DNA from: Rufibacter hautae
GTDB taxonomy: Bacteria; Bacteroidota; Bacteroidia; Cytophagales; Hymenobacteraceae
DNA length: 64,000 nt
Direction: 5' to 3'
Assembly: GCF_008271695.1 (NCBI RefSeq)
Contig: NZ_VKKY01000001.1
Location: 62,001 to 126,000 of the forward strand
Part shown: piece by piece, positions 1 through 64,000 of the stretch
Position numbering within the stretch: the stretch's first letter is position 1
Layout: every line of letters starts with the position of its first letter
Translations under genes and position numbers: made by a program
The notes under the pieces: model-generated
The model's input: the letters and a program-made list of their open reading frames with translations, nothing else
Database searches by the model: none
Told to the model about the DNA's origin: nothing

Positions 1-82
1 ACGCGGTCTGGGCCTGGGCCGCAGACATCCCGCTCAGCAGCATTGCCCAGCAGAGGGCAAGCTTGACGTAAAATTTCAACAT
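1..82 (-). CDS. secreted protein, N-terminal fragment (runs off window)
   Basis: Only the first 27 codons are inside the window. They read as a signal peptide: MLKFYVKL, then a hydrophobic core (ALCWAMLLSGM) and a signal-peptidase I-like site SAAQAQ followed by T. The product is therefore probably exported to the periplasm or outer membrane. The mature protein lies outside the window, so no function can be given. Confidence 0.6.
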   Translation of the reverse strand, partial: MLKFYVKLALCWAMLLSGMSAAQAQTA

Positions 83-491
83 AGTGTTTGGCTTGATGTA
101 GACTTAACACGGGAGTTAAGCAAGTTCCAAAGTTTAAAAAAATTGCTGAAACATCACGCTTAAAAAATGGCGTTCTGAGCATGATTTTAAGGAATCAGCC
201 CTGAAACGAACCGGTTCCGCAATTCACCTCTCCCCTATCTGCCCTTCGTTTTCCCCTGAAGCTGGCAGCAGATTCTACAGGAAACGGATTTACGCCTAAG
301 TTCCTAGAACTGTGCTCCTTTGGGGGTGCCTCTAGTCAGTTAGGTGTAGCTACAGAAGAATATAAATAAAAAATGTTGGGGTTGGATTAGGGGTAAAGCC
401 AGAGGAGGGTGTCTATACTCTTGAAAATGCATATAAGCGCTTTGCATCCTTTGTCAAAATTACTAACCCTCACCTTCAACTTAACGAGAAA
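83..491. other. divergent intergenic region
   Basis: About 410 bases between two divergent genes for exported proteins. It must hold both promoters. For the rightward gene a partial match to the Bacteroidota promoter is seen: TTG at 421-423 and ATCCTTTG at 446-453, with a rather long 22-base spacer. One degenerate copy of the 36-base repeat lies at 172-207. Nothing coding is seen. Confidence 0.5.
172..207. repeat. 36-base palindromic element, copy 1 (degenerate)
   Basis: Left end GTTCTGAGC, right end AATCAGCCCTGAAAC. The right arm matches the family well and the left arm is eroded. It lies between divergent genes, so it cannot be a simple terminator here. Confidence 0.55.
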
Positions 492-1319
492 ATGAAATTC
501 CCTAAATTATTACCAGTCCTTTTTGCTGCCTCTTTATTCATCATGGGTTCTTGTACCGATGACGAAGATTCAACTCCTATTGATGGTATCCAGGCTTGTA
601 AAGCAGTGAAGATCACCGATGAAGACGGTGTGACCTCGGTTACCTACGCCAATGACAAGATCTCCTCTTTCTCTAATGGTGAGTTTGGCTCAGTAAACGT
701 ACAGTACCATTCTTCTGGCAGCAAAGCCGGCAAACCTTCTAAATTGGTATTTACGGATGGTGATCAGGGCGACGGAACCTTGGAGTACACCTATGATGAC
801 CAAGGCAAACTGACAGGCACCCTGCTGACCGGCGACGACATGGATGGCATGGGCATGGCCTCTGAAATTGAATACAGCGGCAACCGCATCAGCAAAATCA
901 CCCGTTTGGCTGTAATCCCCGCCGAGGAAGACGAAGAACCCGTAACGTTCTCTATGGGCTGGTCCACTTTCCAGTATGATTCCAAAGGCAACGTCTCCAA
1001 AGCCACAGAGTACTATGACAACCCGCTCACCGAGGAAGACGAGTCTACTTCTCCTGCTGCCACTACGGAGTACACCTATGACGCTAAAAACAGCCCAATC
1101 TCTGCGTTTGAGGCGCTCTTCGTTGGATTGCCGGGCTTGAACCCTGCCAGCGTGAACAACGTGATCACCGAGGTTCGGAAAGAAGGCAGCACCGTAGACA
1201 AAGACCTTTCTTACACCAACACCTACGTGTTCAACGACAAAGGCTACCCTACCAAAATCACCAAAACCACCCAGAACAATGATGTAACCACCATGAACGT
1301 GGAATACAGCTGCCAATAA
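492..1319 (+). CDS. DUF4595-like lipoprotein
   Basis: 275 residues. The N-terminus is a lipoprotein signal with lipobox MGSC (Cys21), so it is probably anchored in the outer membrane or periplasmic face. The mature part is built of short repeats of the YD/RHS-like type (Y.YDDQGKL, EYSGNRISKI, FQYDSKGNVSK, EYTYDAKNSP, YVFNDKGYPTKI), as in the Bacteroidota DUF4595 family, whose role is unknown. A clear intrinsic terminator follows 22 bases after the stop, so it looks monocistronic. The family assignment rests on the repeat pattern only. Confidence 0.7.
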   Translation: MKFPKLLPVLFAASLFIMGSCTDDEDSTPIDGIQACKAVKITDEDGVTSVTYANDKISSFSNGEFGSVNVQYHSSGSKAGKPSKLVFTDGDQGDGTLEYTYDDQGKLTGTLLTGDDMDGMGMASEIEYSGNRISKITRLAVIPAEEDEEPVTFSMGWSTFQYDSKGNVSKATEYYDNPLTEEDESTSPAATTEYTYDAKNSPISAFEALFVGLPGLNPASVNNVITEVRKEGSTVDKDLSYTNTYVFNDKGYPTKITKTTQNNDVTTMNVEYSCQ

Positions 1320-1341
1320 GAATTCTGGAACGCTTACCTGT

Positions 1342-1367
1342 AAAGGCCTGGGAAACCAGGCCTTTTT
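1342..1367 (+). terminator. intrinsic terminator after the DUF4595-like gene
   Basis: A stem AAAGGCCTGG / CCAGGCCTTT with a GAAA loop is followed by a T run. It ends the upstream lipoprotein transcript. Confidence 0.85.
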
Positions 1368-1423
1368 TGTGCCTTTTTCTAAAGCAGCACCAAAACAGAA
1401 TAGCAAGGGTTTCGTGCTTTGTT

Positions 1424-1459
1424 GTTTTAGGGCTATTCTTGGGAAAACGGCTGAAAAAC
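1424..1459. repeat. 36-base palindromic element, copy 2
   Basis: Arms GTTTTAGGGCT and GGCTGAAAAAC around TTCTTGGGAAAA. It lies about 100 bases after the lipoprotein gene and upstream of the hydrolase gene. Confidence 0.7.
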
Positions 1460-1525
1460 AGAGGTTGTCTGCCGCGGCTGAATTCTCTAAATTGTCGGCG
1501 CCAAACTATACGCAAAGAACAATTT

Positions 1526-3400
1526 ATGAAACCAACCCTCTGGCAATGGCTGGTGCTGGTGCTCCTGTGGCCCACCCTCACCGCCTCTGCCCAAACCCTT
1601 ACAGATTCGGCTTACATCCGGCAGAACTACACCAAAACCGAGCACCAGATTGCCATGCGCGACGGTACCAAACTGTTTACCGTGGTGTATGCGCCCAAAG
1701 ACAAAAGCCAGAAATACCCCATTATGCTTAGCCGCACGCCTTACTCGGTGGGACCGTACGGCGCGGACAAGTACAAAACCAGCATCGGGCCATCCCCAGA
1801 CATGATGCGCGAGGGCTACATTTTCGCCTACCAGGACGTGCGCGGCAAGTACATGAGCGAGGGCGAGTTCATCAACATGAAGCCCATCATCGCCAAGAAA
1901 GGCAAGAAGGACGTGGACGAGACTACCGATTCCTATGATGCCATCGCCTGGCTCGTGAAGAATGTGCCCAACAACAACGGCCGCGTGGGCCAGTGGGGAA
2001 TCTCCTACCCCGGCTACTACACCACCGTAGGCCTGCTCAGCAACCACCCTGCCCTTAAGGCTGCCTCACCGCAGGCGCCGGTTACCGATTGGTTCTGGGA
2101 CGATTTTCACCACCACGGCGCCTTCTTTTTGCCGCACGCCTTCAACTTCCTGGCTTCCTTCGGGCAGCCGCGCCCGCAGCCTTCGCCTACCGGGGCGCCG
2201 CGTTTCAACCACGGCACGCCAGACGGCTATGATTTCTTCCTGCGCATGGGCGCCTTGCCCAACGCCAATGCCCAATACCTGAAGAACAATGTCTCCTTCT
2301 GGAACGACATCGTGCAGCACCCAAACTACGATGCCTTCTGGCAAGCCATGAACATCCGGCCGCACCTGAAAAACATCAAGCCCGCGGTGATGGTGGTGGG
2401 CGGCTGGTTTGATGCCGAGAACCTTTTCGGGGCGCTGGAAACCTACAAAACCATTGAGAAAAACAACCCCGGCACGTACAACACCATCGTGATGGGCCCT
2501 TGGTTCCACGGGGGCTGGTCGCGCTCCACCGGTGAGCACCTAGGCAAAGTCTCTTTCCGCCAGAACACCTCAGAGTTCTACCGACCAAACATTGAGGCCA
2601 AGTTCTTCCGCCATTATCTAAAGGAGAACGGCAAAGGCCAACCGGCCCTCCCCGAAGCGTACATGTTCAACACCGGCGCGAACCAGTGGCGCGAGTTTGC
2701 CGCCTGGCCGCCTAAAAACACCCAGGAACGCATACTGTACTTCGGGGAGAACGGCAAGCTGAGCTTTGAGAAACCGGCTGCTGCCGGCCCTGGCTTTGCC
2801 GAGTTCATCAGCGACCCCAGCAAACCCGTGCCGTTCTCGGAGGAAACCACCACCGGCATGACCCGCGAGTACATGACCGATGACCAACGTTTCGCCAGCC
2901 GCCGCCCAGATGTGTTAACCTACCAGACCGATGTTTTAACCGAAGACATCACCCTGGCTGGCGAGATCCTGTCCGCGCTCAACGTTTCCACAACCGGCAC
3001 CGATGCCGACTGGGTGGTGAAACTGATTGACGTGTACCCAGACACCGCCCGGGAAAATGCGCATAACCCGGCCTCGGTGAAAATGGGTGGTTACCAGCAG
3101 ATGGTGCGTAGCGAGGTGCTGCGCGGCCGTTTCCGGAACAGCTATGAGAAACCAGAGCCTTTCACGGCCAACCAGGTAACGGCTGTGAACGTGCCTTTGC
3201 AGGATGTGCTGCACACCTTCAAGAAAGGCCACCGCATTATGGTGCAGGTGCAGAGCACGTGGTTCCCGCTCGTAGACCGCAACCCGCAGAAGTATGTGCC
3301 TAATATCTATGAGGCCAAGGCCGAGGATTTCCAGAAGGCGACCCACCGGGTGTACCACAATGCCCAGCAACCCTCTTACCTAAAGGTGAAGATTCTGTAG
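1526..3400 (+). CDS. CocE/NonD family serine hydrolase (X-Pro peptidase/acylase-like)
   Basis: 624 residues, exported: signal peptide MKPTLWQW...TASAQ (about residues 1-23). The alpha/beta hydrolase domain holds the nucleophile in GQWGISYPG (Ser160), an acid in GGWFDAENL (Asp296) and a His in GPWFHGGW (His328), the usual CocE order. The C-terminal part (about 400-624) fits the PepX_C jelly-roll domain. Members hydrolyse amide or ester bonds (X-Pro dipeptides, cephalosporin side chains, cocaine); the substrate here is unknown. The frame opens further upstream with a GTG, but the ATG at 1526 starts the signal peptide. A strong terminator follows. Confidence 0.9.
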   Translation: MKPTLWQWLVLVLLWPTLTASAQTLTDSAYIRQNYTKTEHQIAMRDGTKLFTVVYAPKDKSQKYPIMLSRTPYSVGPYGADKYKTSIGPSPDMMREGYIFAYQDVRGKYMSEGEFINMKPIIAKKGKKDVDETTDSYDAIAWLVKNVPNNNGRVGQWGISYPGYYTTVGLLSNHPALKAASPQAPVTDWFWDDFHHHGAFFLPHAFNFLASFGQPRPQPSPTGAPRFNHGTPDGYDFFLRMGALPNANAQYLKNNVSFWNDIVQHPNYDAFWQAMNIRPHLKNIKPAVMVVGGWFDAENLFGALETYKTIEKNNPGTYNTIVMGPWFHGGWSRSTGEHLGKVSFRQNTSEFYRPNIEAKFFRHYLKENGKGQPALPEAYMFNTGANQWREFAAWPPKNTQERILYFGENGKLSFEKPAAAGPGFAEFISDPSKPVPFSEETTTGMTREYMTDDQRFASRRPDVLTYQTDVLTEDITLAGEILSALNVSTTGTDADWVVKLIDVYPDTARENAHNPASVKMGGYQQMVRSEVLRGRFRNSYEKPEPFTANQVTAVNVPLQDVLHTFKKGHRIMVQVQSTWFPLVDRNPQKYVPNIYEAKAEDFQKATHRVYHNAQQPSYLKVKIL

Positions 3401-3429
3401 ATTTTCTTCATCTTCTGCCTCTTTCAACT

Positions 3430-3471
3430 AAAAAGGCCGCTCTTTTCTGGAAGAGCGGCCTTTTTGTTTTT
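3430..3471 (+). terminator. intrinsic terminator after the CocE-like gene
   Basis: Stem AAAAAGGCCGCTCTT / AAGAGCGGCCTTTTT with a six-base loop and a further T run. Confidence 0.9.
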
Positions 3472-3557
3472 AGCCGAAATCCCTTAAAACAGGCCAGAAA
3501 CAGCTTTCTCAATCGTCCAGAAAAAATTTTTGAAAAAAAATTCCATGAAGGCCATTC

Positions 3558-3591
3558 TTCATCTTCTCTTCATCTTGCCCCAGTAGTTTTG
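3558..3591 (+). promoter_or_regulatory. promoter with 11-base-spaced direct repeats (box 1)
   Basis: TTCATC occurs at 3558-3563 and again at 3569-3574, one helical turn (11 bases) apart. A perfect Bacteroidota -7 element TAGTTTTG follows at 3584-3591. Tandem hexamers at 11-base pitch are the usual target of dimeric OmpR/PhoB-type regulators, and one is encoded at 6334. The same layout, with the same distances, recurs at 4707-4740. Confidence 0.75.
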
Positions 3592-3643
3592 ACGCATTAA
3601 TCATTTAAAACGACTCAAACACGAACCAAAACGATCCACCAAC

Positions 3644-4387
3644 ATGAAAAAGCTAACCTTTTTTGTCGCCTCTTTCCTGATTGCCGGTACTTCTTTCGCA
3701 CAGACCACCACTACCGCCAATGGCATCGGGCAGACCACCTCTAAAACCACTCACGGCACCACTGTAAGCACCACGACCAAAACCGATGTCTCTGGTACCG
3801 TGACCACCGATGCCGCCGCCAAGGGACAGGCAGTGAGCGAGGTTGCCAAGTCAAAAGCCAAAGCAAAAAAAGACGAGACCTCCATGGAAGTAAAAGAGTC
3901 GGCCAAAGCGAGCAAAGACAAGGCCAAAGCCAAAAAAGAAGAGTTGAAAGCCCAGCACGAGGAAGCCAAAGCGCAAAAAGAAGCATCCCTTGACGCTGCC
4001 GCCGAAGCCAGAGCCGAATTGAAAGCCAAAGCCAAGGCCCAAAGAGAAGAGCAGGAAGAAGCGGCGGCCCAAACCAACGCTGACCTGAAAGTAAAAGCCA
4101 AAACCGATGTAGAGGTAGCCACCCAGGAAGTGGAAAACCACGGCCAAGCGGTGAGCACCGTTGCCAAGGCAACCCTGGAAACCGGCAAAGAAAAAGGTCA
4201 GGCCGTGAAAGCCGCCGCCTCTGAGAAACGCCAGAGAGCCGGCAGAATTCAACCTGAGACCGGTGCAGCCGCAAAGGTAAACGCTTCCAGCGCCAGCCGT
4301 GCCAAAGTGAACACCGGCCTTTCCACCAAAGGCGTGCGCCCCGTGAAAGTGAACGCAGGCGCCAACCTGAAAATCGGCCAGAAATAA
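3644..4387 (+). CDS. secreted Lys/Ala-rich protein A, unknown function
   Basis: 247 residues with a signal peptide ending TSFAQ (residue 20). A Thr-rich segment (21-55) follows, then a long Lys/Ala/Glu-rich stretch (about 65-165) that should form helix or coiled coil, and a basic C-terminus (RPVKVNAGANLKIGQK). The C-terminal pattern (KPVKV..G....K.G.) and overall make-up match the protein at 4774, so the two look like diverged paralogues. The promoter carries regulator-like direct repeats also shared with that gene. I do not recognise a domain. An envelope or extracellular role is inferred from the signal peptide only. Confidence 0.7.
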   Translation: MKKLTFFVASFLIAGTSFAQTTTTANGIGQTTSKTTHGTTVSTTTKTDVSGTVTTDAAAKGQAVSEVAKSKAKAKKDETSMEVKESAKASKDKAKAKKEELKAQHEEAKAQKEASLDAAAEARAELKAKAKAQREEQEEAAAQTNADLKVKAKTDVEVATQEVENHGQAVSTVAKATLETGKEKGQAVKAAASEKRQRAGRIQPETGAAAKVNASSASRAKVNTGLSTKGVRPVKVNAGANLKIGQK

Positions 4388-4461
4388 TCCCAACCTATCT
4401 CAGCTGCCTTTGCCCCGGCAAAGGCAGCTGAAACTTCTCCTCACCCTAACACACCAACACC

Positions 4462-4572
4462 ATGAAACTATTTATCAGCATCTGCTTTGTACTGAATTGG
4501 CTTCTGGCCAACTCCGCTCCGGCGTATGGCACCCCTGTGCAACGGTTTCCAAGCGCCACCCACTCTGAGTAA
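4462..4572 (+). CDS. secreted microprotein, 36 residues
   Basis: A short frame beginning MKLFISICFVLNWLLANSAP, i.e. a start Met, Lys and a hydrophobic core, with a possible cleavage at SAPAYG, then about 13 further residues ending THSE. It sits 74 bases after protein A and before protein B, in the same direction, with no terminator evident between it and protein A. It could be a real secreted peptide, or the broken remnant of a third paralogue, since only the signal peptide is intact. Function unknown. Confidence 0.45.
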   Translation: MKLFISICFVLNWLLANSAPAYGTPVQRFPSATHSE

Positions 4573-4706
4573 TAGGTAATTCCTTTACAGGATGAACTTT
4601 AAAGAGGAAAACAGCGCTGCCGTTTTGGCCTCTTTTTTGCAAAACTCTCCCAGAATCATTTTTCTAAATTGATTGTCTACTTAAAAGATGCACTGAAACT
4701 GAATTA

Positions 4707-4740
4707 TTCACCTTCTCTTCATCTTTCCATAGTAGCTTTG
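4707..4740 (+). promoter_or_regulatory. promoter with 11-base-spaced direct repeats (box 2)
   Basis: TTCACC at 4707-4712 and TTCATC at 4718-4723, 11 bases apart. The -7 element TAGCTTTG is at 4733-4740. The distance from the second hexamer to the -7 element equals that at 3558-3591. It predicts a transcript start near 4745 and so supports the ATG at 4774 (or 4759) rather than the upstream TTG. Confidence 0.75.
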
Positions 4741-4773
4741 AAGTATCTAGCGTTTAGAATGCGTCCCACTTAT

Positions 4774-5265
4774 ATGAAATTATCCTTTTTACTGGCAGCG
4801 GCGGCCCTTTGCACCGGTACTGCATTTGCGCAAGGCAATGAACCGGCCACGCACCAGGCTGTAGCGATAGTCATGGCCAAGGCAGAAGTTACCACCGGCG
4901 AGAAGGCAGCTCCAGTAGATGCATCTGCCCTCACAGAAAGCACCGCGCTTTTGCAACAGGAAAAACCGCGCAAAGCCGAAAAGCAGAAAGGCAAAGAACA
5001 GCCCAAAGAGGAACAAAAGGTAAAAGAGGTGGCCACGGCCAAACGTCAGGGCAAACCCGAGAAAGTGTCAGGTGATGCAGACGCAGATGGCCTGATTTCC
5101 CGGGGCTCAGCGGCCCGTCCGCAAAGCGCAGCCCGCCCTGGCCGAGGGGTTAATGCCGGCAACACCGCAAAGGCAGTGGGCAACGCGGCCAAAGCGGTGA
5201 AATCTGCCAAGCCGGTGAAAGTGGGCGGTTTAGGAGTGGGCCGCATCAAAGTGGGCAAAAACTAA
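4774..5265 (+). CDS. secreted Lys/Ala-rich protein B, unknown function
   Basis: 163 residues with signal peptide MKLSFLLAAAALCTGTAFAQ. The mature chain is short and basic: a Lys/Glu-rich middle (KPRKAEKQKGKEQPKEEQK, about 71-89), then an Ala/Gly/Lys-rich tail ending in a valine-lysine pattern (AKPVKVGGLGVGRIKVGKN). No known domain is seen. Tail and promoter resemble those of protein A at 3644. The frame extends up to a TTG at 4669, but that lies upstream of the promoter; an in-frame ATG at 4759 is the only other candidate. Confidence 0.7.
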   Translation: MKLSFLLAAAALCTGTAFAQGNEPATHQAVAIVMAKAEVTTGEKAAPVDASALTESTALLQQEKPRKAEKQKGKEQPKEEQKVKEVATAKRQGKPEKVSGDADADGLISRGSAARPQSAARPGRGVNAGNTAKAVGNAAKAVKSAKPVKVGGLGVGRIKVGKN

Positions 5266-5364
5266 CCCTCCTTTTTAGTACGTATCTTCCAGTAACACCA
5301 AATTAGCCGCTTCTGATTGGAGGCGGGCCTTCTCTTCTACTACCAAATGGATAGATTTACTCAG

Positions 5365-6312
5365 ATGAAAAAACGCTTTGGATTCTGTTTCCTGTTCAGT
5401 TTCTGGCTCACCTCCGCTGCCTACGCAGAAGAAAAAGCGCTAACCTTTGCGGCTCCTTCTAAGGCATTGGCCCAAGATACCGCCACGAAGAACGGCTGGT
5501 GGACCGTGGGTCTGGAAACGGCTAATAATGCCTCTTTTTTTGGGCGCAATACGGCCCAGCAGTACCCCTACATAGCAGCCTCGCTTACCTATACCCATAC
5601 CTCGGGGTTGTTCATCTCGGCGATGTCGTATCAGTTGTTCAACACCGAGGACTTTATTGATGAGACCGATGTCTCTGCCGGCTACAGCTTCAAAATAGGC
5701 AACCGCTTCGATGGTCTGGTGAGTTACTCGCGTTTTTTCTTCGGGCCCAACACGCCTTTGGTGAAATCGGTGACGTCTAACGCGGCCACTGCCTCCGGTA
5801 CGCTGGACTGGAAATACCTCTTGACCGGGGTGACCGCCAGTTATATCTTCGGCGGCAGCAGCGACCTTTTCACGGTGTTGGACAACTCCCGTTATATTCC
5901 CCTGCAGAACCTCTGGAAAGGCAAGAACCCGGTGGGCATCGACCCTAAGATCAGCATCATCGCCGGCACCCAGGAGTTCGCCGAGACCCACACGGTAGAG
6001 ACACAGAAGAAGAAAAAAGGCCTGGGTACCGTTTTAGACCCATTGAACCCCATTGGCAATGGCAACGGAAATGGAAATGGCAACGGGAACGGCAATGGCA
6101 ACGGAAATGGCGGTACCACTACTACCAGCACCACTACTACCAGCACCCGGTTCAAGGTCCTCAACTATTCCATCACGGTGCCGCTGGTGTTCAGCTTGTA
6201 CAACGTGGACATTGAGCCGGCCTACCGCTTTGCGCTTCCGGTGAACCGCCTGGAGGGCGATGAGTCCAAAGCACAGTCTTTTGTGTCGCTTAACCTTAGC
6301 TATACTTTTTAA
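5365..6312 (+). CDS. outer-membrane beta-barrel-like protein with Asn-Gly repeat
   Basis: 315 residues. A signal peptide (MKKRFGFCFLFSFWLTSAAYAE) precedes alternating hydrophobic segments with aromatic ends (YIAASLTYTH, GLFISAMSYQLF, GLVSYSRFFF, LLTGVTASYIF, YSITVPLVFSLY, SFVSLNLSYTF), and the chain ends in Phe. Both traits are typical of outer-membrane barrels. A low-complexity insert at about residues 230-258 holds some nine Asn-Gly pairs followed by Thr/Ser runs, probably a surface loop. The stop is 21 bases before the response-regulator start, so the three genes 5365-8564 may be co-expressed. The function is unknown; in-frame ATGs at 5347 and 5365 compete. Confidence 0.65.
   Translation: MKKRFGFCFLFSFWLTSAAYAEEKALTFAAPSKALAQDTATKNGWWTVGLETANNASFFGRNTAQQYPYIAASLTYTHTSGLFISAMSYQLFNTEDFIDETDVSAGYSFKIGNRFDGLVSYSRFFFGPNTPLVKSVTSNAATASGTLDWKYLLTGVTASYIFGGSSDLFTVLDNSRYIPLQNLWKGKNPVGIDPKISIIAGTQEFAETHTVETQKKKKGLGTVLDPLNPIGNGNGNGNGNGNGNGNGNGGTTTTSTTTTSTRFKVLNYSITVPLVFSLYNVDIEPAYRFALPVNRLEGDESKAQSFVSLNLSYTF
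6054..6109 (+). repeat. in-frame hexanucleotide repeat (Gly-Asn)
   Basis: Nine imperfect six-base units of the form GGMAAY in a row code for an alternating Gly/Asn tract inside the barrel-like protein. In-frame repeats like this can change length by slippage without breaking the gene. Confidence 0.8.
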
Positions 6313-6333
6313 TCCGCTACCAACCCTACCCCT

Positions 6334-7008
6334 ATGCACATCCTCATTGTAGAAGACGAAACCAGTCTGGCTACTGAACTCATGCACTTTCTGGCGCAGG
6401 AACACTATATCTGTGATTGGGCCTCCAACGGCCGGGAAGCCTCTGAGAAGATCGCGGTCAACCGCTATGATTTCATTCTGCTGGACCTGGGCCTGCCAGA
6501 TTATGAAGGCATGGACCTGCTCAAGGAGATAAAGGAGATAGACCATGACCCCGCCATTATCATCTTAACGGCCCGCGGCGCTCTGGAAGACCGGATCAAA
6601 GGACTGGGCCTGGGGGCCGATGATTACCTGCCCAAACCGTTCTCTTTGCTGGAGTTGCAGGCCCGCATGCAGGCTGTGCTTCGCCGCAAGTTCAAGCTGA
6701 AATCATCCTCGGTGGCTTTCCACGGATTTGAGATCGACAGCAGCGCCCGCCGCGTGACCTTCGGGTCTCAGGAGATTGTGCTTACCAAAAAGGAGTTTGA
6801 TATTCTGCATTACCTGCTGCTGCACAAAAACCGCATCTTAACGCGTCTGCAACTCACGGAGCACATCTGGGGCAACATCCTGGAAGACGACTATGACTCC
6901 AACTACATTGATGTGCATATCAAAAACCTACGCAAAAAGATATCGGCGCACACCACCACCGACTGGCTGGAAACCGTGCGGGGCGTAGGCTACCGGTTAA
7001 CTGTTTAA
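6334..7008 (+). CDS. OmpR/PhoB-family response regulator
   Basis: 224 residues. The receiver domain (1-115) has the acidic pair Glu7-Asp8, phospho-acceptor Asp51 (FILLDLGLPD), Thr79 and Lys101 (PKPF). The C-terminal winged helix (about 125-224) ends with the typical RGVGYRL. It should be phosphorylated by the kinase encoded at 7248 and bind direct repeats as a dimer. The 11-base-spaced hexamers upstream of 3644 and 4774 are the obvious nearby candidates. The gene follows the barrel-like gene closely; the kinase is 239 bases downstream. Confidence 0.93.
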   Translation: MHILIVEDETSLATELMHFLAQEHYICDWASNGREASEKIAVNRYDFILLDLGLPDYEGMDLLKEIKEIDHDPAIIILTARGALEDRIKGLGLGADDYLPKPFSLLELQARMQAVLRRKFKLKSSSVAFHGFEIDSSARRVTFGSQEIVLTKKEFDILHYLLLHKNRILTRLQLTEHIWGNILEDDYDSNYIDVHIKNLRKKISAHTTTDWLETVRGVGYRLTV

Positions 7009-7247
7009 TGTGTTACTTAAATTAATGGACTGATGTATAATTTTCTTATTTGGGAGCTGCTAGAGGAAAAGGTCCGGATTTGGGTAAGTGGCCGTTTCTA
7101 GCCTGTTTTAGCCAAAATAGGCTAGAAACGACTTATATTGATCTAACTTCAGGTCTAAAAGTAAAAAGCCGATCTTCAAATTTCTAAATCTTCCCCTTCC
7201 TAGGTTCATTAGCACCTGAACTCCTTAAAAAATCTGCACAATCCTTA
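7009..7247. other. gap between response regulator and kinase
   Basis: 239 bases, AT-rich, with a 36-base repeat at 7094-7129. A weak variant of the upstream boxes (TTCAAATTTC, AAATCTTCCCC, then TAGGTTCA around 7176-7208) suggests the kinase may have its own promoter. Confidence 0.4.
7094..7129. repeat. 36-base palindromic element, copy 3
   Basis: Nearly perfect 16-base arms, GTTTCTAGCCT and AGGCTAGAAAC at the ends. The TAG/CTA pair differs from most copies but is matched on both sides. Confidence 0.85.
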
Positions 7248-8564
7248 ATGCGTCTTCAATCCAAACTTGCCCTTTTCAGTGCCGCCTCTAAGATCTTGAT
7301 CCTGTTGTTGCTGGTGTTGGGGCTGCCTATTCTGGTGAACAAAGTGGCCCTGCTCAACGCCGACGAGCGGCTCATGCAGAAAGAGGAAAGGATGTACCAG
7401 ATCATTGAGGAACAGGGTATTGAGTCTTTCATCACCAGCGAAACAGGAGCATACGGGAGCTATAACCTGTTCAAAGAGGAATTCATCTCGTTGGAGGAAA
7501 TTTCATCTAGCAAGGTGGTGAACAGCATTGAGAACAGCCTGCGCAAGGTAGACAACCAGGTAGTAAACTACCGGGTGCTGTCTTCCACCTTTGACTTAGG
7601 TGAGAAGCGGTACCTGCTGGAAATTGGGCGGTCGTTGGCGACCATTCACAATAACAGCAAAACGCTGCAGGCCTACGCCTTGTATTTCCTGGCCGCCGTG
7701 GTGCTGTTGACCGTTTTCTCTGATCTGGCTTTCAGTAAGATTCTGCTGCGCCCGCTCACGCTTATCGTGAAACGCCTGCAGCGCGTGGAGCACCCCAGCA
7801 CCTTCACCCCTAAAAAGCTCCAGACCTCCACCGATGACTTCCTGTACCTCAACAACACCATCAACGCCATGATGGGCCAAATTCAGGAGGCGTTCCAGAA
7901 GGAAAAGGAGTTTATTGGCAATGTCTCGCATGAGCTGCTCACGCCGGTGTCCATCCTGCAGACGCGGCTGGAGAACCTGCTTGCGGACCCAGATACCCCG
8001 GAAAGCATGCTGGAGAAACTGGTAGACAACCTCAGAACCCTACACCGGCTAAAGAACATCATCCAGGCGCTGTTGCTCATCTCCCGCATTGAGAACGAGC
8101 AATACCTGCGCAACGAAACCGTGGATCTCACCCAATTGGCCGAGGAAGTAGCCGAGGAGATAAAGGAGCGCGCCGAAGCCCGGGAGGTAAACCTGCACGT
8201 GGAGATCACCGGCGACTACACCTTAACCAAAGCAAACCAGTCTCTGCTGTTTACCATGCTGTTCAACGTGGTGAACAACGCCATCAAATACAACAAACCA
8301 GAAGGCAGCATCTGCATCAAAGGCCAGCCCCACGGTAAAGACTACGAAATTGCCGTGAAAGACACCGGCGTGGGCATCAAGGAAGAGCAGTTGCCGCACA
8401 TTTTCAGCCGGTTCAAGCGTTTGCATGCCCCAGACGGCGAAAGCCACGGCCTTGGCCTAACCATCGTGAAAACCATTGCCACCTTCCACGGCATTGACCT
8501 TTCTGTAGAATCTGTCCCAAGTGAGGGCACCACGTTCCGATTTCTGTTTCCCCGCCAAGCCTGA
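7248..8564 (+). CDS. membrane sensor histidine kinase
   Basis: 438 residues. One membrane segment lies at about 14-31 and a second at about 142-160, with a roughly 110-residue sensor region between them that has no domain I recognise. A HAMP-like linker (about 165-218) leads to the HisKA dimerisation box FIGNVSHELLTP (phospho-acceptor His228). The ATPase domain shows the N box (NVVNNAIKYN, about 340-349), G1 (DTGVGI, Asp372) and G2 (HGLGLTIVK, about 400-408). It presumably phosphorylates the regulator at 6334. The signal sensed cannot be read from the sequence. Confidence 0.92.
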   Translation: MRLQSKLALFSAASKILILLLLVLGLPILVNKVALLNADERLMQKEERMYQIIEEQGIESFITSETGAYGSYNLFKEEFISLEEISSSKVVNSIENSLRKVDNQVVNYRVLSSTFDLGEKRYLLEIGRSLATIHNNSKTLQAYALYFLAAVVLLTVFSDLAFSKILLRPLTLIVKRLQRVEHPSTFTPKKLQTSTDDFLYLNNTINAMMGQIQEAFQKEKEFIGNVSHELLTPVSILQTRLENLLADPDTPESMLEKLVDNLRTLHRLKNIIQALLLISRIENEQYLRNETVDLTQLAEEVAEEIKERAEAREVNLHVEITGDYTLTKANQSLLFTMLFNVVNNAIKYNKPEGSICIKGQPHGKDYEIAVKDTGVGIKEEQLPHIFSRFKRLHAPDGESHGLGLTIVKTIATFHGIDLSVESVPSEGTTFRFLFPRQA

Positions 8565-8569
8565 TGCCT

Positions 8570-8605
8570 GTTTTCAGGCTATTTCCTTAAAAACGCTGCG
8601 GAAAC
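8570..8605. repeat. 36-base palindromic element, copy 4 (degenerate)
   Basis: GTTTTCAGGCT and CGGAAAC ends around ATTTCCTTAAAAA. It begins six bases after the kinase stop codon. Confidence 0.6.
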
Positions 8606-8625
8606 AGAGAATCCCCTTGTACCCC

Positions 8626-8656
8626 TTGCGCTGCCGGTGCGTACATCCTTACTTTG
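8626..8656 (+). promoter_or_regulatory. predicted Bacteroidota promoter
   Basis: TTG at 8626-8628, a 20-base spacer, then TTACTTTG at 8649-8656 (one mismatch to TAnnTTTG). It is 24 bases before the ATG of the dehydrogenase gene. Confidence 0.55.
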
Positions 8657-8679
8657 TCTCTTACCTAAAACAGAAAGAC

Positions 8680-9543
8680 ATGAACGTAGGATTTATAGGC
8701 CTGGGCATTATGGGCAGCCGCATGGCCGCCAATCTGCAGAAAGCGGGTCACCACCTGGTAGTCTACAACCGTACCGCCGAAAAAGCGAATGACCTGGTGG
8801 CCAACGGCGCCACCCTGGCCTCCAGCCCTGAGGAAGTGGGCCGGCAGTGCCGCGTGGTGTTCACCATGCTGGCTACCCCGGAATCGGTGGAAGAGGCGGC
8901 ATTGGGCCAGCACGGCTTTTTAAAAGAACTGCTCGGCAACTCGCTCTGGATCGATGCCAGCACCGTGAACCCCTCCTTCAGCCTGAGAATGGCCGAAGCA
9001 GCGACCAAAATGGGACACCGTTTCCTGGATGCGCCGGTTTCTGGCTCGCTGAAACCCGCTGAGACCGGTCAGTTGGTGTTTCTGGTAGGCGGCGAGACCA
9101 ATGATGTGGAGGAAGTACGGCCTTTGCTGGACACCATGGGCAAAGCGGTGCTGCACATAGGCGGACACGGACAGGGCGCCAGCATGAAAATGGTCAACAA
9201 CATGCTCTTCGGGCAGATGATGGCGGCTTTCTCTGAGGCATTGCGGTTGGGCACTTCACTGGGCATCACGGAGGAAATGCTGTGCCAGACCCTGCTGAAC
9301 GGACCAGGCGGCGCGCCTTTCCTCAAGCTGAAAGAAAACAAACTCCTCACCCGCGATTTCTCCCCGGAATTTCCACTGGAGTGGATGCACAAAGATCTGC
9401 ACTTGGCGGGGGTTACAGCCTATGAACAAGGGATTGCGCTGCCCACCCTGCATACCGTGAAAGAACTGTTCGCGCAGGCCAAACAAGCCGGTCTGGCGCA
9501 GGATGACTTCTCGGCGGTGTACCAGTTCGTCAACCCTAAATAA
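8680..9543 (+). CDS. NAD(P)-dependent beta-hydroxyacid dehydrogenase (HIBADH/GLYR family)
   Basis: 287 residues, cytoplasmic. The Rossmann start MNVGFIGLGIMGSRMA (GxGxxG), the substrate-binding DAPVSGS (118-124) and the catalytic region GASMKMVNNM (Lys170) mark the 3-hydroxyisobutyrate / tartronate-semialdehyde / glyoxylate-succinic-semialdehyde reductase superfamily. The N-terminal YNRT (Arg31 after the second strand) suggests NADPH preference. The exact substrate cannot be told. The frame opens at 8521, but the Rossmann fold and predicted promoter fix the start at 8680. Confidence 0.88.
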   Translation: MNVGFIGLGIMGSRMAANLQKAGHHLVVYNRTAEKANDLVANGATLASSPEEVGRQCRVVFTMLATPESVEEAALGQHGFLKELLGNSLWIDASTVNPSFSLRMAEAATKMGHRFLDAPVSGSLKPAETGQLVFLVGGETNDVEEVRPLLDTMGKAVLHIGGHGQGASMKMVNNMLFGQMMAAFSEALRLGTSLGITEEMLCQTLLNGPGGAPFLKLKENKLLTRDFSPEFPLEWMHKDLHLAGVTAYEQGIALPTLHTVKELFAQAKQAGLAQDDFSAVYQFVNPK

Positions 9544-9552
9544 CCCTTTCCT

Positions 9553-9588
9553 GTTTCGGGCTTGGTTTAGCAGAATCAGGCCCGAAAC
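9553..9588. repeat. 36-base palindromic element, copy 5, with outer arms
   Basis: Core ends GTTTCGGGC and GCCCGAAAC. Outer complementary arms CCCTTTCCT (from 9544) and AGGAAGGG (to 9596) extend the stem with one bulge. It fills the whole gap between two convergent genes and could end both transcripts. Confidence 0.88.
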
Positions 9589-9597
9589 AGGAAGGGC

Positions 9598-10878
9598 TTA
9601 GATCAAGTCCTGCAAGTGAATAGTGGTATCAAAGGACTTGTACTGGCGGCTGATTCTGAGTTGCAGCCGTCGGCGCGGATAGTTCTGGAACATCTCCAGG
9701 ATCTCGCCAAGCGTCTTGTCAATGCATTTCACGCCGTTGATGCTCACGATGGCATCGCCGGGTTCCAGCCCCGCCCGTTGAGCCGGCGAGTTGGGAATCA
9801 CCTGCGCAATGGTGTAGAAGTTGAACCCTGGGATGGGACTGAGCAGTTCCAGACCGCTGAGGTTGTAGTGGAACGGCTTCTTGTACATGTGGCTGGGCTG
9901 CAGCAGCATTCGGGAGTTAGGGTAATCAAACACTACCTTGAACCGTTGCAGGATATCGGCGCCCAGGTTTCCGTTGCGGTTGTTGAGCCCCAGCGCATGC
10001 CGGATGGACATGGTATCCGGGAAACAGGCGGGCGGTCTCTTTAAGATGTACTCCCCCAGTTCCAACGTCTCCAGCCGGGCAATCTCCCCGTGGATGTCTC
10101 CGTTCAGCCCCCGGCCCAGGTAAGCCTCAATTTTTTTCTCGGGAATCTTGACGTCGGGCAAGGTAGGCGGATACAGCAGCATGGAGGTACTCATGCCGCT
10201 GTCCACAATGAGGCGCATGGCGTGTTTAGAGCCATCGGGGAAATTGGCCAGGACTTTCACGTAAGGCTTGGAAGCCTCAATCTCCAACGGCACCACCGTG
10301 CATTTCTGAGCTCTTTTCTCTGGGTAAGTGCCGGGCTTGAAAAGCGTCATGACCTTGTTCTGGTAGTCAATCTCCACCACGAAGTCGCGGAAAAGCGGGT
10401 ACCCGATAATGCCGTGCACGTTCAGGCCCAGCCTTGAGGACAGGTTGAAGATGTTCTCCTCCAGCATAAGCACTTTCTGGTTCTTAGACTCCACGCCTGA
10501 GAAATTGATGCTGTTCCCAGAAGAGAGCATCGCCTGGATGCCCTCGCCGCTGCCCAGACCCCGTAAAAAAAGCTTCTCTACGTTATTCAAGGTAATGGTG
10601 TCAAACTCCCCTATTTCCATGAGCAGCGTCCGGTCTACCCCCGTGTCCACCACAAAATTGAGCGGGTTGGAGTTGTTGATCTTGATGGGGATGATGATAA
10701 GGTTATGAACCAGCTGAAACGGAATCTTTACCCGTTTGCGGTTATACAAAAACTTCAAGCCGTCCTCTTCGTTTGGTAATGCTTGCCCCCAAAGCAGCAT
10801 GGGCGACAAGAACATACCAAAGAAGAGAACAAGGGTCAGGAGTCCTGAGAACATCGGTTTCTGCAAAGAATTACCCAT
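9598..10878 (-). CDS. retropepsin-like aspartyl protease with PDZ domain
   Basis: 426 residues, exported: hydrophobic N-terminus (about 10-32) ending LLWGQA. Two aspartyl-protease motifs are present, VVDTG (78-80) and IVDSG (225-227), each in a hydrophobic strand, so one chain may hold both lobes. A C-terminal PDZ domain (about 345-420; IPNSPAQRAGLEPGDAIVSINGV) follows. This is a known Bacteroidota architecture; the substrates are unknown. The frame extends to a TTG at 10911, but the ATG at 10878 gives the better signal peptide. It is convergent with the dehydrogenase gene. Confidence 0.85.
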   Translation of the reverse strand: MGNSLQKPMFSGLLTLVLFFGMFLSPMLLWGQALPNEEDGLKFLYNRKRVKIPFQLVHNLIIIPIKINNSNPLNFVVDTGVDRTLLMEIGEFDTITLNNVEKLFLRGLGSGEGIQAMLSSGNSINFSGVESKNQKVLMLEENIFNLSSRLGLNVHGIIGYPLFRDFVVEIDYQNKVMTLFKPGTYPEKRAQKCTVVPLEIEASKPYVKVLANFPDGSKHAMRLIVDSGMSTSMLLYPPTLPDVKIPEKKIEAYLGRGLNGDIHGEIARLETLELGEYILKRPPACFPDTMSIRHALGLNNRNGNLGADILQRFKVVFDYPNSRMLLQPSHMYKKPFHYNLSGLELLSPIPGFNFYTIAQVIPNSPAQRAGLEPGDAIVSINGVKCIDKTLGEILEMFQNYPRRRLQLRISRQYKSFDTTIHLQDLI

Positions 10879-11254
10879 ACGTGGCTTGTTCAGTCTGAGT
10901 AAGTTAAGCAAAATAATCAGGAAAGTAAACTTCTAAGAAGCCAACGAGGTTCTATAAATCTTTATACTTTCCAGCAGACCAAAAAGTTGACTTGTACCTG
11001 ATTGGATTTCCGTTGTTTTGCCTCCAAAAGCCGACATTTAACGCCTTCTTTTCTTCAAAATACCGGTGACAGAAACCTTTTCTTTTCCCTGCGGTATGTT
11101 TAAAGCCGATAACGTCAAAAAACGGGAAGCCTGGTTTAAGGCCGATTTTGGGAAATAAGCCATAAAACGCATTGGTTCTTTTCCTAACTTGCCCCCGGTT
11201 CACCGAGGGGCTTTGCCTGGCCGGGCCATCTTGGTTTTCAAACACATTCTCACC
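10879..11254. other. divergent intergenic region
   Basis: 376 bases between divergent starts. It contains a degenerate 36-base element (11134-11168). A possible leftward -7 box (CAAAATAA at 10909-10916, one mismatch) has no matching -33 element. A long open frame on the minus strand (10952-11884) overlaps the next gene and has no recognisable features. Confidence 0.4.
11134..11168. repeat. palindromic element, copy 6 (35 bases)
   Basis: GTTTAAGGCC and GCCATAAAAC ends around GATTTTGGGAAATAA; one base shorter than usual. It is upstream of the 11255 gene. Confidence 0.65.
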
Positions 11255-11752
11255 ATGAGCGATTCTCTTTACCAACAATTGCTGGACCAGGTATTTGGCC
11301 CGGAACCCACCGATCTCCGGTCGGAAATCTCGCCTTTGTACCTTGAGCTGGAAAAAGCCCTGCAAGAGGCCAGACCGGGTCGGCAAAGCCAGGAAGAAGT
11401 GAGTTTCAGGTTTGAGCGCCTGCGGCTGGGCTTGGGAATTTCGCTTTTGCAGTTGCTCACAGATCTGGGCGGTGACGAGGAAAGCGCCCAAGTGCGCGAT
11501 TTGCTGCAGGAGGCGCTGCAGGCTACCTCGGTAAAGGGCATTGACACCGTGGTGCAGAAGAAAGGGCACCTCTTTGAAGAGCTCTACACCGACCTTTACG
11601 TCAACGCCGACGCCGAGCACATTCTGGCCCTGTTTGAGGAGACCCTCAACGCCACCTCCAAAGAAGAGATGGACGACCTGCTGGACAGAGCACTGGAGAT
11701 TGCCGAGGACCTGGAGTTCCAGGATGAGGAAGACGACACCCCTGAGGAATAG
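11255..11752 (+). CDS. acidic hypothetical protein
   Basis: 165 residues, no signal peptide, predicted all-helical, with a very acidic tail (LEFQDEEDDTPEE). No domain recognised. The frame extends to 11189, but MSDSLYQQLL at 11255 is the natural start. The next gene (DUF2721 membrane protein) begins 34 bases after the stop in the same direction, so they probably form an operon. Confidence 0.65.
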   Translation: MSDSLYQQLLDQVFGPEPTDLRSEISPLYLELEKALQEARPGRQSQEEVSFRFERLRLGLGISLLQLLTDLGGDEESAQVRDLLQEALQATSVKGIDTVVQKKGHLFEELYTDLYVNADAEHILALFEETLNATSKEEMDDLLDRALEIAEDLEFQDEEDDTPEE

Positions 11753-11786
11753 GTAACCGCAAACTGGCCGCTGCCTGCATCCCGCC

Positions 11787-12206
11787 ATGGAAATCACGCT
11801 CACCACTCCTGCCCTGCTGTTCCCGGCGCTCTCGTTGCTGTTGCTGGCGTTCACCAACCGCTTCCTGTCGCTGGCCTCTCTCATCAGGAACCTGAAATCG
11901 ATCTACAAGACCAGCCACAACCACCTGGTGTACGGACAAATCCAGAACCTCAGAATCAGGCTCGTGCTCATCCGGAACATGCAGGCGTTTGGCATCGCCA
12001 GCATGTTTTCCTGCGTGCTGTGCATGTTCATGATCTATGCCGGCTGGCAAACCGCTGGTACCATCATCTTCGGGGTAAGCCTTATCCTGCTGATGGTGTC
12101 CATGGCTTTGTCACTGTGGGAAATCCAAATATCGGTGAAAGCCCTGGAACTGGAACTGAGCGATCTGGAACAGGACGAGGAAATTGCGCCTTTAGGCTCT
12201 GTTTAG
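11787..12206 (+). CDS. DUF2721 family membrane protein
   Basis: 139 residues. One hydrophobic segment lies near the N-terminus (about 8-27), and two more at about 72-90 and 94-112, separated by a basic loop (NLRIRLVLIRNMQAFG). This is the DUF2721 pattern: short inner-membrane proteins ending in an acidic helix (ALELELSDLEQDEE). The biochemical role is not known. It is probably co-transcribed with 11255. Confidence 0.8.
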   Translation: MEITLTTPALLFPALSLLLLAFTNRFLSLASLIRNLKSIYKTSHNHLVYGQIQNLRIRLVLIRNMQAFGIASMFSCVLCMFMIYAGWQTAGTIIFGVSLILLMVSMALSLWEIQISVKALELELSDLEQDEEIAPLGSV

Positions 12207-12229
12207 ATCCCCTTCCTTCGTCTATCCCT

Positions 12230-12265
12230 GTTTTATGGGCTTATTTCTGAAAACGGGCCTAAAAT
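12230..12265. repeat. 36-base palindromic element, copy 7
   Basis: GTTTTATGGGC and GGGCCTAAAAT ends; the last base is T rather than C. It is 24 bases after the DUF2721 stop. Confidence 0.65.
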
Positions 12266-12525
12266 GGTGCTCCCCTTGCGCTCCTTTGCTCTCTACTTAC
12301 TATTTCAAAGCTAATCCTCCCACTTCAACAGCATCGCAGTAAGCAAAACCTGAGCTGTATTTTCTCTAAAATCCAGGTGTGCCGCTTACTTAAGGAATAG
12401 GAAAGGTATTTCTGCTTTCTCGGTGAGAATCAGGTCCTCACAAGTAATTCTTCCTCGTATAAACAGGAGTGCCCCAGTTCAAGCCCATAGAGAGCTGGGG
12501 TCGGCATGAATATGCTTTATAATTA

Positions 12526-12554
12526 TTGATGCTGGGCTCTGCTTTATACCTTTG
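12526..12554 (+). promoter_or_regulatory. predicted queA promoter
   Basis: TTG at 12526-12528, an 18-base spacer and a perfect TACCTTTG at 12547-12554. Confidence 0.65.
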
Positions 12555-12577
12555 TTTTTCTTTTGTGATTAACGTAC

Positions 12578-13810
12578 ATGCCGATCCAACATCCGAGACA
12601 GATTTCCATCTCTGACTATACCTATCACCTTCCCGAGGAAAGAATTGCCCAGTTTCCGTTAGAGAACCGCGACCAATCCAAGTTGCTGCTCTACAAGAAT
12701 GGCCGCATCGCCGACGCCCAGTTCAGAGACCTCCCCTCGGCACTGCCTTTCAATTCTCTTTTGGTTTTCAACGATACCAAGGTAGTACAGGCGCGCCTGC
12801 GGTTTCAAAAGCCCACGGGCGGGATGATTGAGTTGTTCTGTCTGGAACCCCTGGAGCCCGTACGCGAAGTACAGCAGGCCATGCAACAAACCTACTCGGT
12901 GGTTTGGAAATGCTTAGTGGGCAACAACAAACGCTGGCGCGAGGGTCGTCTGGAGATGCCCTTGGGTCCTTATCCCGCCGATGGCATGCTCTGGGCCGAA
13001 CGCCTGGCGCCTGCTGAGGAAGGGTTTGCCATCCATTTTACCTGGTCGCCGGGCAACAGAACCTTCGCGGAGATCCTAGACCTGGCCGGCCTGCTTCCGC
13101 TGCCTCCCTACATGAACCGCGATGCCCAGCAAACGGACCAGGAGCGTTACCAGACCGTCTACGCCTCTGAGGCCGGGGCCGTAGCCGCGCCTACCGCCGG
13201 TTTGCACTTTACCCCGCAGGTCCTGGAGCAGATCAGCATCAAGGGACACCAACAGGCTTTCGTTACGTTGCATGTGGGCGCGGGCACCTTTAAACCCGTG
13301 AAAGCCGAGCTGATGGAATACCACTACATGCACGGGGAGCAATTATCTGTGAGCCGCGCATTCCTGCACCAACTATTGCACCATGGCCCTAAACCCGTCA
13401 TTGCGGTAGGCACCACCTCTATGCGCACCTTGGAAAGTCTGTACTGGCTAGGCTCCGGCCTTTCTTTAGGCATTCTTCCGCAGGAGGGCGATGAACTGCT
13501 GGTGCCCCAGTGGTTTCCGTATGAAGTCCGGACCACACTGTCAGTGCAGGAAGCGCTGGAAACCCTGATTCTGTACCTAGACAGGCAGGGACTTACTCAC
13601 CTGCAGGCTACTACCCGTATCCTTATCGCGCCAGGGTACCAGTTTAAGATCTGCACCGGTCTGGTCACCAATTTTCATCAGCCGCAAAGTACCCTCCTGC
13701 TGCTGGTTTCGGCCTTGATTGGGCCATCCTGGCAGAAAGTATACAAGCACGCTCTAGCCAATAATTACCGTTTCCTCAGCTACGGAGACAGCTCGCTTCT
13801 GCTGCCTTAG
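12578..13810 (+). CDS. queA: S-adenosylmethionine:tRNA ribosyltransferase-isomerase
   Basis: 410 residues. QueA transfers and isomerises the ribosyl part of SAM onto preQ1-modified tRNA to give epoxyqueuosine, a late step of queuosine synthesis. Family signatures are present: the start IADYTYHLPEE-like block (ISDYTYHLPEERIAQFPLE), VFNDTKVVQARL, AGAVAAPTAGLHFT, HVGAGTFKPV, VGTTSMRTLES and the C-terminal TNFHQPQSTLLLLVSALIG. It is somewhat longer than the usual 340-360 residues, through extensions in the middle. No other queuosine genes are nearby. It has its own promoter. Confidence 0.95.
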   Translation: MPIQHPRQISISDYTYHLPEERIAQFPLENRDQSKLLLYKNGRIADAQFRDLPSALPFNSLLVFNDTKVVQARLRFQKPTGGMIELFCLEPLEPVREVQQAMQQTYSVVWKCLVGNNKRWREGRLEMPLGPYPADGMLWAERLAPAEEGFAIHFTWSPGNRTFAEILDLAGLLPLPPYMNRDAQQTDQERYQTVYASEAGAVAAPTAGLHFTPQVLEQISIKGHQQAFVTLHVGAGTFKPVKAELMEYHYMHGEQLSVSRAFLHQLLHHGPKPVIAVGTTSMRTLESLYWLGSGLSLGILPQEGDELLVPQWFPYEVRTTLSVQEALETLILYLDRQGLTHLQATTRILIAPGYQFKICTGLVTNFHQPQSTLLLLVSALIGPSWQKVYKHALANNYRFLSYGDSSLLLP

Positions 13811-13820
13811 CAGATTGTAA

Positions 13821-13856
13821 GTTTCAAGCCCGTTTTGGTAGAATCAGGCTTGAAAC
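13821..13856. repeat. 36-base palindromic element, copy 8
   Basis: GTTTCAAGCC and GGCTTGAAAC ends, a fully matched AAG/CTT variant. It is 11 bases after the queA stop. Confidence 0.85.
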
Positions 13857-13973
13857 TGTAAGAAAAAAATGCGTGTCTTATTAAAATCTGATCAAGCATG
13901 AACCAAAAGGCTTTATGGCAAAGCTTAAAAGCTGAGCCAGTATTCCATAGCCTTGTCAATTTTACGATCCATG

Positions 13974-14009
13974 GTTTTGTGCCTGATTTGAGCAAAATAG
14001 GCTATAAAC
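13974..14009. repeat. 36-base palindromic element, copy 9
   Basis: GTTTTGTGCCTGATTTG and AAAATAGGCTATAAAC. It directly abuts the terminator of the leftward SusD gene. Confidence 0.7.
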
Positions 14010-14040
14010 AAAAAGAGGAGGCACAGGCCTCCTCTTTTTG
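14010..14040 (-). terminator. intrinsic terminator of the first SusC/SusD operon
   Basis: AAAAAGAGGAGG / CCTCCTCTTTTT stem, T-rich on both strands, so it may also stop rightward readthrough. It lies 20 bases beyond the SusD stop on the minus strand. Confidence 0.88.
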
Positions 14041-14059
14041 TTTATACAGTTGTGTTAGA

Positions 14060-15394
14060 TTAACCGCCAAGGTAACCTGGGTTCTGAGTCAGGTTCGTGT
14101 TAGCGTCTCTTTCTCTTTGCGGAATGGGAAACACCAGATTGTTGGCGCTATAAGGAGTATCGCCTATAGTTCCTTTGGTGCGCTTGATATCAGCCAAAAG
14201 CTGCCCTTCAAAGATCAATTCTAGTTTACGCTCTTGCAGTACTTGCGCTAAGGTTACGGTAGTCACTGGTCCTAAACCGGCGCGTTCTCTGATGGTATTG
14301 ATGTCTGCCACCGCAGAAACACCGCCAATGTTGGTACCGGTTCTCAGGCTAGCCTCGGCGCGGGTTAGGTACATCTCTGCTAAGCGCAGGATTGGAATAA
14401 CGGCAAACTGCTCATCAAACTTATTGGTATACCCATCTTCATAGATATTCAGACGCTCATCTTCTGGATCGTATTGGTCTATCAATTGGTCTTGAATCTC
14501 AATATCAGCGCGTTGCAGCTGGGAATAGTAGGTATTCAACTCATTGATCCCGTCTTGTGACGTTACCTGGATGGCGAAAATGTCTTCCGGGCTGTTGGAT
14601 GTATTGTTGAATGCCTGTGCGTAAGAATCAGCCAATCTGTATCTGCCAGATTTTATTACTCTGTCTGCGGCCTCACCAGCTTCTTGGTATTTCTCCTGCT
14701 GCAGATACACGCGGGAAAGCATGCCGGCAGCTGCCCATTTAGTGGCAAAGAAACCATTGGTTGACGGCAGCAAAGTCTCTGCCTCTGTCAAATCTTTTAA
14801 GATTTGGGCATACACCTCGGCCACTGAGTTTCTGCTCACGAAAGAGGTTTCGGTGATGAGGCCAGTTGGCGTAAGAACGATTGGCACCCCGGGGTTTGTA
14901 GCCGGGTTCCCGTCTACATAGGCTTTGCCGTAGAGTTTCACCAATTCAAAGTACATTGTACCTCTCAGGAATTTGGCTTCCCCTTCTACCCGGGTCTTCT
15001 TGGCGGCATCTACTTTATCAATATTGGCCAGCACACTGTTGGCGATATTGATGACGCGGTAACTGTCCAGCCAGGTAGCGGCCACAAAGGAATTATTTTC
15101 CAGAATGGCTTTCTGATAAACTTCCTCAGGCTGCGCGAACGTACCCACGAAGGCAATATCGTCGTCGTTTCCCAGTAGGTCTGATAGGAACTGAATGTCT
15201 CCTCCGTACACATCTGCGTCACCAGCAGCGTCATAGGCACCCACTAAAGCCGCCTCCACATCTGAAGAGGTGGCAAGCGCCTGACCAGTTTCCACTGATT
15301 GTTGCGGATCTATATCTAATTGGTCATCGCAGCTAAACAGAAGTCCGGCTAAGCCTATGATGACAGCGTATGATTTTATGTTCTTTCTTTTCAT
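14060..15394 (-). CDS. SusD/RagB family lipoprotein, pair 1
   Basis: 444 residues. Lipobox LLFSC (Cys22) places it on the outer membrane surface. It is the substrate-binding lid of a SusC partner, encoded just upstream (33-base gap). The start DDQLDIDPQQSVETGQAL, the TPR-like helices (YFELVKLYGKAY) and the end PIPQRERDANTNLTQNPGY are typical SusD_N / SusD_RagB features. Substrate unknown: no carbohydrate enzyme lies in the cluster. It is clearly similar to the SusD at 19052, so the pairs arose by duplication. Confidence 0.93.
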   Translation of the reverse strand: MKRKNIKSYAVIIGLAGLLFSCDDQLDIDPQQSVETGQALATSSDVEAALVGAYDAAGDADVYGGDIQFLSDLLGNDDDIAFVGTFAQPEEVYQKAILENNSFVAATWLDSYRVINIANSVLANIDKVDAAKKTRVEGEAKFLRGTMYFELVKLYGKAYVDGNPATNPGVPIVLTPTGLITETSFVSRNSVAEVYAQILKDLTEAETLLPSTNGFFATKWAAAGMLSRVYLQQEKYQEAGEAADRVIKSGRYRLADSYAQAFNNTSNSPEDIFAIQVTSQDGINELNTYYSQLQRADIEIQDQLIDQYDPEDERLNIYEDGYTNKFDEQFAVIPILRLAEMYLTRAEASLRTGTNIGGVSAVADINTIRERAGLGPVTTVTLAQVLQERKLELIFEGQLLADIKRTKGTIGDTPYSANNLVFPIPQRERDANTNLTQNPGYLGG

Positions 15395-15427
15395 GACTTG
15401 TTCTTTTACGTGATTCTGTGATACTGC

Positions 15428-18400
15428 TTAGAACCCGATGTTAACTCCAAATGTGATGGTTCTTGCCTGGGGCGCACCATAGAAGTCATTTCCTTGGGAG
15501 ATGTTACCCGCCAGGTAATCTGTGTTCACTTCAGGATCCCAACCTTCATAATCTGTGAAAGTGAGCAAGTTGAGGCCAATGGCATACACGCGTACTTTCT
15601 CCAGGTGTAATTTCTGGGTGAAGGAATTTGGCAGGGTATAACCCAAGGTCACATTCTTCAGACGCACATAAGAACCGTCTGACAGGTAGCGGGAAGAAGC
15701 GTCTGTACCGTTGGCATATCCCAGGTAAGCCCTAGGCACATCAGTGATGTCACCAGGTTTCTGCCATCTTCTCAATTGGTCTTTGGTTTGGTTGTCATAC
15801 CAGCTGGCACTGGCGCTCATGTAAGTACCGGCACCGTTGTAGATGTCATTGCCAACTACGCCTTGGAACAGAACGCTTAGGTCAAATCCTTTGAAGGAGA
15901 AGTTGTTGGTTAAACCAAGAACATAATTTGGGTTTGGATCTCCAATCACCACTCTTTCAGCGGAACCATAATCACTGGTGGTTTCTCTGTTGCGGGTACC
16001 GTCTGGGTTTAAGGTATTCAGGTAGTAAATGGCATCACCGTTGTCTGGGTCCACTCCAGCATACTCAACTCCGAAAAACACGCCGATTGGCTGCCCTTCT
16101 ACGGCGCGGTTCAGGTAACCGCCTTCAATGATCTGGCCCTGCAGGTCTGTGATCTTGTTGCGGTTTCTGGAATAGTTGAAGTTGGTAGACCATTTGAAGT
16201 CACCTACCAGGTTGTCTGAATTTAGGCTGAACTCAAAGCCTTTGTTCTGCAGTTTACCAACGTTTTTCAGCTGGGTTCTGTAACCGCTGGTGCCCGGTAC
16301 GTTCACGTTCAGCAACAGGTCATTTGTTTTCTTCACGTAGTAGTCAATCTCTCCGGAGAGTCTGCCGTTCCAGAAACCATATTCCAACCCAATGTCTAAT
16401 TGGGCAGTTTCTTCCCATTTCAGTTCTGGGTTTTCAATCTGGGTGGGGCGCTGGCCCGGGGTTCCACCGTATCCAGCATCGCCTGAGTACAAGCCCAAAG
16501 AAGCGGCATTGGCAATCTCGGCATTACCCGTGATCCCGTAGCTACCTCTCAGCTTCAGGTAATTGACCAAGCTAGAGTTAGCCAGGAAAGACTCCTCGCT
16601 CAGAATCCAGCCCAGAGAAACGGCTGGAAAGAAACCGTATTTACTATCATTACCAAAACGCGAAGACCCATCAATACGACCACTCAAGCCCAACAGGTAC
16701 CTGTCCAGGAATTTATAGTTTACCCTTGTGAAGTAAGACAAGAAGGAGTAATCTGTTCCAGAGGAATTGCCTTCTGTGATGTCTGCCGCGCTGGCAAGAG
16801 TTCTGTAGGCATTACTTGGGAACTGCTGTCCTTCAATGTAGTTGGCCGTCTGGTTAGATTCCTGGTAGCTCATTCCCAACACCACATCAACGTTATGGGC
16901 ATCGGTGATGGTTTTGTTGTAGTTGAAGAAGTTGTTGGTGTTATAATTGAAAATCTGGGTTTGGGCATTTACCCCAATACCGTTGGGAGTTCCAGTATTT
17001 CTAGCCGTTAATTTACCATAGTAGGCGTTTTCGTTCTGGTTTAACAAATCCAGGCCAAATTCAGACCTAAAGGTTAAACCTGGAAGAATTTTGTAGCTGG
17101 CGTACAGATTGGTGAAGTTACGGAAAACGGTGGTCAGAAAGTCTGCATCCACGGCATTCAGCAAAGGATTGTAGTACACCGGATACGTGGTGTTAGGCCG
17201 GCCGGTAGCAGGATCCAAGGCGCCACTCACCAACCCAGTTCTTGGGTCAATCACCGGCGTAATGGGCGGTAAGGCCACAATCTGCATAGGGGTACTAAAC
17301 GCATTGTCATTGCTCAACCGGAAGTTCTTGGTACGGGTTAAGCTGAAATTCATGCCAATAGCAAATTTGTCGTTGATCTGGTGGTCCAGGTTCAAACGAC
17401 CACTTATCTTCTCAAATCTGTTGTTGATAAGAATACCATCCTGGTTGCTGTTAGACAAACCGGTATAGAACCTGGTTTTCTCAGTACCCCCAGAAACGCT
17501 CACGTCAACCTGGTTTACCGAGGCATCCTGAAACACCTCATCCTGCCAGTCTGTATTGTAAGTCAATGGATCAGCATTTCCGGCGGCATATCTTTGCAGA
17601 CGGCCTTCATTGAACTCAACCCAGAACGGCTCACCTTCCCGTTCTTCTGAGTTGGCAGCCGCTTCTCTCATTAGCTCTACGTACTCACTGGAGTTCAGGA
17701 ATTCACGCTTGTTTGTTGGCTTACTGAAACCTGTAAAGTAGCTCACATTTACCTTGGTACCACCGGAGGTGCCTTTCTTGGTAGTGATCAAAACTACTCC
17801 GTTGGCAGCTCTGGATCCGTAGATGGCTGCAGCGGCGGCATCTTTCAATACCTCAATAGAAGCAATGTCATTAGGGTTCAGGTCCACCAAAGGGTTAGTG
17901 GGAGCGCCACCTGCATTGGGTACGCTGGTGGTTAAGGGAACGCCGTCTAAAACGTAAAGGGGCTCATTCCCCGCACTTACGGAAGATGATCCGCGCACGC
18001 GTACTTTGATTCCCTGGCCCAACTTTCCATTTTGCTGCTCCACCATTACCCCAGAGGTTCTGCCTTGCAAAGCGTTCTCAAAGCTGGGTGTTGGCGTTCT
18101 TTGAATATCCTCAGACTTGATAGAAGCAATGGAACCAGTCACCTCTCTTTTCTCCTGGCTACCATAACCTACTACCACTACCTCCTGGATAGTCTTTGTG
18201 TCCTCAGACATCCTTACATCTACCGTTGAGTTGGTACCTGCTGGTATTTCACGGGTGGTGAACCCTATGAAAGTGAAGACCAAGGTAGGTGAGCCTGTGA
18301 GGCTAATCTGGTAGCGTCCGTCAATGTCTGTACTAGCGCCTATGGTCGTCCCTTTGACTACCACACTCACCCCGGGAAGTGCCGATCCATCTGCAGCAGA

Positions 18401-18493
18401 GGTCACCCGGCCGGAGATAGTTCTATTCTGCGCCATTGCACTAAAATTTAGCACATTGAGCAAAAACAAGAACAAGAGTACATGTTTTCTCAT
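15428..18493 (-). CDS. SusC/RagA family TonB-linked outer-membrane transporter, pair 1
   Basis: 1021 residues. Signal peptide (1-21), then the carboxypeptidase-regulatory-like domain (about 24-100; TISGRVTSAADGSALPGVSVVVKGT), a TonB-box-like EVVVVGYG (104-111), the plug (about 115-230; YGSRAANGVVLITTKKG) and a 22-strand barrel ending TFGVNIGF with terminal Phe. It forms the gated channel under its SusD lid and is driven by TonB. The frame extends to a TTG at 18529; the ATG at 18493 is the better start. It is first in a leftward operon with the SusD at 14060. Confidence 0.95.
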   Translation of the reverse strand: MRKHVLLFLFLLNVLNFSAMAQNRTISGRVTSAADGSALPGVSVVVKGTTIGASTDIDGRYQISLTGSPTLVFTFIGFTTREIPAGTNSTVDVRMSEDTKTIQEVVVVGYGSQEKREVTGSIASIKSEDIQRTPTPSFENALQGRTSGVMVEQQNGKLGQGIKVRVRGSSSVSAGNEPLYVLDGVPLTTSVPNAGGAPTNPLVDLNPNDIASIEVLKDAAAAAIYGSRAANGVVLITTKKGTSGGTKVNVSYFTGFSKPTNKREFLNSSEYVELMREAAANSEEREGEPFWVEFNEGRLQRYAAGNADPLTYNTDWQDEVFQDASVNQVDVSVSGGTEKTRFYTGLSNSNQDGILINNRFEKISGRLNLDHQINDKFAIGMNFSLTRTKNFRLSNDNAFSTPMQIVALPPITPVIDPRTGLVSGALDPATGRPNTTYPVYYNPLLNAVDADFLTTVFRNFTNLYASYKILPGLTFRSEFGLDLLNQNENAYYGKLTARNTGTPNGIGVNAQTQIFNYNTNNFFNYNKTITDAHNVDVVLGMSYQESNQTANYIEGQQFPSNAYRTLASAADITEGNSSGTDYSFLSYFTRVNYKFLDRYLLGLSGRIDGSSRFGNDSKYGFFPAVSLGWILSEESFLANSSLVNYLKLRGSYGITGNAEIANAASLGLYSGDAGYGGTPGQRPTQIENPELKWEETAQLDIGLEYGFWNGRLSGEIDYYVKKTNDLLLNVNVPGTSGYRTQLKNVGKLQNKGFEFSLNSDNLVGDFKWSTNFNYSRNRNKITDLQGQIIEGGYLNRAVEGQPIGVFFGVEYAGVDPDNGDAIYYLNTLNPDGTRNRETTSDYGSAERVVIGDPNPNYVLGLTNNFSFKGFDLSVLFQGVVGNDIYNGAGTYMSASASWYDNQTKDQLRRWQKPGDITDVPRAYLGYANGTDASSRYLSDGSYVRLKNVTLGYTLPNSFTQKLHLEKVRVYAIGLNLLTFTDYEGWDPEVNTDYLAGNISQGNDFYGAPQARTITFGVNIGF

Positions 18494-19051
18494 TTGGTTT
18501 GGTTTGAAAGTTTGCAAATATTCTCCCAAAGTAGAGTATTATCAACAATATTCAAACAAACCAAAATCCTAACCAAATCTTTGATAATTTATGAATATCA
18601 CAACATTGTGACAGATTCTTAAAGATTCCCCAAATCTATTTACCCCATTTAACATTTTCTTAATATTAGATTGGTTTAAGCTAAAATATTGTTTGCAAAT
18701 TATTTTCAGAGGAGTGAAAAAAGTTATGTAAAACAGAATTTCAGCCTAAAAACAAACATGATTCTTTGCACCTTGCCTCTTTCTTGATATCATGAACTCA
18801 TTGCAGACTATTGATATGGTAACCGAGTAATTCTCTTCAAATGGAAAAATCAGGAATTGAAAGGACCCTAGTCAACCCTAAATTGGCAAGTCCAATCACC
18901 CACGAACAAAGCCATTTAACTTGAACCCGGGATTTCTGCCGATATGCGCTTGTAATTTTACCACACTGGTTTGGCCACATAACGTTTAGGGGCTGCTTTT
19001 GGAAAAGCAGCCCCTAAACAGATTTCCGAATTACTTATTGGTAAGAATACC
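18494..19051. other. intergenic region between the two SusC/SusD operons
   Basis: About 560 AT-rich bases. It holds the terminator-like 36-base element of the upstream operon (18984-19019) and should hold the promoter of the first pair. Weak leftward -7 candidates occur (CAAATATT at 18514-18521), none convincing. No sigma/anti-sigma or hybrid regulator gene is present. Confidence 0.45.
18984..19019. repeat. 36-base palindromic element, copy 10 (perfect stem)
   Basis: GTTTAGGGGCTGCTTTT pairs without a mismatch with AAAAGCAGCCCCTAAAC: 17 base pairs around a two-base centre. It lies 33 bases beyond the SusD stop at 19052 and probably serves as its terminator. Confidence 0.92.
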
Positions 19052-20482
19052 TTAGGTATAGGCCTCGTTCTGTAGCAGATTAGGGTTGGCATTTATCTCC
19101 CGCAGCGGAATGGGCAGCACTAGTTCTCCTGCATTATAAGGCCTATCCCCCACATTTCTTCGCAGGCGCTTCAGGTCATGGAGCAATTGGCCTTCAAAGG
19201 CTAGTTCCAGGGTTCGTTCCCGGAGGATATCTTCGAGAGAAACCGAAGTCAGGGCTGGGATATCGGCCCGGTTACGGATAGTATTGATGTCCTCAAGCGG
19301 CGTAGCACCCAACGCGGTACCCAGCCGCTGATTGGCCTCTGCCCTGACCAGGTACATCTCCGCCAGCCTGATAATAGGCACGTTGGCTGAGTAAACGTCA
19401 TATTTCCCGTTCCGGATTACATCGTCATCATCCAGGTACAGAATCTCGGCCCGTTCATCTCCGTCTTCATATCCGGCTAAGAATGTGGTGGCCACCTCAA
19501 TCTCGGCCCGCTGGCTTGCAGAGTAGAACGTAGCCAACCCGGTGTTAGACTGTCCGGCATTGCTTTGCACCGTCTGCTGAATGGCGAAGATATCTTCTGA
19601 GGTGTTTTGTGAGTTATTGAATTCCCTGGAGAAATCCTCTACCAGCGCAAATCCACCTTGTTCAATCACCCGGTTTGCTTCTTCGGCGGCCTTGGTTAGG
19701 TAAGGTCCCTCGGCAGAGTTTCCGGGCTCTCCTGCCTGCTGCAGGTAAATTCTGGCTAGTACCGCACTGGCAGAATAGGTGTTGGCGGCGGCCTCATCTT
19801 CTTTCTGGTCATCCAGGTTAGCCCTGTCCGGCAATAGATCCCGAGCGCGGGTGAGATCCTCAATGGCCTGGGCGTACACCTCTTCCACGGTGTTGCGGGA
19901 CACATTGTTGGCATTGCTCAGCACGGTGGTAGGCTCCAGCACAATGGGTACCCCAAGTTGGGTGTTCTGTTGCCCCGGCTCATACGGCAACCCGTAAAAC
20001 CGGACCAAATCAAAATACACCAGCCCCCGGATAAAGAGCGCCTCTCCCAGCACCTCGTCCCTTTGGTCTTCTTCTACCACGTCCACTGCTTTAATGATGT
20101 TATTCACCACATTAATGGCACTGTACGCCCTAATCCAGGTGTCTGACACCACCGCGTTGTCTGTGGTGATAGCTTTCTGGTACAATTGCCGGTAGGTAAG
20201 GAAAGTACCGCCCCAAATGAGATTACCGGTGCTACCCAGCAATTCACTCATGAGGTTGAGGTCACCAGAGTAAAGCGAGGCGCCTTGCAGACGCTCATAA
20301 GCGCCTATCAAAGCACTTTGCACCCCTTGCGAAGTAGTAAGGGCGTTGCCAGCATCAATGGATAGCTGCGGGTCTACGTCCAGTTCATCGTCGCAGCTGC
20401 TGGTGCCCAGGAACAGGCACAAACCAAACACTGGGAGGAACCTGGTAAGCATATATCTATAACTTCTCATTTCTGTAGTCAT
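19052..20482 (-). CDS. SusD/RagB family lipoprotein, pair 2
   Basis: 476 residues. Lipobox GTSSC (Cys30), then DDELDVDPQLSIDAGNAL, closely matching the start of the SusD at 14060; the end PIPLREINANPNLLQNEAYT also matches. It is the surface lid of the SusC encoded 18 bases upstream. ATGs at 20470 and 20452 are possible shorter starts. The main differences from its paralogue are small insertions such as DDQKEDEAAANTY in the helical region. Substrate unknown. Confidence 0.93.
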   Translation of the reverse strand: MTTEMRSYRYMLTRFLPVFGLCLFLGTSSCDDELDVDPQLSIDAGNALTTSQGVQSALIGAYERLQGASLYSGDLNLMSELLGSTGNLIWGGTFLTYRQLYQKAITTDNAVVSDTWIRAYSAINVVNNIIKAVDVVEEDQRDEVLGEALFIRGLVYFDLVRFYGLPYEPGQQNTQLGVPIVLEPTTVLSNANNVSRNTVEEVYAQAIEDLTRARDLLPDRANLDDQKEDEAAANTYSASAVLARIYLQQAGEPGNSAEGPYLTKAAEEANRVIEQGGFALVEDFSREFNNSQNTSEDIFAIQQTVQSNAGQSNTGLATFYSASQRAEIEVATTFLAGYEDGDERAEILYLDDDDVIRNGKYDVYSANVPIIRLAEMYLVRAEANQRLGTALGATPLEDINTIRNRADIPALTSVSLEDILRERTLELAFEGQLLHDLKRLRRNVGDRPYNAGELVLPIPLREINANPNLLQNEAYT

Positions 20483-20500
20483 TAGGATATTTAAGGTAAG

Positions 20501-23500
20501 TCAGAATCCGATATTAACCCCAAAGGTGATGGTCTTGGCCTGCGGCGTAGTATAGAAGTCTACTCCAATGCCCACATTCTGGCGTTGGGCGGTAGACGCA
20601 GTGCCAGGGGTATCCACTTCTGGGTCCCAACCAGGGTAATCTGTGATGGTGAAGAAGTTCTGCCCAGAGGCATACACCCGTACCCGGGTGAGGTGGAACT
20701 TGCTGATTATGGAAGTAGGCAAAGTGTACCCCAGGGTAAGGGTTTTCCCTCTCAGATAGGAGGCGTCGTAAATCCAGCGGGAAGATTGACCGGTTCCGTT
20801 ACCATCCAAAAATCTGGCCTCCGGCACCCGGGTAATGTCACCGGGTTGTCTCCAGCGGTTAAGTTGGTCTCGGGTCTGGTTATCAATGTAGTCCATATTG
20901 GCAGACATAAACCGGCCAGCGTTGTTGAAAACCTCATTTCCGTAGGAGAACTGCAACAGCACACTCAGGTCAAATCCTTTAAAGCTAAACGTATTATTGA
21001 AGCCCCCCACATACTCAGGGTTAGGGTCCCCCACCACCTGCTGCTGGGCGGCACTGTAGTCATTAGTGGTTTCATCGCTGCCTGCCCGCAGGTAGTACAG
21101 GGCATCACCATTGGTTGGGTCTACGCCCGCGTATTTGAAGGTATAGAAGACTCCAATGGGTTGGCCCTCCACTGCCCTGTTCACCGAGCCGGAAGTAATG
21201 ACCTGGCCATTAAGGTTGGTAACTTTGTTCCGATTAAAGGCAATGTTGAAACTGGAGGACCAGGTAAAAGCACCCACCAGGTTCTCGGTGTTAAGGGTAA
21301 CTTCCACGCCTTTGTTCTCCAGGTTACCCACGTTCCTGGTGACAGTGGCATACCCAGAGGTAGCCGGCACCTGCACCGCCAGAAGCAGATCCTCGGTTTT
21401 CTTTTGGTAATACTCCACTGCGCCGTTGATGCGGTTTCTCAAAAACCCAAAGTTGATACCCAGGTCCAGCTGCTCGGTTGTTTCCCATTTTAGATCCGGG
21501 TTCTCCACCGAGAGCGGAATAATGCCGGGGTTACCCGCGTAAGAACCGGAGGTGTACAACCCGCGGGCGTCAAAGTTGCCGATGTTGTCATTACCGGTGA
21601 ATCCATAACTAGCCCTCAGCTTCAATAGGCTCAGGAATTCGGCACCTTGGAGAAAGGGTTCTTCATTTAGAATCCAGCCCACGCCCACAGCCGGGAAGAA
21701 CCCGTAACGGTTATTGGCCCCAAAACGGGAAGACCCATCCAAACGGCCGCTGACCGAGAGAAGGTATTTGTCTAGCAGTTTGTAGTTCACCCGCGCAAAA
21801 TAAGAAAGCAGCGAGTACTCCGTTCCCTCAGAAGTACCGAAGTCAATTTCCGCGGCGTTTGTGATTCGTTTGAAGTCATCACTGGGGAAGCCAATCCCTG
21901 ACACGTAATTAGATTCGGTCTCAGATTTTTGGAAACTTATGCCCAAAGTAGCCTCCACGTTTTGTGTTTCGCCAATCTGTTTGACGTAATTCAGGAAGTT
22001 ATTGGTGGTGTAGTTGAGCACGGTCACCGCCCTACTCTCAGCAGATCCGGCGGGACTTCCGTCCTGGGTCTCGCGGCCTTGGTAGGTATTCTCACTTTGG
22101 TTCAAGAGGTCCAGGCCCAGTTCGGTCCGGAAGGTTAGGCCTGGTACAATGGCGTAGCTGGCGTAGATAGTGCTCAGGTTCCGATAGCCTACCGTTTTCC
22201 TGAACGCATCCCTTACTTCAATGAGCCCGTTGTAGTAGGCGGTTCCGGTATTGTACTCGCCTGTCTCCGGGTCAAGGATAGGCTGAATGGGCGGCAGCGC
22301 CACTATCTGCAGGGGAGTGGCAAATGCTTGGTCATCGGCTACGCGGTCATTGACGGTGCGGGCCAAGCTGAAGTTGAGCCCAATGGTGAGTTTATCGGTG
22401 GCGTTGTGGTCAATGTTGATGCGGGTGCTGGCCCGCATGAAGTTGTTGCCCACCAGAATACCCTCCTGGTCTGTATAGGAGCCGCCCACGTAGAAACGGG
22501 TCTTCTCAGAACCTCCGCTGGCGGTAAGGTCAAACTGGTGGTAGCCTGCGGTGCGGAAAACCTGGTCTTGCCAATTGGAATTGGCTGGATTTCTCCATTC
22601 GCCTTCTAAAAAATAATCGTCTTTGAACTCGTCCAGATCTGCATAAAAGCCAGCTTCAATATAAGAGCGTACCGTCTCTGAATTGGCCACTGATTCATTG
22701 AAGAGTTCCAGGTACTCCGCGCTGTTGAGGAACTCCACTTTGTTGGTGGGCTTACTGAAGCCGGTACTATAGTCAAAGTTGAAGGTGGTTTTACCGGCCC
22801 TGCCCCGCTTGGTGGTAATGAGCACCACCCCGTTGGAAGCCCGGGACCCGTAGATGGCCGAAGACGAAGCGTCTTTCAGGATCTCAATGGATTCAATGTC
22901 ATTGGGGTTCAGGTCAGCCAAGGGGTTGGTGGGCTCGTTGTTCTCTACGCCCTGGCTTTCTGAGGTAATTGGAATCCCGTCTACCACATAGAGGGGCTGG
23001 TTACCCGCCGTAACGGAGGCAGAGCCGCGGACCCGGACCTTGATCCCCTGCCCTACTTTACCGCTCCCCGAGGTGATCTGCACCCCGGCCACGCGCCCCT
23101 GAATGGCCGATTCCACGCTGGGCACTGGTATATCGGCAATCTCGTTGCCCTTTACGCTGGCAATGGAGCCTACTACGTCGCGAGCCTCCTGGGTACCGTA
23201 GCCCACCACCACTACCTCATTGATGGTCTTGGTGTCCTCGGCGAGGGCCACATCAATGGTAGTGTTGGCACCAACGGTTACCTCCCGGTTCAGGAACCCT
23301 ACAAAAGAGAATACCACCGTTGGGTTACCAGACACATTCAATTCATACCGTCCGTTAGGATCGGTACTCGCCCCGATGGTGGTACCTTTGACCACCACGC
23401 TCACCCCTGGTAAAGGGGTTCCATCTGCGGCAGAGGTCACCCTCCCGGAAATGGTTCTATTTTGCCCAACAGCACTAAGATGAAGTACGGTCAGCAAAAT

Positions 23501-23527
23501 CAAGCACAAGAGTAGATGTCTTTTCAT
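20501..23527 (-). CDS. SusC/RagA family TonB-linked outer-membrane transporter, pair 2
   Basis: 1008 residues. Signal peptide, regulatory-like domain (TISGRVTSAADGTPLPGVSVVVKGT), EVVVVGYG, plug (YGSRASNGVVLITTKRG) and a barrel ending TFGVNIGF. It is co-linear and similar throughout to the SusC at 15428, evidence of tandem duplication of a whole SusC/SusD unit. It differs mostly in barrel-loop segments, so the two may take up related but distinct nutrients. It starts a leftward operon with the SusD at 19052. Confidence 0.95.
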   Translation of the reverse strand: MKRHLLLCLILLTVLHLSAVGQNRTISGRVTSAADGTPLPGVSVVVKGTTIGASTDPNGRYELNVSGNPTVVFSFVGFLNREVTVGANTTIDVALAEDTKTINEVVVVGYGTQEARDVVGSIASVKGNEIADIPVPSVESAIQGRVAGVQITSGSGKVGQGIKVRVRGSASVTAGNQPLYVVDGIPITSESQGVENNEPTNPLADLNPNDIESIEILKDASSSAIYGSRASNGVVLITTKRGRAGKTTFNFDYSTGFSKPTNKVEFLNSAEYLELFNESVANSETVRSYIEAGFYADLDEFKDDYFLEGEWRNPANSNWQDQVFRTAGYHQFDLTASGGSEKTRFYVGGSYTDQEGILVGNNFMRASTRINIDHNATDKLTIGLNFSLARTVNDRVADDQAFATPLQIVALPPIQPILDPETGEYNTGTAYYNGLIEVRDAFRKTVGYRNLSTIYASYAIVPGLTFRTELGLDLLNQSENTYQGRETQDGSPAGSAESRAVTVLNYTTNNFLNYVKQIGETQNVEATLGISFQKSETESNYVSGIGFPSDDFKRITNAAEIDFGTSEGTEYSLLSYFARVNYKLLDKYLLSVSGRLDGSSRFGANNRYGFFPAVGVGWILNEEPFLQGAEFLSLLKLRASYGFTGNDNIGNFDARGLYTSGSYAGNPGIIPLSVENPDLKWETTEQLDLGINFGFLRNRINGAVEYYQKKTEDLLLAVQVPATSGYATVTRNVGNLENKGVEVTLNTENLVGAFTWSSSFNIAFNRNKVTNLNGQVITSGSVNRAVEGQPIGVFYTFKYAGVDPTNGDALYYLRAGSDETTNDYSAAQQQVVGDPNPEYVGGFNNTFSFKGFDLSVLLQFSYGNEVFNNAGRFMSANMDYIDNQTRDQLNRWRQPGDITRVPEARFLDGNGTGQSSRWIYDASYLRGKTLTLGYTLPTSIISKFHLTRVRVYASGQNFFTITDYPGWDPEVDTPGTASTAQRQNVGIGVDFYTTPQAKTITFGVNIGF

Positions 23528-23914
23528 GTGTTTTAAAATTTTGTTAACAAACCGACTATTTTATAAATGTAATCTAACTTTTTATTGCCATATTTCAAAA
23601 ACTTTTAACTACTTACCTTTGGCATTTGTTTAATAATCTTGCAGACAATTCTAAAAACGACTATTAAAATCCGCAAGAAAGCAAAGCATACATTTTCATT
23701 CATTCAACAAGCAGCATATCTAAGGAGATTATATTTCAGACCGTTTTGGCCCTGTTTTCATTGAAATAATCCCAAAACAGACATCCTGTTCAATACTGTA
23801 TTTTGAAGAAATGGCACGAGGCGGAAGGGATGGCTTTTGGGCGAGTGCCTAGGTAGACTTCTTTCTTTTGAGTAATATTACTTCACAAATAAACCAAGCT
23901 AATTGAGTTGTTAT
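23528..23914. other. divergent intergenic region
   Basis: 387 AT-rich bases holding the promoters of the second SusC/SusD operon (left) and the DUF2911 gene (right). One 36-base element lies at 23743-23778. No exact TAnnTTTG box stands out. Confidence 0.45.
23743..23778. repeat. 36-base palindromic element, copy 11
   Basis: GTTTTGGCCCTGTTTTC and GAAATAATCCCAAAAC. It lies between divergent genes. Confidence 0.65.
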
Positions 23915-24790
23915 ATGAAGAAGATGTTATCGCTTCACCTGGTCTGGTCAATGGCCATGGCCTTGTTCTTGATGGGCAGCCAAGCCTCTGCCCAGATCCA
24001 AACCCCGGCTGCCAGCCCTAGCGCTACTGTCACCCAAGTAGTGGGTCTTACCAAAGTGACCGTAGACTACTCCCGGCCCAGCATGAAAGGCCGCAAGATC
24101 TTCGGGGATCTGGCGCCTTACGGGAGACTGTGGCGGACGGGAGCAAACGCGGCTACCAAAATCACGTTCTCAGACGAGGTAATGCTGGAGGGCAACAAGG
24201 TTCCGGCGGGCGAGTATGCGCTGTACACCATTCCGGGCGAGAAAGACTGGACCGTAGTCATCCACAAAAACACCAAGCACTGGGGAGACGGCGGAACTGA
24301 CTACAAGCAGGAAGATGACCAGGTACGTTTCAAGGTGACTCCTAAGAAACTGAACGAAAAAGTAGAGACCTTCACCATTGGTTTCGCGGATCTTACCAAC
24401 AGTGCCGGCGTACTGCAGATCATGTGGGAAAACACCCTGGTTCCGGTGAAAATCACCACCGATGTAGATACCAAGGTAATGGCCCAGATCAAAGAGAAAG
24501 TGGTCAACGGCACCAACGTTGCCCCAGGTTTGTATGCCGCTGCGGCCGCTTACTACGCAGACACGAACAAAGACCTGAAGCAGGCGCTGACCTGGATGAA
24601 ACAAGCCAACGAGAAAGACCCTAAATTCTGGACCCTGCATCAGCAAGCCAAGATCCAGGCGAAACTCAACGACTTCAAAGGCGCTACTACCACCGCCCAG
24701 AAATCAATTGAACTGGCTAAAAAAGAAAACAACGCAGACTACGTGGCGTTGAACGAGAAGCTCTTAGCCGAGATCAAAAACAAGAAATAA
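23915..24790 (+). CDS. DUF2911 domain exported protein
   Basis: 291 residues with a signal peptide ending ASAQ (about residue 26). The DUF2911 domain (about 33-175) is recognised by VTVDYSRPSMKGRKIFGDLAPYG, WRTGANAATKITFSD, LPAG-like VPAGEYALYTIPG and DWTVVIHKN. A helical TPR-like C-terminus (about 195-291) is common in this family. It is abundant in Bacteroidota; role unknown, probably periplasmic. The TTG at 23903 is less likely than the ATG at 23915. A long terminator follows. Confidence 0.88.
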   Translation: MKKMLSLHLVWSMAMALFLMGSQASAQIQTPAASPSATVTQVVGLTKVTVDYSRPSMKGRKIFGDLAPYGRLWRTGANAATKITFSDEVMLEGNKVPAGEYALYTIPGEKDWTVVIHKNTKHWGDGGTDYKQEDDQVRFKVTPKKLNEKVETFTIGFADLTNSAGVLQIMWENTLVPVKITTDVDTKVMAQIKEKVVNGTNVAPGLYAAAAAYYADTNKDLKQALTWMKQANEKDPKFWTLHQQAKIQAKLNDFKGATTTAQKSIELAKKENNADYVALNEKLLAEIKNKK

Positions 24791-24791
24791 G

Positions 24792-24827
24792 GTTTTAAGC
24801 CTGATTTCCTGAAAACACCTAAAAAAC
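24792..24827. repeat. 36-base palindromic element, copy 12 (degenerate)
   Basis: GTTTTAAGCCTGATTTC and GAAAACACCTAAAAAAC. It starts one base after the DUF2911 stop and runs into the terminator. Confidence 0.65.
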
Positions 24828-24866
24828 AGAACCCCGCTGAAGCCGTTTCAGCGGGGTTCTGTTTTT
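24822..24866. terminator. bidirectional terminator between convergent genes
   Basis: AACAGAACCCCGCTGAA pairs with TTCAGCGGGGTTCTGTT, flanked by A and T runs. It can serve both the DUF2911 gene (+) and the nitroreductase gene (-). Confidence 0.92.
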
Positions 24867-24893
24867 ATAATCCATTCTGATTATATAGAGCAC

Positions 24894-25478
24894 TTACATC
24901 CAGCGGACTTTCTCCTCAAAAGACACGATCCTCTTTCCGCTAGGCGCGGGGCTGTCTGAGTAGCCCAAGTACAGAATCCCCAACACAGTATCTTCCTCGC
25001 GCAGGGCCAGCATGTCTTTCATAGCCGGGTGATAGGCCATGCCACCCGATCCCCAGTAAGAAGCAATCCCCAGGGCAGTGGCGCCCAGCAGCAGGTTCTG
25101 GATGGCGCAGGAGGTGGCGGCAATTTCTTCCAGCGCCGGGATTTTGGGCAAATCGCCGCGCCGCATGTAGGCTACCACCACGTGCGAGGCCGCATCGCCC
25201 ATGTGCAGCAGCTTCTCATATTTCAGGTCCATGAACTTGTCTGGGGCGGTATGCTCGCGGTACAGCTCGGCGTGGGCCAGGCAGAACTCCCTTATTTTAT
25301 CGCCCGCATACACCACAAACCGCCAGGGTTCCGTGTTTCCGTGGGTGGGTGCCCAATCGGCGAGCGCCAGGATTTCCTTTAGCTGCTCGTCCGGAATCTG
25401 GGAGCCGTTCATCTTGGGAGGCTTTATGGTTCTTCGGCTTTGGATGACGTGCTGTAAGGCCAGGAAAAGTTGATTCAT
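24894..25478 (-). CDS. nitroreductase family protein (FMN)
   Basis: 194 residues, cytoplasmic. The N-terminal RRTIKPPKM (basic FMN-phosphate binding), WAPTHGNTEPWRFVVY (about 38-53) and LGIASYWGSGG fit the small YdjA/HBN-like nitroreductases that use FMN and NAD(P)H. The electron acceptor in the cell is unknown. It is convergent with the DUF2911 gene and 37 bases downstream of the symporter gene in the same direction, so possibly the tail of that operon. Confidence 0.88.
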   Translation of the reverse strand: MNQLFLALQHVIQSRRTIKPPKMNGSQIPDEQLKEILALADWAPTHGNTEPWRFVVYAGDKIREFCLAHAELYREHTAPDKFMDLKYEKLLHMGDAASHVVVAYMRRGDLPKIPALEEIAATSCAIQNLLLGATALGIASYWGSGGMAYHPAMKDMLALREEDTVLGILYLGYSDSPAPSGKRIVSFEEKVRWM

Positions 25479-25515
25479 CAGCTTGCAAAAAGTAAGAAGT
25501 TAACCAGAAAAAGAA

Positions 25516-27204
25516 TCAGGCCTGCTCACGCAGGAAGGGCCGCAGCAGAAACCCGATGCCCACCACCAGCAACGTCCCGATGAGATTGTACCAGAGATAG
25601 GCAATGGTTGTATACTCATACAGAAGGAAAATGATCACCTGCGTGCCCACGGCGGCCCAGAACACCGCATTTCCCTTCAGCTTTTGGAAGTAGAAGGCAG
25701 CAATGAAAATCCCCAGGATGGTACCGTAGAACAACGAGCCCAGAATGTTTACTGCCTGAATGAGGTTTTCCAGTTGGGAGGCAAACAGCGCAAAGAAAAT
25801 AGACACCCCTCCCCACCCTACCGTGAACCACCGGGAGGCCCGTACATAGTGTTCATCTGAGGCCTTTGTGTTAACGGTGCGTTTGTAGACATCCACCACG
25901 GTGGTGGAAGCCAGGGAATTGAACGCCGATGCTGTGCTGCCCATGGCCGCGCACAGCACCACCGCCAACAGCAGCCCCACCAGTCCTTTTGGCAGCTGCT
26001 GCGTCACAAAGGTAAGAAACACGTAATCGGTGTCTTTGAGGTCGGTGCCCTGGTTATGAGTTTTCACTAGGGCTTGGGCCTGCTGCCTTACTTCCTTCCG
26101 TTTCTCCTCGGCTTGCCGAATCCGTTGGCTTGCCTGCTCCTCCCCGGCCTGGTTATTCTCCCGGTGTGCCTGCACCAGAGCCAAGGTGGCTTCTTTCTTC
26201 TCCTGGAAAATCCGTTGGCTTTGGGCCTCCAGGTTCTGCCAGGCTGGCGCTCCCTCGGAGGTAGTGACACTGCTGGCCTGTTGCTGGTTGAAATACAGGG
26301 GTGGTTGGTAGAACTGGTAAAAGACGAACACCAGCACGCCCACCAGTAGAATGAGAAACTGCATGGGCACTTTCACCAGTCCGTTCATGAGCAAACCCAG
26401 CCGGCTCTGGGCAATGGTCTCGCCGCCCAGGTAACGCCCCACCTGCGATTGATCTGTCCCGAAGTAAGACAAGGCCAGGAAAAAGCCGCCAATCAGCCCA
26501 GACCACAGGTTGTAGCGGTCATCGGGGTTGAAGCTCAAGTCCACCAAGTTCAGTTTACCCGAGGTCCCGGCCACGGTCATCGCCTCAGAGAAGCCTACGC
26601 CATCAGGCAGCAAACGAACCACCACCACCGCGGCCGCCAGCATGCCGCCCAGCATCACGGCCATCTGCAGCCGCTGGGTCTGGCTCACAGCCTTAGTCCC
26701 GCCCACCACGGTATAGAACGTCACCACTACCCCAATGAAAAGAATGGTAGCCGTGAGGTTCCACCCCAGGATGGTAGACAGGATAATGGCCGGGGCGTAA
26801 ATGGTGATCCCCGTGGAGAGGCCGCGCTGAAGAAGAAACAAGAACGCCGCGAGCGAGCGGGTTTTCAGGTTGAAACGGCTTTCCAGGTACTCATAGGCCG
26901 TGAAAACCTTGAGGCGGTAATAGATGGGAATAGCGGTGATGGACAGCACCACCATGGCCAGCGGCAACCCGAAGTAGAACTGGATAAAGCGCATGCCATC
27001 GTCAAAGGCCTGCCCCGGGGTTGAAAGAAACGTGATAGCGCTGGCCTGGGTAGCCATGATGGACAAGCCCATCATCCACCAGCGCTCCGTGTTATCGGCC
27101 CGCAGGTACCCCGACATGTGCTGGGCCTTGCGGGTTTTCCAGACGCCGTACAATACAATGAACGCAATGGTGCCTACCAGCACTCCCCAATCCAATCCGC
27201 TCAT
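25516..27204 (-). CDS. sodium:solute symporter (SSS family) with coiled-coil insert
   Basis: 562 residues with about 13 membrane segments. SSS features include MATQASAITFLSTPGQAF (sodium-site region, about 50-67), SLTAIPIYYRLKVFTAYEYLE-like (about 88-108) and SALAS-like STASAFNSLASTTVVDVYK near residue 430. An unusual hydrophilic segment (about 305-392), rich in Gln, Glu and Lys and able to form a coiled coil, is inserted between two membrane helices. The substrate is unknown; a sugar or amino-sugar derivative is possible given the deacetylase gene upstream. Its start overlaps the stop of a 41-residue membrane protein (ATGA). Confidence 0.88.
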   Translation of the reverse strand: MSGLDWGVLVGTIAFIVLYGVWKTRKAQHMSGYLRADNTERWWMMGLSIMATQASAITFLSTPGQAFDDGMRFIQFYFGLPLAMVVLSITAIPIYYRLKVFTAYEYLESRFNLKTRSLAAFLFLLQRGLSTGITIYAPAIILSTILGWNLTATILFIGVVVTFYTVVGGTKAVSQTQRLQMAVMLGGMLAAAVVVVRLLPDGVGFSEAMTVAGTSGKLNLVDLSFNPDDRYNLWSGLIGGFFLALSYFGTDQSQVGRYLGGETIAQSRLGLLMNGLVKVPMQFLILLVGVLVFVFYQFYQPPLYFNQQQASSVTTSEGAPAWQNLEAQSQRIFQEKKEATLALVQAHRENNQAGEEQASQRIRQAEEKRKEVRQQAQALVKTHNQGTDLKDTDYVFLTFVTQQLPKGLVGLLLAVVLCAAMGSTASAFNSLASTTVVDVYKRTVNTKASDEHYVRASRWFTVGWGGVSIFFALFASQLENLIQAVNILGSLFYGTILGIFIAAFYFQKLKGNAVFWAAVGTQVIIFLLYEYTTIAYLWYNLIGTLLVVGIGFLLRPFLREQA

Positions 27205-27326
27205 TTATAGGCTTCGGTGATGAGATAAAACAACAGGATGAACGCCGCCAGCACACCCAGCACCAGCCAGTACATGGATGTCCAGCTTTTAAAGAACGGC
27301 GGCGGGTCTATATCTCCTTTGGTCAT
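27201..27326 (-). CDS. 41-residue single-span membrane protein upstream of the symporter
   Basis: A short frame: MTKGDIDPPPFFKSW, then one membrane helix (about YWLVLGVLAAFILLFYLI) and ITEAYK. Its TGA overlaps the symporter ATG in an ATGA arrangement, the mark of translational coupling. The pattern (polar, proline-rich start, one helix, short tail) is that of a small transporter subunit. Its neighbour and coupling suggest it assembles with or stabilises the SSS symporter; this is inference. Confidence 0.7.
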   Translation of the reverse strand: MTKGDIDPPPFFKSWTSMYWLVLGVLAAFILLFYLITEAYK

Positions 27327-27454
27327 ATATATGGATTGATGGCAGAATTGCTTTTGTTACAACGCCTCCGGTACTGGTTTGTATTGCCTTTTAAAATTAT
27401 GAGCCGAAATCGAGTTAAAAAGAAGGCCTACTCCGACATGGATTCTCTTGTGCC

Positions 27455-27490
27455 GTTTAGGGGCAATTTCTTGCAAAACGGCTCATAAAC
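27455..27490. repeat. 36-base palindromic element, copy 13
   Basis: GTTTAGGGGCAATTTC and GCTCATAAAC ends. It ends one base short of the PIG-L stop codon on the minus strand. Confidence 0.75.
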
Positions 27491-27491
27491 G

Positions 27492-29984
27492 CTATTTACC
27501 CAAAGAGAGCAGGTTCACGAACAGGCGGTACGCCCCCGGCACCCCGGCGGGCAACTCCCGGAAGAAAGAATACCCGGTGTACACGTAATAGCCTTTCCCG
27601 TACTTGGCCACCAGCAAACCGCTGTCTTTCGCCGATTCACCGGGGTCATTGGACGAGATGATGGCCTCATACTCCGGCGCCCACTGATTAGGGAAATACA
27701 GACCGCGTTCCTGCACCCAGCCTTTGAAATCCTGGGCCGTGATCTTGTTGGGCGAATTCAGAACCGGGTGGTTGGGTTTCAGGAAACGTACTTCTGAGTC
27801 TTCTACCGTCACGCGGTCATTGGAGAGTTTGATGGAGTACGGCCCCAGGTTGGAGGTCACCAACCCGTTACTCACGTTGTACTGCACCACCAGCGTGCCC
27901 CCGTTCTGCACATACTGCATCAACTGTGGCTGCTGGAACTTGAGGCGCTCAATAGTATTGAAGGCCCTCACCCCTACCACCACGGCATCATATTTCTGCA
28001 AGGCCGCGGCAGACAGGTCCTCTACGTGCAGTTGGTCTACGGCATACCCTATCTGCTGCAAGCTGGCAGGCACTTCATCGCCGGCGCCCATGAGGTAGCC
28101 AATGTGCTGGCCTTTGCGTTTGAGGTCCAGTTTCACCGCTTTGGCCGAGGCCTCGGGGTACAAGGTCTGGGTAGGGATATGCGGGTACGAAATAGCCCTG
28201 AAGCTCTGGTTATAGGTTTTCCCGTTAGTAGTCACGGCAGCGCCGATGGCACTTTCTGTTTGGGTAGCACCGGGGTACACCATGAACGTGAAGGTCTGCT
28301 CCTCGCCTTTCTGGCCCAGCTTGAAACTGCCCGTGGCTGGTTCTGAGCGCCATCCTTGCGGCAGCCGCAGCGCTACCTGCCCTTCTACCTGGTCTTTGCC
28401 GGCGCGCACCCGCAGGGTAACAGGTTTAGGCTGCGGATCTGGGAACACGTACACTTTCTCTGAGATGTTCACGAAAACCGGTGGGGCAATCTCAAACGGA
28501 CGGTACTGCTCCCCTTCCACCGGATCGGTGCGCTTGTAAACTACGGGAACGGTATACACCAGCGGTTCGCCTTGCACTGTGAGATGCAGGCGCAATTGGG
28601 CGGCAGCGGGGTTCTCGGCCAGGCCAATCAGGGCAGGATCATCTACCCGGAACATCCCGGTGGTACCCGGCGTCCGCAGCCAGTACGGTTGGGAGAAAGG
28701 CGTGGCTGCCGGTACGGTGCGCGAGGTTTTGATGAATACCGGTTTGTTCAGGTCTAGTTTTTGCTGCAGGGTGGTGTCCTGGTTCGCGAAGAGGTACTCT
28801 ACTTTGGTGAGGGTAACCGGCACAGCGGAGCGGTTCACGGCCTCCAGGGACAAGGCCACCTGCTCGCCCGGCGATACGGAGAATTCCCGCGTCGAGGACG
28901 CTTCCAGGTACAAGCCCAAACAGGCTTTGATGACTTCCTGCAGGTCCTGCTGTTTCACGGTTTTCCAGTAAGAAGCGGGCAGTTTGCCCAGGGCCGCATT
29001 CGCCTTCAACAGCACCGGCACCGTGGCGGCCGGATTTCCCGGGTTGTAGTTCTTCAGGGCTTCCTCCAATAACCTGGCGACTTCCTTGCTGCCCGGCACG
29101 CGGTTCCAGGAGGTAGTCACGCCTTCCAGTACATCGGATTTGGCGCGAGCGCCTTTCAGGAACTCAAAGTACTCCACGGCCTCCCCGCGGCTTCCGCTGC
29201 TGCCAAACCCCTGGCTTTTGTGCATGCTACGGCTTTGGGCGGCAATCTCGTTGTAAGAACGGCCCAGCAAGGGGTTGTAGACACCCGCATCAATCATGAG
29301 TTTATCAGAAGTGTCAAATTTCTGGTTCTGGCTGTAGAAGAACGAGGAGGTGTTCCAGAGCAGGCGTTTGGCTTGCCAGGGTTCCACGGTTTTCAGTTGC
29401 TCGGGGAAGCGCTTGGGATCGGCGGCGGCGTCAAAGGCTTCCATGGCGATCATGGCCGAGGCTGTGTGGTGGCCGTGGGTGCCGCTGGGCTCCGGCGAGA
29501 AACGGGTGATGATGACATCGGGGCGAAACTTGCGGATAATCCAGACGGCATCGGCGAGCACTTGCTCTTTGTCCCAGATGGTGAAGGTCTCGGCAGGGTT
29601 CTTGGAAAACCCGAAATCGTTGGCCCGGCTGAAAAACTGCTCGCCGCCGTCAATGCGGCGGGCCTGCAGCAGTTCCTGCGTCCGGATCACGCCCAATTCC
29701 TCCCTGATCTCCGGCCCGATGAGGTTCTGGCCGCCATCGCCTCGGGTGAGGGAGAGATAGCCGGTGCGCATTTTGCGTTCGTTGGCCAGGTAGCCGATGA
29801 GGCGGGTGTTCTCATCATCGGGGTGCGCCGCGAAATACAGCACGCTGCCCAGCACATTCAGTTTCTCCAGCGCCAGCCTGATCTCGGCGGCATCTGGTTT
29901 TTTGGGCGCCTGGGCTTGCAAGGCAGAAAATCCCACTCCCCAGGCCAGGAGAAAGGAAGTCGCTAAAACTCTAACAGAGGTCAT
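27492..29984 (-). CDS. exported PIG-L family deacetylase, long form
   Basis: 830 residues, signal peptide ending LQAQA (about residue 26). The N-terminal LmbE/PIG-L domain has the zinc motif AHPDDE (53-58) and SGTHGHHTAS further on, giving the Asp/Asp/His set of N-acetylglucosaminyl deacetylases. The remaining 500 residues include beta-rich regions and a C-terminal domain of the ThuA/glutamine-amidotransferase-like type (YDAVVVGVRAFNT, GGTLVVQYN). This long layout is common in Bacteroidota; its substrate is not established. The frame reaches a GTG at 30044, but the ATG at 29984 begins the signal peptide. Confidence 0.88.
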   Translation of the reverse strand: MTSVRVLATSFLLAWGVGFSALQAQAPKKPDAAEIRLALEKLNVLGSVLYFAAHPDDENTRLIGYLANERKMRTGYLSLTRGDGGQNLIGPEIREELGVIRTQELLQARRIDGGEQFFSRANDFGFSKNPAETFTIWDKEQVLADAVWIIRKFRPDVIITRFSPEPSGTHGHHTASAMIAMEAFDAAADPKRFPEQLKTVEPWQAKRLLWNTSSFFYSQNQKFDTSDKLMIDAGVYNPLLGRSYNEIAAQSRSMHKSQGFGSSGSRGEAVEYFEFLKGARAKSDVLEGVTTSWNRVPGSKEVARLLEEALKNYNPGNPAATVPVLLKANAALGKLPASYWKTVKQQDLQEVIKACLGLYLEASSTREFSVSPGEQVALSLEAVNRSAVPVTLTKVEYLFANQDTTLQQKLDLNKPVFIKTSRTVPAATPFSQPYWLRTPGTTGMFRVDDPALIGLAENPAAAQLRLHLTVQGEPLVYTVPVVYKRTDPVEGEQYRPFEIAPPVFVNISEKVYVFPDPQPKPVTLRVRAGKDQVEGQVALRLPQGWRSEPATGSFKLGQKGEEQTFTFMVYPGATQTESAIGAAVTTNGKTYNQSFRAISYPHIPTQTLYPEASAKAVKLDLKRKGQHIGYLMGAGDEVPASLQQIGYAVDQLHVEDLSAAALQKYDAVVVGVRAFNTIERLKFQQPQLMQYVQNGGTLVVQYNVSNGLVTSNLGPYSIKLSNDRVTVEDSEVRFLKPNHPVLNSPNKITAQDFKGWVQERGLYFPNQWAPEYEAIISSNDPGESAKDSGLLVAKYGKGYYVYTGYSFFRELPAGVPGAYRLFVNLLSLGK

Positions 29985-30350
29985 GTGTCTCAAAAGAAGT
30001 CTAAATAAAGCGGGAGAGCCCCAGGGCCAAAAGCCCACGGTCATCCCACGGTAAAGCTATGGAATTTTAGGTCAACTGAGGAAGGTTAAGCCGGGATTTG
30101 CGATTCTGCCAACGCATTTTCTACCGGAATTTTCATAGAAATGCCAAGCGCATGTTTCGGGCTTGCATTTAGGAAATCAGGCCTGAAACAAATGGGTTTG
30201 CTTTTGCTTGCAGTTGGGGTTTTGCTGGCCTGGGTTTCCGGATAAATCAATTTGCCCATTTCCAGCCACGGACAGACCATACTACTATAACATTTTTAGG
30301 GCTTTGGCAGTTAAGAGAATCTGATAGAGCGCTTAAAACCTGTTAAGACT
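29985..30350. other. divergent intergenic region
   Basis: 366 bases between the PIG-L gene and a small lipoprotein gene, with a well-preserved 36-base element (30154-30189). No convincing promoter match; nothing else seen. Confidence 0.45.
30154..30189. repeat. 36-base palindromic element, copy 14
   Basis: GTTTCGGGCTTG and CAGGCCTGAAAC around CATTTAGGAAAT. Placed between divergent genes. Confidence 0.82.
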
Positions 30351-30641
30351 ATGAAAAAGCTTGTAATGATATTGGCCATGGCCGGCATGACCGGTTTTGC
30401 AGCTTGCGACTCCCAGACCGGGAAAAACACAACCTCGGCGGGGACAGATGCGGAGCAGAACTCCAGCAACCCTAACAACAACAGTCCGGTAGTGAACCCT
30501 AACCCCAATGACACCACTGGCGCCACTGCCACCGAGATCACCCAAAGCCGGGTGGGCAACTCCCAGAACCGCGGTGAGACGAATAACTCCAAATCCAGAA
30601 CCACCCAGAACCAGACGCTGCGCGACAGCATTGAGGAGTAA
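30351..30641 (+). CDS. small Asn/Thr-rich lipoprotein
   Basis: 96 residues. Lipobox GFAAC (Cys19), then a low-complexity mature part rich in Asn, Ser, Thr and Gln (SSNPNNNSPVVNPNPND, QSRVGNSQNRGETNN). No fold can be assigned. It is followed by the longest hairpin of the 36-base family, acting as a probable terminator. Function unknown. Confidence 0.65.
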   Translation: MKKLVMILAMAGMTGFAACDSQTGKNTTSAGTDAEQNSSNPNNNSPVVNPNPNDTTGATATEITQSRVGNSQNRGETNNSKSRTTQNQTLRDSIEE

Positions 30642-30667
30642 CAAAGCTTAAGAAAGCAAGCGGGTCC

Positions 30668-30703
30668 GTTTAGGGGCAGTTTTACAGAAAACTGCCCCTA
30701 AAC
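30668..30703. repeat. 36-base palindromic element, copy 15, with long outer arms
   Basis: Core GTTTAGGGGCAGTTTT and AAAACTGCCCCTAAAC pair perfectly. Outer arms CGGGTCC / GGACCCG, and beyond them A/T-rich arms, extend the stem to roughly 30 base pairs (about 30654-30719). It sits between two convergent genes and is a likely bidirectional terminator. Confidence 0.92.
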
Positions 30704-30733
30704 GGACCCGTTTGCTTTTGAGTGATTGTTGGT

Positions 30734-31396
30734 TTATTGTTTCTTGGCTTTCTGCTGCTCTTTGAACTCCTGGCCAGACCGCAGGGTGTGGAACTCTCCG
30801 ATGAGGGTTCTAATCTTAATCTCGTCCAGGGTAGAAAGTTTTTCTTCTACGGCCGCTTTGCGTTTGCCCAAGTTCTGCAGGATGTAATCGGCGTAGTCCC
30901 AGTCACGGGAGGTCCAGTTTTGGCGTTTTACCCGCACGTTCTGCATGAACCGGATGTAGGCTTCGCGCATGTGGATGGCGCTGATGTTCTGCACGTTCCC
31001 GAAGGAGCCCAAAAGCTCTTTTTCGCGAAGGCGCACTTCCTCGGCTTGGAGCGGCACCTCATCAGCCATCGGCTTGGACTCCAGTTCTTGGAAACGGGTC
31101 TTCAGCTCCAGGAAATCGCGCTTGGAGGTCTCGGATAATCCCTGGAAGCTGTTCTCTATCTTATTCGCCTGCCGCGCGAAATCGCTCTTGATGGTAGGCC
31201 ACTCGGCGCGCGTGGTAGTGGAGATCTTGTCTGACTGCACTTTCATCCATTCTTTGAAGGAGCGCAGGTCTTGCTCAGCAGATGACTCCTGGGTTTCTTT
31301 GGCGGCCACAGGCTTTTCCACCTCCTGGGCCCAGCCAGCGGAAGTAAACGTAGCGGTGAACCCCAGAATCAAGCCTAAAATCTTTCCTTTTTGCAT
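30734..31396 (-). CDS. exported helical protein, paralogue of 39039
   Basis: 220 residues, signal peptide ending AGWAQ. The mature chain is predicted helical or coiled-coil. It shares a series of motifs with the protein at 39039: EQDL...EWM near the start, then MREAYIRFMQNVRVKRQNWTSRDWDYAD (the other reads MREVYTQFLQNVRARRTTWTAADWDYVD), then a Lys/Glu-rich end. I recognise no named function; it may belong to a Hymenobacteraceae DUF. The frame extends upstream to 31459, but MQKGKILGL at 31396 starts the signal peptide. Confidence 0.7.
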   Translation of the reverse strand: MQKGKILGLILGFTATFTSAGWAQEVEKPVAAKETQESSAEQDLRSFKEWMKVQSDKISTTTRAEWPTIKSDFARQANKIENSFQGLSETSKRDFLELKTRFQELESKPMADEVPLQAEEVRLREKELLGSFGNVQNISAIHMREAYIRFMQNVRVKRQNWTSRDWDYADYILQNLGKRKAAVEEKLSTLDEIKIRTLIGEFHTLRSGQEFKEQQKAKKQ

Positions 31397-31525
31397 GGTT
31401 TGTCTTGTGATGTGTGAGCGGTTGCCCCACCAAAGGTAAAAATTTTCTGGTAAGGCCACCCCCTTCTCTATAGCAAGAACAACGCCAAAAGCCCACCGGA
31501 ATTATGCTCCAGATTCTAATATATC

Positions 31526-31561
31526 CTTTTAAGCCTATATTTAAGAAATCAGGCCAAAAAA
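31526..31561. repeat. 36-base palindromic element, copy 16 (degenerate)
   Basis: CTTTTAAGCCT and AAATCAGGCCAAAAAA. It abuts the terminator of the OmpA-family gene. Confidence 0.55.
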
Positions 31562-31599
31562 GAAGCCCCTGCCGGATGTTCTTCCGGGCAGGGGCTTCT
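31561..31599 (-). terminator. terminator of the OmpA-family gene
   Basis: AGAAGCCCCTGCC / GGCAGGGGCTTCT stem with a T run on the minus strand. Confidence 0.88.
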
Positions 31600-31623
31600 G
31601 CTTGACATGCCAGATGTTCAGGC

Positions 31624-32469
31624 TTAGTTTTTCTCCAGGATCTGGAAAAGCTCGTCCAATTTAGGAGTGAGAATGATCTCGGTGCGGCGGTTTTTCTGGC
31701 GGGCATCGGCGGTGGTAGCCGCGTCTACGGGCACGTATTTAGAACGCCCTGACGGGGTCACCCGCTGCGGCGCCACGCCGGCCTCGGTGAGGATACGGGT
31801 GATCTCGGTGGCGCGCAATACGCTCAGGTCCCAGTTGTCTTGCATGCCGGCGGTGCCTCTGGCCACGGGCACGTCATCGGTGTGGCCTTCTACCACCACG
31901 TTCACGTCTTGCTGGTTCTGCAGGGCGCCGGCCAGTTTCTTCAGGGCTTCCTGCCCCTGGGCATCTACTTTGGTAGACCCAGACTTGAACAGCAGCTGGT
32001 TAGACAAAGACACATACACTTTGCCGTTGCGCACATCCACAGTGAGGTCTGAGGCTTTGAAACCCAGCAGCGCTTTGCTCACCACTTGCCGCAGATTGTT
32101 CACGGCCTTGTCTTTCTCGTCCAGGATGCGCTGCATCTCGGCCAGGCGGGCCTCGCGGGCTTGCAGATCGGCGGAAAGTTTGTCTACCTGCTGGTTTTTG
32201 TTGCTGAGGTTGGTGCGCAGAGAGGCTTCGGTGGAAGCTTTCTCAGAGGCCAGGTCGGCTTTCTCCTGGTTCAGGCGCTCTTTGTCTTGTTGCAGCCGGG
32301 CGCGTTCGCTTTCCAGCTCGGCTTTCTGGCGGGTGAGTTCGTCCTGCAACACCACCAGGGAGCGGTTCTCGGCCAGGGCCGCTTCATATTTTTTGGAAGA
32401 CACACAGGATCCTAATAGACCCAGGACCAGAAATGCTGGCAACACAGGGCTCAAGAAGCTTTTTTTCAT
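31624..32469 (-). CDS. OmpA-family peptidoglycan-binding lipoprotein with coiled coil
   Basis: 281 residues. Lipobox LLGSC (Cys22). A long Glu/Lys/Arg/Leu coiled coil (about 28-115) precedes the C-terminal OmpA domain (about 150-270; VVVEGHTDDVPV, NWDLSVLRATEITRIL, GRSKYVPV, RQKNRRTEIIL). The Asp and Arg that bind diaminopimelate are present (the D of NWDLS and the R of NRRTE). It links the outer membrane to peptidoglycan. It has its own terminator, so it is probably monocistronic. Confidence 0.92.
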   Translation of the reverse strand: MKKSFLSPVLPAFLVLGLLGSCVSSKKYEAALAENRSLVVLQDELTRQKAELESERARLQQDKERLNQEKADLASEKASTEASLRTNLSNKNQQVDKLSADLQAREARLAEMQRILDEKDKAVNNLRQVVSKALLGFKASDLTVDVRNGKVYVSLSNQLLFKSGSTKVDAQGQEALKKLAGALQNQQDVNVVVEGHTDDVPVARGTAGMQDNWDLSVLRATEITRILTEAGVAPQRVTPSGRSKYVPVDAATTADARQKNRRTEIILTPKLDELFQILEKN

Positions 32470-32791
32470 AGTATTCTAAGCGGTTTTACAATGGTTACTA
32501 AAGAGAGCAACAGTGTTTATACGTACGCAGCGCTGCCCGCCGGGGTTAAAACACCGAAAAAATAAGCCCAGATGCAAATGCCCGCTTCAAGTACGCTTCT
32601 CTTCCTCCGGATTCCGAGCCCAGAAGCACGGCGATGTTTTAAGCAGAAACCTGCCCATTGATGCAAAGCTTTGGGCAAAAATACTATCTTTGGATCGAGG
32701 CGAACCTGCTTTCCTGCCCATGGGCGATTTGGGGCCGGGTTCTTCGTCTTGTAACTCCTTTACCTTTTACCCCTTTTTTCTTAAAAACAGC
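32470..32791. other. divergent intergenic region
   Basis: 322 bases between the OmpA lipoprotein and CDGSH genes. The only clear signal is TATCTTTG at 32685-32692, a perfect rightward -7 box about 100 bases before the CDGSH start. Confidence 0.45.
32685..32692 (+). promoter_or_regulatory. possible -7 promoter element
   Basis: TATCTTTG fits TAnnTTTG exactly, but no TTG lies at the right distance upstream. Confidence 0.4.
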
Positions 32792-33013
32792 ATGAAAACC
32801 AAACTTACCGTGAACAACAACGGCTCGCTTAAAATTGAAGGCGAGTTTATCATAGTAGACCCGATGGGCAACGAGTACAACCTGCAAGGGCGCGAAGTGG
32901 TGTCTATCTGCCGCTGCGGACTTTCCCAAAACAAACCGTTCTGCGACGGATCGCACAAAGGCCATTTTGAGCACAACGCCGTAGCGTTTGAGTTGCCGCC
33001 GCGCAAAGTTTAA
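32792..33013 (+). CDS. CDGSH iron-sulfur domain protein
   Basis: 73 residues. The 2Fe-2S motif reads CRCGLSQNKPFCDGSHKGH: Cys40, Cys42, Cys51 and His55, the three-Cys one-His cluster of the mitoNEET family. It is a minimal single-domain protein without membrane anchor, probably handling electrons or clusters in the cytoplasm. The frame runs upstream to 32513, but conserved sequence starts at 32792. Confidence 0.9.
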   Translation: MKTKLTVNNNGSLKIEGEFIIVDPMGNEYNLQGREVVSICRCGLSQNKPFCDGSHKGHFEHNAVAFELPPRKV

Positions 33014-33066
33014 TTCAAAAGAGTCCTGAGTCTAGAGTTATCAGCTCGTAGTTGGGACTCTACCGG

Positions 33067-33100
33067 AAAGGAGCGAAGACCTGGTCTTCGCCTTTTCTTT
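33067..33100 (+). terminator. terminator after the CDGSH gene
   Basis: GCGAAGAC / GTCTTCGC hairpin with a three-base loop, then CCTTTTCTTTT. Confidence 0.75.
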
Positions 33101-33139
33101 TCCGCTTTCCTTCTTCTTTCTCCTATCGTTCGCAATGCT

Positions 33140-34648
33140 ATGTCTGACACCTCTACGGTAACGTCCACAGAAACTATGTCTCAAACCGCAACGGGATTTA
33201 AGCGCGAGATCAAACTATTCGATGCCGTCATGCTGGTGGCCGGTTCCATGATTGGGTCTGGGATCTTTATCGTGAGTGCCGACATTGGCCGATCGGTGGG
33301 AAGCGCGGGTTATCTGCTGGTGGTGTGGGCCCTGACCGGCCTCATGACGTTGGCGGGCGCCCTGAGCTACGGTGAGCTGACCAGCCTCATGCCCCGCGCG
33401 GGCGGACAGTACGTGTACCTGCGGGAATCTTACGGCCCGTTGGTGGCTTTCCTCTACGGCTGGACCCTTTTTCTGGTGATCCAAAGCGGAACCATTGCGG
33501 CCGTGGCCGTGGCATTTGCCCGCTTCACCGGCGTGCTGGTGCCGTGGTTCTCCGAGACCAATGTCCTGCTGGATTTGGGCATTCTCAAGTTCACCTCGGT
33601 GCAGTTGCTGGCCATTGCCTCCATTGTGCTGCTCACCTTGATCAACCAACAAGGGGTCCGGAACGGGAAATTGATTCAGAACGTCTTTGGCAGTACCAAG
33701 CTGATTGCGCTGTTTGCGCTTCTGGGGTTTGGATTGCTGCTGGGCACCAGTCCTCAGGTCATGGACCTGAACTTCTCTGATCTTTGGGATGCGCAGTCGG
33801 TGGTCTTGGACAAGGAAACCGGCGCCATCACCCGCACTACGTTGTCGGGGTGGGCTTTGCTGGTGGGCATCAGTACGGCCATGATCGGGTCGCTTTTCTC
33901 TTCGGATTCCTGGAACAACATCGGGTTTTCCGGCGATGAGATCGTGAACCCCAAAAGAACCATCGTGCTGAGCATGGCCATTGGAACCGGTATTGTGACG
34001 ATTCTGTACATCCTCATCAACGTGGTGTATCTCACCATTCTGCCTCTGCAGGGAGACCCAGCTGCCACCGATGCGCTGAGCCGCGGCCTTCAGTTCGCCA
34101 GCAATGACCGGGTGGGTACGGCGGTGGCTGAGGTCATTGGCGGCGCACCGGCTACTATTGCCATTGCCATCCTTATCATGATCTCCACGTTTGGCTGCAA
34201 TAACGGCGTGATTCTTTCTGCGCCGCGCGTGTACTACGCCATGGCCAAAGACGGGCTGTTTTTCCCCAATATGGCCAAACTGAACAAGAACGGCGTACCG
34301 GGCGCGGCGCTGGCCATCCAGTGCGTGTGGGCCAGTATGCTGTGCCTCTCGGGCCGGTACTCAGACCTGTTGGACTACGTAATCTTTGCGGTGCTGCTGT
34401 TCTACATCCTGACCATTGCGGGTATTTTCATCTTGCGCCGCACCATGCCAGATGCGCCTCGGCCGTACAAAGCCCTGGGTTATCCGGTGTTGCCGGCGCT
34501 GTACATTCTCATGGCGTCGTTCATCTGCGTGATCCTGCTCATCTACAAGCCCAATTACTCCTGGCCGGGTCTTATTCTGGTGGGCGTGGGAATTCCCGTG
34601 TTCTACTTTTTTGGCAAGCGCTTCAAGAAAATTGAGGTAGAAGGGTAA
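33140..34648 (+). CDS. APC-family amino-acid permease
   Basis: 502 residues, about 12-13 membrane helices. The first helix reads DAVMLVAGSMIGSGIFIVSADI, with the G-S-G-I-F unwound segment that binds the amino group in APC transporters. The closing helices end in a basic tail (FGKRFKKIE). There are no enzymes nearby to point to a specific amino acid. An out-of-frame ATG overlaps just upstream; the start MSDTSTV is chosen. A strong terminator follows. Confidence 0.9.
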   Translation: MSDTSTVTSTETMSQTATGFKREIKLFDAVMLVAGSMIGSGIFIVSADIGRSVGSAGYLLVVWALTGLMTLAGALSYGELTSLMPRAGGQYVYLRESYGPLVAFLYGWTLFLVIQSGTIAAVAVAFARFTGVLVPWFSETNVLLDLGILKFTSVQLLAIASIVLLTLINQQGVRNGKLIQNVFGSTKLIALFALLGFGLLLGTSPQVMDLNFSDLWDAQSVVLDKETGAITRTTLSGWALLVGISTAMIGSLFSSDSWNNIGFSGDEIVNPKRTIVLSMAIGTGIVTILYILINVVYLTILPLQGDPAATDALSRGLQFASNDRVGTAVAEVIGGAPATIAIAILIMISTFGCNNGVILSAPRVYYAMAKDGLFFPNMAKLNKNGVPGAALAIQCVWASMLCLSGRYSDLLDYVIFAVLLFYILTIAGIFILRRTMPDAPRPYKALGYPVLPALYILMASFICVILLIYKPNYSWPGLILVGVGIPVFYFFGKRFKKIEVEG

Positions 34649-34666
34649 CTTTCAGTCTGGTTTTTT

Positions 34667-34712
34667 GAAGCACCGCTGCTTTGTTTCAGAACAAGGCAGC
34701 GGTGCTTTGTTT
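34667..34712 (+). terminator. terminator of the APC permease gene
   Basis: GAAGCACCGCTGC / GCAGCGGTGCTTT stem with a loop of about 16 bases, then T-rich sequence that forms the start of the next repeat. Confidence 0.8.
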
Positions 34713-34744
34713 TAGGGCTGATTTGTGGAAAACACGCCCGAAAC
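34709..34744. repeat. 36-base palindromic element, copy 17
   Basis: GTTTTAGGGCTGATTTG and AAAACACGCCCGAAAC. About 60 bases after the permease stop. Confidence 0.75.
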
Positions 34745-34762
34745 GGAATTGCCCTAAAAGCG

Positions 34763-34793
34763 AAAAGCCTCCCCTAGTCGGGGAGGCCTTCCT
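34763..34793. terminator. hairpin, terminator-like
   Basis: AAAAGCCTCCCC / GGGGAGGCCTT around TAGTC. It is a second barrier after the permease gene; no gene on the other strand needs it. Confidence 0.6.
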
Positions 34794-35320
34794 TATATTG
34801 GTTAAATAATCAATGTCTTTACTCCTGATGTGGCTTTCGCCTTTGTGTTCCTAAACGTACTACTCACGTATCCCTTAAAAAGCTTAACCTAAAGGTCAAT
34901 TTTATTTAAGTTTTAACGTCAGCGATTCGGCCTAGTTTTTACGACATCTGTTTCGCTACACCCTATTTAACCAACATTTATACCTTCTTTAACGAGCCTG
35001 GTAGAAGAAGGTTGCAGCAGTTCCGTAATTTTAACACTGTGGTTAACCGAAATCTTCTCGTTTCAGCCTTCATTTTTGAAAAAGAACCGCAAAAGGCAAA
35101 TTCAGTCACCTACCGTGCAAGTGTAAAGAAGATACTAAAGGCCAAATACCTGAATACTAATCTTCAAAGAACTTTCTAGCATCCACTCATCTCCCAAAGA
35201 TTGTCTGTTTTTTTACCTGAATTTAGAAGTCTGGCGCTCATTATATAAGAGTGCCGGTTTCCTTCGTCCGGCTCTTTTAGGAGCGTGGCAGGAAAGTTCT
35301 GGAAATAACCTTGGATCTCT

Positions 35321-35350
35321 TTGGGGCATTACATCCTTCCCAGACCTTTG
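35321..35350 (+). promoter_or_regulatory. predicted promoter of the PorT-like gene
   Basis: TTG at 35321-35323, a 19-base spacer and GACCTTTG at 35343-35350 (one mismatch), 41 bases before the ATG. Confidence 0.55.
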
Positions 35351-35390
35351 CCGTATCTTTCTAACCTCAATCATTTTCCGATAACATCCT

Positions 35391-35948
35391 ATGAAGAAGT
35401 TCTTGTCCGTTGCAGCCTTGTTTCTGTTTTTCGCTTTGGGAGCCCATGCCCAGACCAGCCTGGGATTGAAGGGAGGTCTAAACGTGTCTACCATCCGGAT
35501 TCCCAACGTGGACATTGATCCCCGGTTAGGCGTTCATTTTGGCGGCTTTGCCTCCACTCCTATCTCCAGCAGATTTGCGTTGCAGCCAGAGATAGTTTAT
35601 TCGCAGCAAGGGGTGAAGGCCAACCAGTACACCTATACTTACCACTACCTGAACGTGCCGCTTATCTTCAAGGGCACCATCTCCGGCGGACTTCATCTGC
35701 AGGTAGGACCTCAGTTTGGCATCCTGCTGGCTGCCGATCGCAAAGAAGGCAGAACTACCCTGGACATCACCGATTCCCGGAACCGGTACGATGGCGCCAT
35801 TGCCCTAGGTTTGGGATATGACGTAAGTGCCTGGCAGATTTCGGCCCGCTATAACCTGGGTCTCTCCGACGTGCGTGACGGCAGCGACAACGGCATCAAT
35901 CACACGAACAATGTTTTCCAATTGTCTTTGGGTTATAAGTTCAGATAG
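35391..35948 (+). CDS. PorT-like outer-membrane beta-barrel protein
   Basis: 185 residues. The signal peptide ends GAHAQ (residue 21), then LGLKGGLNVSTI, GVHFGGFASTPIS, FALQPEIVYSQQGVK, YLNVPLIFKG, HLQVGPQFGILL, IALGLGYDVSAWQISARYNLGLSDV and a final FQLSLGYKFR. This is the small eight-strand barrel of the outer-membrane beta-barrel (PorT/OMP_b-brl) family. Its job is unknown. It has its own promoter and terminator. Confidence 0.9.
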   Translation: MKKFLSVAALFLFFALGAHAQTSLGLKGGLNVSTIRIPNVDIDPRLGVHFGGFASTPISSRFALQPEIVYSQQGVKANQYTYTYHYLNVPLIFKGTISGGLHLQVGPQFGILLAADRKEGRTTLDITDSRNRYDGAIALGLGYDVSAWQISARYNLGLSDVRDGSDNGINHTNNVFQLSLGYKFR

Positions 35949-35989
35949 AACTTAGTTCCCTTGGCAGGAAATGCGTGTAACTAATATAT

Positions 35990-36030
35990 AGAGCTCCTTC
36001 TCTGGTGTACCCAAAGAAGGAGCTCTTTCG
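35990..36030 (+). terminator. terminator of the PorT-like gene
   Basis: AGAGCTCCTTCT / AGAAGGAGCTCT stem followed by TTCGTTTT. Confidence 0.85.
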
Positions 36031-36065
36031 TTTTCAGGCCATTTCAAGGGAAACAACTTAAAACG
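36031..36065. repeat. palindromic element, copy 18 (35 bases, degenerate)
   Basis: GTTTTCAGGCCATTTC and GAAACAACTTAAAAC ends. It abuts the terminator. Confidence 0.55.
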
Positions 36066-36157
36066 GGAGAACCCATCTTTTCTGTAATTGACAATTCTTA
36101 TGGTTAATCCCTAAATCAGGCCAAAATCATCAGGGTAAAACCCCGTAAAGGCCGGCT

Positions 36158-36193
36158 GTTTTCAACCTGATTTCATAAAAACAGGCCATTTTC
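36158..36193. repeat. 36-base palindromic element, copy 19 (degenerate)
   Basis: GTTTTCAACCTGATTTC and ACAGGCCATTTTC; the final AAAC is lost. Confidence 0.5.
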
Positions 36194-36318
36194 ATCTAGG
36201 CAGCTTAATAACTTATTATCCAGCATCTTACAAGCCAGTAGAAGAATGTGGTAGTCTAGCACTCCTCTCCACAAAGGAAATGAAAATATTTTCTCGTGCT
36301 TTTAGGGGTACGGTCTCT

Positions 36319-36326
36319 TACCTTTG
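36319..36326 (+). promoter_or_regulatory. possible -7 promoter element
   Basis: TACCTTTG, an exact TAnnTTTG match, about 105 bases before the GNAT start. No clear TTG partner. Confidence 0.4.
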
Positions 36327-36431
36327 TCTGGAATTAAGCTGTGGCAACTATTTAAGCCACTGATAATCAGTTAGCTAATTTTATTAGAATAAACTCTACG
36401 GGCTACTGCTAGTCCGCTTGCTTTACTTACC

Positions 36432-36956
36432 ATGACTGTTTCCCCCTCCACCTCAGAACACATCTCCATTCAAACCACAACAGACGCGGGCATTATCAAA
36501 GACCTGGCACACGCCACCTGGTACCCTACCTACGGCGAGATTCTCTCTGGAGAGCAGATTGAGTTTATGCTGACGGAAATCTACTCTCTTGCGTCTTTGC
36601 AACAGCAGATGGAAACTGGCCAGACATTCCTGTTGCTCTCTCAGGGTAGCACCCCGGCGGCTTTCTCGGCCTTCTCGCTTCTGGACGCCGCGGAGCAGCG
36701 GTATAAACTGAATAAACTCTACATCCACCCAGACTTCCAAGGCTTAGGCTTTGGCAGGAGGCTTCTGCAAGAAGTAATACAAAGAACAAAAGCCCAGGGA
36801 GGCCTAAAATTGGAATTAAACGTGCACCGCCAAAACCCGGCCCAGCACTTCTATTTCAAGTCCGGGTTTAAGATTATAAAAATTATAGACATTCCTTTTG
36901 CCCAGTTCACGCTTAATGACTACATTATGGAGCTGAATCTCACTGAGACCAGTTGA
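36432..36956 (+). CDS. GNAT-family N-acetyltransferase
   Basis: 174 residues, cytoplasmic. Acetyl-CoA-binding motif A, YIHPDFQGLGFGRRLL, covers about 97-112 with the Q-x-x-G-x-G/A loop at 103-108. The early block WYPTYGEILSGEQIEFMLTEIYS (about 30-52) is typical of the RimI/YhhY-like branch annotated as GNAT in Bacteroidota. The acceptor substrate cannot be told. The next gene starts 69 bases downstream. Confidence 0.88.
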   Translation: MTVSPSTSEHISIQTTTDAGIIKDLAHATWYPTYGEILSGEQIEFMLTEIYSLASLQQQMETGQTFLLLSQGSTPAAFSAFSLLDAAEQRYKLNKLYIHPDFQGLGFGRRLLQEVIQRTKAQGGLKLELNVHRQNPAQHFYFKSGFKIIKIIDIPFAQFTLNDYIMELNLTETS

Positions 36957-37025
36957 TTTTTGTCCCCCGGCAAACAGTAATAGCATATTGGCTTATTCTA
37001 CTAAATATTGTAATATTTATTACTT

Positions 37026-38066
37026 ATGTTTTACAGCCGTATTGTAAAAGTTACATTAATACTAGGAATTATTCTCAACAGCTCTGTTTCTGGATATTCT
37101 TGGGGTTTCTTCGGGCATAAGGTAATTCAGCAGTTGGCTATTTACGGGTTGCCCAAGAGTATGCAACCGTTCTTCCACCGCAACATGGCGCACCTGGTGG
37201 AGACTTCAGTACGGCCCGACGAGCGGCGCAACACCGATCCGCAGGAGGCACCCCGTCACTTTATAGACCTGGAGGCTTTCGGCGAGAACCCGCTGGAGCA
37301 CGTGCCCCACTCCTATAATGCCGCAGCTACTAAATACAACGCCGACACCCTGCAGAAATACGGCGTGGTGCCGTGGCAGGTGATCAAGATCAAAGACCGG
37401 CTCACGCAGGCCTTCTACCGGAAAGACAAGGACAGCATTCTCTTCTACTCCGCCGACCTAGCCCACTACCTCCAGGATGCCCACGTGCCGTTGCACACCA
37501 GCCTGAACCATGACGGCCAGCTAACCGGCCAGACCGGCTTGCACAGCCTCTGGGAGTCCAAACTCCCCGAGCAGAACCTGGCCCACTACAATCTCAGACA
37601 CGAAAAAGCCCAGTACCTCAAAAACCCCGAGGAAGAGATCTGGAACGTAATCAGGGCCTCGCACCAGTTAGTACCGCAGCTGCTGGCCGTTGAAAAACAG
37701 GTAAGCCAGAATTTCACCGAAGCCACCAAATACACCACCTCTGAGCGCAACGGCCGCACCCGCAAGAACTACACAGACGCTTTTGCCACCGCGTACAACC
37801 AGGCACTGGGCACCATGGTGCAAGACCGCATGCGCGCCTCGGCTGAGAAAACGGCCGCGTTCTGGTACACCTGCTGGGTAGACGGCGGAAAGCCAGAACT
37901 CAGCGAGTTGCTATCCACGCCGCGCACCAAAGAAGAGACCAAACAACTGAAGCAGGAACTCAAATCCTGGAAGAAAGGCACTCTGCAGGAGAAAGACCTG
38001 CTACTCACCAAAATCAAACTTTCCCTCATGAACGTGGTGAAGTGGATCAATGAGTCTTACGCCTAA
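37026..38066 (+). CDS. zinc-dependent phospholipase C / S1-P1 nuclease-fold protein
   Basis: 346 residues. A signal peptide ends VSGYS, so cleavage would expose Trp26 as the first residue (WGFFGHK). That matches PLC and S1/P1 nucleases, where the amino group and carbonyl of Trp1 bind zinc. Further metal ligands fit: His31, APRHFIDLE (His78), SADLAHYLQDAHVPLH (Asp144, His147, Asp151, His157) and GLHSLWE (His173, Glu177). It should be a secreted or periplasmic hydrolase of phospholipid or nucleic acid; which one is not clear. The sequence upstream is very AT-rich. Confidence 0.85.
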   Translation: MFYSRIVKVTLILGIILNSSVSGYSWGFFGHKVIQQLAIYGLPKSMQPFFHRNMAHLVETSVRPDERRNTDPQEAPRHFIDLEAFGENPLEHVPHSYNAAATKYNADTLQKYGVVPWQVIKIKDRLTQAFYRKDKDSILFYSADLAHYLQDAHVPLHTSLNHDGQLTGQTGLHSLWESKLPEQNLAHYNLRHEKAQYLKNPEEEIWNVIRASHQLVPQLLAVEKQVSQNFTEATKYTTSERNGRTRKNYTDAFATAYNQALGTMVQDRMRASAEKTAAFWYTCWVDGGKPELSELLSTPRTKEETKQLKQELKSWKKGTLQEKDLLLTKIKLSLMNVVKWINESYA

Positions 38067-38134
38067 GCCAAACCTTGCCCCTTCTTTTTTAACTTGATAC
38101 TGAAAGGCCTGCCTGAAATCTGAGGTGAAACCCG

Positions 38135-38142
38135 TACTTTTG
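38135..38142 (+). promoter_or_regulatory. -7 promoter element of the deoxynucleoside kinase gene
   Basis: TACTTTTG fits TAnnTTTG exactly, 32 bases before the ATG. A -33 TTG is not evident. Confidence 0.5.
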
Positions 38143-38174
38143 CGATCCGCGTTTAACAACAGTAGAAAGAGCAC

Positions 38175-38789
38175 ATGCATATTGCAATAGTAGGCAACAT
38201 TGGGGCCGGCAAAACCACCCTGGCTACCAAGCTGGCCCAACATTATAAGTGGGATGTTTTCCTGGAAGCCGTAGACAACAACCCTTACCTCAAAGATTTT
38301 TATGAAGACATGCCGCGTTGGGCGTTCCATCTGCAGGTCTTCTTCCTCAACAGCCGCTTCAACCAGGTCCTGCAGATCAATGAGCGCACCAACGGCGTCA
38401 TCCAGGACCGCACCATTTACGAAGACGCCTTCATCTTCGCCAAGAACCTGCACCATTCCGGCATGATGAGCGACCGCGATTACCAGAACTACTTTAACCT
38501 TTTTGAGTCTATGACCAAGATGGTGAAAGCCCCGGACCTGCTGGTATACCTTAAAGCCGACCTCCCCAAATTGATTGGCCAGATCCAGAAACGCGGACGT
38601 GACTACGAAGACAATATTTCGTTGGCTTACCTCAAAAACCTGAACGAGCACTATGACCAATGGATTGCCGGCTACCAACACGGTAAACTGCTAGTGGTGG
38701 ACGTAAACCAGATGGATTTCGTGCAGAACCCCGAGGACTTGGGCGTGATCATTGACCGTATCAATATTGAGCTGTTCGGGTTGTTTTAA
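38175..38789 (+). CDS. deoxynucleoside kinase
   Basis: 204 residues. P-loop GNIGAGKTT (7-15), substrate Glu31, QDRTIYED (Arg79, the DRS/DRT motif) and a LID-like KRGRDYEDNIS (about 139-149). The enzyme phosphorylates deoxynucleosides with ATP in nucleotide salvage; Bacteroidota and Firmicutes members prefer dA or dG, but this is not proven here. It has its own promoter and ends in a long palindromic terminator. Confidence 0.9.
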   Translation: MHIAIVGNIGAGKTTLATKLAQHYKWDVFLEAVDNNPYLKDFYEDMPRWAFHLQVFFLNSRFNQVLQINERTNGVIQDRTIYEDAFIFAKNLHHSGMMSDRDYQNYFNLFESMTKMVKAPDLLVYLKADLPKLIGQIQKRGRDYEDNISLAYLKNLNEHYDQWIAGYQHGKLLVVDVNQMDFVQNPEDLGVIIDRINIELFGLF

Positions 38790-38818
38790 ACCATTGACGC
38801 TTGTTATCACTGGGGCCT

Positions 38819-38854
38819 GTTTAGAGGCTGTTTTCTGCAAAACAGCCCCTAAAC
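38819..38854. repeat. 36-base palindromic element, copy 20, terminator-like
   Basis: GTTTAGAGGCTGTTTT and AAAACAGCCCCTAAAC, extended by outer arms GGGGCCT (from 38812) and AGGCCCC (to 38861), then a run of eight Ts: a complete intrinsic terminator for the kinase gene. Confidence 0.93.
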
Positions 38855-39038
38855 AGGCCCCGGCTTTTTTTTAACGAGAGTTTGACCTCTGCCAAGTCAA
38901 CCTTTGAACAAAGGTTCTTCCTGCCCAACTACTAAGATTTCACAGAGAAAATCAGGTTCATATTACACGGAGGCTTTCTTCTGGAAACCGGATTCCATCC
39001 CAAACGGAAATCCCTCGTATACATAGGAAAAAAGCGAT

Positions 39039-39722
39039 ATGAACCCGATCTACCCAAAATTCCTGGCTGCAGGTGCACTCACGCTGGCCCTGTTAGGCGG
39101 CACCGCCTGTGAGCGTACTTCCCCCTCTAACGACAACCCCAAAGACCAGCCGCAGACCCGCGCGGAACAGGACTTAGCGGAATTACGGGAGTGGATGCGA
39201 GATAAAACCGACAGCACCGGCAGAAATGACAGTGACACCACCAAAAGAGGTGCCCGCATCAGAGAGGAGTTCCGGGAGAAGACCGCGCAGCTGGACACCA
39301 AAATGGATAGCCTCTCGGCCAAATCCAAAGCCGAGTACAAAGAGCTGAGAAGGAAGTACGAGAACTGGGAAACCCGCAACCAACAGCGTAGCGCCATGCC
39401 CCTAAACCAGCAAACCCTGCAACGCTTTGAAGAAGAACTTTTCGGGTCTGCGAATGCTTTGGATGCGCAGTTGACGGCCGCGCAGATGCGGGAGGTGTAC
39501 ACCCAATTCCTGCAGAACGTACGGGCCCGCCGCACCACCTGGACCGCCGCAGACTGGGATTATGTAGATGAGATTTACAGCCGATTGAACCAGAAAAAAG
39601 ACCAGGTAGAAGATCAGATTCCGGGCCAGGACAAACTCAAGATCAAAGCCCTGCAAGCCGAGTACCTGACGCTGGAAACCACCAAAGACGCCAAAGACCT
39701 GGCCAGAGAGATAAAGCAATAG
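39039..39722 (+). CDS. exported helical protein, probable lipoprotein, paralogue of 30734
   Basis: 227 residues. N-terminal signal with GGTAC (Cys24) as a likely but imperfect lipobox. A charged helical chain follows (REEFREKTAQLDTKMDSLSAKSKAEYKELRRKYENWE). The shared block MREVYTQFLQNVRARRTTWTAADWDYVDE and the early EQDLAELREWM tie it to the protein at 30734. Similar length and order argue for one family scattered on the genome. Function unknown. It is convergent with the 39750 gene (27 bases apart). Confidence 0.7.
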   Translation: MNPIYPKFLAAGALTLALLGGTACERTSPSNDNPKDQPQTRAEQDLAELREWMRDKTDSTGRNDSDTTKRGARIREEFREKTAQLDTKMDSLSAKSKAEYKELRRKYENWETRNQQRSAMPLNQQTLQRFEEELFGSANALDAQLTAAQMREVYTQFLQNVRARRTTWTAADWDYVDEIYSRLNQKKDQVEDQIPGQDKLKIKALQAEYLTLETTKDAKDLAREIKQ

Positions 39723-39749
39723 CCCGCTGGCATGCCCAACGGACTTCTG

Positions 39750-40166
39750 CTAGGCTGGTTTGCTAGGATTGGCCAGCCACGCCTTTGCCGTGGCCAGATC
39801 ATAGAACAAAGACACATTGATCAAGGAGGACAACCGGCGTTGCAGATCCTGGGCGGCAACCAGATCGTGCATGTCGCGGGACAGGACCATGGCCATGTAG
39901 ACCAGCCCGGTTTCCTCCAGATCTGGTTTCCATTCGTACTCCAGCCAGTCGTTGGCCTCCTCCCATTCGCCGGTCACCTCGCTTTTGTCATTCAACAGCT
40001 TAGGGCAGCGTTTCTCTTTTTGCAGCTCCAGGTAGGTTTGGGCCACCGTTACCACATCATCTGAGTTGATGTGACCACACCACTTCACGTAAAACCAATC
40101 CTGCTCCTCTTCATATTTGATGGATATATAAGAGTGCGCGCTCGTGACTGCCCATAGTTCGGCCAT
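39750..40166 (-). CDS. STAS-like small protein, unknown function
   Basis: 138 residues, no signal peptide. The pattern of strands and helices (SYISIKYEEEQDWFYVKWCGHINSDDVVTVAQTYLELQ, then CPKLLNDKSEVTGEW, DLEETGLVYMAMVLSRDMHDLVAAQDLQRRLS and FYDLATAKAWL) fits the SpoIIAA/STAS-like family often seen in Hymenobacteraceae. FYDLATAKAWL resembles the usual FxDxxEAxxWL end. No partner gene is nearby. The role is unknown. Confidence 0.6.
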   Translation of the reverse strand: MAELWAVTSAHSYISIKYEEEQDWFYVKWCGHINSDDVVTVAQTYLELQKEKRCPKLLNDKSEVTGEWEEANDWLEYEWKPDLEETGLVYMAMVLSRDMHDLVAAQDLQRRLSSLINVSLFYDLATAKAWLANPSKPA

Positions 40167-40282
40167 AATCCTGCTTTAAGGTTGCATAGAACGGTAAATG
40201 ATTACGTTGTCAGAAATGTTGTTTGTCAATATAAAATACGTCCTTGAAGCGGTGAATGTTCAAAATAGCCGCATCTGAATGG

Positions 40283-41650
40283 TTAGCGGGCCACCTCCAC
40301 AGGAATCCAGCCGGTGGTGCCCTCCGCGTCTTTCACGAGCCAAAATTCATCCTGCTTAGCCAATACGCGCACCGTAGAATCAGCGGAAATGCTTTTTTGA
40401 GCGGCGGCATCCACGGAGGAAGCCTCCAGCAAAGGCGCCTCGCGGCGGAGCCTAAAATCCTGGATAGGTTTCTCCAGGGTCTCTACCATAGACGCGGCCA
40501 CGTAGCCCTGACGACCATCTGGTAGCAGGACGCGGTACCACGAGGCGGAACCAGCCAGCACCTGCAGAGGTGTGTATTGGGCAAGCTTCTGCAGCGGGGT
40601 GGCCCCGGATGAAGCGGTCTCGCGCAAAGAGGCATTTGGCTTGGCTACGCGCACCCAGTTGCCCAGTTTCTTCTCATCGGCCTGGAAGCCGGCAGGCTTG
40701 GTGCGGTCCTTGAATACATAAGGATAAGGATCTACCGCACCCTGCCCGAACCGGTAAATCCCGAAGTGCAGGTGCGGCGCAGTAGATTTGGCATTTCCGG
40801 TATTTCCCAGCAGCCCCAGCGTATCACCAATGGAGACGCGCTGCCCCGGCTGCACCAGTTGGCTGTCTAAGTGGGCGTAATACAAACTTTGCTGCCTTTT
40901 AAGGTCAGAGAGCCAGACCACTTTCCCGCCGATGGGCGTAGTGTTCACTCTAGTCACCATGCCTTCCACCGAGGCGACCACCGGGGTATTGCGCGCCGCG
41001 AAAATGTCAATGCCTTCGTGCTTTCTGGCTCCGGCATCGCGGTCCTGGCCCCAGAAACTCTGCACTGCGCGGCTGTCTTTTCCCTGCACGGGGAAAGCGA
41101 GCACGGGAGCACTCTCAATGGTCACGGTGTACTGTCCGCTTCTCAAAAGCTCAGGCTGCACCCGCAACAGATGCGGTACTTCTTCCTCAATCTCATATTC
41201 CAGGTCTTGGGCGGTAGTGTCGGCGTTGGCTACCTGCTTGGGCTGGGCCGGATTAGCGACATCGGTCTCAAACAAGTCAATAAACACCTGGGGCACCTCG
41301 CGGCCTTGGGTCTGCACCTTCACGGCCACTTTCTGGCCCTGTTTTACCGTGAACCGGTAACCGGCGGCTAGGGGCTTATCCGCAGGGAAATAGCCAGTTT
41401 CTTTGAACGGAAGCGTGATTGGAACGGGTTGCTGCAGGGCCCGCTCACCGGCGGCTACCCATTGCTTTCCTAAACCGGTTTCGTCTAGTTTAGCGGCTTT
41501 CAGACTGGCCTGGTATTTCTCATAAGGGGTCTGTTTCTTGAAAACCCCGCGCAGCGAATTCTGCGGACTACAGCCCGTGAATACCAATAAGCCACAAAAA
41601 GCGATTAGAAACAGAAAGCGTAAGCGGATAGAAAATATATTGGATTGCAT
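40283..41650 (-). CDS. M23-family peptidoglycan endopeptidase lipoprotein with SH3 domains
   Basis: 455 residues. Lipobox VFTGC (Cys27). A beta-rich N-terminal region (about 75-185) precedes the LytM domain with zinc ligands His211 and Asp215 (KHEGIDIF), His260 (YYAHLDS) and His293/His295 (APHLHFG). The C-terminus carries two SH3b-like segments (about 330-390 and 400-455). Members cut peptide cross-links or activate amidases; all catalytic residues are present. The upstream TTG at 41659 is a less likely start than the ATG at 41650. Confidence 0.92.
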   Translation of the reverse strand: MQSNIFSIRLRFLFLIAFCGLLVFTGCSPQNSLRGVFKKQTPYEKYQASLKAAKLDETGLGKQWVAAGERALQQPVPITLPFKETGYFPADKPLAAGYRFTVKQGQKVAVKVQTQGREVPQVFIDLFETDVANPAQPKQVANADTTAQDLEYEIEEEVPHLLRVQPELLRSGQYTVTIESAPVLAFPVQGKDSRAVQSFWGQDRDAGARKHEGIDIFAARNTPVVASVEGMVTRVNTTPIGGKVVWLSDLKRQQSLYYAHLDSQLVQPGQRVSIGDTLGLLGNTGNAKSTAPHLHFGIYRFGQGAVDPYPYVFKDRTKPAGFQADEKKLGNWVRVAKPNASLRETASSGATPLQKLAQYTPLQVLAGSASWYRVLLPDGRQGYVAASMVETLEKPIQDFRLRREAPLLEASSVDAAAQKSISADSTVRVLAKQDEFWLVKDAEGTTGWIPVEVAR

Positions 41651-41671
41651 CTTAGTCAAGTCTTTAAAAAG

Positions 41672-41725
41672 AATAACCCGGACCTGCCGGAGAAGGTTCT
41701 TTCTCTTCGGCAGGACCGGGTTATT
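41672..41725 (-). terminator. terminator between two leftward genes
   Basis: AATAACCCGGACCTGCCG... pairs with ...CGGCAGGACCGGGTTATT, a stem of more than 20 base pairs with few mismatches. It ends the 41757 gene just before the M23 gene starts. Confidence 0.8.
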
Positions 41726-41756
41726 TTACGCAGGAAGACCTGCGGTGATGCATCTT

Positions 41757-42014
41757 TTATTCTTCTTCTACGCGCTGGTGCGGATGCGAGTAGCCACGGG
41801 CGGCGGCTTCCTCAATCACCTCGTACTGGTCCAGCATCAGGTTTGGGTTGTCTGAGTTGGTGGCTTTCACAAACAGGCCCTCGGGAGTATGGTAGATGGC
41901 GTAATTGTGCAGGCCAAACGGGAAAAGATTGTTGCTGCGCAGTTCCTTGGCGTAGGTTAGGTCTATTTCTTCGCCTCCGGTGGCGGTGATCAGATAGCGG
42001 CTGTGTTGCGTCAT
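41757..42014 (-). CDS. small hypothetical protein
   Basis: 85 residues, cytoplasmic, acidic end (HPHQRVEEE). I recognise no domain (ITATGGEEIDLTYAKELRSN; PFGLHNYAIYHTPEGLFVKATN). It lies between the MOSC gene (119 bases upstream, with a 36-base element in the gap) and its own terminator, so it could be expressed alone. Confidence 0.6.
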   Translation of the reverse strand: MTQHSRYLITATGGEEIDLTYAKELRSNNLFPFGLHNYAIYHTPEGLFVKATNSDNPNLMLDQYEVIEEAAARGYSHPHQRVEEE

Positions 42015-42052
42015 GGCGCGAAACGTATTTAAAAGTGTATGTCCAGTCTAGC

Positions 42053-42088
42053 GTTTCAGAGGTATTTTCATCAAATAAGCCCTAAAAC
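42053..42088. repeat. 36-base palindromic element, copy 21
   Basis: GTTTCAGAGGTATTTTC and AAATAAGCCCTAAAAC. It lies 46 bases after the MOSC gene's stop on the minus strand. Confidence 0.65.
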
Positions 42089-42133
42089 GAGCATCGTGCC
42101 TGTGGCGCAAAGGTAGGAAGATCCCGCGAAAAC

Positions 42134-42964
42134 CTATTCCGCACTGGCGGATGGGCCCACTTCCATCACCAAGATCTTGTCGCCCACTTTCACGGTGCCC
42201 GTGGACAAACCAATCAGGTTCATCCCGAAGATGACTTTGTTGCCTTTCTTCTGATAGGTAGATAGCGTTTTGAGCGGCTCTGTCCCGGCCTGGGCAGTGT
42301 CCTGGTTTATGGTGGTCACGTTGCAGCGGCCGCAGGGCTTAGCCCCGTAGAACAGCACCTCCCCTATCTTAAAGGTCTTCCATTTTTCCTCCACGTACGG
42401 CTGCCCGCCGGTGAACACAAAGTTGGGCCGGAACCGATTGATGGGCACCTGCTCCTGCAGGCGGCTGTTCAGGTCATTCAGAGATTCCTGCCCGATGACG
42501 AGAAACGGGTAGCCATCTGAAAAGCTCACTTTCTCGTTGTGCTTGGCATAGTTGGGATCGATTAATCTTATAGAGTTCTCCGGCATGTACACTAGCCGGC
42601 AGCTGATGCCCAACGCCTCAGAGAACCAAGCATTGGCCTCGGGGCTCACGATGAAGGCAAAGCAGATGTCGTCCCAAATGGTAACCAAGGTGGAGCGGGT
42701 GCTGTTGGTTTCGTAGGGCACCACTAACGGCGTCAGGTCCCGGGTTTTGTGGGTCACCTGCAGGCCATCGGGCGTAAGGGCCACCTGCAGGAGCGCCATC
42801 TCGGCGTATTTGCGCTGGGTCAGGAAAATACCGCTGTCGTCAATCAGCATCCAGCGGCGGTCATACTGCAGGCCCCGTTCCTCTACCTGCGCAGAGGTGA
42901 GGGAGATGCCACTTAATGATTTGATAGGGTAAATATAAATCTCGCTGAGTACTAGTGTTGACAT
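42134..42964 (-). CDS. MOSC domain protein (YcbX/MOSC N-terminal type)
   Basis: 276 residues. The N-terminal barrel (LSEIYIYPIKSLSGISLTSAQVEERGLQYDRRWML) and the C-terminal MOSC domain with KPCGRCNVTTINQDTA, the conserved Cys ligand loop, and the final VKVGDKILV are all present. Members bind molybdenum cofactor and reduce N-hydroxylated compounds together with an electron donor. The usual fused ferredoxin domain is absent, so a separate donor must serve it. Confidence 0.9.
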   Translation of the reverse strand: MSTLVLSEIYIYPIKSLSGISLTSAQVEERGLQYDRRWMLIDDSGIFLTQRKYAEMALLQVALTPDGLQVTHKTRDLTPLVVPYETNSTRSTLVTIWDDICFAFIVSPEANAWFSEALGISCRLVYMPENSIRLIDPNYAKHNEKVSFSDGYPFLVIGQESLNDLNSRLQEQVPINRFRPNFVFTGGQPYVEEKWKTFKIGEVLFYGAKPCGRCNVTTINQDTAQAGTEPLKTLSTYQKKGNKVIFGMNLIGLSTGTVKVGDKILVMEVGPSASAE

Positions 42965-43518
42965 ACGGTTCTACTGATGTGCTGGAGCATCCCGCTCCAA
43001 TGGCGCTACCAAAGATAGGAATGATTCTTACAACGCGAAGAGCCCGCTTAAGGATTTGTACTTTTGTAACAATTTCCTCGGAAGCGAGGCTAATTTTATC
43101 TTTCTTAGAAAACCTCACCTTTTACATAAAGAAACCCTCTTTGGGAGATACGTTTCTCGCCTTGTTTTCCCAAATTTGATGCAAACGAAAAGTTCCTTAC
43201 AAATACATCGGCGTAGCTTCAAGGCGTTCTTAAGCTGTTTCGAGAAAAAGAACCTTGAAACGGAGGCAGACCCAAACTTGCCCGCGGCAACCGGATTTCG
43301 CACCTAGATGAATTGACAGGGAAATCTTCCAGGCCGAGGATTAAGTTGCCGGATTGTGGGCAAATTTTATTTACTTAGAGGAAGGACTTAACTCTTTGGG
43401 CTCCAATTCGCTGGACTTTTATGGCTGCAGGTAAATTGCTTAAATTTTTAGCAATTTGGTTGGCGGCCCACAGAAAAACCGTAATTTTAGCCTACTGAAA
43501 TAAAGAGGAGCGCACGGC
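42965..43518. other. divergent intergenic region, 554 bases
   Basis: Between the MOSC and xseA genes. Short open frames here (for example around 43056-43307) lack start context and resemble nothing. A promoter for xseA is predicted at 43460-43489. No repeat of the 36-base family is seen, unusual for a gap this long in the window. Confidence 0.5.
43460..43489 (+). promoter_or_regulatory. predicted xseA promoter
   Basis: TTG at 43460-43462, a 19-base spacer and TAATTTTA at 43482-43489 (one mismatch), 29 bases before the ATG. Confidence 0.5.
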
Positions 43519-45099
43519 ATGGGGACATTTTTTCAGAGTAGTAGCGAAGAGATTTCGTTTACCGTTAGTACCAATAGGCCATTCACGCTCTATGAATTCA
43601 ACCGGCGCCTGCGCGAGGAGATAGAGAATGCCCTGCCGCACCGGTACTGGATCATCGCGGAGATTTCCGAGGCCCGGGTGCACCACCAGAGCGGCCACTG
43701 CTATCTTACCCTCACCGACAAAGAACCTGGCTCCAAGAGCACCCTTACGGCCCAGGCCCGCGGCACCATTTGGAAACGCCAGTTTCAGGAGATCGCCCAG
43801 TACTTTGAGGCCCAGACCGGGCATCCGCTCAGGGCCGGACTGAAGATCCTGTTCAACGCCAGCCCGCGCTTCCATGAACTCTATGGCTTCAGCCTGGACA
43901 TCCACGACATTGACCCCACCTACACCGTAGGCGACCTTGCCCGCCAGCGCCAGGAAACCATTGCCCGCCTTCAGACCGAAGGATTGCTGGACCTGAACAA
44001 AAAGCAAGCCTTGCCCGAGGTTCCGCAAAGATTGGCCATCATCTCTTCTCCTACCGCCGCCGGTTACCAGGACTTTGTGGCCCAGTTGGCGAACAATCCT
44101 TTTGGCTACGCCTTCAAGCTCACGCTTTTTGAGGCCAGCGTGCAGGGGATAGAGGCGGTTTCATCCATCAAAGCGGCTCTGTCCAGGGTATCGCTGCAAC
44201 AACAGGCGTTTGATGCGGTGGTCATCATCAGGGGTGGTGGTTCCCAGACTGATCTGCTGTGCTTTGACCACTATGAACTAGCCTCGGCGGTAGCCCAGAT
44301 GCCTCTGCCGGTACTCACGGGCATTGGCCACGAGCGTGACGAGTCCATCACCGATCTGGTGGCCCACACGCCTTTGAAAACGCCCACGGCCGTAGCCGCC
44401 TTTCTTATTGACCGGCTCAATGAGTTTGAGGCTGGCGTAGAGGAAGTTTTTCTGCGGATCAAGGATGCCGCCACCGCTTTGGCCGTAGTTGCCGAGCGCC
44501 GCGTCTCCCAGTTGGCCGCCCAGGTGCAGCACGGCACGAATCAGTTTCTGCACCGCCGGCAGTTCCAGCTGGAATGCCAGACCCGCACCCTGTCTGATAA
44601 GCCGCAGAAATTCCTGACAAGCGAACAGCGCCATGTCATGTGCGAAGAACTGCGCCTCACCCACACGGTAGAGCAGTTGCTTAGGGCAAAGGAAAACCGG
44701 CAACAGCAATATGTGCTGCACCTGGAAACCAATTCCCTCAAGAAACTGGAAACCGGACAGCGTAAGGTGACCCACGTGGAGCATTGTATTCAATTATCCG
44801 CGAAACAACGCCTGCAGAAAGCCCAGATGCATTTCCAGAAGAACCAGCAACGGCTCCTGTACGGTGCCAAGGACCACCTGCAGATCAAAGGGCACCAGCT
44901 ACAGCTCATGGAAATGGATTTCAAGTCGCACGACCCCGAGATCATGCTCATGCGCGGCTACACGCTCACGTACGTCAATGGCAAGCTGCTGCGCTCCCTG
45001 GATCAGGTAACTACCAACGATGTGCTACAAACCAGATTGCTGGCCGGATCGGTGATCAGTAAAGTCACCAAAACCAAAGAACCAGACCTTTTTGACTAA
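43519..45099 (+). CDS. xseA: exodeoxyribonuclease VII large subunit
   Basis: 526 residues. An N-terminal OB-fold (about 15-125; YWIIAEISEARVHHQSGHCYLTL) is followed by the catalytic region (about 130-330; LAIISSPTAAGYQDF, VVIIRGGGSQTDLLCFD, GIGHERDESITDLVAH, KTPTAVAAF) and a long coiled coil (about 330-480). With XseB it forms ExoVII, which degrades single-stranded DNA from both ends. The N-terminus (MGTFFQSSSEE) is not conserved, so the exact start is uncertain. xseB follows 126 bases downstream. Confidence 0.95.
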   Translation: MGTFFQSSSEEISFTVSTNRPFTLYEFNRRLREEIENALPHRYWIIAEISEARVHHQSGHCYLTLTDKEPGSKSTLTAQARGTIWKRQFQEIAQYFEAQTGHPLRAGLKILFNASPRFHELYGFSLDIHDIDPTYTVGDLARQRQETIARLQTEGLLDLNKKQALPEVPQRLAIISSPTAAGYQDFVAQLANNPFGYAFKLTLFEASVQGIEAVSSIKAALSRVSLQQQAFDAVVIIRGGGSQTDLLCFDHYELASAVAQMPLPVLTGIGHERDESITDLVAHTPLKTPTAVAAFLIDRLNEFEAGVEEVFLRIKDAATALAVVAERRVSQLAAQVQHGTNQFLHRRQFQLECQTRTLSDKPQKFLTSEQRHVMCEELRLTHTVEQLLRAKENRQQQYVLHLETNSLKKLETGQRKVTHVEHCIQLSAKQRLQKAQMHFQKNQQRLLYGAKDHLQIKGHQLQLMEMDFKSHDPEIMLMRGYTLTYVNGKLLRSLDQVTTNDVLQTRLLAGSVISKVTKTKEPDLFD

Positions 45100-45225
45100 A
45101 TCAGATAGTATTAAAAACTGAGAACCAGGATCTAGGAACAACCCAGCCATCTTTCTGTCAACGTCCTACTCCTTATGGTTTTCAATGCTTAGTTCATAAC
45201 CCCCTAATCCAAAAAATAACTAGCG

Positions 45226-45438
45226 ATGAGCAATATTACCTATAAACAAGCCACTCAGGAACTAGAGGCAATCCTGAAAGCCATTGAGAACGACGATGTA
45301 GACGTGGATGAACTGACCCAGAAAGTGCAGCGGTCCTCTGAACTTATCAAACTCTGCAAGCAAAAGCTGCGCAGCGCCGAGGATGCCATCAGCCAGGTTT
45401 TTAAAGACATCAACTGCGAAGACCCTAAGGCGGAGTAA
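45226..45438 (+). CDS. xseB: exodeoxyribonuclease VII small subunit
   Basis: 70 residues, the usual length. It has the helical hairpin typical of XseB (YKQATQELEAILKAIENDDVDVDELTQKVQRSSELIKLCKQKL, here the Bacteroidota form). Several copies bind one XseA. Its place after xseA supports the call. A palindromic element follows 15 bases after the stop. Confidence 0.93.
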   Translation: MSNITYKQATQELEAILKAIENDDVDVDELTQKVQRSSELIKLCKQKLRSAEDAISQVFKDINCEDPKAE

Positions 45439-45452
45439 TGGTTTCAGACTCT

Positions 45453-45488
45453 GTTTCGAGGCCTTTTTTCAGAAAATAGCCTTGAAAC
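45453..45488. repeat. 36-base palindromic element, copy 22, with outer arms
   Basis: GTTTCGAGGC and GCCTTGAAAC, with outer CTCT (from 45449) and AGAG (to 45492). It lies just after xseB. Confidence 0.85.
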
Positions 45489-45566
45489 AGAGCTTTCAGA
45501 ATCCTACTTATCCTCCTTTTGCCAGTAGATTCCTCTAGTTCATTTCTAAGTTCTAAAACGTCACCC

Positions 45567-46421
45567 ATGTTATCTCCCATTCTGGATCCCAAAGACCTGC
45601 TTTCCTTAGCCCAAGACCAAGACCTGGTGCTTATTGACGCGCGACAAGGCCCCGATGCTTTCTCCCAATATCAAAAAGAGCATTTGACCGGCGCCCGGCA
45701 TGTAGATTTGGAGAAAGATTTGGCGGCCGTTCCGCAGGATGCGGCACAGGGAGGCCGGCACCCGCTTCCGCCGATAGATCAATTCGCCGCTTACCTGGGT
45801 TCTTTGGGCATCAGCCCCACCTCACGGGTGGTGATTTACGATGATAAAAACGGAGCCAATGCTGCTTCCCGATTCTGGTGGATGCTCAAAGCCGTAGGCC
45901 ACGAGCAGGTGCAGGTACTGGACGGTGGTCTGCAGGCAGCCCTGCAAGCTGGTTTCCCTACCAGCCAAGAAGTTGCGGCACCTACCAGTACCTCGGCTTA
46001 CCCCGTTACCGCCTGGCAACGCCCCACCGCTAATCTGGAGGAAGTTACCCAGGTAGCCGGAGATAAAAGCCATATAGTCATAGATGTGCGCGATGCTTAC
46101 CGCTACCTGGGCGAGAGCGAACCCATTGACCCCGTAGCCGGACATATCCCAGGCGCCGTGAACGTTCCCTTAACGGGCAACCTCGGTCCTAACGGACGCT
46201 TCCTTTCACCCGCTGAGTTGCAGGAGAAGTATAAAGCCGTAACCAAAGACGTGGCACCGGAAAACATCATTGTGCATTGCGGCTCGGGGGTAACGGCCTG
46301 CCATACATTGCTGGCTCTGGAAAGCGCCGGTATCAAAGGAGCCAAATTGTACGTGGGTTCCTGGAGCGAATGGTGCCGCAGCAACCGTCCCATTGCTGTT
46401 GGGGAAGAAACCACGACATAA
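45567..46421 (+). CDS. sulfurtransferase with two rhodanese domains
   Basis: 284 residues, cytoplasmic. The inactive N-terminal rhodanese domain (about 5-135; VLIDARQ, GARHVDLEKD, RVVIYDD) is followed by the active C-terminal one (about 155-284) with VHCGSGVTA, Cys238. The CGSGVTA loop is the 3-mercaptopyruvate sulfurtransferase form rather than the thiosulfate form (CRKGVT), so mercaptopyruvate is the likelier donor. The frame extends to a TTG at 45519; the ATG at 45567 is better. Confidence 0.9.
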   Translation: MLSPILDPKDLLSLAQDQDLVLIDARQGPDAFSQYQKEHLTGARHVDLEKDLAAVPQDAAQGGRHPLPPIDQFAAYLGSLGISPTSRVVIYDDKNGANAASRFWWMLKAVGHEQVQVLDGGLQAALQAGFPTSQEVAAPTSTSAYPVTAWQRPTANLEEVTQVAGDKSHIVIDVRDAYRYLGESEPIDPVAGHIPGAVNVPLTGNLGPNGRFLSPAELQEKYKAVTKDVAPENIIVHCGSGVTACHTLLALESAGIKGAKLYVGSWSEWCRSNRPIAVGEETTT

Positions 46422-46442
46422 TACCAGCACTTTGTAGTTCTC

Positions 46443-46477
46443 GTTTAGGGCTTATTTCCTTAAAAAGCGCCTAAAAC
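46443..46477. repeat. palindromic element, copy 23 (35 bases)
   Basis: GTTTAGGGCTTATTTC and AGCGCCTAAAAC. It is 22 bases after the sulfurtransferase stop and just before a conventional terminator. Confidence 0.7.
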
Positions 46478-46478
46478 A

Positions 46479-46514
46479 GAAAGGCCGCTTCTGAAAACAG
46501 GGGCGGCCTTTCTA
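46479..46514 (+). terminator. terminator of the sulfurtransferase gene
   Basis: AGAAAGGCCGC / GCGGCCTTTCT stem with a 12-base loop; the T run is short. Confidence 0.75.
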
Positions 46515-46783
46515 TTGAAGAACTTAATTTATACCAAGCTTTGATAAGAATTGATTTAGAAACAACAATATGTATTTACAACCAAACTCCTTGAGTCTTT
46601 CAATTTATTCTCACGTATAAAGGCCATTTATATAGAATTTTACTATTTTAAACCTAAGCTTTTTTTCACTGTAAACTCATAAATTTAGAAGGACACTTAA
46701 GCAGCCACCAAGGCTTTATTCTTGAGGATTTGACTTCTATTTTCTAGTTTTACTTATCCCAGAAAAGCAGCAGTTTTAGAAAA

Positions 46784-47545
46784 ATGGCCCTGAATCATAC
46801 CCCATACCTACGATCCATTATAGTTATGATTGCCACGGGCCTGACCCTTCTGGGAGCTTGTGGTCAGAAGCAAGAGCAATCCGCTGTGGCCAAGGAACCC
46901 ACTCCTCCACCTGCCCCAACCATCCTTACTCAGGAAACCGTCGTGGACACGCTCACTGCTTATGGACAGGCCCATCCCAATGACACGCTGGTGCTAATCA
47001 ACACACCCAAAGGCGATATCAAGATCAGGCTGTACAAAGACACGCCGCTCCATCGGGCTAACTTTGTGCGGCTGGCCAACTACGGCTTCTTTGACAAAAC
47101 CGTGTTCTTCAGGGTAGAGAAGGATTTCATGATCCAGGGCGGCAGATCAGATTTCCAGACCATGAAGATTGGCTCCTACAAGATTCCGCCCGAGATCAAG
47201 CCGCATTATTTCCACAAGCGGGGTGCGGTAGGGATGGCCCGCTACGGCGATGAGGAGAACCCCGAGCGGATGTCCTCCAACAAAGACTTCTACATCGTGC
47301 AAGGCCACCAACTTCCCGACTATGAGTTGCAGGCTAACATCAAGGAATTCAAACTGAACCTTTCCCCCGCCCAGAAACAGGCTTACCGTACCATTGGTGG
47401 CGCGCCTAACCTGGACCAGACCTTTACCGTGATTGGAGAGGTATTGAAAGGCATGGAAGTAGTGGACAGCATTGCGGCTGTGCCGGTGGACCAGACCAAA
47501 TGGCCGGTGAAGGATGTGGGGATGAAGGTGAAAGTGATCAGGTAA
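46784..47545 (+). CDS. cyclophilin-type peptidyl-prolyl isomerase lipoprotein
   Basis: 253 residues. Lipobox LLGAC (Cys26), so it is membrane-anchored in the periplasm. The cyclophilin core covers about 65-250: IKIRLYKDTPLHRANFVRLANYGFFDKTVFFRVEKDFMIQGG, then GAVGMARYGDEENPERMSSNKDFYIVQG and TVIGEVLKGMEVVDSIAAVP. It catalyses proline isomerisation during envelope protein folding. An insert (LPDYELQANIKEFKLNLSPAQKQAYRTIGGAPNLD, about 177-211) is longer than in minimal cyclophilins, as often in Bacteroidota. Confidence 0.9.
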   Translation: MALNHTPYLRSIIVMIATGLTLLGACGQKQEQSAVAKEPTPPPAPTILTQETVVDTLTAYGQAHPNDTLVLINTPKGDIKIRLYKDTPLHRANFVRLANYGFFDKTVFFRVEKDFMIQGGRSDFQTMKIGSYKIPPEIKPHYFHKRGAVGMARYGDEENPERMSSNKDFYIVQGHQLPDYELQANIKEFKLNLSPAQKQAYRTIGGAPNLDQTFTVIGEVLKGMEVVDSIAAVPVDQTKWPVKDVGMKVKVIR

Positions 47546-47571
47546 GTAGGGCTTATAGCTGTATCTAAAAC

Positions 47572-47602
47572 GCACCTCTGATAAAGGTGCTTTTTTCTTT
47601 TA
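47572..47602 (+). terminator. terminator of the cyclophilin gene
   Basis: GCACCT / AGGTGC stem followed by a T-rich run of about ten bases. Confidence 0.8.
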
Positions 47603-47739
47603 TGTAAGAGTAGTTGGGCTAAAACCAACAGGCGTATATCGCTCGTTTTTGGAAAACGCTAAAAAAGCACACGTCTGTCTTTGATGGAGGGTAGATGGAT
47701 GATTACGGCTTCTTTTCTCTTTCCTGTCTTCTCTTTCCT

Positions 47740-47806
47740 GGTTCAAGTTTTCAACTTGGACCTACCATGTGCTGCAGTTTGCAACTGCAGTGAGGCGCTA
47801 GCCTCA
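47740..47806. repeat. array of three small hairpins
   Basis: GGTTCAAGTT / AACTTGGACC (47740-47762, one mismatch), CTGCAGTT / AACTGCAG (47772-47790, perfect) and TGAGGC / GCCTCA (47791-47806, perfect) follow one another almost without spacing. Confidence 0.75.
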
Positions 47807-47882
47807 AAACTGCTTTGTGGGTCTTTACTTTCTACATCCTTCCTTACAACCTTCTAGTTGCAGCCGGGGTCTGCGGGCGTTT

Positions 47883-47963
47883 GTCACTTTTCTCCTTGAT
47901 GAGAAAAGTAACCAAAAGAATCAAGAAGCCTCAAACTCGCTGACGCTCGGACAGTGAGGCTTC
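47883..47963. repeat. pair of inverted repeats in the non-coding block
   Basis: GTCACTTTTCTC / GAGAAAAGTAAC (47883-47912; one mismatch) and GAAGCCTCA / TGAGGCTTC (47925-47963; perfect, 21-base loop). The TGAGGC motif also occurs in the hairpin array to the left. Confidence 0.7.
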
Positions 47964-48167
47964 AGGCAAGGTACCACCCCGCCAGCGTTCTCTGTTGCAT
48001 CGCACATGCAGGCCATTACCATTTGAGCATCCATTGCTTGCGGCAGCCCGGTGCTCGGCCTCACTGTAGGCTTTCGCCCCAGCCTGCCGCAGGAACTGCC
48101 TTGCTTAAGGAGGCGCTGCAAAACCTATATTTGCTTTGCGGGTCAGGTGGATTGTATAGCATATAAT

Positions 48168-48204
48168 AAAAAACGCACCTCATTGCTGAGGTGCGTTTTT
48201 TATT
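48168..48204 (-). terminator. terminator of the M13 peptidase gene
   Basis: AAAAAACGCACCTCA / TGAGGTGCGTTTTTT stem, T-rich on either strand, 32 bases beyond the stop codon. Confidence 0.9.
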
Positions 48205-48235
48205 AGTTTTGACCGACATGGCCATAAAACGGTAA

Positions 48236-50326
48236 TTACCAAATATGCACGCGCTCGGCATCAGGGCGGTACATTTTGTTGCCGGGGGCGCAGCCGAAGG
48301 CTTTGTAGAACTGCGGCATGTTAGACAGAGGTCCGTTGATCCGGAAGGAAGCCGGAGAGTGCGGATCGGTCAAGACTTGCTGGCGCAGGAAGTTCTCGGT
48401 GGCGTTAGTTCTCCAGATCTGGGCCCAAGCTAGGAAGAAACGCTGGTCGGGCGTAAAGCCGTCAATCTTGCCCACGTTCTTGTTGGCGATGGCTTTCTGC
48501 AGAGCGGTGTAGGCAATGTTCAAGCCCCCGATATCGGCGATGTTTTCGCCCATGGTCAGTTTCCCATTCACAAACACGCTATCCAGTGGCTGCATGGCGC
48601 TGTACTGGCGGTCTACCAGGTCAGTGCGCTGCTTGAACTTGGCTTTGTCTTCGGCGGTCCACCAGTCACGCAGGTTACCTTCTGGGTCGTACTGGCTGCC
48701 CTGGTCATCGAAACCGTGAGTTAGTTCGTGCCCGATCACGGCCCCCATACCACCGTAGTTCACGGCGTCATCGGCTTTAGGGTCAAAGAATGGAGGCTGC
48801 AGGATCCCGGCCGGGAACACAATCTCGTTCATGCTTGGGTTGTAGTAGGCATTCACAGTAGGAGGCGTCATGCCCCACTCAGCGCGATCCACCGGCTTGC
48901 CCAATTTGCTAACGTTGTCTCTGAAGCCCCACTCAGAAGCATTCAACACGTTTTGCAGGTACGAAGTACGGCTAACTGTTAACCCTTCGTAGTTCTCCCA
49001 AGTCTCGGGGTACCCAATTTTCACCGCAAAGGCATTTAGCTTGGCCAACGCCTGTTGCTTGGTGGCAGCGCTCATCCAGTCCAAGTTTTTCACGTGCTCC
49101 TGGAAAGCAGCTCGTAGGTTGTTCACCATTTCTAAAGCCTTGGCTTTGGCCTCAGGCGAGAAGGCTTTGTCTACGTACTCCTGACCCAAGGCCTCCCCGA
49201 TGGTGGCATCGGTCATGCGCAGCACGCGCTTCCAGCGGGGCTGCATTTCTTTGGCACCGCTCAGGAATTTGCTGTTGAAGTTGAAGCTTTCCTGTACAAA
49301 CGCCTGGGGCAGATACGCCGCCGAAGTACGAGCCAAGTGCCAGCGAAGGTAGGTTTTCCAGTCAGAAACAGGCACGGAGGCCAGCATGGCGTTGGCTTCT
49401 TTCAGGAAGGCAGGCTGACCCACAATCACTTCTTTGGCCCCGGTCACGTTCATGTTTTTCAGAAGCGTAGGCCAGTTGAAGTTAGGCGCTAGTTTCTGAA
49501 GCTCGGCAATGGTCATTTTGTTGTAGGTCGCGTGCGGATCGCGTTGCTGCACCCGGGTCATGGAGGCGTTAGCCAGACGAGTCTCCAATTCCACCACTTT
49601 GGCAGCATTTTTACGCGCAGTGGCTTCATTGTCGCCCAGCAAACGGAACATGTTGCCGATGTGCTTCTGGTACTCCTCTTTCACGCTCTTAGAGCGGGCA
49701 TCGGTCTTCAGGTAATAATCACGGTCGGGCAAGCCCAGGCCGCTTTGGTTGATGTTGACAATGTACTGGGTGCTGTTCTTGTCGTCCTGGCCTACATAGA
49801 ACCCAAACACCCCGCCCCGGCCCAATACTCGCATGCGGGCCATGGTCTGCAGCAGGCTGTTTCTGTCTTTCACCGCGTTGATTCTGTCCAACTCAGGTTT
49901 CAACGGCGTAAGCCCCGCGCGCTCAATGGCGGCAGAATCCATACCAGCGGCATAGAAATCACCTACCAACTGCGTGGAAGAACCTTTGGTGGCATTCGCT
50001 TGCTTCACCGCCGCATCCACCACCGAGCGTAACGTGGCGTTGTTGTTATCGGCGAGTTCATTGAAGCTGCCCCAACGGCTCTCGGAAGCCGGAATGGGAT
50101 TGTTTTTGACCCATCCGCCATTGGCGAAGAGGTTGAAATCCTCGCAGGGAGAAACGCTGCGGTCCAGGTTCGCCATGTTCAGCCCTACGCCTTTCACCTC
50201 GGGTTCAGACTGGCTTACCGCCGCTGTCTCAGTGGTGGTAGCCTGCTGCACGGCAGGCTTGGAGCATCCGGCTGCCACAACCCCGCTGAGGGCCGAGGCC
50301 AGCCAAAATAAATTACTTTTCTTCAT
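48236..50326 (-). CDS. M13-family zinc metallopeptidase lipoprotein (neprilysin/PepO-like)
   Basis: 696 residues. Lipobox VVAAGC (Cys21). The M13 signatures are complete: NAYYNPSMNEIVFPAGILQPPFF, VIGHELTHGFDDQG with zinc ligands His533 and His537 and catalytic Glu534, and GENIADIGG with third ligand Glu594. The C-terminus ends in Trp as in the family (...VHIW). It should cleave short peptides outside the inner membrane. The frame continues upstream to 50539, but only the ATG at 50326 gives a lipoprotein signal. Confidence 0.95.
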   Translation of the reverse strand: MKKSNLFWLASALSGVVAAGCSKPAVQQATTTETAAVSQSEPEVKGVGLNMANLDRSVSPCEDFNLFANGGWVKNNPIPASESRWGSFNELADNNNATLRSVVDAAVKQANATKGSSTQLVGDFYAAGMDSAAIERAGLTPLKPELDRINAVKDRNSLLQTMARMRVLGRGGVFGFYVGQDDKNSTQYIVNINQSGLGLPDRDYYLKTDARSKSVKEEYQKHIGNMFRLLGDNEATARKNAAKVVELETRLANASMTRVQQRDPHATYNKMTIAELQKLAPNFNWPTLLKNMNVTGAKEVIVGQPAFLKEANAMLASVPVSDWKTYLRWHLARTSAAYLPQAFVQESFNFNSKFLSGAKEMQPRWKRVLRMTDATIGEALGQEYVDKAFSPEAKAKALEMVNNLRAAFQEHVKNLDWMSAATKQQALAKLNAFAVKIGYPETWENYEGLTVSRTSYLQNVLNASEWGFRDNVSKLGKPVDRAEWGMTPPTVNAYYNPSMNEIVFPAGILQPPFFDPKADDAVNYGGMGAVIGHELTHGFDDQGSQYDPEGNLRDWWTAEDKAKFKQRTDLVDRQYSAMQPLDSVFVNGKLTMGENIADIGGLNIAYTALQKAIANKNVGKIDGFTPDQRFFLAWAQIWRTNATENFLRQQVLTDPHSPASFRINGPLSNMPQFYKAFGCAPGNKMYRPDAERVHIW

Positions 50327-50531
50327 AAATAGGTTTGACTTACAACAAGTTGTCTTGAATGCTTTTTTATTGTTAAGCAATTTAAAACCCCAAATGTCCC
50401 AAAGCAAGCAAAACAAACAAACGCTTGTAAAACTTTGCCGAAAACCAAACTCGGCAATATGGGAAAGCAACTGGTTAAAGCTTGTTACTATATGAGCCCT
50501 CTCGGCAGAAAGTGGTCCACCTAGAAAACAT

Positions 50532-50567
50532 GTTTTCAAGCTGATTTTGGAAAAGCAGCCGAAAAAC
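50532..50567. repeat. 36-base palindromic element, copy 24
   Basis: GTTTTCAAGCTGATTTTGG and AAAAGCAGCCGAAAAAC. 14 bases beyond the YihY stop on the minus strand. Confidence 0.75.
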
Positions 50568-50580
50568 AGCTAAACGATGG

Positions 50581-51519
50581 CTACTCTAAAGGAGAATGGT
50601 CGGTCTCGCGCCACTCGTAGAAGGTGGCGAAGGATTTTGGGTGCAGGGGCAGATGCCGGTAACGGGCGTACACCAGCGTAAAGCAGGCCCCATAGAAGAA
50701 GATCATGGCCGAGTAGAAAATAAACAGCAGCAGCACCACTATGGAGCCCGAAGTGGCGTAGATAGAGCCCAATCCGCTGTTCACCAGAAAACGCGCCAGC
50801 ACCATCTTACCCAGCAGGAACAGGCCCGCCGTCACGGCTGCCCCTACCCAAACCGCCCTGACCGGCATGTGCGCGAACGGCAAAAACCGGAAAATGATAG
50901 CAAACCAGGCCGTCTCCACCAGCAGCCCGAGCATCCGGTTCAGCACCTGGATGAGCTGTAACTGGGTCTGCTCGTCTGCCAGCACGTAATTGTCGTTGAC
51001 AAACGCCACCGAGGCGTCTATCACCAGCACGCCCAGAAACAGGATACCGCTGGAGAGAATGATGAGCAGCGCCCTGAACCGGTTGCGCAAAGCGCCTCGC
51101 AGGTGTTGGTGGCCTTTCACTTTGATGTTCCAGAGCTGGTTGATGGAGTTCTGCACCACGGTGAACAAAGTGGTAGACACGAAGGTCAGGAAAAGGAAAC
51201 TGAGCGCGGCGGCCCATCCGTTCCCCTGCAGGTCCAGAAAATTGGTCAGGATGAGTTCAATCTGCCCGGCTACGTCCTCGCCTACCACGCCGCGCAGTTT
51301 ATCAAAAAGCTCCCCTGTGATCAAGGCATCGTTGAACAGCACGCCCAGCAGCGAAATAACCAGAATAAGGGTGGGCGGCAGCGCGAACAGGGTAAAGAAA
51401 GCCACCGAGGAGGCCAACCGCAGCGGGTCATTCTGCCGGAAATGCACCAGGGCATCACTGAAAATCCGCAGCACGGGCTGCACTTTGGACACAAGTTGGG
51501 TAGGCATAAGAGCAATCAT
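50581..51519 (-). CDS. YihY/BrkB-family inner-membrane protein
   Basis: 312 residues with about six membrane helices (ASSVAFFTLFALPPTLILVISLLGVLF, GWAAALSFLFLTFVSTTLFTVVQNSINQLW, ALLIILSSGILFLGVLVIDASVAFV and others). FALPPTLILV and NQLWNIK are family traits. Proposed roles (once thought RNase BN) are not settled. An in-frame ATG at 51507 is an alternative start. It is 58 bases downstream of the kinase-like gene, same direction. Confidence 0.88.
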   Translation of the reverse strand: MIALMPTQLVSKVQPVLRIFSDALVHFRQNDPLRLASSVAFFTLFALPPTLILVISLLGVLFNDALITGELFDKLRGVVGEDVAGQIELILTNFLDLQGNGWAAALSFLFLTFVSTTLFTVVQNSINQLWNIKVKGHQHLRGALRNRFRALLIILSSGILFLGVLVIDASVAFVNDNYVLADEQTQLQLIQVLNRMLGLLVETAWFAIIFRFLPFAHMPVRAVWVGAAVTAGLFLLGKMVLARFLVNSGLGSIYATSGSIVVLLLFIFYSAMIFFYGACFTLVYARYRHLPLHPKSFATFYEWRETDHSPLE

Positions 51520-51542
51520 CTCGCCCCAATACGGAAAGAAGC

Positions 51543-51578
51543 GTTTTGGGGCTGATTTTTAGAAAAGAAAGCGAAATT
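51543..51578. repeat. 36-base palindromic element, copy 25 (right arm eroded)
   Basis: The left arm GTTTTGGGGCTGATTTTT is intact. The right arm (AGAAAAGAAAGCGAAATT) is decayed and overlaps the stop codon of the 51577 gene. Confidence 0.5.
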
Positions 51579-52620
51579 ACAAGTGCCGCACCATCAGTTT
51601 CAATTGCAGCCGCACAATATCACCCATGGAGCGGCAAAGCAGAAATTCATCCAGGTGATGGTGGCGGGCTAGTTCCTCTCTCAGTTGCTGCACTTTCTCG
51701 GGGGTGGAGATGGTGTCTTGCCGCATGCAGTCAATGAGGTCTTTGAGGCGGTAGCGGGCCGCCCGGATGCGCCGGAAAAGCAGGGTGCGTTCCTCGTTCT
51801 GGTACTGCTTCATGGTCTCGGGTTGGAGCCACTTTATGCAGAGCGCCACAATGGGGTTGTTGTCTTTAAAATACTGCGGCAGGTACATGGTCTTGCGGCC
51901 TTCGTAGGTCTGCTGGTCAAAGTCAATGGGCCGCACGCGGTACTGTTCCTCCTCAAAATCCGGGGTCACAGCCACCACATAGTTATAGGAACGCATGTCG
52001 CCTAAGAGCAGGGCAAAGCAGCGTTCGTTGAACTTCACAAACTCCTTGGCCAAGCGCACCTTGTTCAGGTTGGGGCGGCTGAGGTAATGCTTGATGAACT
52101 CATCGCCGGGGATGCCCGCAATGTGCTCTTCTATAAGTGAGCCGCCGTGCACCAGATAATTGATGCGGTTGGGCGACAGCACGTGCTCCAGTTCCAGACC
52201 ATAGATGCGCGAGGCATCGGCTTTCTTGAAGTAGAAATAGTCATAGTTGTCATTGAGCAGGTTCACAATCCTGATCCGGAAGGGATTGGAGTTCCCGAAG
52301 GTGCAGTAATCCACGCGCTGCACCGAAAGCTGCTCCATCAGGCTCTCGTTTCCGCCGCTTTTCAGCTGCACGTAGATGCGCGTGAGCCCTTCGTAGATTT
52401 CGTGCATCTGGCTTTGGTCATACACCACCGTCTGCCAGAGCGTATCCTGGCCCCAGCGGTCATACAGCGGGTAGGCATCGGTGAAGTGCAGAAGGTCCTG
52501 GTAGGTGATGGGCAGCGGCGCGGCGCGATCATACTCGCGCAGGTAACGTCCCAGCGGCTCGGTGACCGGGTAGTACTGCTTCTTCTTGGAGATTTTATTA
52601 GGGTCTGCGGTTTGCGCCAT
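51577..52620 (-). CDS. unknown protein with kinase-fold-like motifs
   Basis: 347 residues, no signal peptide. I know no named family for it. It shows a possible protein-kinase/APH-like series in the right order: FYFKKAD (Lys132/133, strand 3), RIYGLELEHVL (Glu143/145), hinge-like SLIEEHIAGIPGDEF (161-175), catalytic-loop-like LLGDMRSYNYVV (Asp208...Asn213) and metal-binding-like RPIDFDQ (Asp233 or Asp235). A helical, basic C-terminal part (about 255-347) follows. It starts 4 bases after the stop of the alkyltransferase-like gene, so the two share a transcript. The frame continues upstream only as a shadow of that gene. Kinase activity is inference. Confidence 0.6.
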   Translation of the reverse strand: MAQTADPNKISKKKQYYPVTEPLGRYLREYDRAAPLPITYQDLLHFTDAYPLYDRWGQDTLWQTVVYDQSQMHEIYEGLTRIYVQLKSGGNESLMEQLSVQRVDYCTFGNSNPFRIRIVNLLNDNYDYFYFKKADASRIYGLELEHVLSPNRINYLVHGGSLIEEHIAGIPGDEFIKHYLSRPNLNKVRLAKEFVKFNERCFALLLGDMRSYNYVVAVTPDFEEEQYRVRPIDFDQQTYEGRKTMYLPQYFKDNNPIVALCIKWLQPETMKQYQNEERTLLFRRIRAARYRLKDLIDCMRQDTISTPEKVQQLREELARHHHLDEFLLCRSMGDIVRLQLKLMVRHL

Positions 52621-52624
52621 GGTA

Positions 52625-52975
52625 TTACAGCAACTCTTTGGCTGGGTCCCAGAAAAGGTTGTCAAACTCCTGCACCTGGTCGTCTTTGATCTTGATCCCC
52701 TCGCTTTCCAGGTGCGCCTGCATGGCGTCATAAGATTCAAAATGCTGTTTGCCGGTGAGCATGCCGTTGCGGTTGACCACGCGGTACGCCGGAATGCCGT
52801 GCTGCGCATGTGAGGCAATGAGCGCCCAACCCACCATGCGAGCCGAGCCCTTCGCGCCCAGGTAAGACGCAATGGCCCCGTAGGAAGTCACCCGACCTGG
52901 CGGAATCAGTTTCACCACTTCATAGACATCCTGGAAAAAGTTGGTCCTCTTCTCTGAGGCAGCTGTCGTAGGCAT
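52625..52975 (-). CDS. alkyltransferase-like (ATL) DNA-binding protein, MGMT family
   Basis: 116 residues: only the C-terminal DNA-binding domain of O6-alkylguanine transferase (YEVVKLIPPGRVTSYGAIASYLG, ARMVGWALIAS with Arg46, GIPAYRVVNRNGMLTG). Where the active enzyme has PCHRV, this has PAYRV, so Ala63 replaces the acceptor Cys. It cannot transfer alkyl groups; ATL proteins instead flag O6-alkylguanine for nucleotide excision repair. It is first of a two- or three-gene leftward operon with the kinase-like and YihY genes. Confidence 0.9.
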   Translation of the reverse strand: MPTTAASEKRTNFFQDVYEVVKLIPPGRVTSYGAIASYLGAKGSARMVGWALIASHAQHGIPAYRVVNRNGMLTGKQHFESYDAMQAHLESEGIKIKDDQVQEFDNLFWDPAKELL

Positions 52976-52986
52976 AAAGCAATTCA

Positions 52987-53020
52987 GTTTGGGTGGGTTT
53001 TGAAGAAACAGGCCGAAAAC
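52987..53020. repeat. palindromic element, copy 26 (34 bases, degenerate)
   Basis: GTTTGGGTGGGTTTTG and GAAACAGGCCGAAAAC. Upstream of the ATL gene. Confidence 0.45.
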
Positions 53021-53064
53021 GCATTTGCCTATTTTTTTCTGCCGCGCTTTTAAACCTTCCCCTT

Positions 53065-53100
53065 GTTTTTAGGTCTAATTTCTAAAAATAGCCAAAAAAC
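53065..53100. repeat. 36-base palindromic element, copy 27
   Basis: GTTTTTAGGTCTAATTTC and AAAATAGCCAAAAAAC. Forty-five bases from copy 26, the closest pair in the window. Confidence 0.65.
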
Positions 53101-53504
53101 GCGATAAATTTACCAGCTGCATGGTTAGCCGAGAGACTTTGCCTCTGGCCCGGCGGCTAATTGCCCTTTATACCATCCCCCAAACCTGAACCCGGAATGA
53201 CCTGTATGTCCTTTTGTTTTTTGAAAGTCCAGCCTGCTGGCAACTTGCCGCCCGGTAAGCCCCAATCCCCAACAATTGCCGTTTTCGTACCAAACCCATA
53301 AACATTTACGGCAGAATTACTTAAGCATAGTAGCGTCATGCCTGCGTGCCCGGCGGCTCTTGCTTTCACCCAGAGGAACCTACAAGCTACAGGCAATGGT
53401 TATCGTTATCCTACCTGTGGCAGAAATCGGTTCCCTTATTTAAAACAAAACCATAGTAACCACCTGTTTCAATACAAACGAGAGAGTCTAGTACCACCAA
53501 TTCT

Positions 53505-54611
53505 ATGAAAATAAAACACATTGTCTATGCACTGCTTATCCTTGGTTTCGGAGCTTTAGTGTATTACCGCATATCAAGCAACAAAGCCGAAGCGGGGGCC
53601 GGTGGCCCGGGTGGCGGAGGCGGCAGAGGTCCGGGCGGACCAGGTGGCCCCGGAGGCGGAGGCGCCCCGGCCATGCGGGTGAGTGGCATGGTGGCCACGC
53701 CGCAGGAGTTCGCCAACTCGCTTTCCGTGACGGGCTCTATTGAAGCCAACGAGCAGATTGAGGTAAGAGGCCAGGTCTCTGGCTTGGTGCGCGGCATCTA
53801 CTTCCAGGAAGGCAGCAACGTACGCAAAGGCCAGGTGCTGGTGAAAATAGATGATTCTGAGCTGCGCGCCAACCTGGCTCAGGCCCAGACCCGCCAGACG
53901 CTGGCCGCCGAGAACGAAAGACGCGCCCGCCTGCTGCTGGAGAAAGAAGCCATCAGCCGCGAAGAATATGACGTAGCCCGGGCCGAACTCAAAACCGCCC
54001 AGGCGCAGATCCAACTGGTACGCGCGCAGCTGGCCAAAACCTCCATTACGGCGCCCTTCTCCGGTAAAGTGGGGTTAAGAGCCGTTTCTACGGGAAGTTT
54101 CCTGTCTCCTGAGACGGTGGTGACCAACCTGGTAAGCGTCAATCCTATTAAAATCACCTTTGCGGTGCCTGAGAAATACGCCGGCCAGGTAAAGCAGAAC
54201 ACAGAACTGACCTTCACGGTGGCGGGCACGCAGGAGAAATACACCGCCAGGGTGTACGCCATTGAGCCCAGCATTGCCGCTGCCACCCGTACCCTGCAAC
54301 TGCGGGCCCGGGCCAATAACCCCAACGGCACCCTGCTGCCGGGTTCTTTCGCCAACATTCAGCTGCCGCTTACGGTTATACCAGACGCGCTCCTGATCCC
54401 CACCCAGGCGGTGGTTCCGGTGCAGAACGGTAAGAAAGTATTCATCGCCCAAAACGGCAAAGCCAAGGAAGTGATGATTGAGACCAGCACCCGTACCGAG
54501 AAGGACCTATTGGTGACTTCCGGGCTGAGTGCCGGAGATACGGTGTTAACCACCGGGGTGATGTCTTTGAAAGCAGGAAGCCCCGTGAAAGTGGCCCTGA
54601 CCCAAAAATAA
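53505..54611 (+). CDS. RND efflux periplasmic adaptor (HlyD/AcrA family)
   Basis: 368 residues. One N-terminal membrane anchor (about 5-22), then a striking Gly/Pro-rich linker (about 31-54), then the lipoyl/barrel-sandwich half (VRGQVSGLVRGIYFQEGSNVRKGQVLVKID), a short hairpin (LLEKEAISREEYDVARAELKTAQ), the second lipoyl half (ITAPFSGKVGLRAVSTGSFL) and the beta-barrel and proximal domains. It bridges the pump encoded 13 bases downstream and the TolC protein at 57751. Confidence 0.93.
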   Translation: MKIKHIVYALLILGFGALVYYRISSNKAEAGAGGPGGGGGRGPGGPGGPGGGGAPAMRVSGMVATPQEFANSLSVTGSIEANEQIEVRGQVSGLVRGIYFQEGSNVRKGQVLVKIDDSELRANLAQAQTRQTLAAENERRARLLLEKEAISREEYDVARAELKTAQAQIQLVRAQLAKTSITAPFSGKVGLRAVSTGSFLSPETVVTNLVSVNPIKITFAVPEKYAGQVKQNTELTFTVAGTQEKYTARVYAIEPSIAAATRTLQLRARANNPNGTLLPGSFANIQLPLTVIPDALLIPTQAVVPVQNGKKVFIAQNGKAKEVMIETSTRTEKDLLVTSGLSAGDTVLTTGVMSLKAGSPVKVALTQK

Positions 54612-54624
54612 AAACCAATTAAAG

Positions 54625-57600
54625 ATGAGTTTATCCACCACAAGTATAAAACGGCCCGTCTTCACCATCGTGTTGAACCTGCTCCTCATGTTGTTTGGGG
54701 TGATTGGGTACACGTTTCTGGGGATACGGGAATACCCTTCCATTGACCCGGCCATCGTGTCGGTGAGTACCAGTTACTCGGGCGCCAACTCAGACATTAT
54801 TGAGTCGCAGATCACCGAGCCCCTGGAGAAAGCCATCAACTCCATTGACGGTATCCGCAACATTTCCTCGTCCAGTAACCAGGGTAGAAGCAACATCAAC
54901 ATTGAGTTCAACCTGGAGAAAAACCTGGAAGAGGCCGCCAACGACGTGCGCGACAAGGTATCGCAGGCGGTAAGAAGCCTGCCCGAAGACATTGACGCGC
55001 CGCCGGTAGTTTCCAAAGCCGACGCTGACTCTGAGCCGATCATCACCATGACCGTACGCAGCGAGAAAAGAGACGCGCTGCAGCTTTCTGATTTCGCCGA
55101 GAACGTGATTTCCCAGCGCCTTCAAACCATTCCCGGCGTGAGTAGCATCCAGATCTGGGGGCAGAAGCGCTACGCCATGCGTTTATGGCTCGATCCTATG
55201 AAACTGGCCTCTTACGGCTTAACCGTAGCCGATGTGCGCACCGCCCTGAACCGCCAGAACGTGGAGTTGCCTACTGGTAAGGTAAGCGGCCAGAACACCG
55301 AGTTGACGGTCAGAACCCTGGGGAACCTATCTAACGAGCAGCAGTTCAACGACCTCATCATCTCTTCTGAAGGCGAAACCATCACCCGATTCAGTGACAT
55401 CGGCCGGGCCGAACTGGGACCTGAGAACCTGGAAACCAAAATGACGGAATCTGGCGTGCCCATGGTGGGGATGGCCATCATTCCGCAGCCAGGCACGAAC
55501 TACCTGGAAATTGCCGGTAACTTCTATGACCAGTTTGACAAGCTCAAGAAAGAGCTGCCTGAGGACCTGAAGCTGGACATTGCCATGGACAACACCTTGT
55601 TCATTAAGAAATCAGTGACGGAGGTAGCCGAGACCATCCTTATCTCCCTGGTGCTGGTAATTTTGATCATCTACCTGTTCTTCCGGGACTGGGGCATCGC
55701 TTTCCGTCCGTTGATAGACATTCCGGTGTCTTTGATTGCCACGTTCTTCATCATGTACCTGGCCGGTTTCTCCATTAACGTGTTGACTTTGCTGGCCATC
55801 GTGCTGGCGACCGGTCTGGTGGTGGATGACGGTATTGTGGTAACGGAGAACATCTACAAAAAAGTAGAGGAAGGCATGTCGCCTATTGAGGCAGCTATCA
55901 AGGGTTCCAACGAGATCTTTTTGGCGGTTATCTCCATCTCCATCACATTGGCCGCGGTGTTCTTGCCGGTAATCTTCCTGGAAGGTTTCGTGGGTAGGCT
56001 GTTCCGAGAATTTGGGGTAGTGATTGGCGCGGCCGTGTTGATTTCGGCTTTCGTGTCGCTGACCTTGACGCCCATGCTGAACGCGTACCTGATGAAAGGC
56101 GGCGTGCACAAACGCTCTAAGTTCTACGAGTGGACCGAGCCTTTCTTCCAGCGGATGAACTCTGGCTACGCCGAAGCCCTGACCAAATTCATGAAACGGA
56201 AATGGTTGAGCTTCCCTATCATTGTGGTGTGTCTGGGCTTGATTGCCTTGTTCTACAACATCCTGCAGAAAGAAACGGCCCCTTATGATGACCGCAGTAT
56301 GCTCCGGATCATGGCCACAGCTCCCGAGGGTGCTTCCTATGAATACATGGATCGTTTCATGCAGGAATTAACTGCCGTAGTAGAGGATTCGGTGCCCGAG
56401 AAACAAGTGAACCTGGTGATTACCTCGCCTGGTTTCGGGGGTTCTGGATCGGTGAACAGCGGGATGATGCGTCTGGCCCTGAAACCACAGGAAGAACGCG
56501 AACGCTCGCAGAAACAGATCTCCGACCAGCTTTCCAAGGTGGTGCGCCGGTTCCCAGAGGCCAGAACCAACGTGATTCAGCAGCCTACCATCTCGGTGAA
56601 CCGCCGCGGGGGTCAGCCTATCCAATACATTATCCAGGCGCCTAACTTCCAAAAGTTGCAGGAGAAGATTCCGCAGTTCATGGAAGCCGTGAACAACGAC
56701 CCTACGTTTGTGATGGCCGATGTGAACCTGAAATTCAACAAGCCGGAGATCAACATTTCTATTGACCGCGAAAAAGCCCAAAGCTTGGGCGTGTCGGTGA
56801 TTGATGTGGCGCAGACGCTGCAGTTGTCTTTGAGCGGCCAGCGCTTTGGGTACTTTTTGATGAACGGACGCCAATATCAGGTGATGGGCCAATTTGACCG
56901 CCCAGACCGGGACGATCCGATGGACTTGACCTCCCTCTTCGTGCGCAGTTCCACTGACCAATTGATTCAGCTGGACAACCTGGTCACCATGCAGGAGCTC
57001 AGCAGTCCGCCGCAGTTGTACCACAACAACCGGTACTTGTCGGCTACAGTTTCGGCTGGTCTGGCGCCGGGCAAGAGTATCGGGGACGGTATTGAGGCCA
57101 TGGACCGCATCAAAGCACAGGTATTGGATGAGACCTTCTCCACCGACTTAGGCGGGGAGTCCCGTGACTTCGTGGAAAGCGGTTCCAACACCATGTTCGC
57201 TTTCGGGTTGGCCTTGTTGCTGATTTACCTCATCCTTGCCGCTCAGTTCGAGAGCTTCATTGACCCGTTCATCATTATCCTGACGGTGCCTATGGCAGTA
57301 GCCGGGGCTATGCTTTCTTTGTGGTTGTTTGGGCAGACCTGGAACATCTTCAGCCAGATCGGGACGATCATGCTCATCGGGCTGGTGACGAAGAATGGTA
57401 TCCTCATTGTGGAGTTTGCAAACCAATTGCGCGAAGAAGGTAAGTCTAAGATGGACGCCATCATTGAAGCCTCGGAGGCCCGTCTGCGCCCCATCTTGAT
57501 GACCAGTTTGGCCATCGCCCTGGGTGCCTTGCCTATTGCCCTTGCCTTGGGAGCGGCTGCGCAGAGCCGGATTGGTATGGGAGTTGTGATTGTAGGCGGT

Positions 57601-57726
57601 ACTATCTTCTCGCTGGTACTGACCCTGTTCATCATTCCGGCCATCTACTCCATGTGGTCTAAAGAACGCAAACACCATCCGGAGTTTGACCACATTGAAG
57701 AGTACGAGAAAGCGGTGGCCCACTAA
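54625..57726 (+). CDS. RND multidrug efflux pump (AcrB/HAE1 type)
   Basis: 1033 residues, full length. Twelve membrane helices and two large periplasmic loops. The proton-relay helix reads VLATGLVVDDGIVVTENIYK (double Asp, about 401-402), and the second half has TMLIGLVTKNGILIVEFANQLREEGKSK. It starts SLSTTSIKRPVFTIVLNLLLML and keeps IREYPSIDPAIVSVSTSYSGA, the sequence typical of MexB/MdtBC-like pumps. It extrudes lipophilic compounds; the real substrates are unknown. It is the middle gene of a three-gene operon. Confidence 0.95.
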   Translation: MSLSTTSIKRPVFTIVLNLLLMLFGVIGYTFLGIREYPSIDPAIVSVSTSYSGANSDIIESQITEPLEKAINSIDGIRNISSSSNQGRSNINIEFNLEKNLEEAANDVRDKVSQAVRSLPEDIDAPPVVSKADADSEPIITMTVRSEKRDALQLSDFAENVISQRLQTIPGVSSIQIWGQKRYAMRLWLDPMKLASYGLTVADVRTALNRQNVELPTGKVSGQNTELTVRTLGNLSNEQQFNDLIISSEGETITRFSDIGRAELGPENLETKMTESGVPMVGMAIIPQPGTNYLEIAGNFYDQFDKLKKELPEDLKLDIAMDNTLFIKKSVTEVAETILISLVLVILIIYLFFRDWGIAFRPLIDIPVSLIATFFIMYLAGFSINVLTLLAIVLATGLVVDDGIVVTENIYKKVEEGMSPIEAAIKGSNEIFLAVISISITLAAVFLPVIFLEGFVGRLFREFGVVIGAAVLISAFVSLTLTPMLNAYLMKGGVHKRSKFYEWTEPFFQRMNSGYAEALTKFMKRKWLSFPIIVVCLGLIALFYNILQKETAPYDDRSMLRIMATAPEGASYEYMDRFMQELTAVVEDSVPEKQVNLVITSPGFGGSGSVNSGMMRLALKPQEERERSQKQISDQLSKVVRRFPEARTNVIQQPTISVNRRGGQPIQYIIQAPNFQKLQEKIPQFMEAVNNDPTFVMADVNLKFNKPEINISIDREKAQSLGVSVIDVAQTLQLSLSGQRFGYFLMNGRQYQVMGQFDRPDRDDPMDLTSLFVRSSTDQLIQLDNLVTMQELSSPPQLYHNNRYLSATVSAGLAPGKSIGDGIEAMDRIKAQVLDETFSTDLGGESRDFVESGSNTMFAFGLALLLIYLILAAQFESFIDPFIIILTVPMAVAGAMLSLWLFGQTWNIFSQIGTIMLIGLVTKNGILIVEFANQLREEGKSKMDAIIEASEARLRPILMTSLAIALGALPIALALGAAAQSRIGMGVVIVGGTIFSLVLTLFIIPAIYSMWSKERKHHPEFDHIEEYEKAVAH

Positions 57727-57750
57727 TTATTAGATTGAAGAAAATCCTTT

Positions 57751-59070
57751 ATGCTACAATACAGATTCGGGTTCCTGAGCCTTTTCCTGCTCACCTTGCT
57801 CTTCGGGGCGGGTGAGGCCAAGGCCCAGGAACTCCTCACCCTTGAAGATGCCGTAAGAATTGCGCTGGAACGCAACTATGACATCAAACTATCTGCCAAT
57901 GACCGGCGCATTGCCGAGAACAACGTGACCCGCGGCAATGCCGGCATGTTGCCCAACGTAACGGCCAACCTCGCCAACAACCGCACCATCCAGAACAGCA
58001 CCCAAACCCGCTCAGACGGACAGGTGAACGAGGTAAGCTGGGGCCAGGGCTCTACCCTTAACGGTGGCGTGGGCCTGAACTGGACCGTTTTCAACGGCTT
58101 TGCCATGTTTGCCCGCTATGAGCAATTGCAGGAACTGCAGAAACTGGGCGAGACCAACCTGCAGTTGACCATCATCTCGCGGGTGGCCGATGTTATGGGC
58201 ACGTTCTATGAACTGGTGCAGCAACAGCAACAGCTTCGGGCTTATGACACCGCTATCTCCATCTCGCGCCTGCGGGTGAACACCGCCCAGAACCGGTTTG
58301 AGATTGGCAAAGCAGCCCGCCTGGAGGTGCTCAACGCCCAGGTAGACTTCAACACCGATACCACCAACCTCTTGCGCCAGCAGGAACTGTACCGCAACAC
58401 CCAGATCAGGATGAATGAACTGCTGGTGCGCGACGTGAACATCCGCTTCAGCGTGCCAGATGACATCCTGATTGATGACCAGTTGACCCTGGCCGGGCTC
58501 ACCGAGCAGGCCGCGCAGCAGAATCCGTCTTTGAAGGCGGCCGTGCTCAACCGCCGCATTGTGGAACTGGACGCGAAGCAAGTGAGGGCCAACCGGTATC
58601 CGGTCATTGGGGTGAACACGGGGTACAATTTCAACCGAAACCGATCGGCGTTGGGATTCTCCACGCTTTCCACGGGAAACGGCCTCACGTACGGTGTCTC
58701 CGCATCGGTGCCTATTTTCAGTGGGTTTAACCAGCGCCGGAACGAGCAGAACGCCAACATCCAGATCAACAGCGCCCAATTGCAGTACGAGCAGATTAAC
58801 CAGAACATCAATGCCCAGTTGGCGGCCGCGTACCAGACGTATCTCACCAACCTGAGCCTGGTGCGCCTGGAGGACAACAATCGTCGCATTGCGCGCCAGA
58901 ACCTGGACATCACCCTAGAGAAATTCAGATTGGGTAGCATTACCACCGTGGAGGTGCGCGATGCCCAGTTGAACTACGTGAACGCCACGGTGCGGTATAG
59001 CAACGCGCAGTTCCAGGCCAAAATTGGCGAGGTGGCGTTGAAGGAAATCGCCGGCACGCTCAACCTGTAG
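57751..59070 (+). CDS. TolC-family outer-membrane efflux channel
   Basis: 439 residues. Signal peptide ending EAKAQ, then two outer-membrane-efflux repeats: LTLEDAVRIALERNYDIKLSANDRRIAENNVTRGNAGMLPNV and a second starting LAGLTEQAAQQNPSLKAAVLNRRIVELDAKQVRANRYPVIGV. These form half of each coiled-coil and strand set, three chains making the exit duct. It follows the pump by 24 bases and completes the efflux system. A terminator-like palindrome follows. Confidence 0.95.
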   Translation: MLQYRFGFLSLFLLTLLFGAGEAKAQELLTLEDAVRIALERNYDIKLSANDRRIAENNVTRGNAGMLPNVTANLANNRTIQNSTQTRSDGQVNEVSWGQGSTLNGGVGLNWTVFNGFAMFARYEQLQELQKLGETNLQLTIISRVADVMGTFYELVQQQQQLRAYDTAISISRLRVNTAQNRFEIGKAARLEVLNAQVDFNTDTTNLLRQQELYRNTQIRMNELLVRDVNIRFSVPDDILIDDQLTLAGLTEQAAQQNPSLKAAVLNRRIVELDAKQVRANRYPVIGVNTGYNFNRNRSALGFSTLSTGNGLTYGVSASVPIFSGFNQRRNEQNANIQINSAQLQYEQINQNINAQLAAAYQTYLTNLSLVRLEDNNRRIARQNLDITLEKFRLGSITTVEVRDAQLNYVNATVRYSNAQFQAKIGEVALKEIAGTLNL

Positions 59071-59093
59071 GGGCTACTTTTAGTACAGAAAGC

Positions 59094-59129
59094 GTTTCGG
59101 GGCTGTTTCAGGTAAAACAGCCCCGAAAC
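59094..59129. repeat. 36-base palindromic element, copy 28, terminator-like
   Basis: GTTTCGGGGCTGTTT and AAACAGCCCCGAAAC, extended by outer arms AGAAAGC (from 59087) and GCTTTCT (to 59136) and followed by TATTTTT: a terminator for the efflux operon. Confidence 0.93.
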
Positions 59130-59162
59130 GCTTTCTTATTTTTAAGGCATCAGACAACGGCT

Positions 59163-60077
59163 ATGCGAAACAACCTTGCCCTCTCGGCGCGCAACTATTT
59201 TGGGGAGGAAAACCTGGACCGGGTGCACCTGCTCAGGAAAAATACCTCGTGGCTAGAGGCTCAGCTCACCCATCCCGGCACGGTATTTCTCCCGTTCCAG
59301 AACCTTCAGCCTTTCCTTTCGGAGGAGCGCCAGTTGGTGCCGTTCTCAGTGCATGATCTTCAGGTGAAGGGCTTATCTGTTGCGCCCGTGCTGCTGGGCA
59401 TCCGGGAGGAACGCGCCTATTTTGCGGTGGATGTATCAGAAACGAACTATAAACCGCTGGCTATAGGAAACTTTCAGGAGTTACGCGAAGCGACATTGCA
59501 ACTTCCCCGCCCCGACAGTGCTTTGCTGGCGTACGCGAAAGCCATGCTGCATTGGAACAAGCAACACCAGTTTTGCGGCGTCTGCGGCGCCCCTACCCTT
59601 TCCAAAGAAGCCGGGCACATGCGCCAGTGCACCAACGCAGATTGCCAGACCTCCCATTTTCCGCGCACCGATACCGCTGTGATTACCATGGTTACTTGCC
59701 AGGGCAAAGGACTCTTAGCGCGGCAGGCTTCCTGGCCTCAGGGGATGTACGCCTCTATTGCTGGATTTCTGGAGCCCGGCGAGACCCTGGAACATGCCGT
59801 GGCCCGCGAGGTGCAGGAAGAGGTAGGCCTCGTTGCCCATACCGTACAGTACCATTCCTCGCAGCCCTGGCCTTTCCCAGCCTCTATCATGGTAGGCTTT
59901 ACCGCAGAGGTAGAAAGCACCAACCTGCAAATTGATCCGGAAGAAATTGAACAGGCCCGTTGGTTCACCCGCGAGGAATTGAAAGACCTCGTAGCCACTG
60001 GCGAGATCAAACTTCCACCCGCCCTTTCCATCTCCTACAGGTTGATCCAAGATTGGCTTACTAGTGAAGTGGATTGA
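59163..60077 (+). CDS. nudC: NAD(H) pyrophosphatase / NADH-capped RNA decapping Nudix hydrolase
   Basis: 304 residues. An N-terminal beta domain; zinc ribbon with Cys138, Cys141, Cys156 and Cys161 (FCGVCGAP, QCTNADCQTSHFPRTD); then the Nudix box starting at Gly201 (GFLEPGETLEHAVAREVQEE; Arg215, Glu216, Glu219, Glu220). The SQPWPFP motif that marks NudC for NAD is present (SSQPWPFPASIM). It splits NADH to NMNH and AMP and removes NAD caps from RNA. It begins just after the palindrome that ends the efflux operon. Confidence 0.95.
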   Translation: MRNNLALSARNYFGEENLDRVHLLRKNTSWLEAQLTHPGTVFLPFQNLQPFLSEERQLVPFSVHDLQVKGLSVAPVLLGIREERAYFAVDVSETNYKPLAIGNFQELREATLQLPRPDSALLAYAKAMLHWNKQHQFCGVCGAPTLSKEAGHMRQCTNADCQTSHFPRTDTAVITMVTCQGKGLLARQASWPQGMYASIAGFLEPGETLEHAVAREVQEEVGLVAHTVQYHSSQPWPFPASIMVGFTAEVESTNLQIDPEEIEQARWFTREELKDLVATGEIKLPPALSISYRLIQDWLTSEVD

Positions 60078-60156
60078 GGCGACCCAAGAAATAACCGGCT
60101 ATAGGAAGTACCTCAGAAAGGAAACACTTAATCTAAGGCTAGAAAAAACGAACTCC

Positions 60157-60191
60157 GTTCCAGACCTGATTTTAAAAAACAAGCCTGAAAC
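60157..60191. repeat. palindromic element, copy 29 (35 bases), with outer arms
   Basis: GTTCCAGACCTGATTTT and AAAACAAGCCTGAAAC, extended by AACGAACTCC (from about 60147) and GGAGTTCGTT (to about 60201), flanked by A and T runs. It lies between two convergent genes and is a likely bidirectional terminator. Confidence 0.88.
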
Positions 60192-60211
60192 GGAGTTCGT
60201 TTTACGGTGCT

Positions 60212-60730
60212 TTATTGAGCACTCACTGCCTTCATTTGCTCGCGCAGTTGCTTCACGCGGTCTTCAAACAAAGCAGGCGTCTCTTCCTGCACCACCACTT
60301 CTTCAAACAGCTCCATCAGTTCTGGTTCATGCGTAGCACGCGCGGTTTTGCGCACGTCTATATACACGAATTTGGTCCAGAGTACCGCTTTCAGCTTCTC
60401 CTTTTTCTCATCCAGCATGAGGTGTTCTACCAGCATGCTGCTATCCGTGACGTGCCGGATGCTGGTCTGGATGGTCACCAATTCCCGCACCACCGCCGGA
60501 TTCAAATACACAATCTGGTTTTGGCCCACTACCCAGGCCCGGCCGGTCTTCCGGAAGAAAGCGTGGATGTCCAATCCGTAGGCGGCTTCTACCTGGTCTT
60601 CGCGCTCGTTCTGGAAGTAATTCAGGAAGGCGCTGTTGTTCAGGTGCCCGAAGGGATCGCAGTGGTCGAAACGGATGCGGGTCTGGCTTTCCAGTACCTG
60701 GGGCTTGGGAGAATCGGTTTTGGGAATCAT
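60212..60730 (-). CDS. acyl-CoA thioesterase (4HBT hotdog family)
   Basis: 172 residues, cytoplasmic. The hotdog start TRIRFDHCDPFGHLNNSAFLNYFQNERE carries the 4HBT Asp (DPFGHLNN), and GQNQIVYLNPAVVRELVTIQTSI is the next block. Such enzymes split acyl-CoA or acyl-carrier thioesters; the acyl chain is unknown. The C-terminal 35 residues (LMELFEEVVVQEETPALFEDRVKQLREQM) form an extra helix. The TetR gene lies 38 bases upstream in the same direction, probably one operon. Confidence 0.87.
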   Translation of the reverse strand: MIPKTDSPKPQVLESQTRIRFDHCDPFGHLNNSAFLNYFQNEREDQVEAAYGLDIHAFFRKTGRAWVVGQNQIVYLNPAVVRELVTIQTSIRHVTDSSMLVEHLMLDEKKEKLKAVLWTKFVYIDVRKTARATHEPELMELFEEVVVQEETPALFEDRVKQLREQMKAVSAQ

Positions 60731-60768
60731 AGTTTTAAGGGGGTTCAGAAGGTAAATGTTTAGGGAAA

Positions 60769-61380
60769 TCAGAAGGAGCCCAGTTCCTGCTGCAGCCAGC
60801 GTTCCAGTTGGTCTAACACGGTTTGCAGCGGCTTTTCCTCTCCGTAGGCCTTGGCCAGCAAGATGCCGCCTTCTACCGTGGAGATGAAAAAAGTGGCGAT
60901 GGCATGGGTATCGGCGGATGCCTGGAACACGCCCTGCTCTTTGCCCAGGTCAATCAGGTTCCGGACGCCTTTGTGGAGCCGGTTGAGCACGCGCACCACC
61001 CGTTCATGCAGGGCCGGATGGTTGTCATCGGCCTCTACGGCGGTGTTCAGCAAGGGACAGCCCCCGGCGATGATGGGGTTGGTGAGGTAATGGCGGTAGA
61101 AATTCAGCAGGGCCCGCAGCCGGTCACCAGCTTGTTCATAGGGCGCCATGGCGCTGCCCACCCGTTCAATCAAGGTCTGCGCCGCAAACTCAAAGGCAGC
61201 CACCGCCAGTTCGTCCTTGCTTCCGAAATGCCCATACAGACAGCCTTTCGTGACGCCGGTCGCCTCTATCAAGTCCTGGTACGAGGTCCCCGCAAATCCT
61301 TTCTGGTTGAAAAGCACCGCCGATTTCTCAATGATAAGCTGGCGCGTCCGTTCTGATTTGGAGGTCTGGGCTGGTTTCAT
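60769..61380 (-). CDS. TetR/AcrR-family transcriptional repressor
   Basis: 203 residues. The N-terminal HTH (about 12-60; RTRQLIIEKSAVLFNQKGFAGTSYQDLIEATGVTKGCLYGHFGSKDEL) is canonical. The C-terminal part with NPIIAGGCPLLNTAVEADD and FISTVEGGILLAKAYGE fits the LmrA/YxaF-type ligand domain. It probably represses itself and the thioesterase gene through the palindrome just before its start (61387-61408). The ligand is unknown. Confidence 0.93.
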   Translation of the reverse strand: MKPAQTSKSERTRQLIIEKSAVLFNQKGFAGTSYQDLIEATGVTKGCLYGHFGSKDELAVAAFEFAAQTLIERVGSAMAPYEQAGDRLRALLNFYRHYLTNPIIAGGCPLLNTAVEADDNHPALHERVVRVLNRLHKGVRNLIDLGKEQGVFQASADTHAIATFFISTVEGGILLAKAYGEEKPLQTVLDQLERWLQQELGSF

Positions 61381-61386
61381 GCCGGC

Positions 61387-61408
61387 AAATAAACCAATTG
61401 GTATATTT
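61387..61408. promoter_or_regulatory. operator-like palindrome upstream of the TetR gene
   Basis: A 22-base inverted repeat centred on ACCAATTGGT (61393-61402) with flanks AAATA and TATTT. Ten of eleven arm positions pair. It begins 7 bases before the TetR start codon, the usual place and size for an autoregulatory TetR operator. Confidence 0.75.
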
Positions 61409-61463
61409 ATTCCTAATAATTAGATAAAAGAATCTCAGCTGCCTGCCTTTGGATCTAACATAA

Positions 61464-61492
61464 AAAAAAGCCCCTCCCTAAGGAGAGGCTTT
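61464..61492 (-). terminator. terminator of the FAD/Fe-S dehydrogenase gene
   Basis: GAAAGCCTCTCC / GGGAGGGGCTTT (read on the minus strand; one mismatch) followed by a run of eight Ts. Confidence 0.85.
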
Positions 61493-61514
61493 CCTGTGCA
61501 GCCCAATAAGGACT

Positions 61515-64000
61515 TTACTTCTTCAAGGCTTGCCACAGAATCTCCGCCGGGTGCAGGGCCTTTTTGTGGGTGCCGTCTTTGATCTGGTGGCGGCAGCTGG
61601 TACCGGCGGCGGCGATGATGACTTCCGGGGCAGCGTTCCTCACCGCCGGAAACAGCACCAGCTCCCCGATCTGCATGGAAACACTGTAATGCTCTTCCTC
61701 ATAGCCAAAAGAGCCCGCCATGCCGCAGCAGCCCGAGGGGATCATCTCCACCTCAAAGTTTTGGGGCAACGACAGGATTTTCTGGGTTGGGGTGAGTACC
61801 TGCAGGGCTTTCTGGTAGCAGTGACCGTGCAACTTGATCTGCTTTTTCTCTTGGGTGAACGCGTCTGCGGTGAGGTTCCCGTTTTCGGCCTCTTTTTGCA
61901 GAAACTCCTCTAAAAGGAATGAATTGGCCGCAACAATCTTGGCAGTCGGTACGAGGTCAACCGGAACCAAATCCAGGTACTCATCGCGCAGCGTCAAGAT
62001 AGCCGAGGGTTCAATCCCGATGATGGGCGTACCATTTGCCATGGCTTTGCCCAGCAGTTGCACGTTTTTGATGGCGATCTCTTTGGCATCGCGCACCAGG
62101 CCTTTGGAGAGGTAGGTACGGCCACTTTCCAGGTGCTCGGGTATCTGCACGGCGTAGCCTAAAGCGGTGAGCAGTTTCACCGTGGTCTGGCCAATCTCCA
62201 CATCGTTGTAGTTGGTGAACTCGTCGCAGAACAGGTAGACGGGTTTGCCGGTGTTGGCAGTCGCATTCTCTTTCTGCCATTTCTTGAACCAGGTTTTCAG
62301 GGTGGTGTTGCCCACCTCGGGCAGGGAGCGTTCTACAGCAAAACCTACGGTTTTCTTGATCAGCTTGCTGGTGACCGGGTTCTTGATCATGAAGTTGTAG
62401 ACGCCGGGCACTACAGAGGCCAATTGCTGCATTTTGGTGAAGTTCCCGATCATGCGGGTGCGCAGCGGAATGCCGTTGGCATCGTGGTAGTGTTGCAGGA
62501 ACTCGGCTTTCATCTTGGCGACGTCCACGCTGGAGGGGCACTCAGATTTGCAGGCCTTGCAGCTCAGGCACAGGTCCATGACCTCTTTGATTTCCTGATG
62601 GTCAAACTTGTTGAGTTTGTCTGAGCTGGTGAGAAACTGGCGCAGAATGTTGGCCCGGGCACGCGTGGTGTCTTTTTCCTGGCGAGTGGCCATGTAACTG
62701 GGGCACATGGTGCCGCCGCTCACGTGGGTTTTGCGGCAGTCACCAGAGCCGGAGCATTTCTCGGCCATGCGCAGAATGCCCTCTTGCTGGGAGAAATCAA
62801 ACAAGGTCTCCACCGGAATCACCTGCCGCTGGGTTTTCTCCTCGTAGCGCAGGAATTCGTTCATGGGCGGCGTGTCCACGATCTTACCGGCGTTGAAGAT
62901 ATGCTTGGGGTCAAAGATCTGCTTTACCTCCTGCAACAGGGCGTAAACCTCGGCGCCCAAAGCCTGCGAGATGAACTCGCCACGGAGGCGGCCATCGCCG
63001 TGCTCGCCACTCAAGGAGCCGTTGTATTTCTTCACCAATTCAGTGGTCTCCGCCAGCACCGTCCGGAAGAGTTGTTTCCCTACCTCAGTTTTCAGATTGA
63101 TCATGGGCTCCACGTGCAGCTCGCCGGCGCCGGCGTGGGCATAGTAAGAAGCCTGCAGTTGGTGTTTGTCCAGGACCTGTTTCAAATCTGCGATGTAAGC
63201 GGGCAAATCCTCCGGCGACACGGCGCAGTCCTCAATCAGGTTCACGGGCTGGGTATCGCCCGGCAGGTTACGGATAAGGCCTAGGCCGGCTTTCCGCACG
63301 TCCCACACCGGTTTGGTGAGGGCGCCGCGCACCACGGGGTAGGCATAACCCAGACCGGCGGCTGTCAGGTCAGAAATCAGCGCCTCGGCTTTGTCTGTGA
63401 TGATGTCTTGGGAATCGGCCATGAACTCCACCATGAGCAGCGCAGCCGGATCACCTTCAATGAAGAAACGGTTGGCGTCATAGGTGCGGTGGCCTTTGGT
63501 GAAATCCATGATGTACTTGTCCACCAGTTCAGAGGACATAGGCTGGTGCCGCAAAATGATGATGTTGGCTTCCAGGGCCTCGGCCAGGGAGTTGAAATGC
63601 ACACATACCAGCCCCTCCTCCTTGGGCGGCAACGGGATCAGGTTCAGTTTGGCCTCGGTCACAAACGCGAGCGTTCCCTCTGAGCCGGCCAGAAGTTTGC
63701 ACAGGTCCAACGTGGTCTGTCCCTCAGGTCCGGCGCCTTCATCTACCAGAAAGTCTAGGGCATAGCCGGTGTTGCGGCGGGTGAGCGTCTTTTTGGGGTA
63801 GTTCTGCTGAATCACCGCACGGTTGTTCTGGTCACTGATGAGGCCGTACACGCGGCGGTAAATTTCGCCTTCCAGGTTCTGGAGGGTTAGTTTTGCCTGC
63901 AGTTCCTCGTGGGTGAGTGGCTTGAACTCGGCCTCGGAGCCATCGCTGAGCAGCACTTTCGCCGAGAGCAGGTGCGTACGGGTATCGCCCCAGACGATGG
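61515..64000 (-). CDS. fused FAD-binding / iron-sulfur oxidoreductase (D-lactate or glycolate dehydrogenase type), start outside window
   Basis: 827 residues are visible; the frame stays open at the window edge (IVWGDTRTHLLSAKVLLSDGS), so the start is missing. Order: end of the FAD_binding_4 domain, FAD-oxidase C domain (about the first 380 visible residues; HAGAGELHVEPMINL), Fe-S segment CLSCKACKSECPSSVDV, and two Cys-rich CCG-like regions (LHGHCYQKAL, PSGCCGMAGSFGYEEEHY). This combines what GlcD and GlcF do in one chain. It should oxidise a 2-hydroxyacid and pass electrons to quinone; the exact substrate is unproven. Confidence 0.92.
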   Translation of the reverse strand, partial: IVWGDTRTHLLSAKVLLSDGSEAEFKPLTHEELQAKLTLQNLEGEIYRRVYGLISDQNNRAVIQQNYPKKTLTRRNTGYALDFLVDEGAGPEGQTTLDLCKLLAGSEGTLAFVTEAKLNLIPLPPKEEGLVCVHFNSLAEALEANIIILRHQPMSSELVDKYIMDFTKGHRTYDANRFFIEGDPAALLMVEFMADSQDIITDKAEALISDLTAAGLGYAYPVVRGALTKPVWDVRKAGLGLIRNLPGDTQPVNLIEDCAVSPEDLPAYIADLKQVLDKHQLQASYYAHAGAGELHVEPMINLKTEVGKQLFRTVLAETTELVKKYNGSLSGEHGDGRLRGEFISQALGAEVYALLQEVKQIFDPKHIFNAGKIVDTPPMNEFLRYEEKTQRQVIPVETLFDFSQQEGILRMAEKCSGSGDCRKTHVSGGTMCPSYMATRQEKDTTRARANILRQFLTSSDKLNKFDHQEIKEVMDLCLSCKACKSECPSSVDVAKMKAEFLQHYHDANGIPLRTRMIGNFTKMQQLASVVPGVYNFMIKNPVTSKLIKKTVGFAVERSLPEVGNTTLKTWFKKWQKENATANTGKPVYLFCDEFTNYNDVEIGQTTVKLLTALGYAVQIPEHLESGRTYLSKGLVRDAKEIAIKNVQLLGKAMANGTPIIGIEPSAILTLRDEYLDLVPVDLVPTAKIVAANSFLLEEFLQKEAENGNLTADAFTQEKKQIKLHGHCYQKALQVLTPTQKILSLPQNFEVEMIPSGCCGMAGSFGYEEEHYSVSMQIGELVLFPAVRNAAPEVIIAAAGTSCRHQIKDGTHKKALHPAEILWQALKK

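Follow-up and report, generated by a model that had tools for sequence, protein, structure and literature searches.

A genus-restricted, dyad-symmetric DNA motif inherited in place across Rufibacter genomes, a possible uptake-signal-like tag

Rufibacter genomes carry a dense family of short DNA sites built on the frame GTTT-N9-TTT-N4-AAA-N9-AAAC, a dyad-symmetric arrangement of four A/T tracts that is restricted to this genus within its family. The sites are inherited in place, selection maintains their frame, silent sites included, and the motif is not primarily a hairpin, as its arms covary little at most sites. The motif is a recognition site in double-stranded DNA and not an RNA hairpin. 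We tentatively propose, with somewhat less than even confidence, that it is an uptake-signal-like self-tag bound by a surface receptor in natural transformation.

The window, i.e., the whole analyzed stretch of 64,000 nucleotides of Rufibacter hautae, had been described in a first-pass annotation as holding 29 copies of an intergenic, palindromic element with a fixed 36-base core. Using a profile built from 464 kb of genome sequence, with a threshold of 13 bits, and gene calls from a purpose-made simple codon-bias caller, we identified 40 sites in the window, 37 outside gene calls and three inside. Compared by ranges and counts, this agrees with a dense and mainly intergenic family, but coding DNA also holds some genuine copies. 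A consensus scan of the window gave 34 matches, weak ones included, of which 26 were best at exactly 36 bases, and Rfam at gathering score returned no match there. The peak at 36 was borne out by half-site spacing, with a maximum at a total length of 36 (193, versus 50 at 35 and 44 at 37, part of the latter two being slip in T runs); information nevertheless reaches beyond the 36-bp core and spans 40 bp, CYGTTT...AAACRG. The T tracts lie on the 5' side of the consensus and the A tracts on its 3' side, so that the T tracts come before the stem, and the A/T tracts are spaced ~ 11–12 bp, about one helical turn, around a degenerate inner part. A further T tract noted 11 bp farther out was absent from the flank logo and is probably due to chance. 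The consensus is palindromic while most single copies are not: only 8 of the 40 have at least 13 of the 16 core positions paired, among them the copies at 7094..7129 (15/16, 37 bits), 18984..19019 (16/16, 39 bits) and 59094..59129 (15/16, 39 bits); positions are given without strand. The three sites within gene calls are located at 17027..17062 (21 bits), 61881..61916 (31 bits) and 55181..55216. The last belongs to a group of 21 further profile sites of at least 13 bits (span 1361..55216), of which the other 20 are listed as intergenic and start at 1361, 1424, 4622, 8570, 11133, 13821, 13974, 23743, 27455, 32764, 35060, 36030, 36158, 43152, 46442, 48195, 50532, 51543, 52985 and 53065. The site starting at 32764 overlaps a start codon, and the weakest (14–16 bits: 1361, 43152, 48195 and 55181) may be chance matches.

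A profile search at genome scale, as proposed with the first-pass annotation, yielded 281 sites, versus 3 for the reversed profile, in the 464 kb; at 0.61 sites per kb this extrapolates to ~ 3,500 in 5.84 Mb. Exact frame matches numbered 633 genome-wide versus 1 for the control, and density ranged between 0.48 and 0.61 per kb in three Rufibacter species. The search in related Hymenobacteraceae, also suggested earlier, found 186–1,561 exact frame matches per genome in all 16 Rufibacter genomes and 0–3 in 104 other genomes of the family. In the sister genus (G016) the motif is a different one, asymmetric and with a tract spacing of ~ 11 bp; a symmetric first pattern had given 1 site only. The asymmetric pattern has 1,399 matches in G016, and 423 sites were counted in 500 kb (0.85 per kb), nine of them left unclassified. 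No convincing long phased motif was found in 100 kb of each of G017, G019, G020, G155 and G341.

The earlier claim that most copies lie near gene 3' ends holds: for 25 of the 28 window sites in co-directional or convergent gaps a stop codon is found within 105 bases, e.g., at 3466..3501 (66 bp past the stop; 30 bits) and 34709..34744 (61 bp past the stop; gap occupied in 11/11 species). Copies in divergent regions, likewise claimed, amount to nine window sites, including those at 172..207 (9/16 core pairs, 30 bits), 30154..30189 (between conserved blocks adjoining both starts; gap occupied in 7/11 species) and 43226..43261 (10/12 species). Convergent gaps of at least 36 bp are nearly all occupied (47/52 in G000, 21/21 in G010 and 20/23 in G002), and most sites in co-directional gaps are closer to the preceding 3' end than to the following start (81 vs 35 in G000, 82 vs 28 in G006, 39 vs 11 in G002, and 37 vs 23 in G010, p 0.09). 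Such placement, together with the dyad symmetry of the four A/T tracts, favors the main rival explanation, in which a dedicated dimeric Rufibacter DNA-binding protein occupies thousands of transcription-unit ends and divergent gaps, where it would block read-through, insulate supercoiling or organize the nucleoid. We consider this boundary role possible, though on the doubtful side. It has to accommodate copies within genes and divergent gaps that are occupied (36/53, 12/21 and 12/23 in the same three species) without an annotated 3' end, as well as the asymmetric motif of the sister genus. No candidate protein was found for it in HU (PF00216), the only family examined; one strong HU copy is present in each of 26 genomes tried, inside and outside the genus, and no genus-specific paralogue was found with PF00216. 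A fully chromosome-wide boundary system, with a Rufibacter-specific protein on thousands of 36–40 bp dyad sites and an asymmetric form in the sister genus, seems unlikely, if by no means negligible; we know of no bacterial system of this kind.

Sites are spaced more regularly than random (CV 0.92 vs 1.18 ± 0.07 in G000), maybe in part because there is one site per gap. Hardly any in-gene site has another site within 300 bp (1 in 66 kb of G000 and 0 in 57 kb of G006, p 0.005 and 0.03), with ~ 0.17 per kb farther away; no median shift was seen in G002, which has six in-gene sites, and G010 has only two. This regularity is in accordance with an uptake signal, but drive alone does not predict the empty stretches of 10 and 19 kb that surround one respiratory operon. 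The longest element-free stretches measure 10.8 kb in G000 and 21 kb in G006. An interpretation as a foreign island was rejected for the longest of G002 and one of the longest of G000, which share ORF lengths and 79.5% DNA identity; 7 of the 8 ORFs scanned in this G000 stretch carry cox, SCO1, UbiA or cytochrome families.

Hairpins had been offered as one explanation of the element, either as terminators or for RNA stability. In G000, near-perfect palindromes make up 15/59 convergent, 22/124 co-directional, 2/43 divergent and 0/40 in-gene copies, and a separate hairpin adjoins 20/59, 29/124, 1/43 and 1/40, respectively; a terminator-type hairpin thus suits part of the convergent and co-directional copies, but not the divergent-gap and in-gene copies of this genome. 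In G010 and G002, where the consensus is both strong and palindromic, near-perfect copies occur in divergent gaps too (7/17 and 4/14), with adjoining hairpins in 0/17 and 0/14. Genome-wide arm pairing is close to the expectation from column composition, with an excess only at pairs 5–7 in G000. In transcripts, G.U scarcely outnumbers A.C (184 vs 162, summed), and among between-species changes it does not (44 vs 46 and 112 vs 145). Judged by covariation, wobble and silent sites, an RNA hairpin was rejected as a general role, and a general role in RNA stability is not supported.

Compensatory pairing was nevertheless evident at some sites. Among 11 orthologous sites, two exceeded all 500 shuffles in inner pairing: the perfect palindrome at 30668..30703, at the apex of a terminator-like stem (0.91 vs 0.60 expected, 11 species), and the palindromic copy at 38819..38854, at the top of a longer stem that has a T tail (0.86 vs 0.59; gap occupied in 12/12 species). 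Compensatory changes are likely at two more, the palindromic copy at 45453..45488, 3' of a highly conserved small gene (0.65 vs 0.50, reached by 3/500 shuffles; 6/6 species), and the copy at 12230..12265, 24 bp past a stop (0.56 vs 0.46, reached by 4/500; 11/12 species). The remaining seven gave no such signal (28–497/500). Other gene-end copies are associated with terminators in various ways: at 9553..9588, in a convergent gap, the palindrome extends outward into a longer stem (35 bits; fold), and the copy at 60157..60192, located between convergent genes, falls within the apex of a terminator-like stem (profile and fold). The non-palindromic copy at 24792..24827, right after a stop, adjoins a separate terminator hairpin (0.40 vs 0.49 expected; 11/11 species), and that at 31526..31561 provides, with its outer T tract, the tail of a terminator hairpin (12/12 species). 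Gene-end copies are sometimes built into or beside a terminator. These apex copies, the compensatory changes and the enrichment after stop codons are what favors a primary terminator role, with the palindrome as a bidirectional hairpin ending transcripts. We regard it as improbable given the seven sites without pairing, the near-expected pairing overall, the divergent-gap and in-gene copies of G000 that are not hairpins, the T tracts that precede the stem, and the ordinary hairpin terminators that adjoin many copies. The order of stem then U tract is present only where the element is flanked by additional stem and tail sequence. A terminator scanner was too noisy to show whether ordinary terminators have been lost in the genus, calling, e.g., 24/48 convergent gaps in G000 (reversed 11/48) and 11/14 in G016 (reversed 2/14).

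The element had also been compared with REP/BIME families, whose palindromic repeats, associated with RAYT transposases, are described as short, abundant and frequently located 3' of genes (PMC3733652). In a comparison of occupied and empty gaps between two species, gaps > 1,500 bp and overlapping genes left out, 136 of 204 gaps were occupied in both, 59 empty in both and 9 discordant, which argues against mobility. Orthologous sites lie at similar offsets while their inner sequence differs; for 25 of the 162 G000 elements the aligned position in G006 was empty, in several cases through misalignment. Of 25 gaps followed across the genus, 11 were occupied in at least 80% of species, 10 in at most 20% and 4 in between (two of the 25 map to one gap in relatives); the gap holding the copy at 42053..42088 was occupied in 7/7 species, and empty gaps include co-directional ones of about 100–200 bp. 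The motif consensus lacks the GTAG tag, and Y1_Tnp matches, 0–6 per genome in 11 Rufibacter genomes, do not evidently track the number of elements: G012 lacks Y1_Tnp despite 607 frame matches, and 6 of 7 genomes tried from other genera have Y1_Tnp without the element. A RAYT mover was rejected on these grounds, and a REP/MITE-like repeat moved by a transposase is very improbable, also because in-gene copies are without indels in 5/6 alignments. It would fit the many near-identical copies in G010 and G002 and the few extra copies found in single species, G013 and G014, within longer gaps. The split of 21 of the 25 gaps into mostly occupied and mostly empty favors the boundary role, and it is a pattern not predicted by uptake drive alone.

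Between species, frame positions were identical at 0.926 versus 0.760 for inner positions, after dropping 24 of 162 G000 elements with more than two alignment gaps. This conservation favors the boundary role; a reservation for the uptake reading is that generic intergenic TTT/AAA triplets are likewise conserved (0.886). In genes, third codon positions in the frame were identical at 0.883 (128 positions), versus 0.680 at TTT/AAA outside the frame in those genes, which favors the uptake reading and speaks against a hairpin. In-gene copies aligned without gaps to other genera in 5 of 6 alignments, homologues being available for few of the 40 host sites, so coding copies probably arise by point mutation. 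Codon bias of the host genes showed no difference. In-gene density was 0.015 (G010), 0.040 (G002) and 0.140 per kb (G000), i.e., copies in genes are rarer where the consensus is strongest, which speaks against the uptake reading.

The consensus carries 28, 45 and 46 bits, far above the ~ 11 needed for location, and is strong in R. immobilis and R. ruber. Counting frames in 4 of the 16 Rufibacter genomes, we observed an excess of perfect over singly mismatched copies in two, G010 (75 vs 20) and G002 (57 vs 22, 200 kb each), whereas the consensus is relaxed in G000 (57, 86 and 105 frames with 0, 1 and 2 mismatches) and G006 (49, 74 and 76), against expectation for an uptake signal. Such an excess would fit young transposons too; it is described as an anomaly of USS/DUS, and in combination with a strong consensus as unusual for intracellular binding sites (PMC1626085), which at 45–46 bits weighs against the boundary role. 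Density is not far from the ~ 1,000 bp spacing reported for USS (PMC7811141), A/T tracts lie about 11–12 bp apart in both genera, species have their own consensus forms, mostly at shared positions, and reuse at terminators resembles that in Neisseria (PMC3630211). The likeness to uptake signal sequences lies in the density, the even spacing, the in-gene copies, the lineage forms and a consensus that is strong in two species. Under this uptake reading, a surface receptor would recognize the tag during natural transformation, and tagged fragments would be taken up and recombined more often, so that the tag would accumulate at ~ 0.6 per kb. It would be remade in place into the current form of each lineage, would be best tolerated in non-coding DNA while arising in genes by point mutation, and at gene ends could be reused as part of a terminator.

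Two further features sit poorly with the uptake reading. The Rufibacter motif has dyad symmetry, and to our knowledge known uptake signals do not. The type IV pilus ATPase, the usual motor in USS/DUS species, was found above cut-off (PF00437) in 0 of 11 Rufibacter genomes, with short sub-cut-off matches in five (E 4e-4 to 9e-4); G016, full of its own motif, also lacks it, and G021, the one genome with it, has few motif copies. Uptake would thus have to proceed independently of a pilus, as has been proposed for Riemerella. In this genus of the same phylum, R. columbina is described as preferring its own DNA (PMC7965970), and the competent species R. anatipestifer and R. columbina are stated to lack pilus homologues, with a novel uptake machinery hypothesized (PMC8459023). 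Our literature search, broad and limited, found no report of Rufibacter DNA uptake or competence and does not exclude one.

Should the motif prove to be an uptake signal, we would know of no earlier one in Bacteroidota; it would offer a candidate signal for a phylum with self-preference in R. columbina and no pilus found, and would be a recognition motif whose whole layout changes between sister genera. Should it prove to be a boundary site, it would represent a new bacterial way to mark transcription-unit ends. Under both readings, the exact sequence of the frame can be used in pull-down, uptake and mutation assays.

Among known systems, IHF/HU-type bending sites are ~ 35 bp long with A/T tracts near a central dyad, as in the motif, but the Rufibacter consensus is much stronger and no genus-specific HU-family gene was found with PF00216. 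Intrinsic terminators are alike in that some copies form or adjoin terminator stems at gene ends; they differ in that most Rufibacter copies pair incompletely, occur in divergent gaps and genes as well, and have T tracts before, not after, the stem. The DUS of Neisseriaceae are short, non-palindromic words of 10–12 bases, whereas the Rufibacter motif is a spaced frame of 36–40 bp. Shared with DUS dialects are the thousands of copies, the lineage dialects and the inverted pairs at terminators (PMC3630211). REP/BIME elements are similarly short, abundant, palindromic and often 3' of genes, but the Rufibacter motif has no GTAG tag, hairpin requirement or RAYT relation and is inherited in place, and a hairpin is not a feature of each of its copies. 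Compared with the USS of Pasteurellaceae, the motif stands apart by its palindromic form and degenerate inner part, is strongly biased to transcription-unit ends, and occurs without a pilus ATPase above cut-off; the likeness lies in about one copy per kb, a strong consensus, A/T tracts separated by roughly one turn of the helix, a consensus differing between sister clades, spacing more regular than random, and mostly non-coding copies with coding ones arising by mutation (PMC1626085, PMC7811141).

A dispersed family was present over the range in which the first-pass annotation had reported 29 intergenic palindromes with a 36-base core (172-60191), with 26 of the 34 matches from a consensus scan having a best length of exactly 36 bases. 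With a cut-off of 13 bits, a symmetrised profile built from 464 kb of the genome detected 281 sites there, compared to 3 with the reversed profile; 40 such sites fall within the window (C1:62001-126000 of the 5.84 Mb genome). The distance between half-sites peaked at 36, in agreement with the core length proposed initially. The motif information spans 40 bp, i.e., CYGTTT, a GC-rich inner part, TTTY and two free bases, followed by the mirror image. Conservation is highest in four A/T tracts: TTT occupies 2-4 and 14-16 and is mirrored in the other half, and the tracts in each half lie about 11-12 bp apart. The exact frame, GTTT-N9-TTT-N4-AAA-N9-AAAC, occurs 633 times in the whole genome, versus once for the reversed pattern. 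At the two central bases, self-complementary dinucleotides were avoided (14/115 in R. ruber CCM 8646, 5/96 in R. immobilis MCC P1 and 55/281 in R. hautae).

Exact frame matches numbered 186-1,561 in all 16 Rufibacter genomes and 0-3 in each of 104 genomes from five other genera of the family. An order-wide search of 291 genomes singled out four Rufibacter genomes, with the highest other genome reaching 15 against 8 in its control. A pattern of 24 fixed bases matched at least 117 stretches in named genomes, and among the 80 matches listed all titles were Rufibacter or Sabulibacter ruber. A viral contig of 39,252 bases (L178, record G120), possibly a Rufibacter prophage, carries four copies with at most one mismatch. 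The open-licence literature searched on repeats and palindromes in Hymenobacter, Rufibacter, Hymenobacteraceae and Bacteroidetes, and on uptake signals and natural competence in Bacteroidetes, yielded no description of the motif among the matches listed, and Rufibacter was unmentioned in those listed by a broad open-licence search combining it with competence.

The consensus holds 28 bits in R. hautae and 45-46 bits in R. immobilis and R. ruber, where about 11 are enough to locate the sites. Frames with 0, 1 and 2 mismatches numbered 75, 20 and 26 in R. ruber and 57, 22 and 27 in R. immobilis; the corresponding values were 57, 86 and 105 in R. hautae and 49, 74 and 76 in another Rufibacter genome, G006. 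The inner form is species-specific, GTTTAGGGGC in R. immobilis and GTTTTNGGCC in R. ruber.

Elements occupied 47/52 convergent, 106/183 co-directional and 36/53 divergent gaps in R. hautae, 21/21, 45/75 and 12/21 in R. ruber, and 20/23, 44/75 and 12/23 in R. immobilis. Sites in co-directional gaps lay closer to the stop codon of the gene before them; this shift was clear in three species but did not reach significance in R. ruber. It is possible, though less likely than not, that a putative protein binds the element at transcription-unit boundaries, which would explain this placement, and the dyad, better than a self-tag in natural transformation. Spacing was more regular than random placement, and in-gene sites were almost never found less than 300 bp from another site (R. 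hautae, G006); the element-free stretches around one same respiratory operon, 10 kb in R. hautae and 19 kb in R. immobilis, count against a need for even spacing. The divergent gap at 29936-30366 has no element in 4 of 11 species; in at least two of these, G001 and G015, its whole middle block is absent while the blocks beside both starts are conserved, which indicates that this copy is dispensable.

The element is not a hairpin in general. Dyad pairing at inner positions equalled the prediction from column composition in R. ruber and R. immobilis, and in R. hautae it exceeded the prediction only at pairs 5-7 (0.56 vs 0.45, 0.42 vs 0.28 and 0.43 vs 0.36). Transcript-strand mismatches, summed over 17 pairs at 119 co-directional sites, showed a slight excess of G.U over A.C (184 vs 162); changes between two of the species showed none (44 vs 46 in the palindromic class, 112 vs 145 in the rest). 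Near-perfect palindromes in R. hautae were found at 15/59 convergent, 22/124 co-directional, 2/43 divergent and 0/40 in-gene sites. Because of the strong consensus they are common everywhere outside genes in R. ruber (14/29 convergent, 33/66 co-directional, 7/17 divergent) and R. immobilis (12/24, 24/52 and 4/14). Hairpins abutting the element numbered 20/59 convergent, 29/124 co-directional, 1/43 divergent and 1/40 in genes in R. hautae, a gradient like that of the palindromes there (random intergenic control 13/295), while R. ruber had 7/29, 8/66 and 0/17 in the three gap classes (control 18/300) and R. immobilis 11/24, 12/52 and 0/14 (control 18/298). Since they are all but missing from divergent gaps, the terminator hairpin is an addition to the element at gene ends, as at 24792-24827, where folds and species comparison indicate an unpaired element with a separate terminator hairpin abutting it. 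For some copies, hairpin structure at gene ends can be real: of 11 orthologous sites, each represented in at least six species and tested with 500 shuffles, compensatory change kept the palindrome beyond all shuffles at two, the pairing at two further sites was reached by 3 and 4 of 500, and predicted folds placed some elements at the apex of longer stems. The terminator-type hairpin suggested initially thus holds for part of the gene-end copies but not as a general role, the pairing being mostly as composition predicts.

Occupied and empty sites were compared between R. hautae and G006 (median protein identity 95%), and 195 of 204 gaps were concordant (136 occupied in both, 59 in neither, 9 in one only). 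Across aligned copies, identity was 0.926 for the frame (1,651 positions), 0.760 for inner positions and 0.717 for inner A/T; TTT/AAA triplets elsewhere between genes reach 0.886, so that the contrast there with generic tracts is modest. In genes it is strong: identity at third codon positions is 0.883 in the frame (128 positions), compared to 0.724 (192) in the inner part of the element and 0.680 (2,257) in other TTT/AAA of those genes. This sample comprised 32 aligned sites and 1 unaligned, and at 27 of the 32 the G006 counterpart likewise reaches 13 bits. In five of six alignments of such proteins to other genera, no gap fell at the site, which speaks for an origin of in-gene copies by point mutation. 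Among 25 gaps followed across 12 Rufibacter species, 11 held an element in no less than 80% of the species compared, another 10 in no more than 20%, and the remaining 4 in an intermediate fraction; shared copies mostly lie at like offsets from the stop codon, and their inner sequence varies by species. Two neighbouring gene pairs (14060-18211 and 19052-23404) match one same pair in most relatives, so that a gene pair appears to be duplicated within the window.

The sister genus has a different, asymmetric 29-bp motif, ASTTTTTMGGSCTRAAASSMTASCGTTTT (28.9 bits), whose A/T tracts are spaced by about 11 bp. Strand counts for TTTT-N8-AAA-N3-TASCGTTTT were 744 and 655 in the sister-genus genome G016, against 0 and 1 in the controls, and 35 and 23 in G021, of the same genus (58 genome-wide, with 24 motif sites in 100 kb, L243-L247). 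Among 60 genomes searched, one other had a single match, and the pattern was absent from the remaining 57, including 14 Rufibacter. G016 contains 423 motif sites in 500 kb versus 2 reversed, about 0.85 per kb (e.g., segments L179-L183, L223-L242), with 115 of 414 classified sites in genes. Overall the motif favours the strand opposite transcription (co-directional 116 vs 74, in genes 72 vs 43), though not significantly so just after stops (39 vs 26, p 0.14); gaps of the convergent (30, 28) and divergent (29, 22) classes show no strand preference. It occupies 126/210 co-directional, 35/44 convergent and 38/53 divergent gaps. Short over-represented words occur in other genera, i.e., CCCTAGGT in G019 (L189-L193), TATATATA in G017 (L184-L188) and ATTT-N3-AAAA in G023 (L248-L252).

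Uptake-signal-like properties, together with the precedent of Riemerella, reported to lack pilus homologues, lead us to rank an uptake-signal-like sequence slightly ahead of a boundary-bound protein; by analogy, we tentatively propose, at somewhat less than even probability, that the element may be such a sequence, recognised by a candidate receptor. PMC1626085, PMC3630211 and PMC7811141 describe uptake signals as dense, regularly spaced and over-perfect in consensus, with coding copies that arise by mutation, tracts separated by roughly one turn of the helix, forms that differ by lineage, and reuse in terminators. The Rufibacter element is likewise dense and regularly spaced, with tracts at a similar distance, lineage forms, coding copies and terminator reuse, although its consensus is over-perfect in some species only. 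It differs in that the usual machinery is missing from the Rufibacter genomes searched: no type IV pilus ATPase scored above cut-off in 11 of them or in G016, and among 29 genomes tried this ATPase (T2SSE) did so in G021 only. According to PMC7965970, Flavobacterium johnsoniae has pilus-like homologues, yet was not competent in that study. For two Riemerella species, PMC8459023 reports that no pilus homologues were found, that several essential genes are of unknown function and that a novel uptake machinery is hypothesised; Riemerella columbina, of the same phylum as Rufibacter, is described as preferring its own DNA (PMC7965970).
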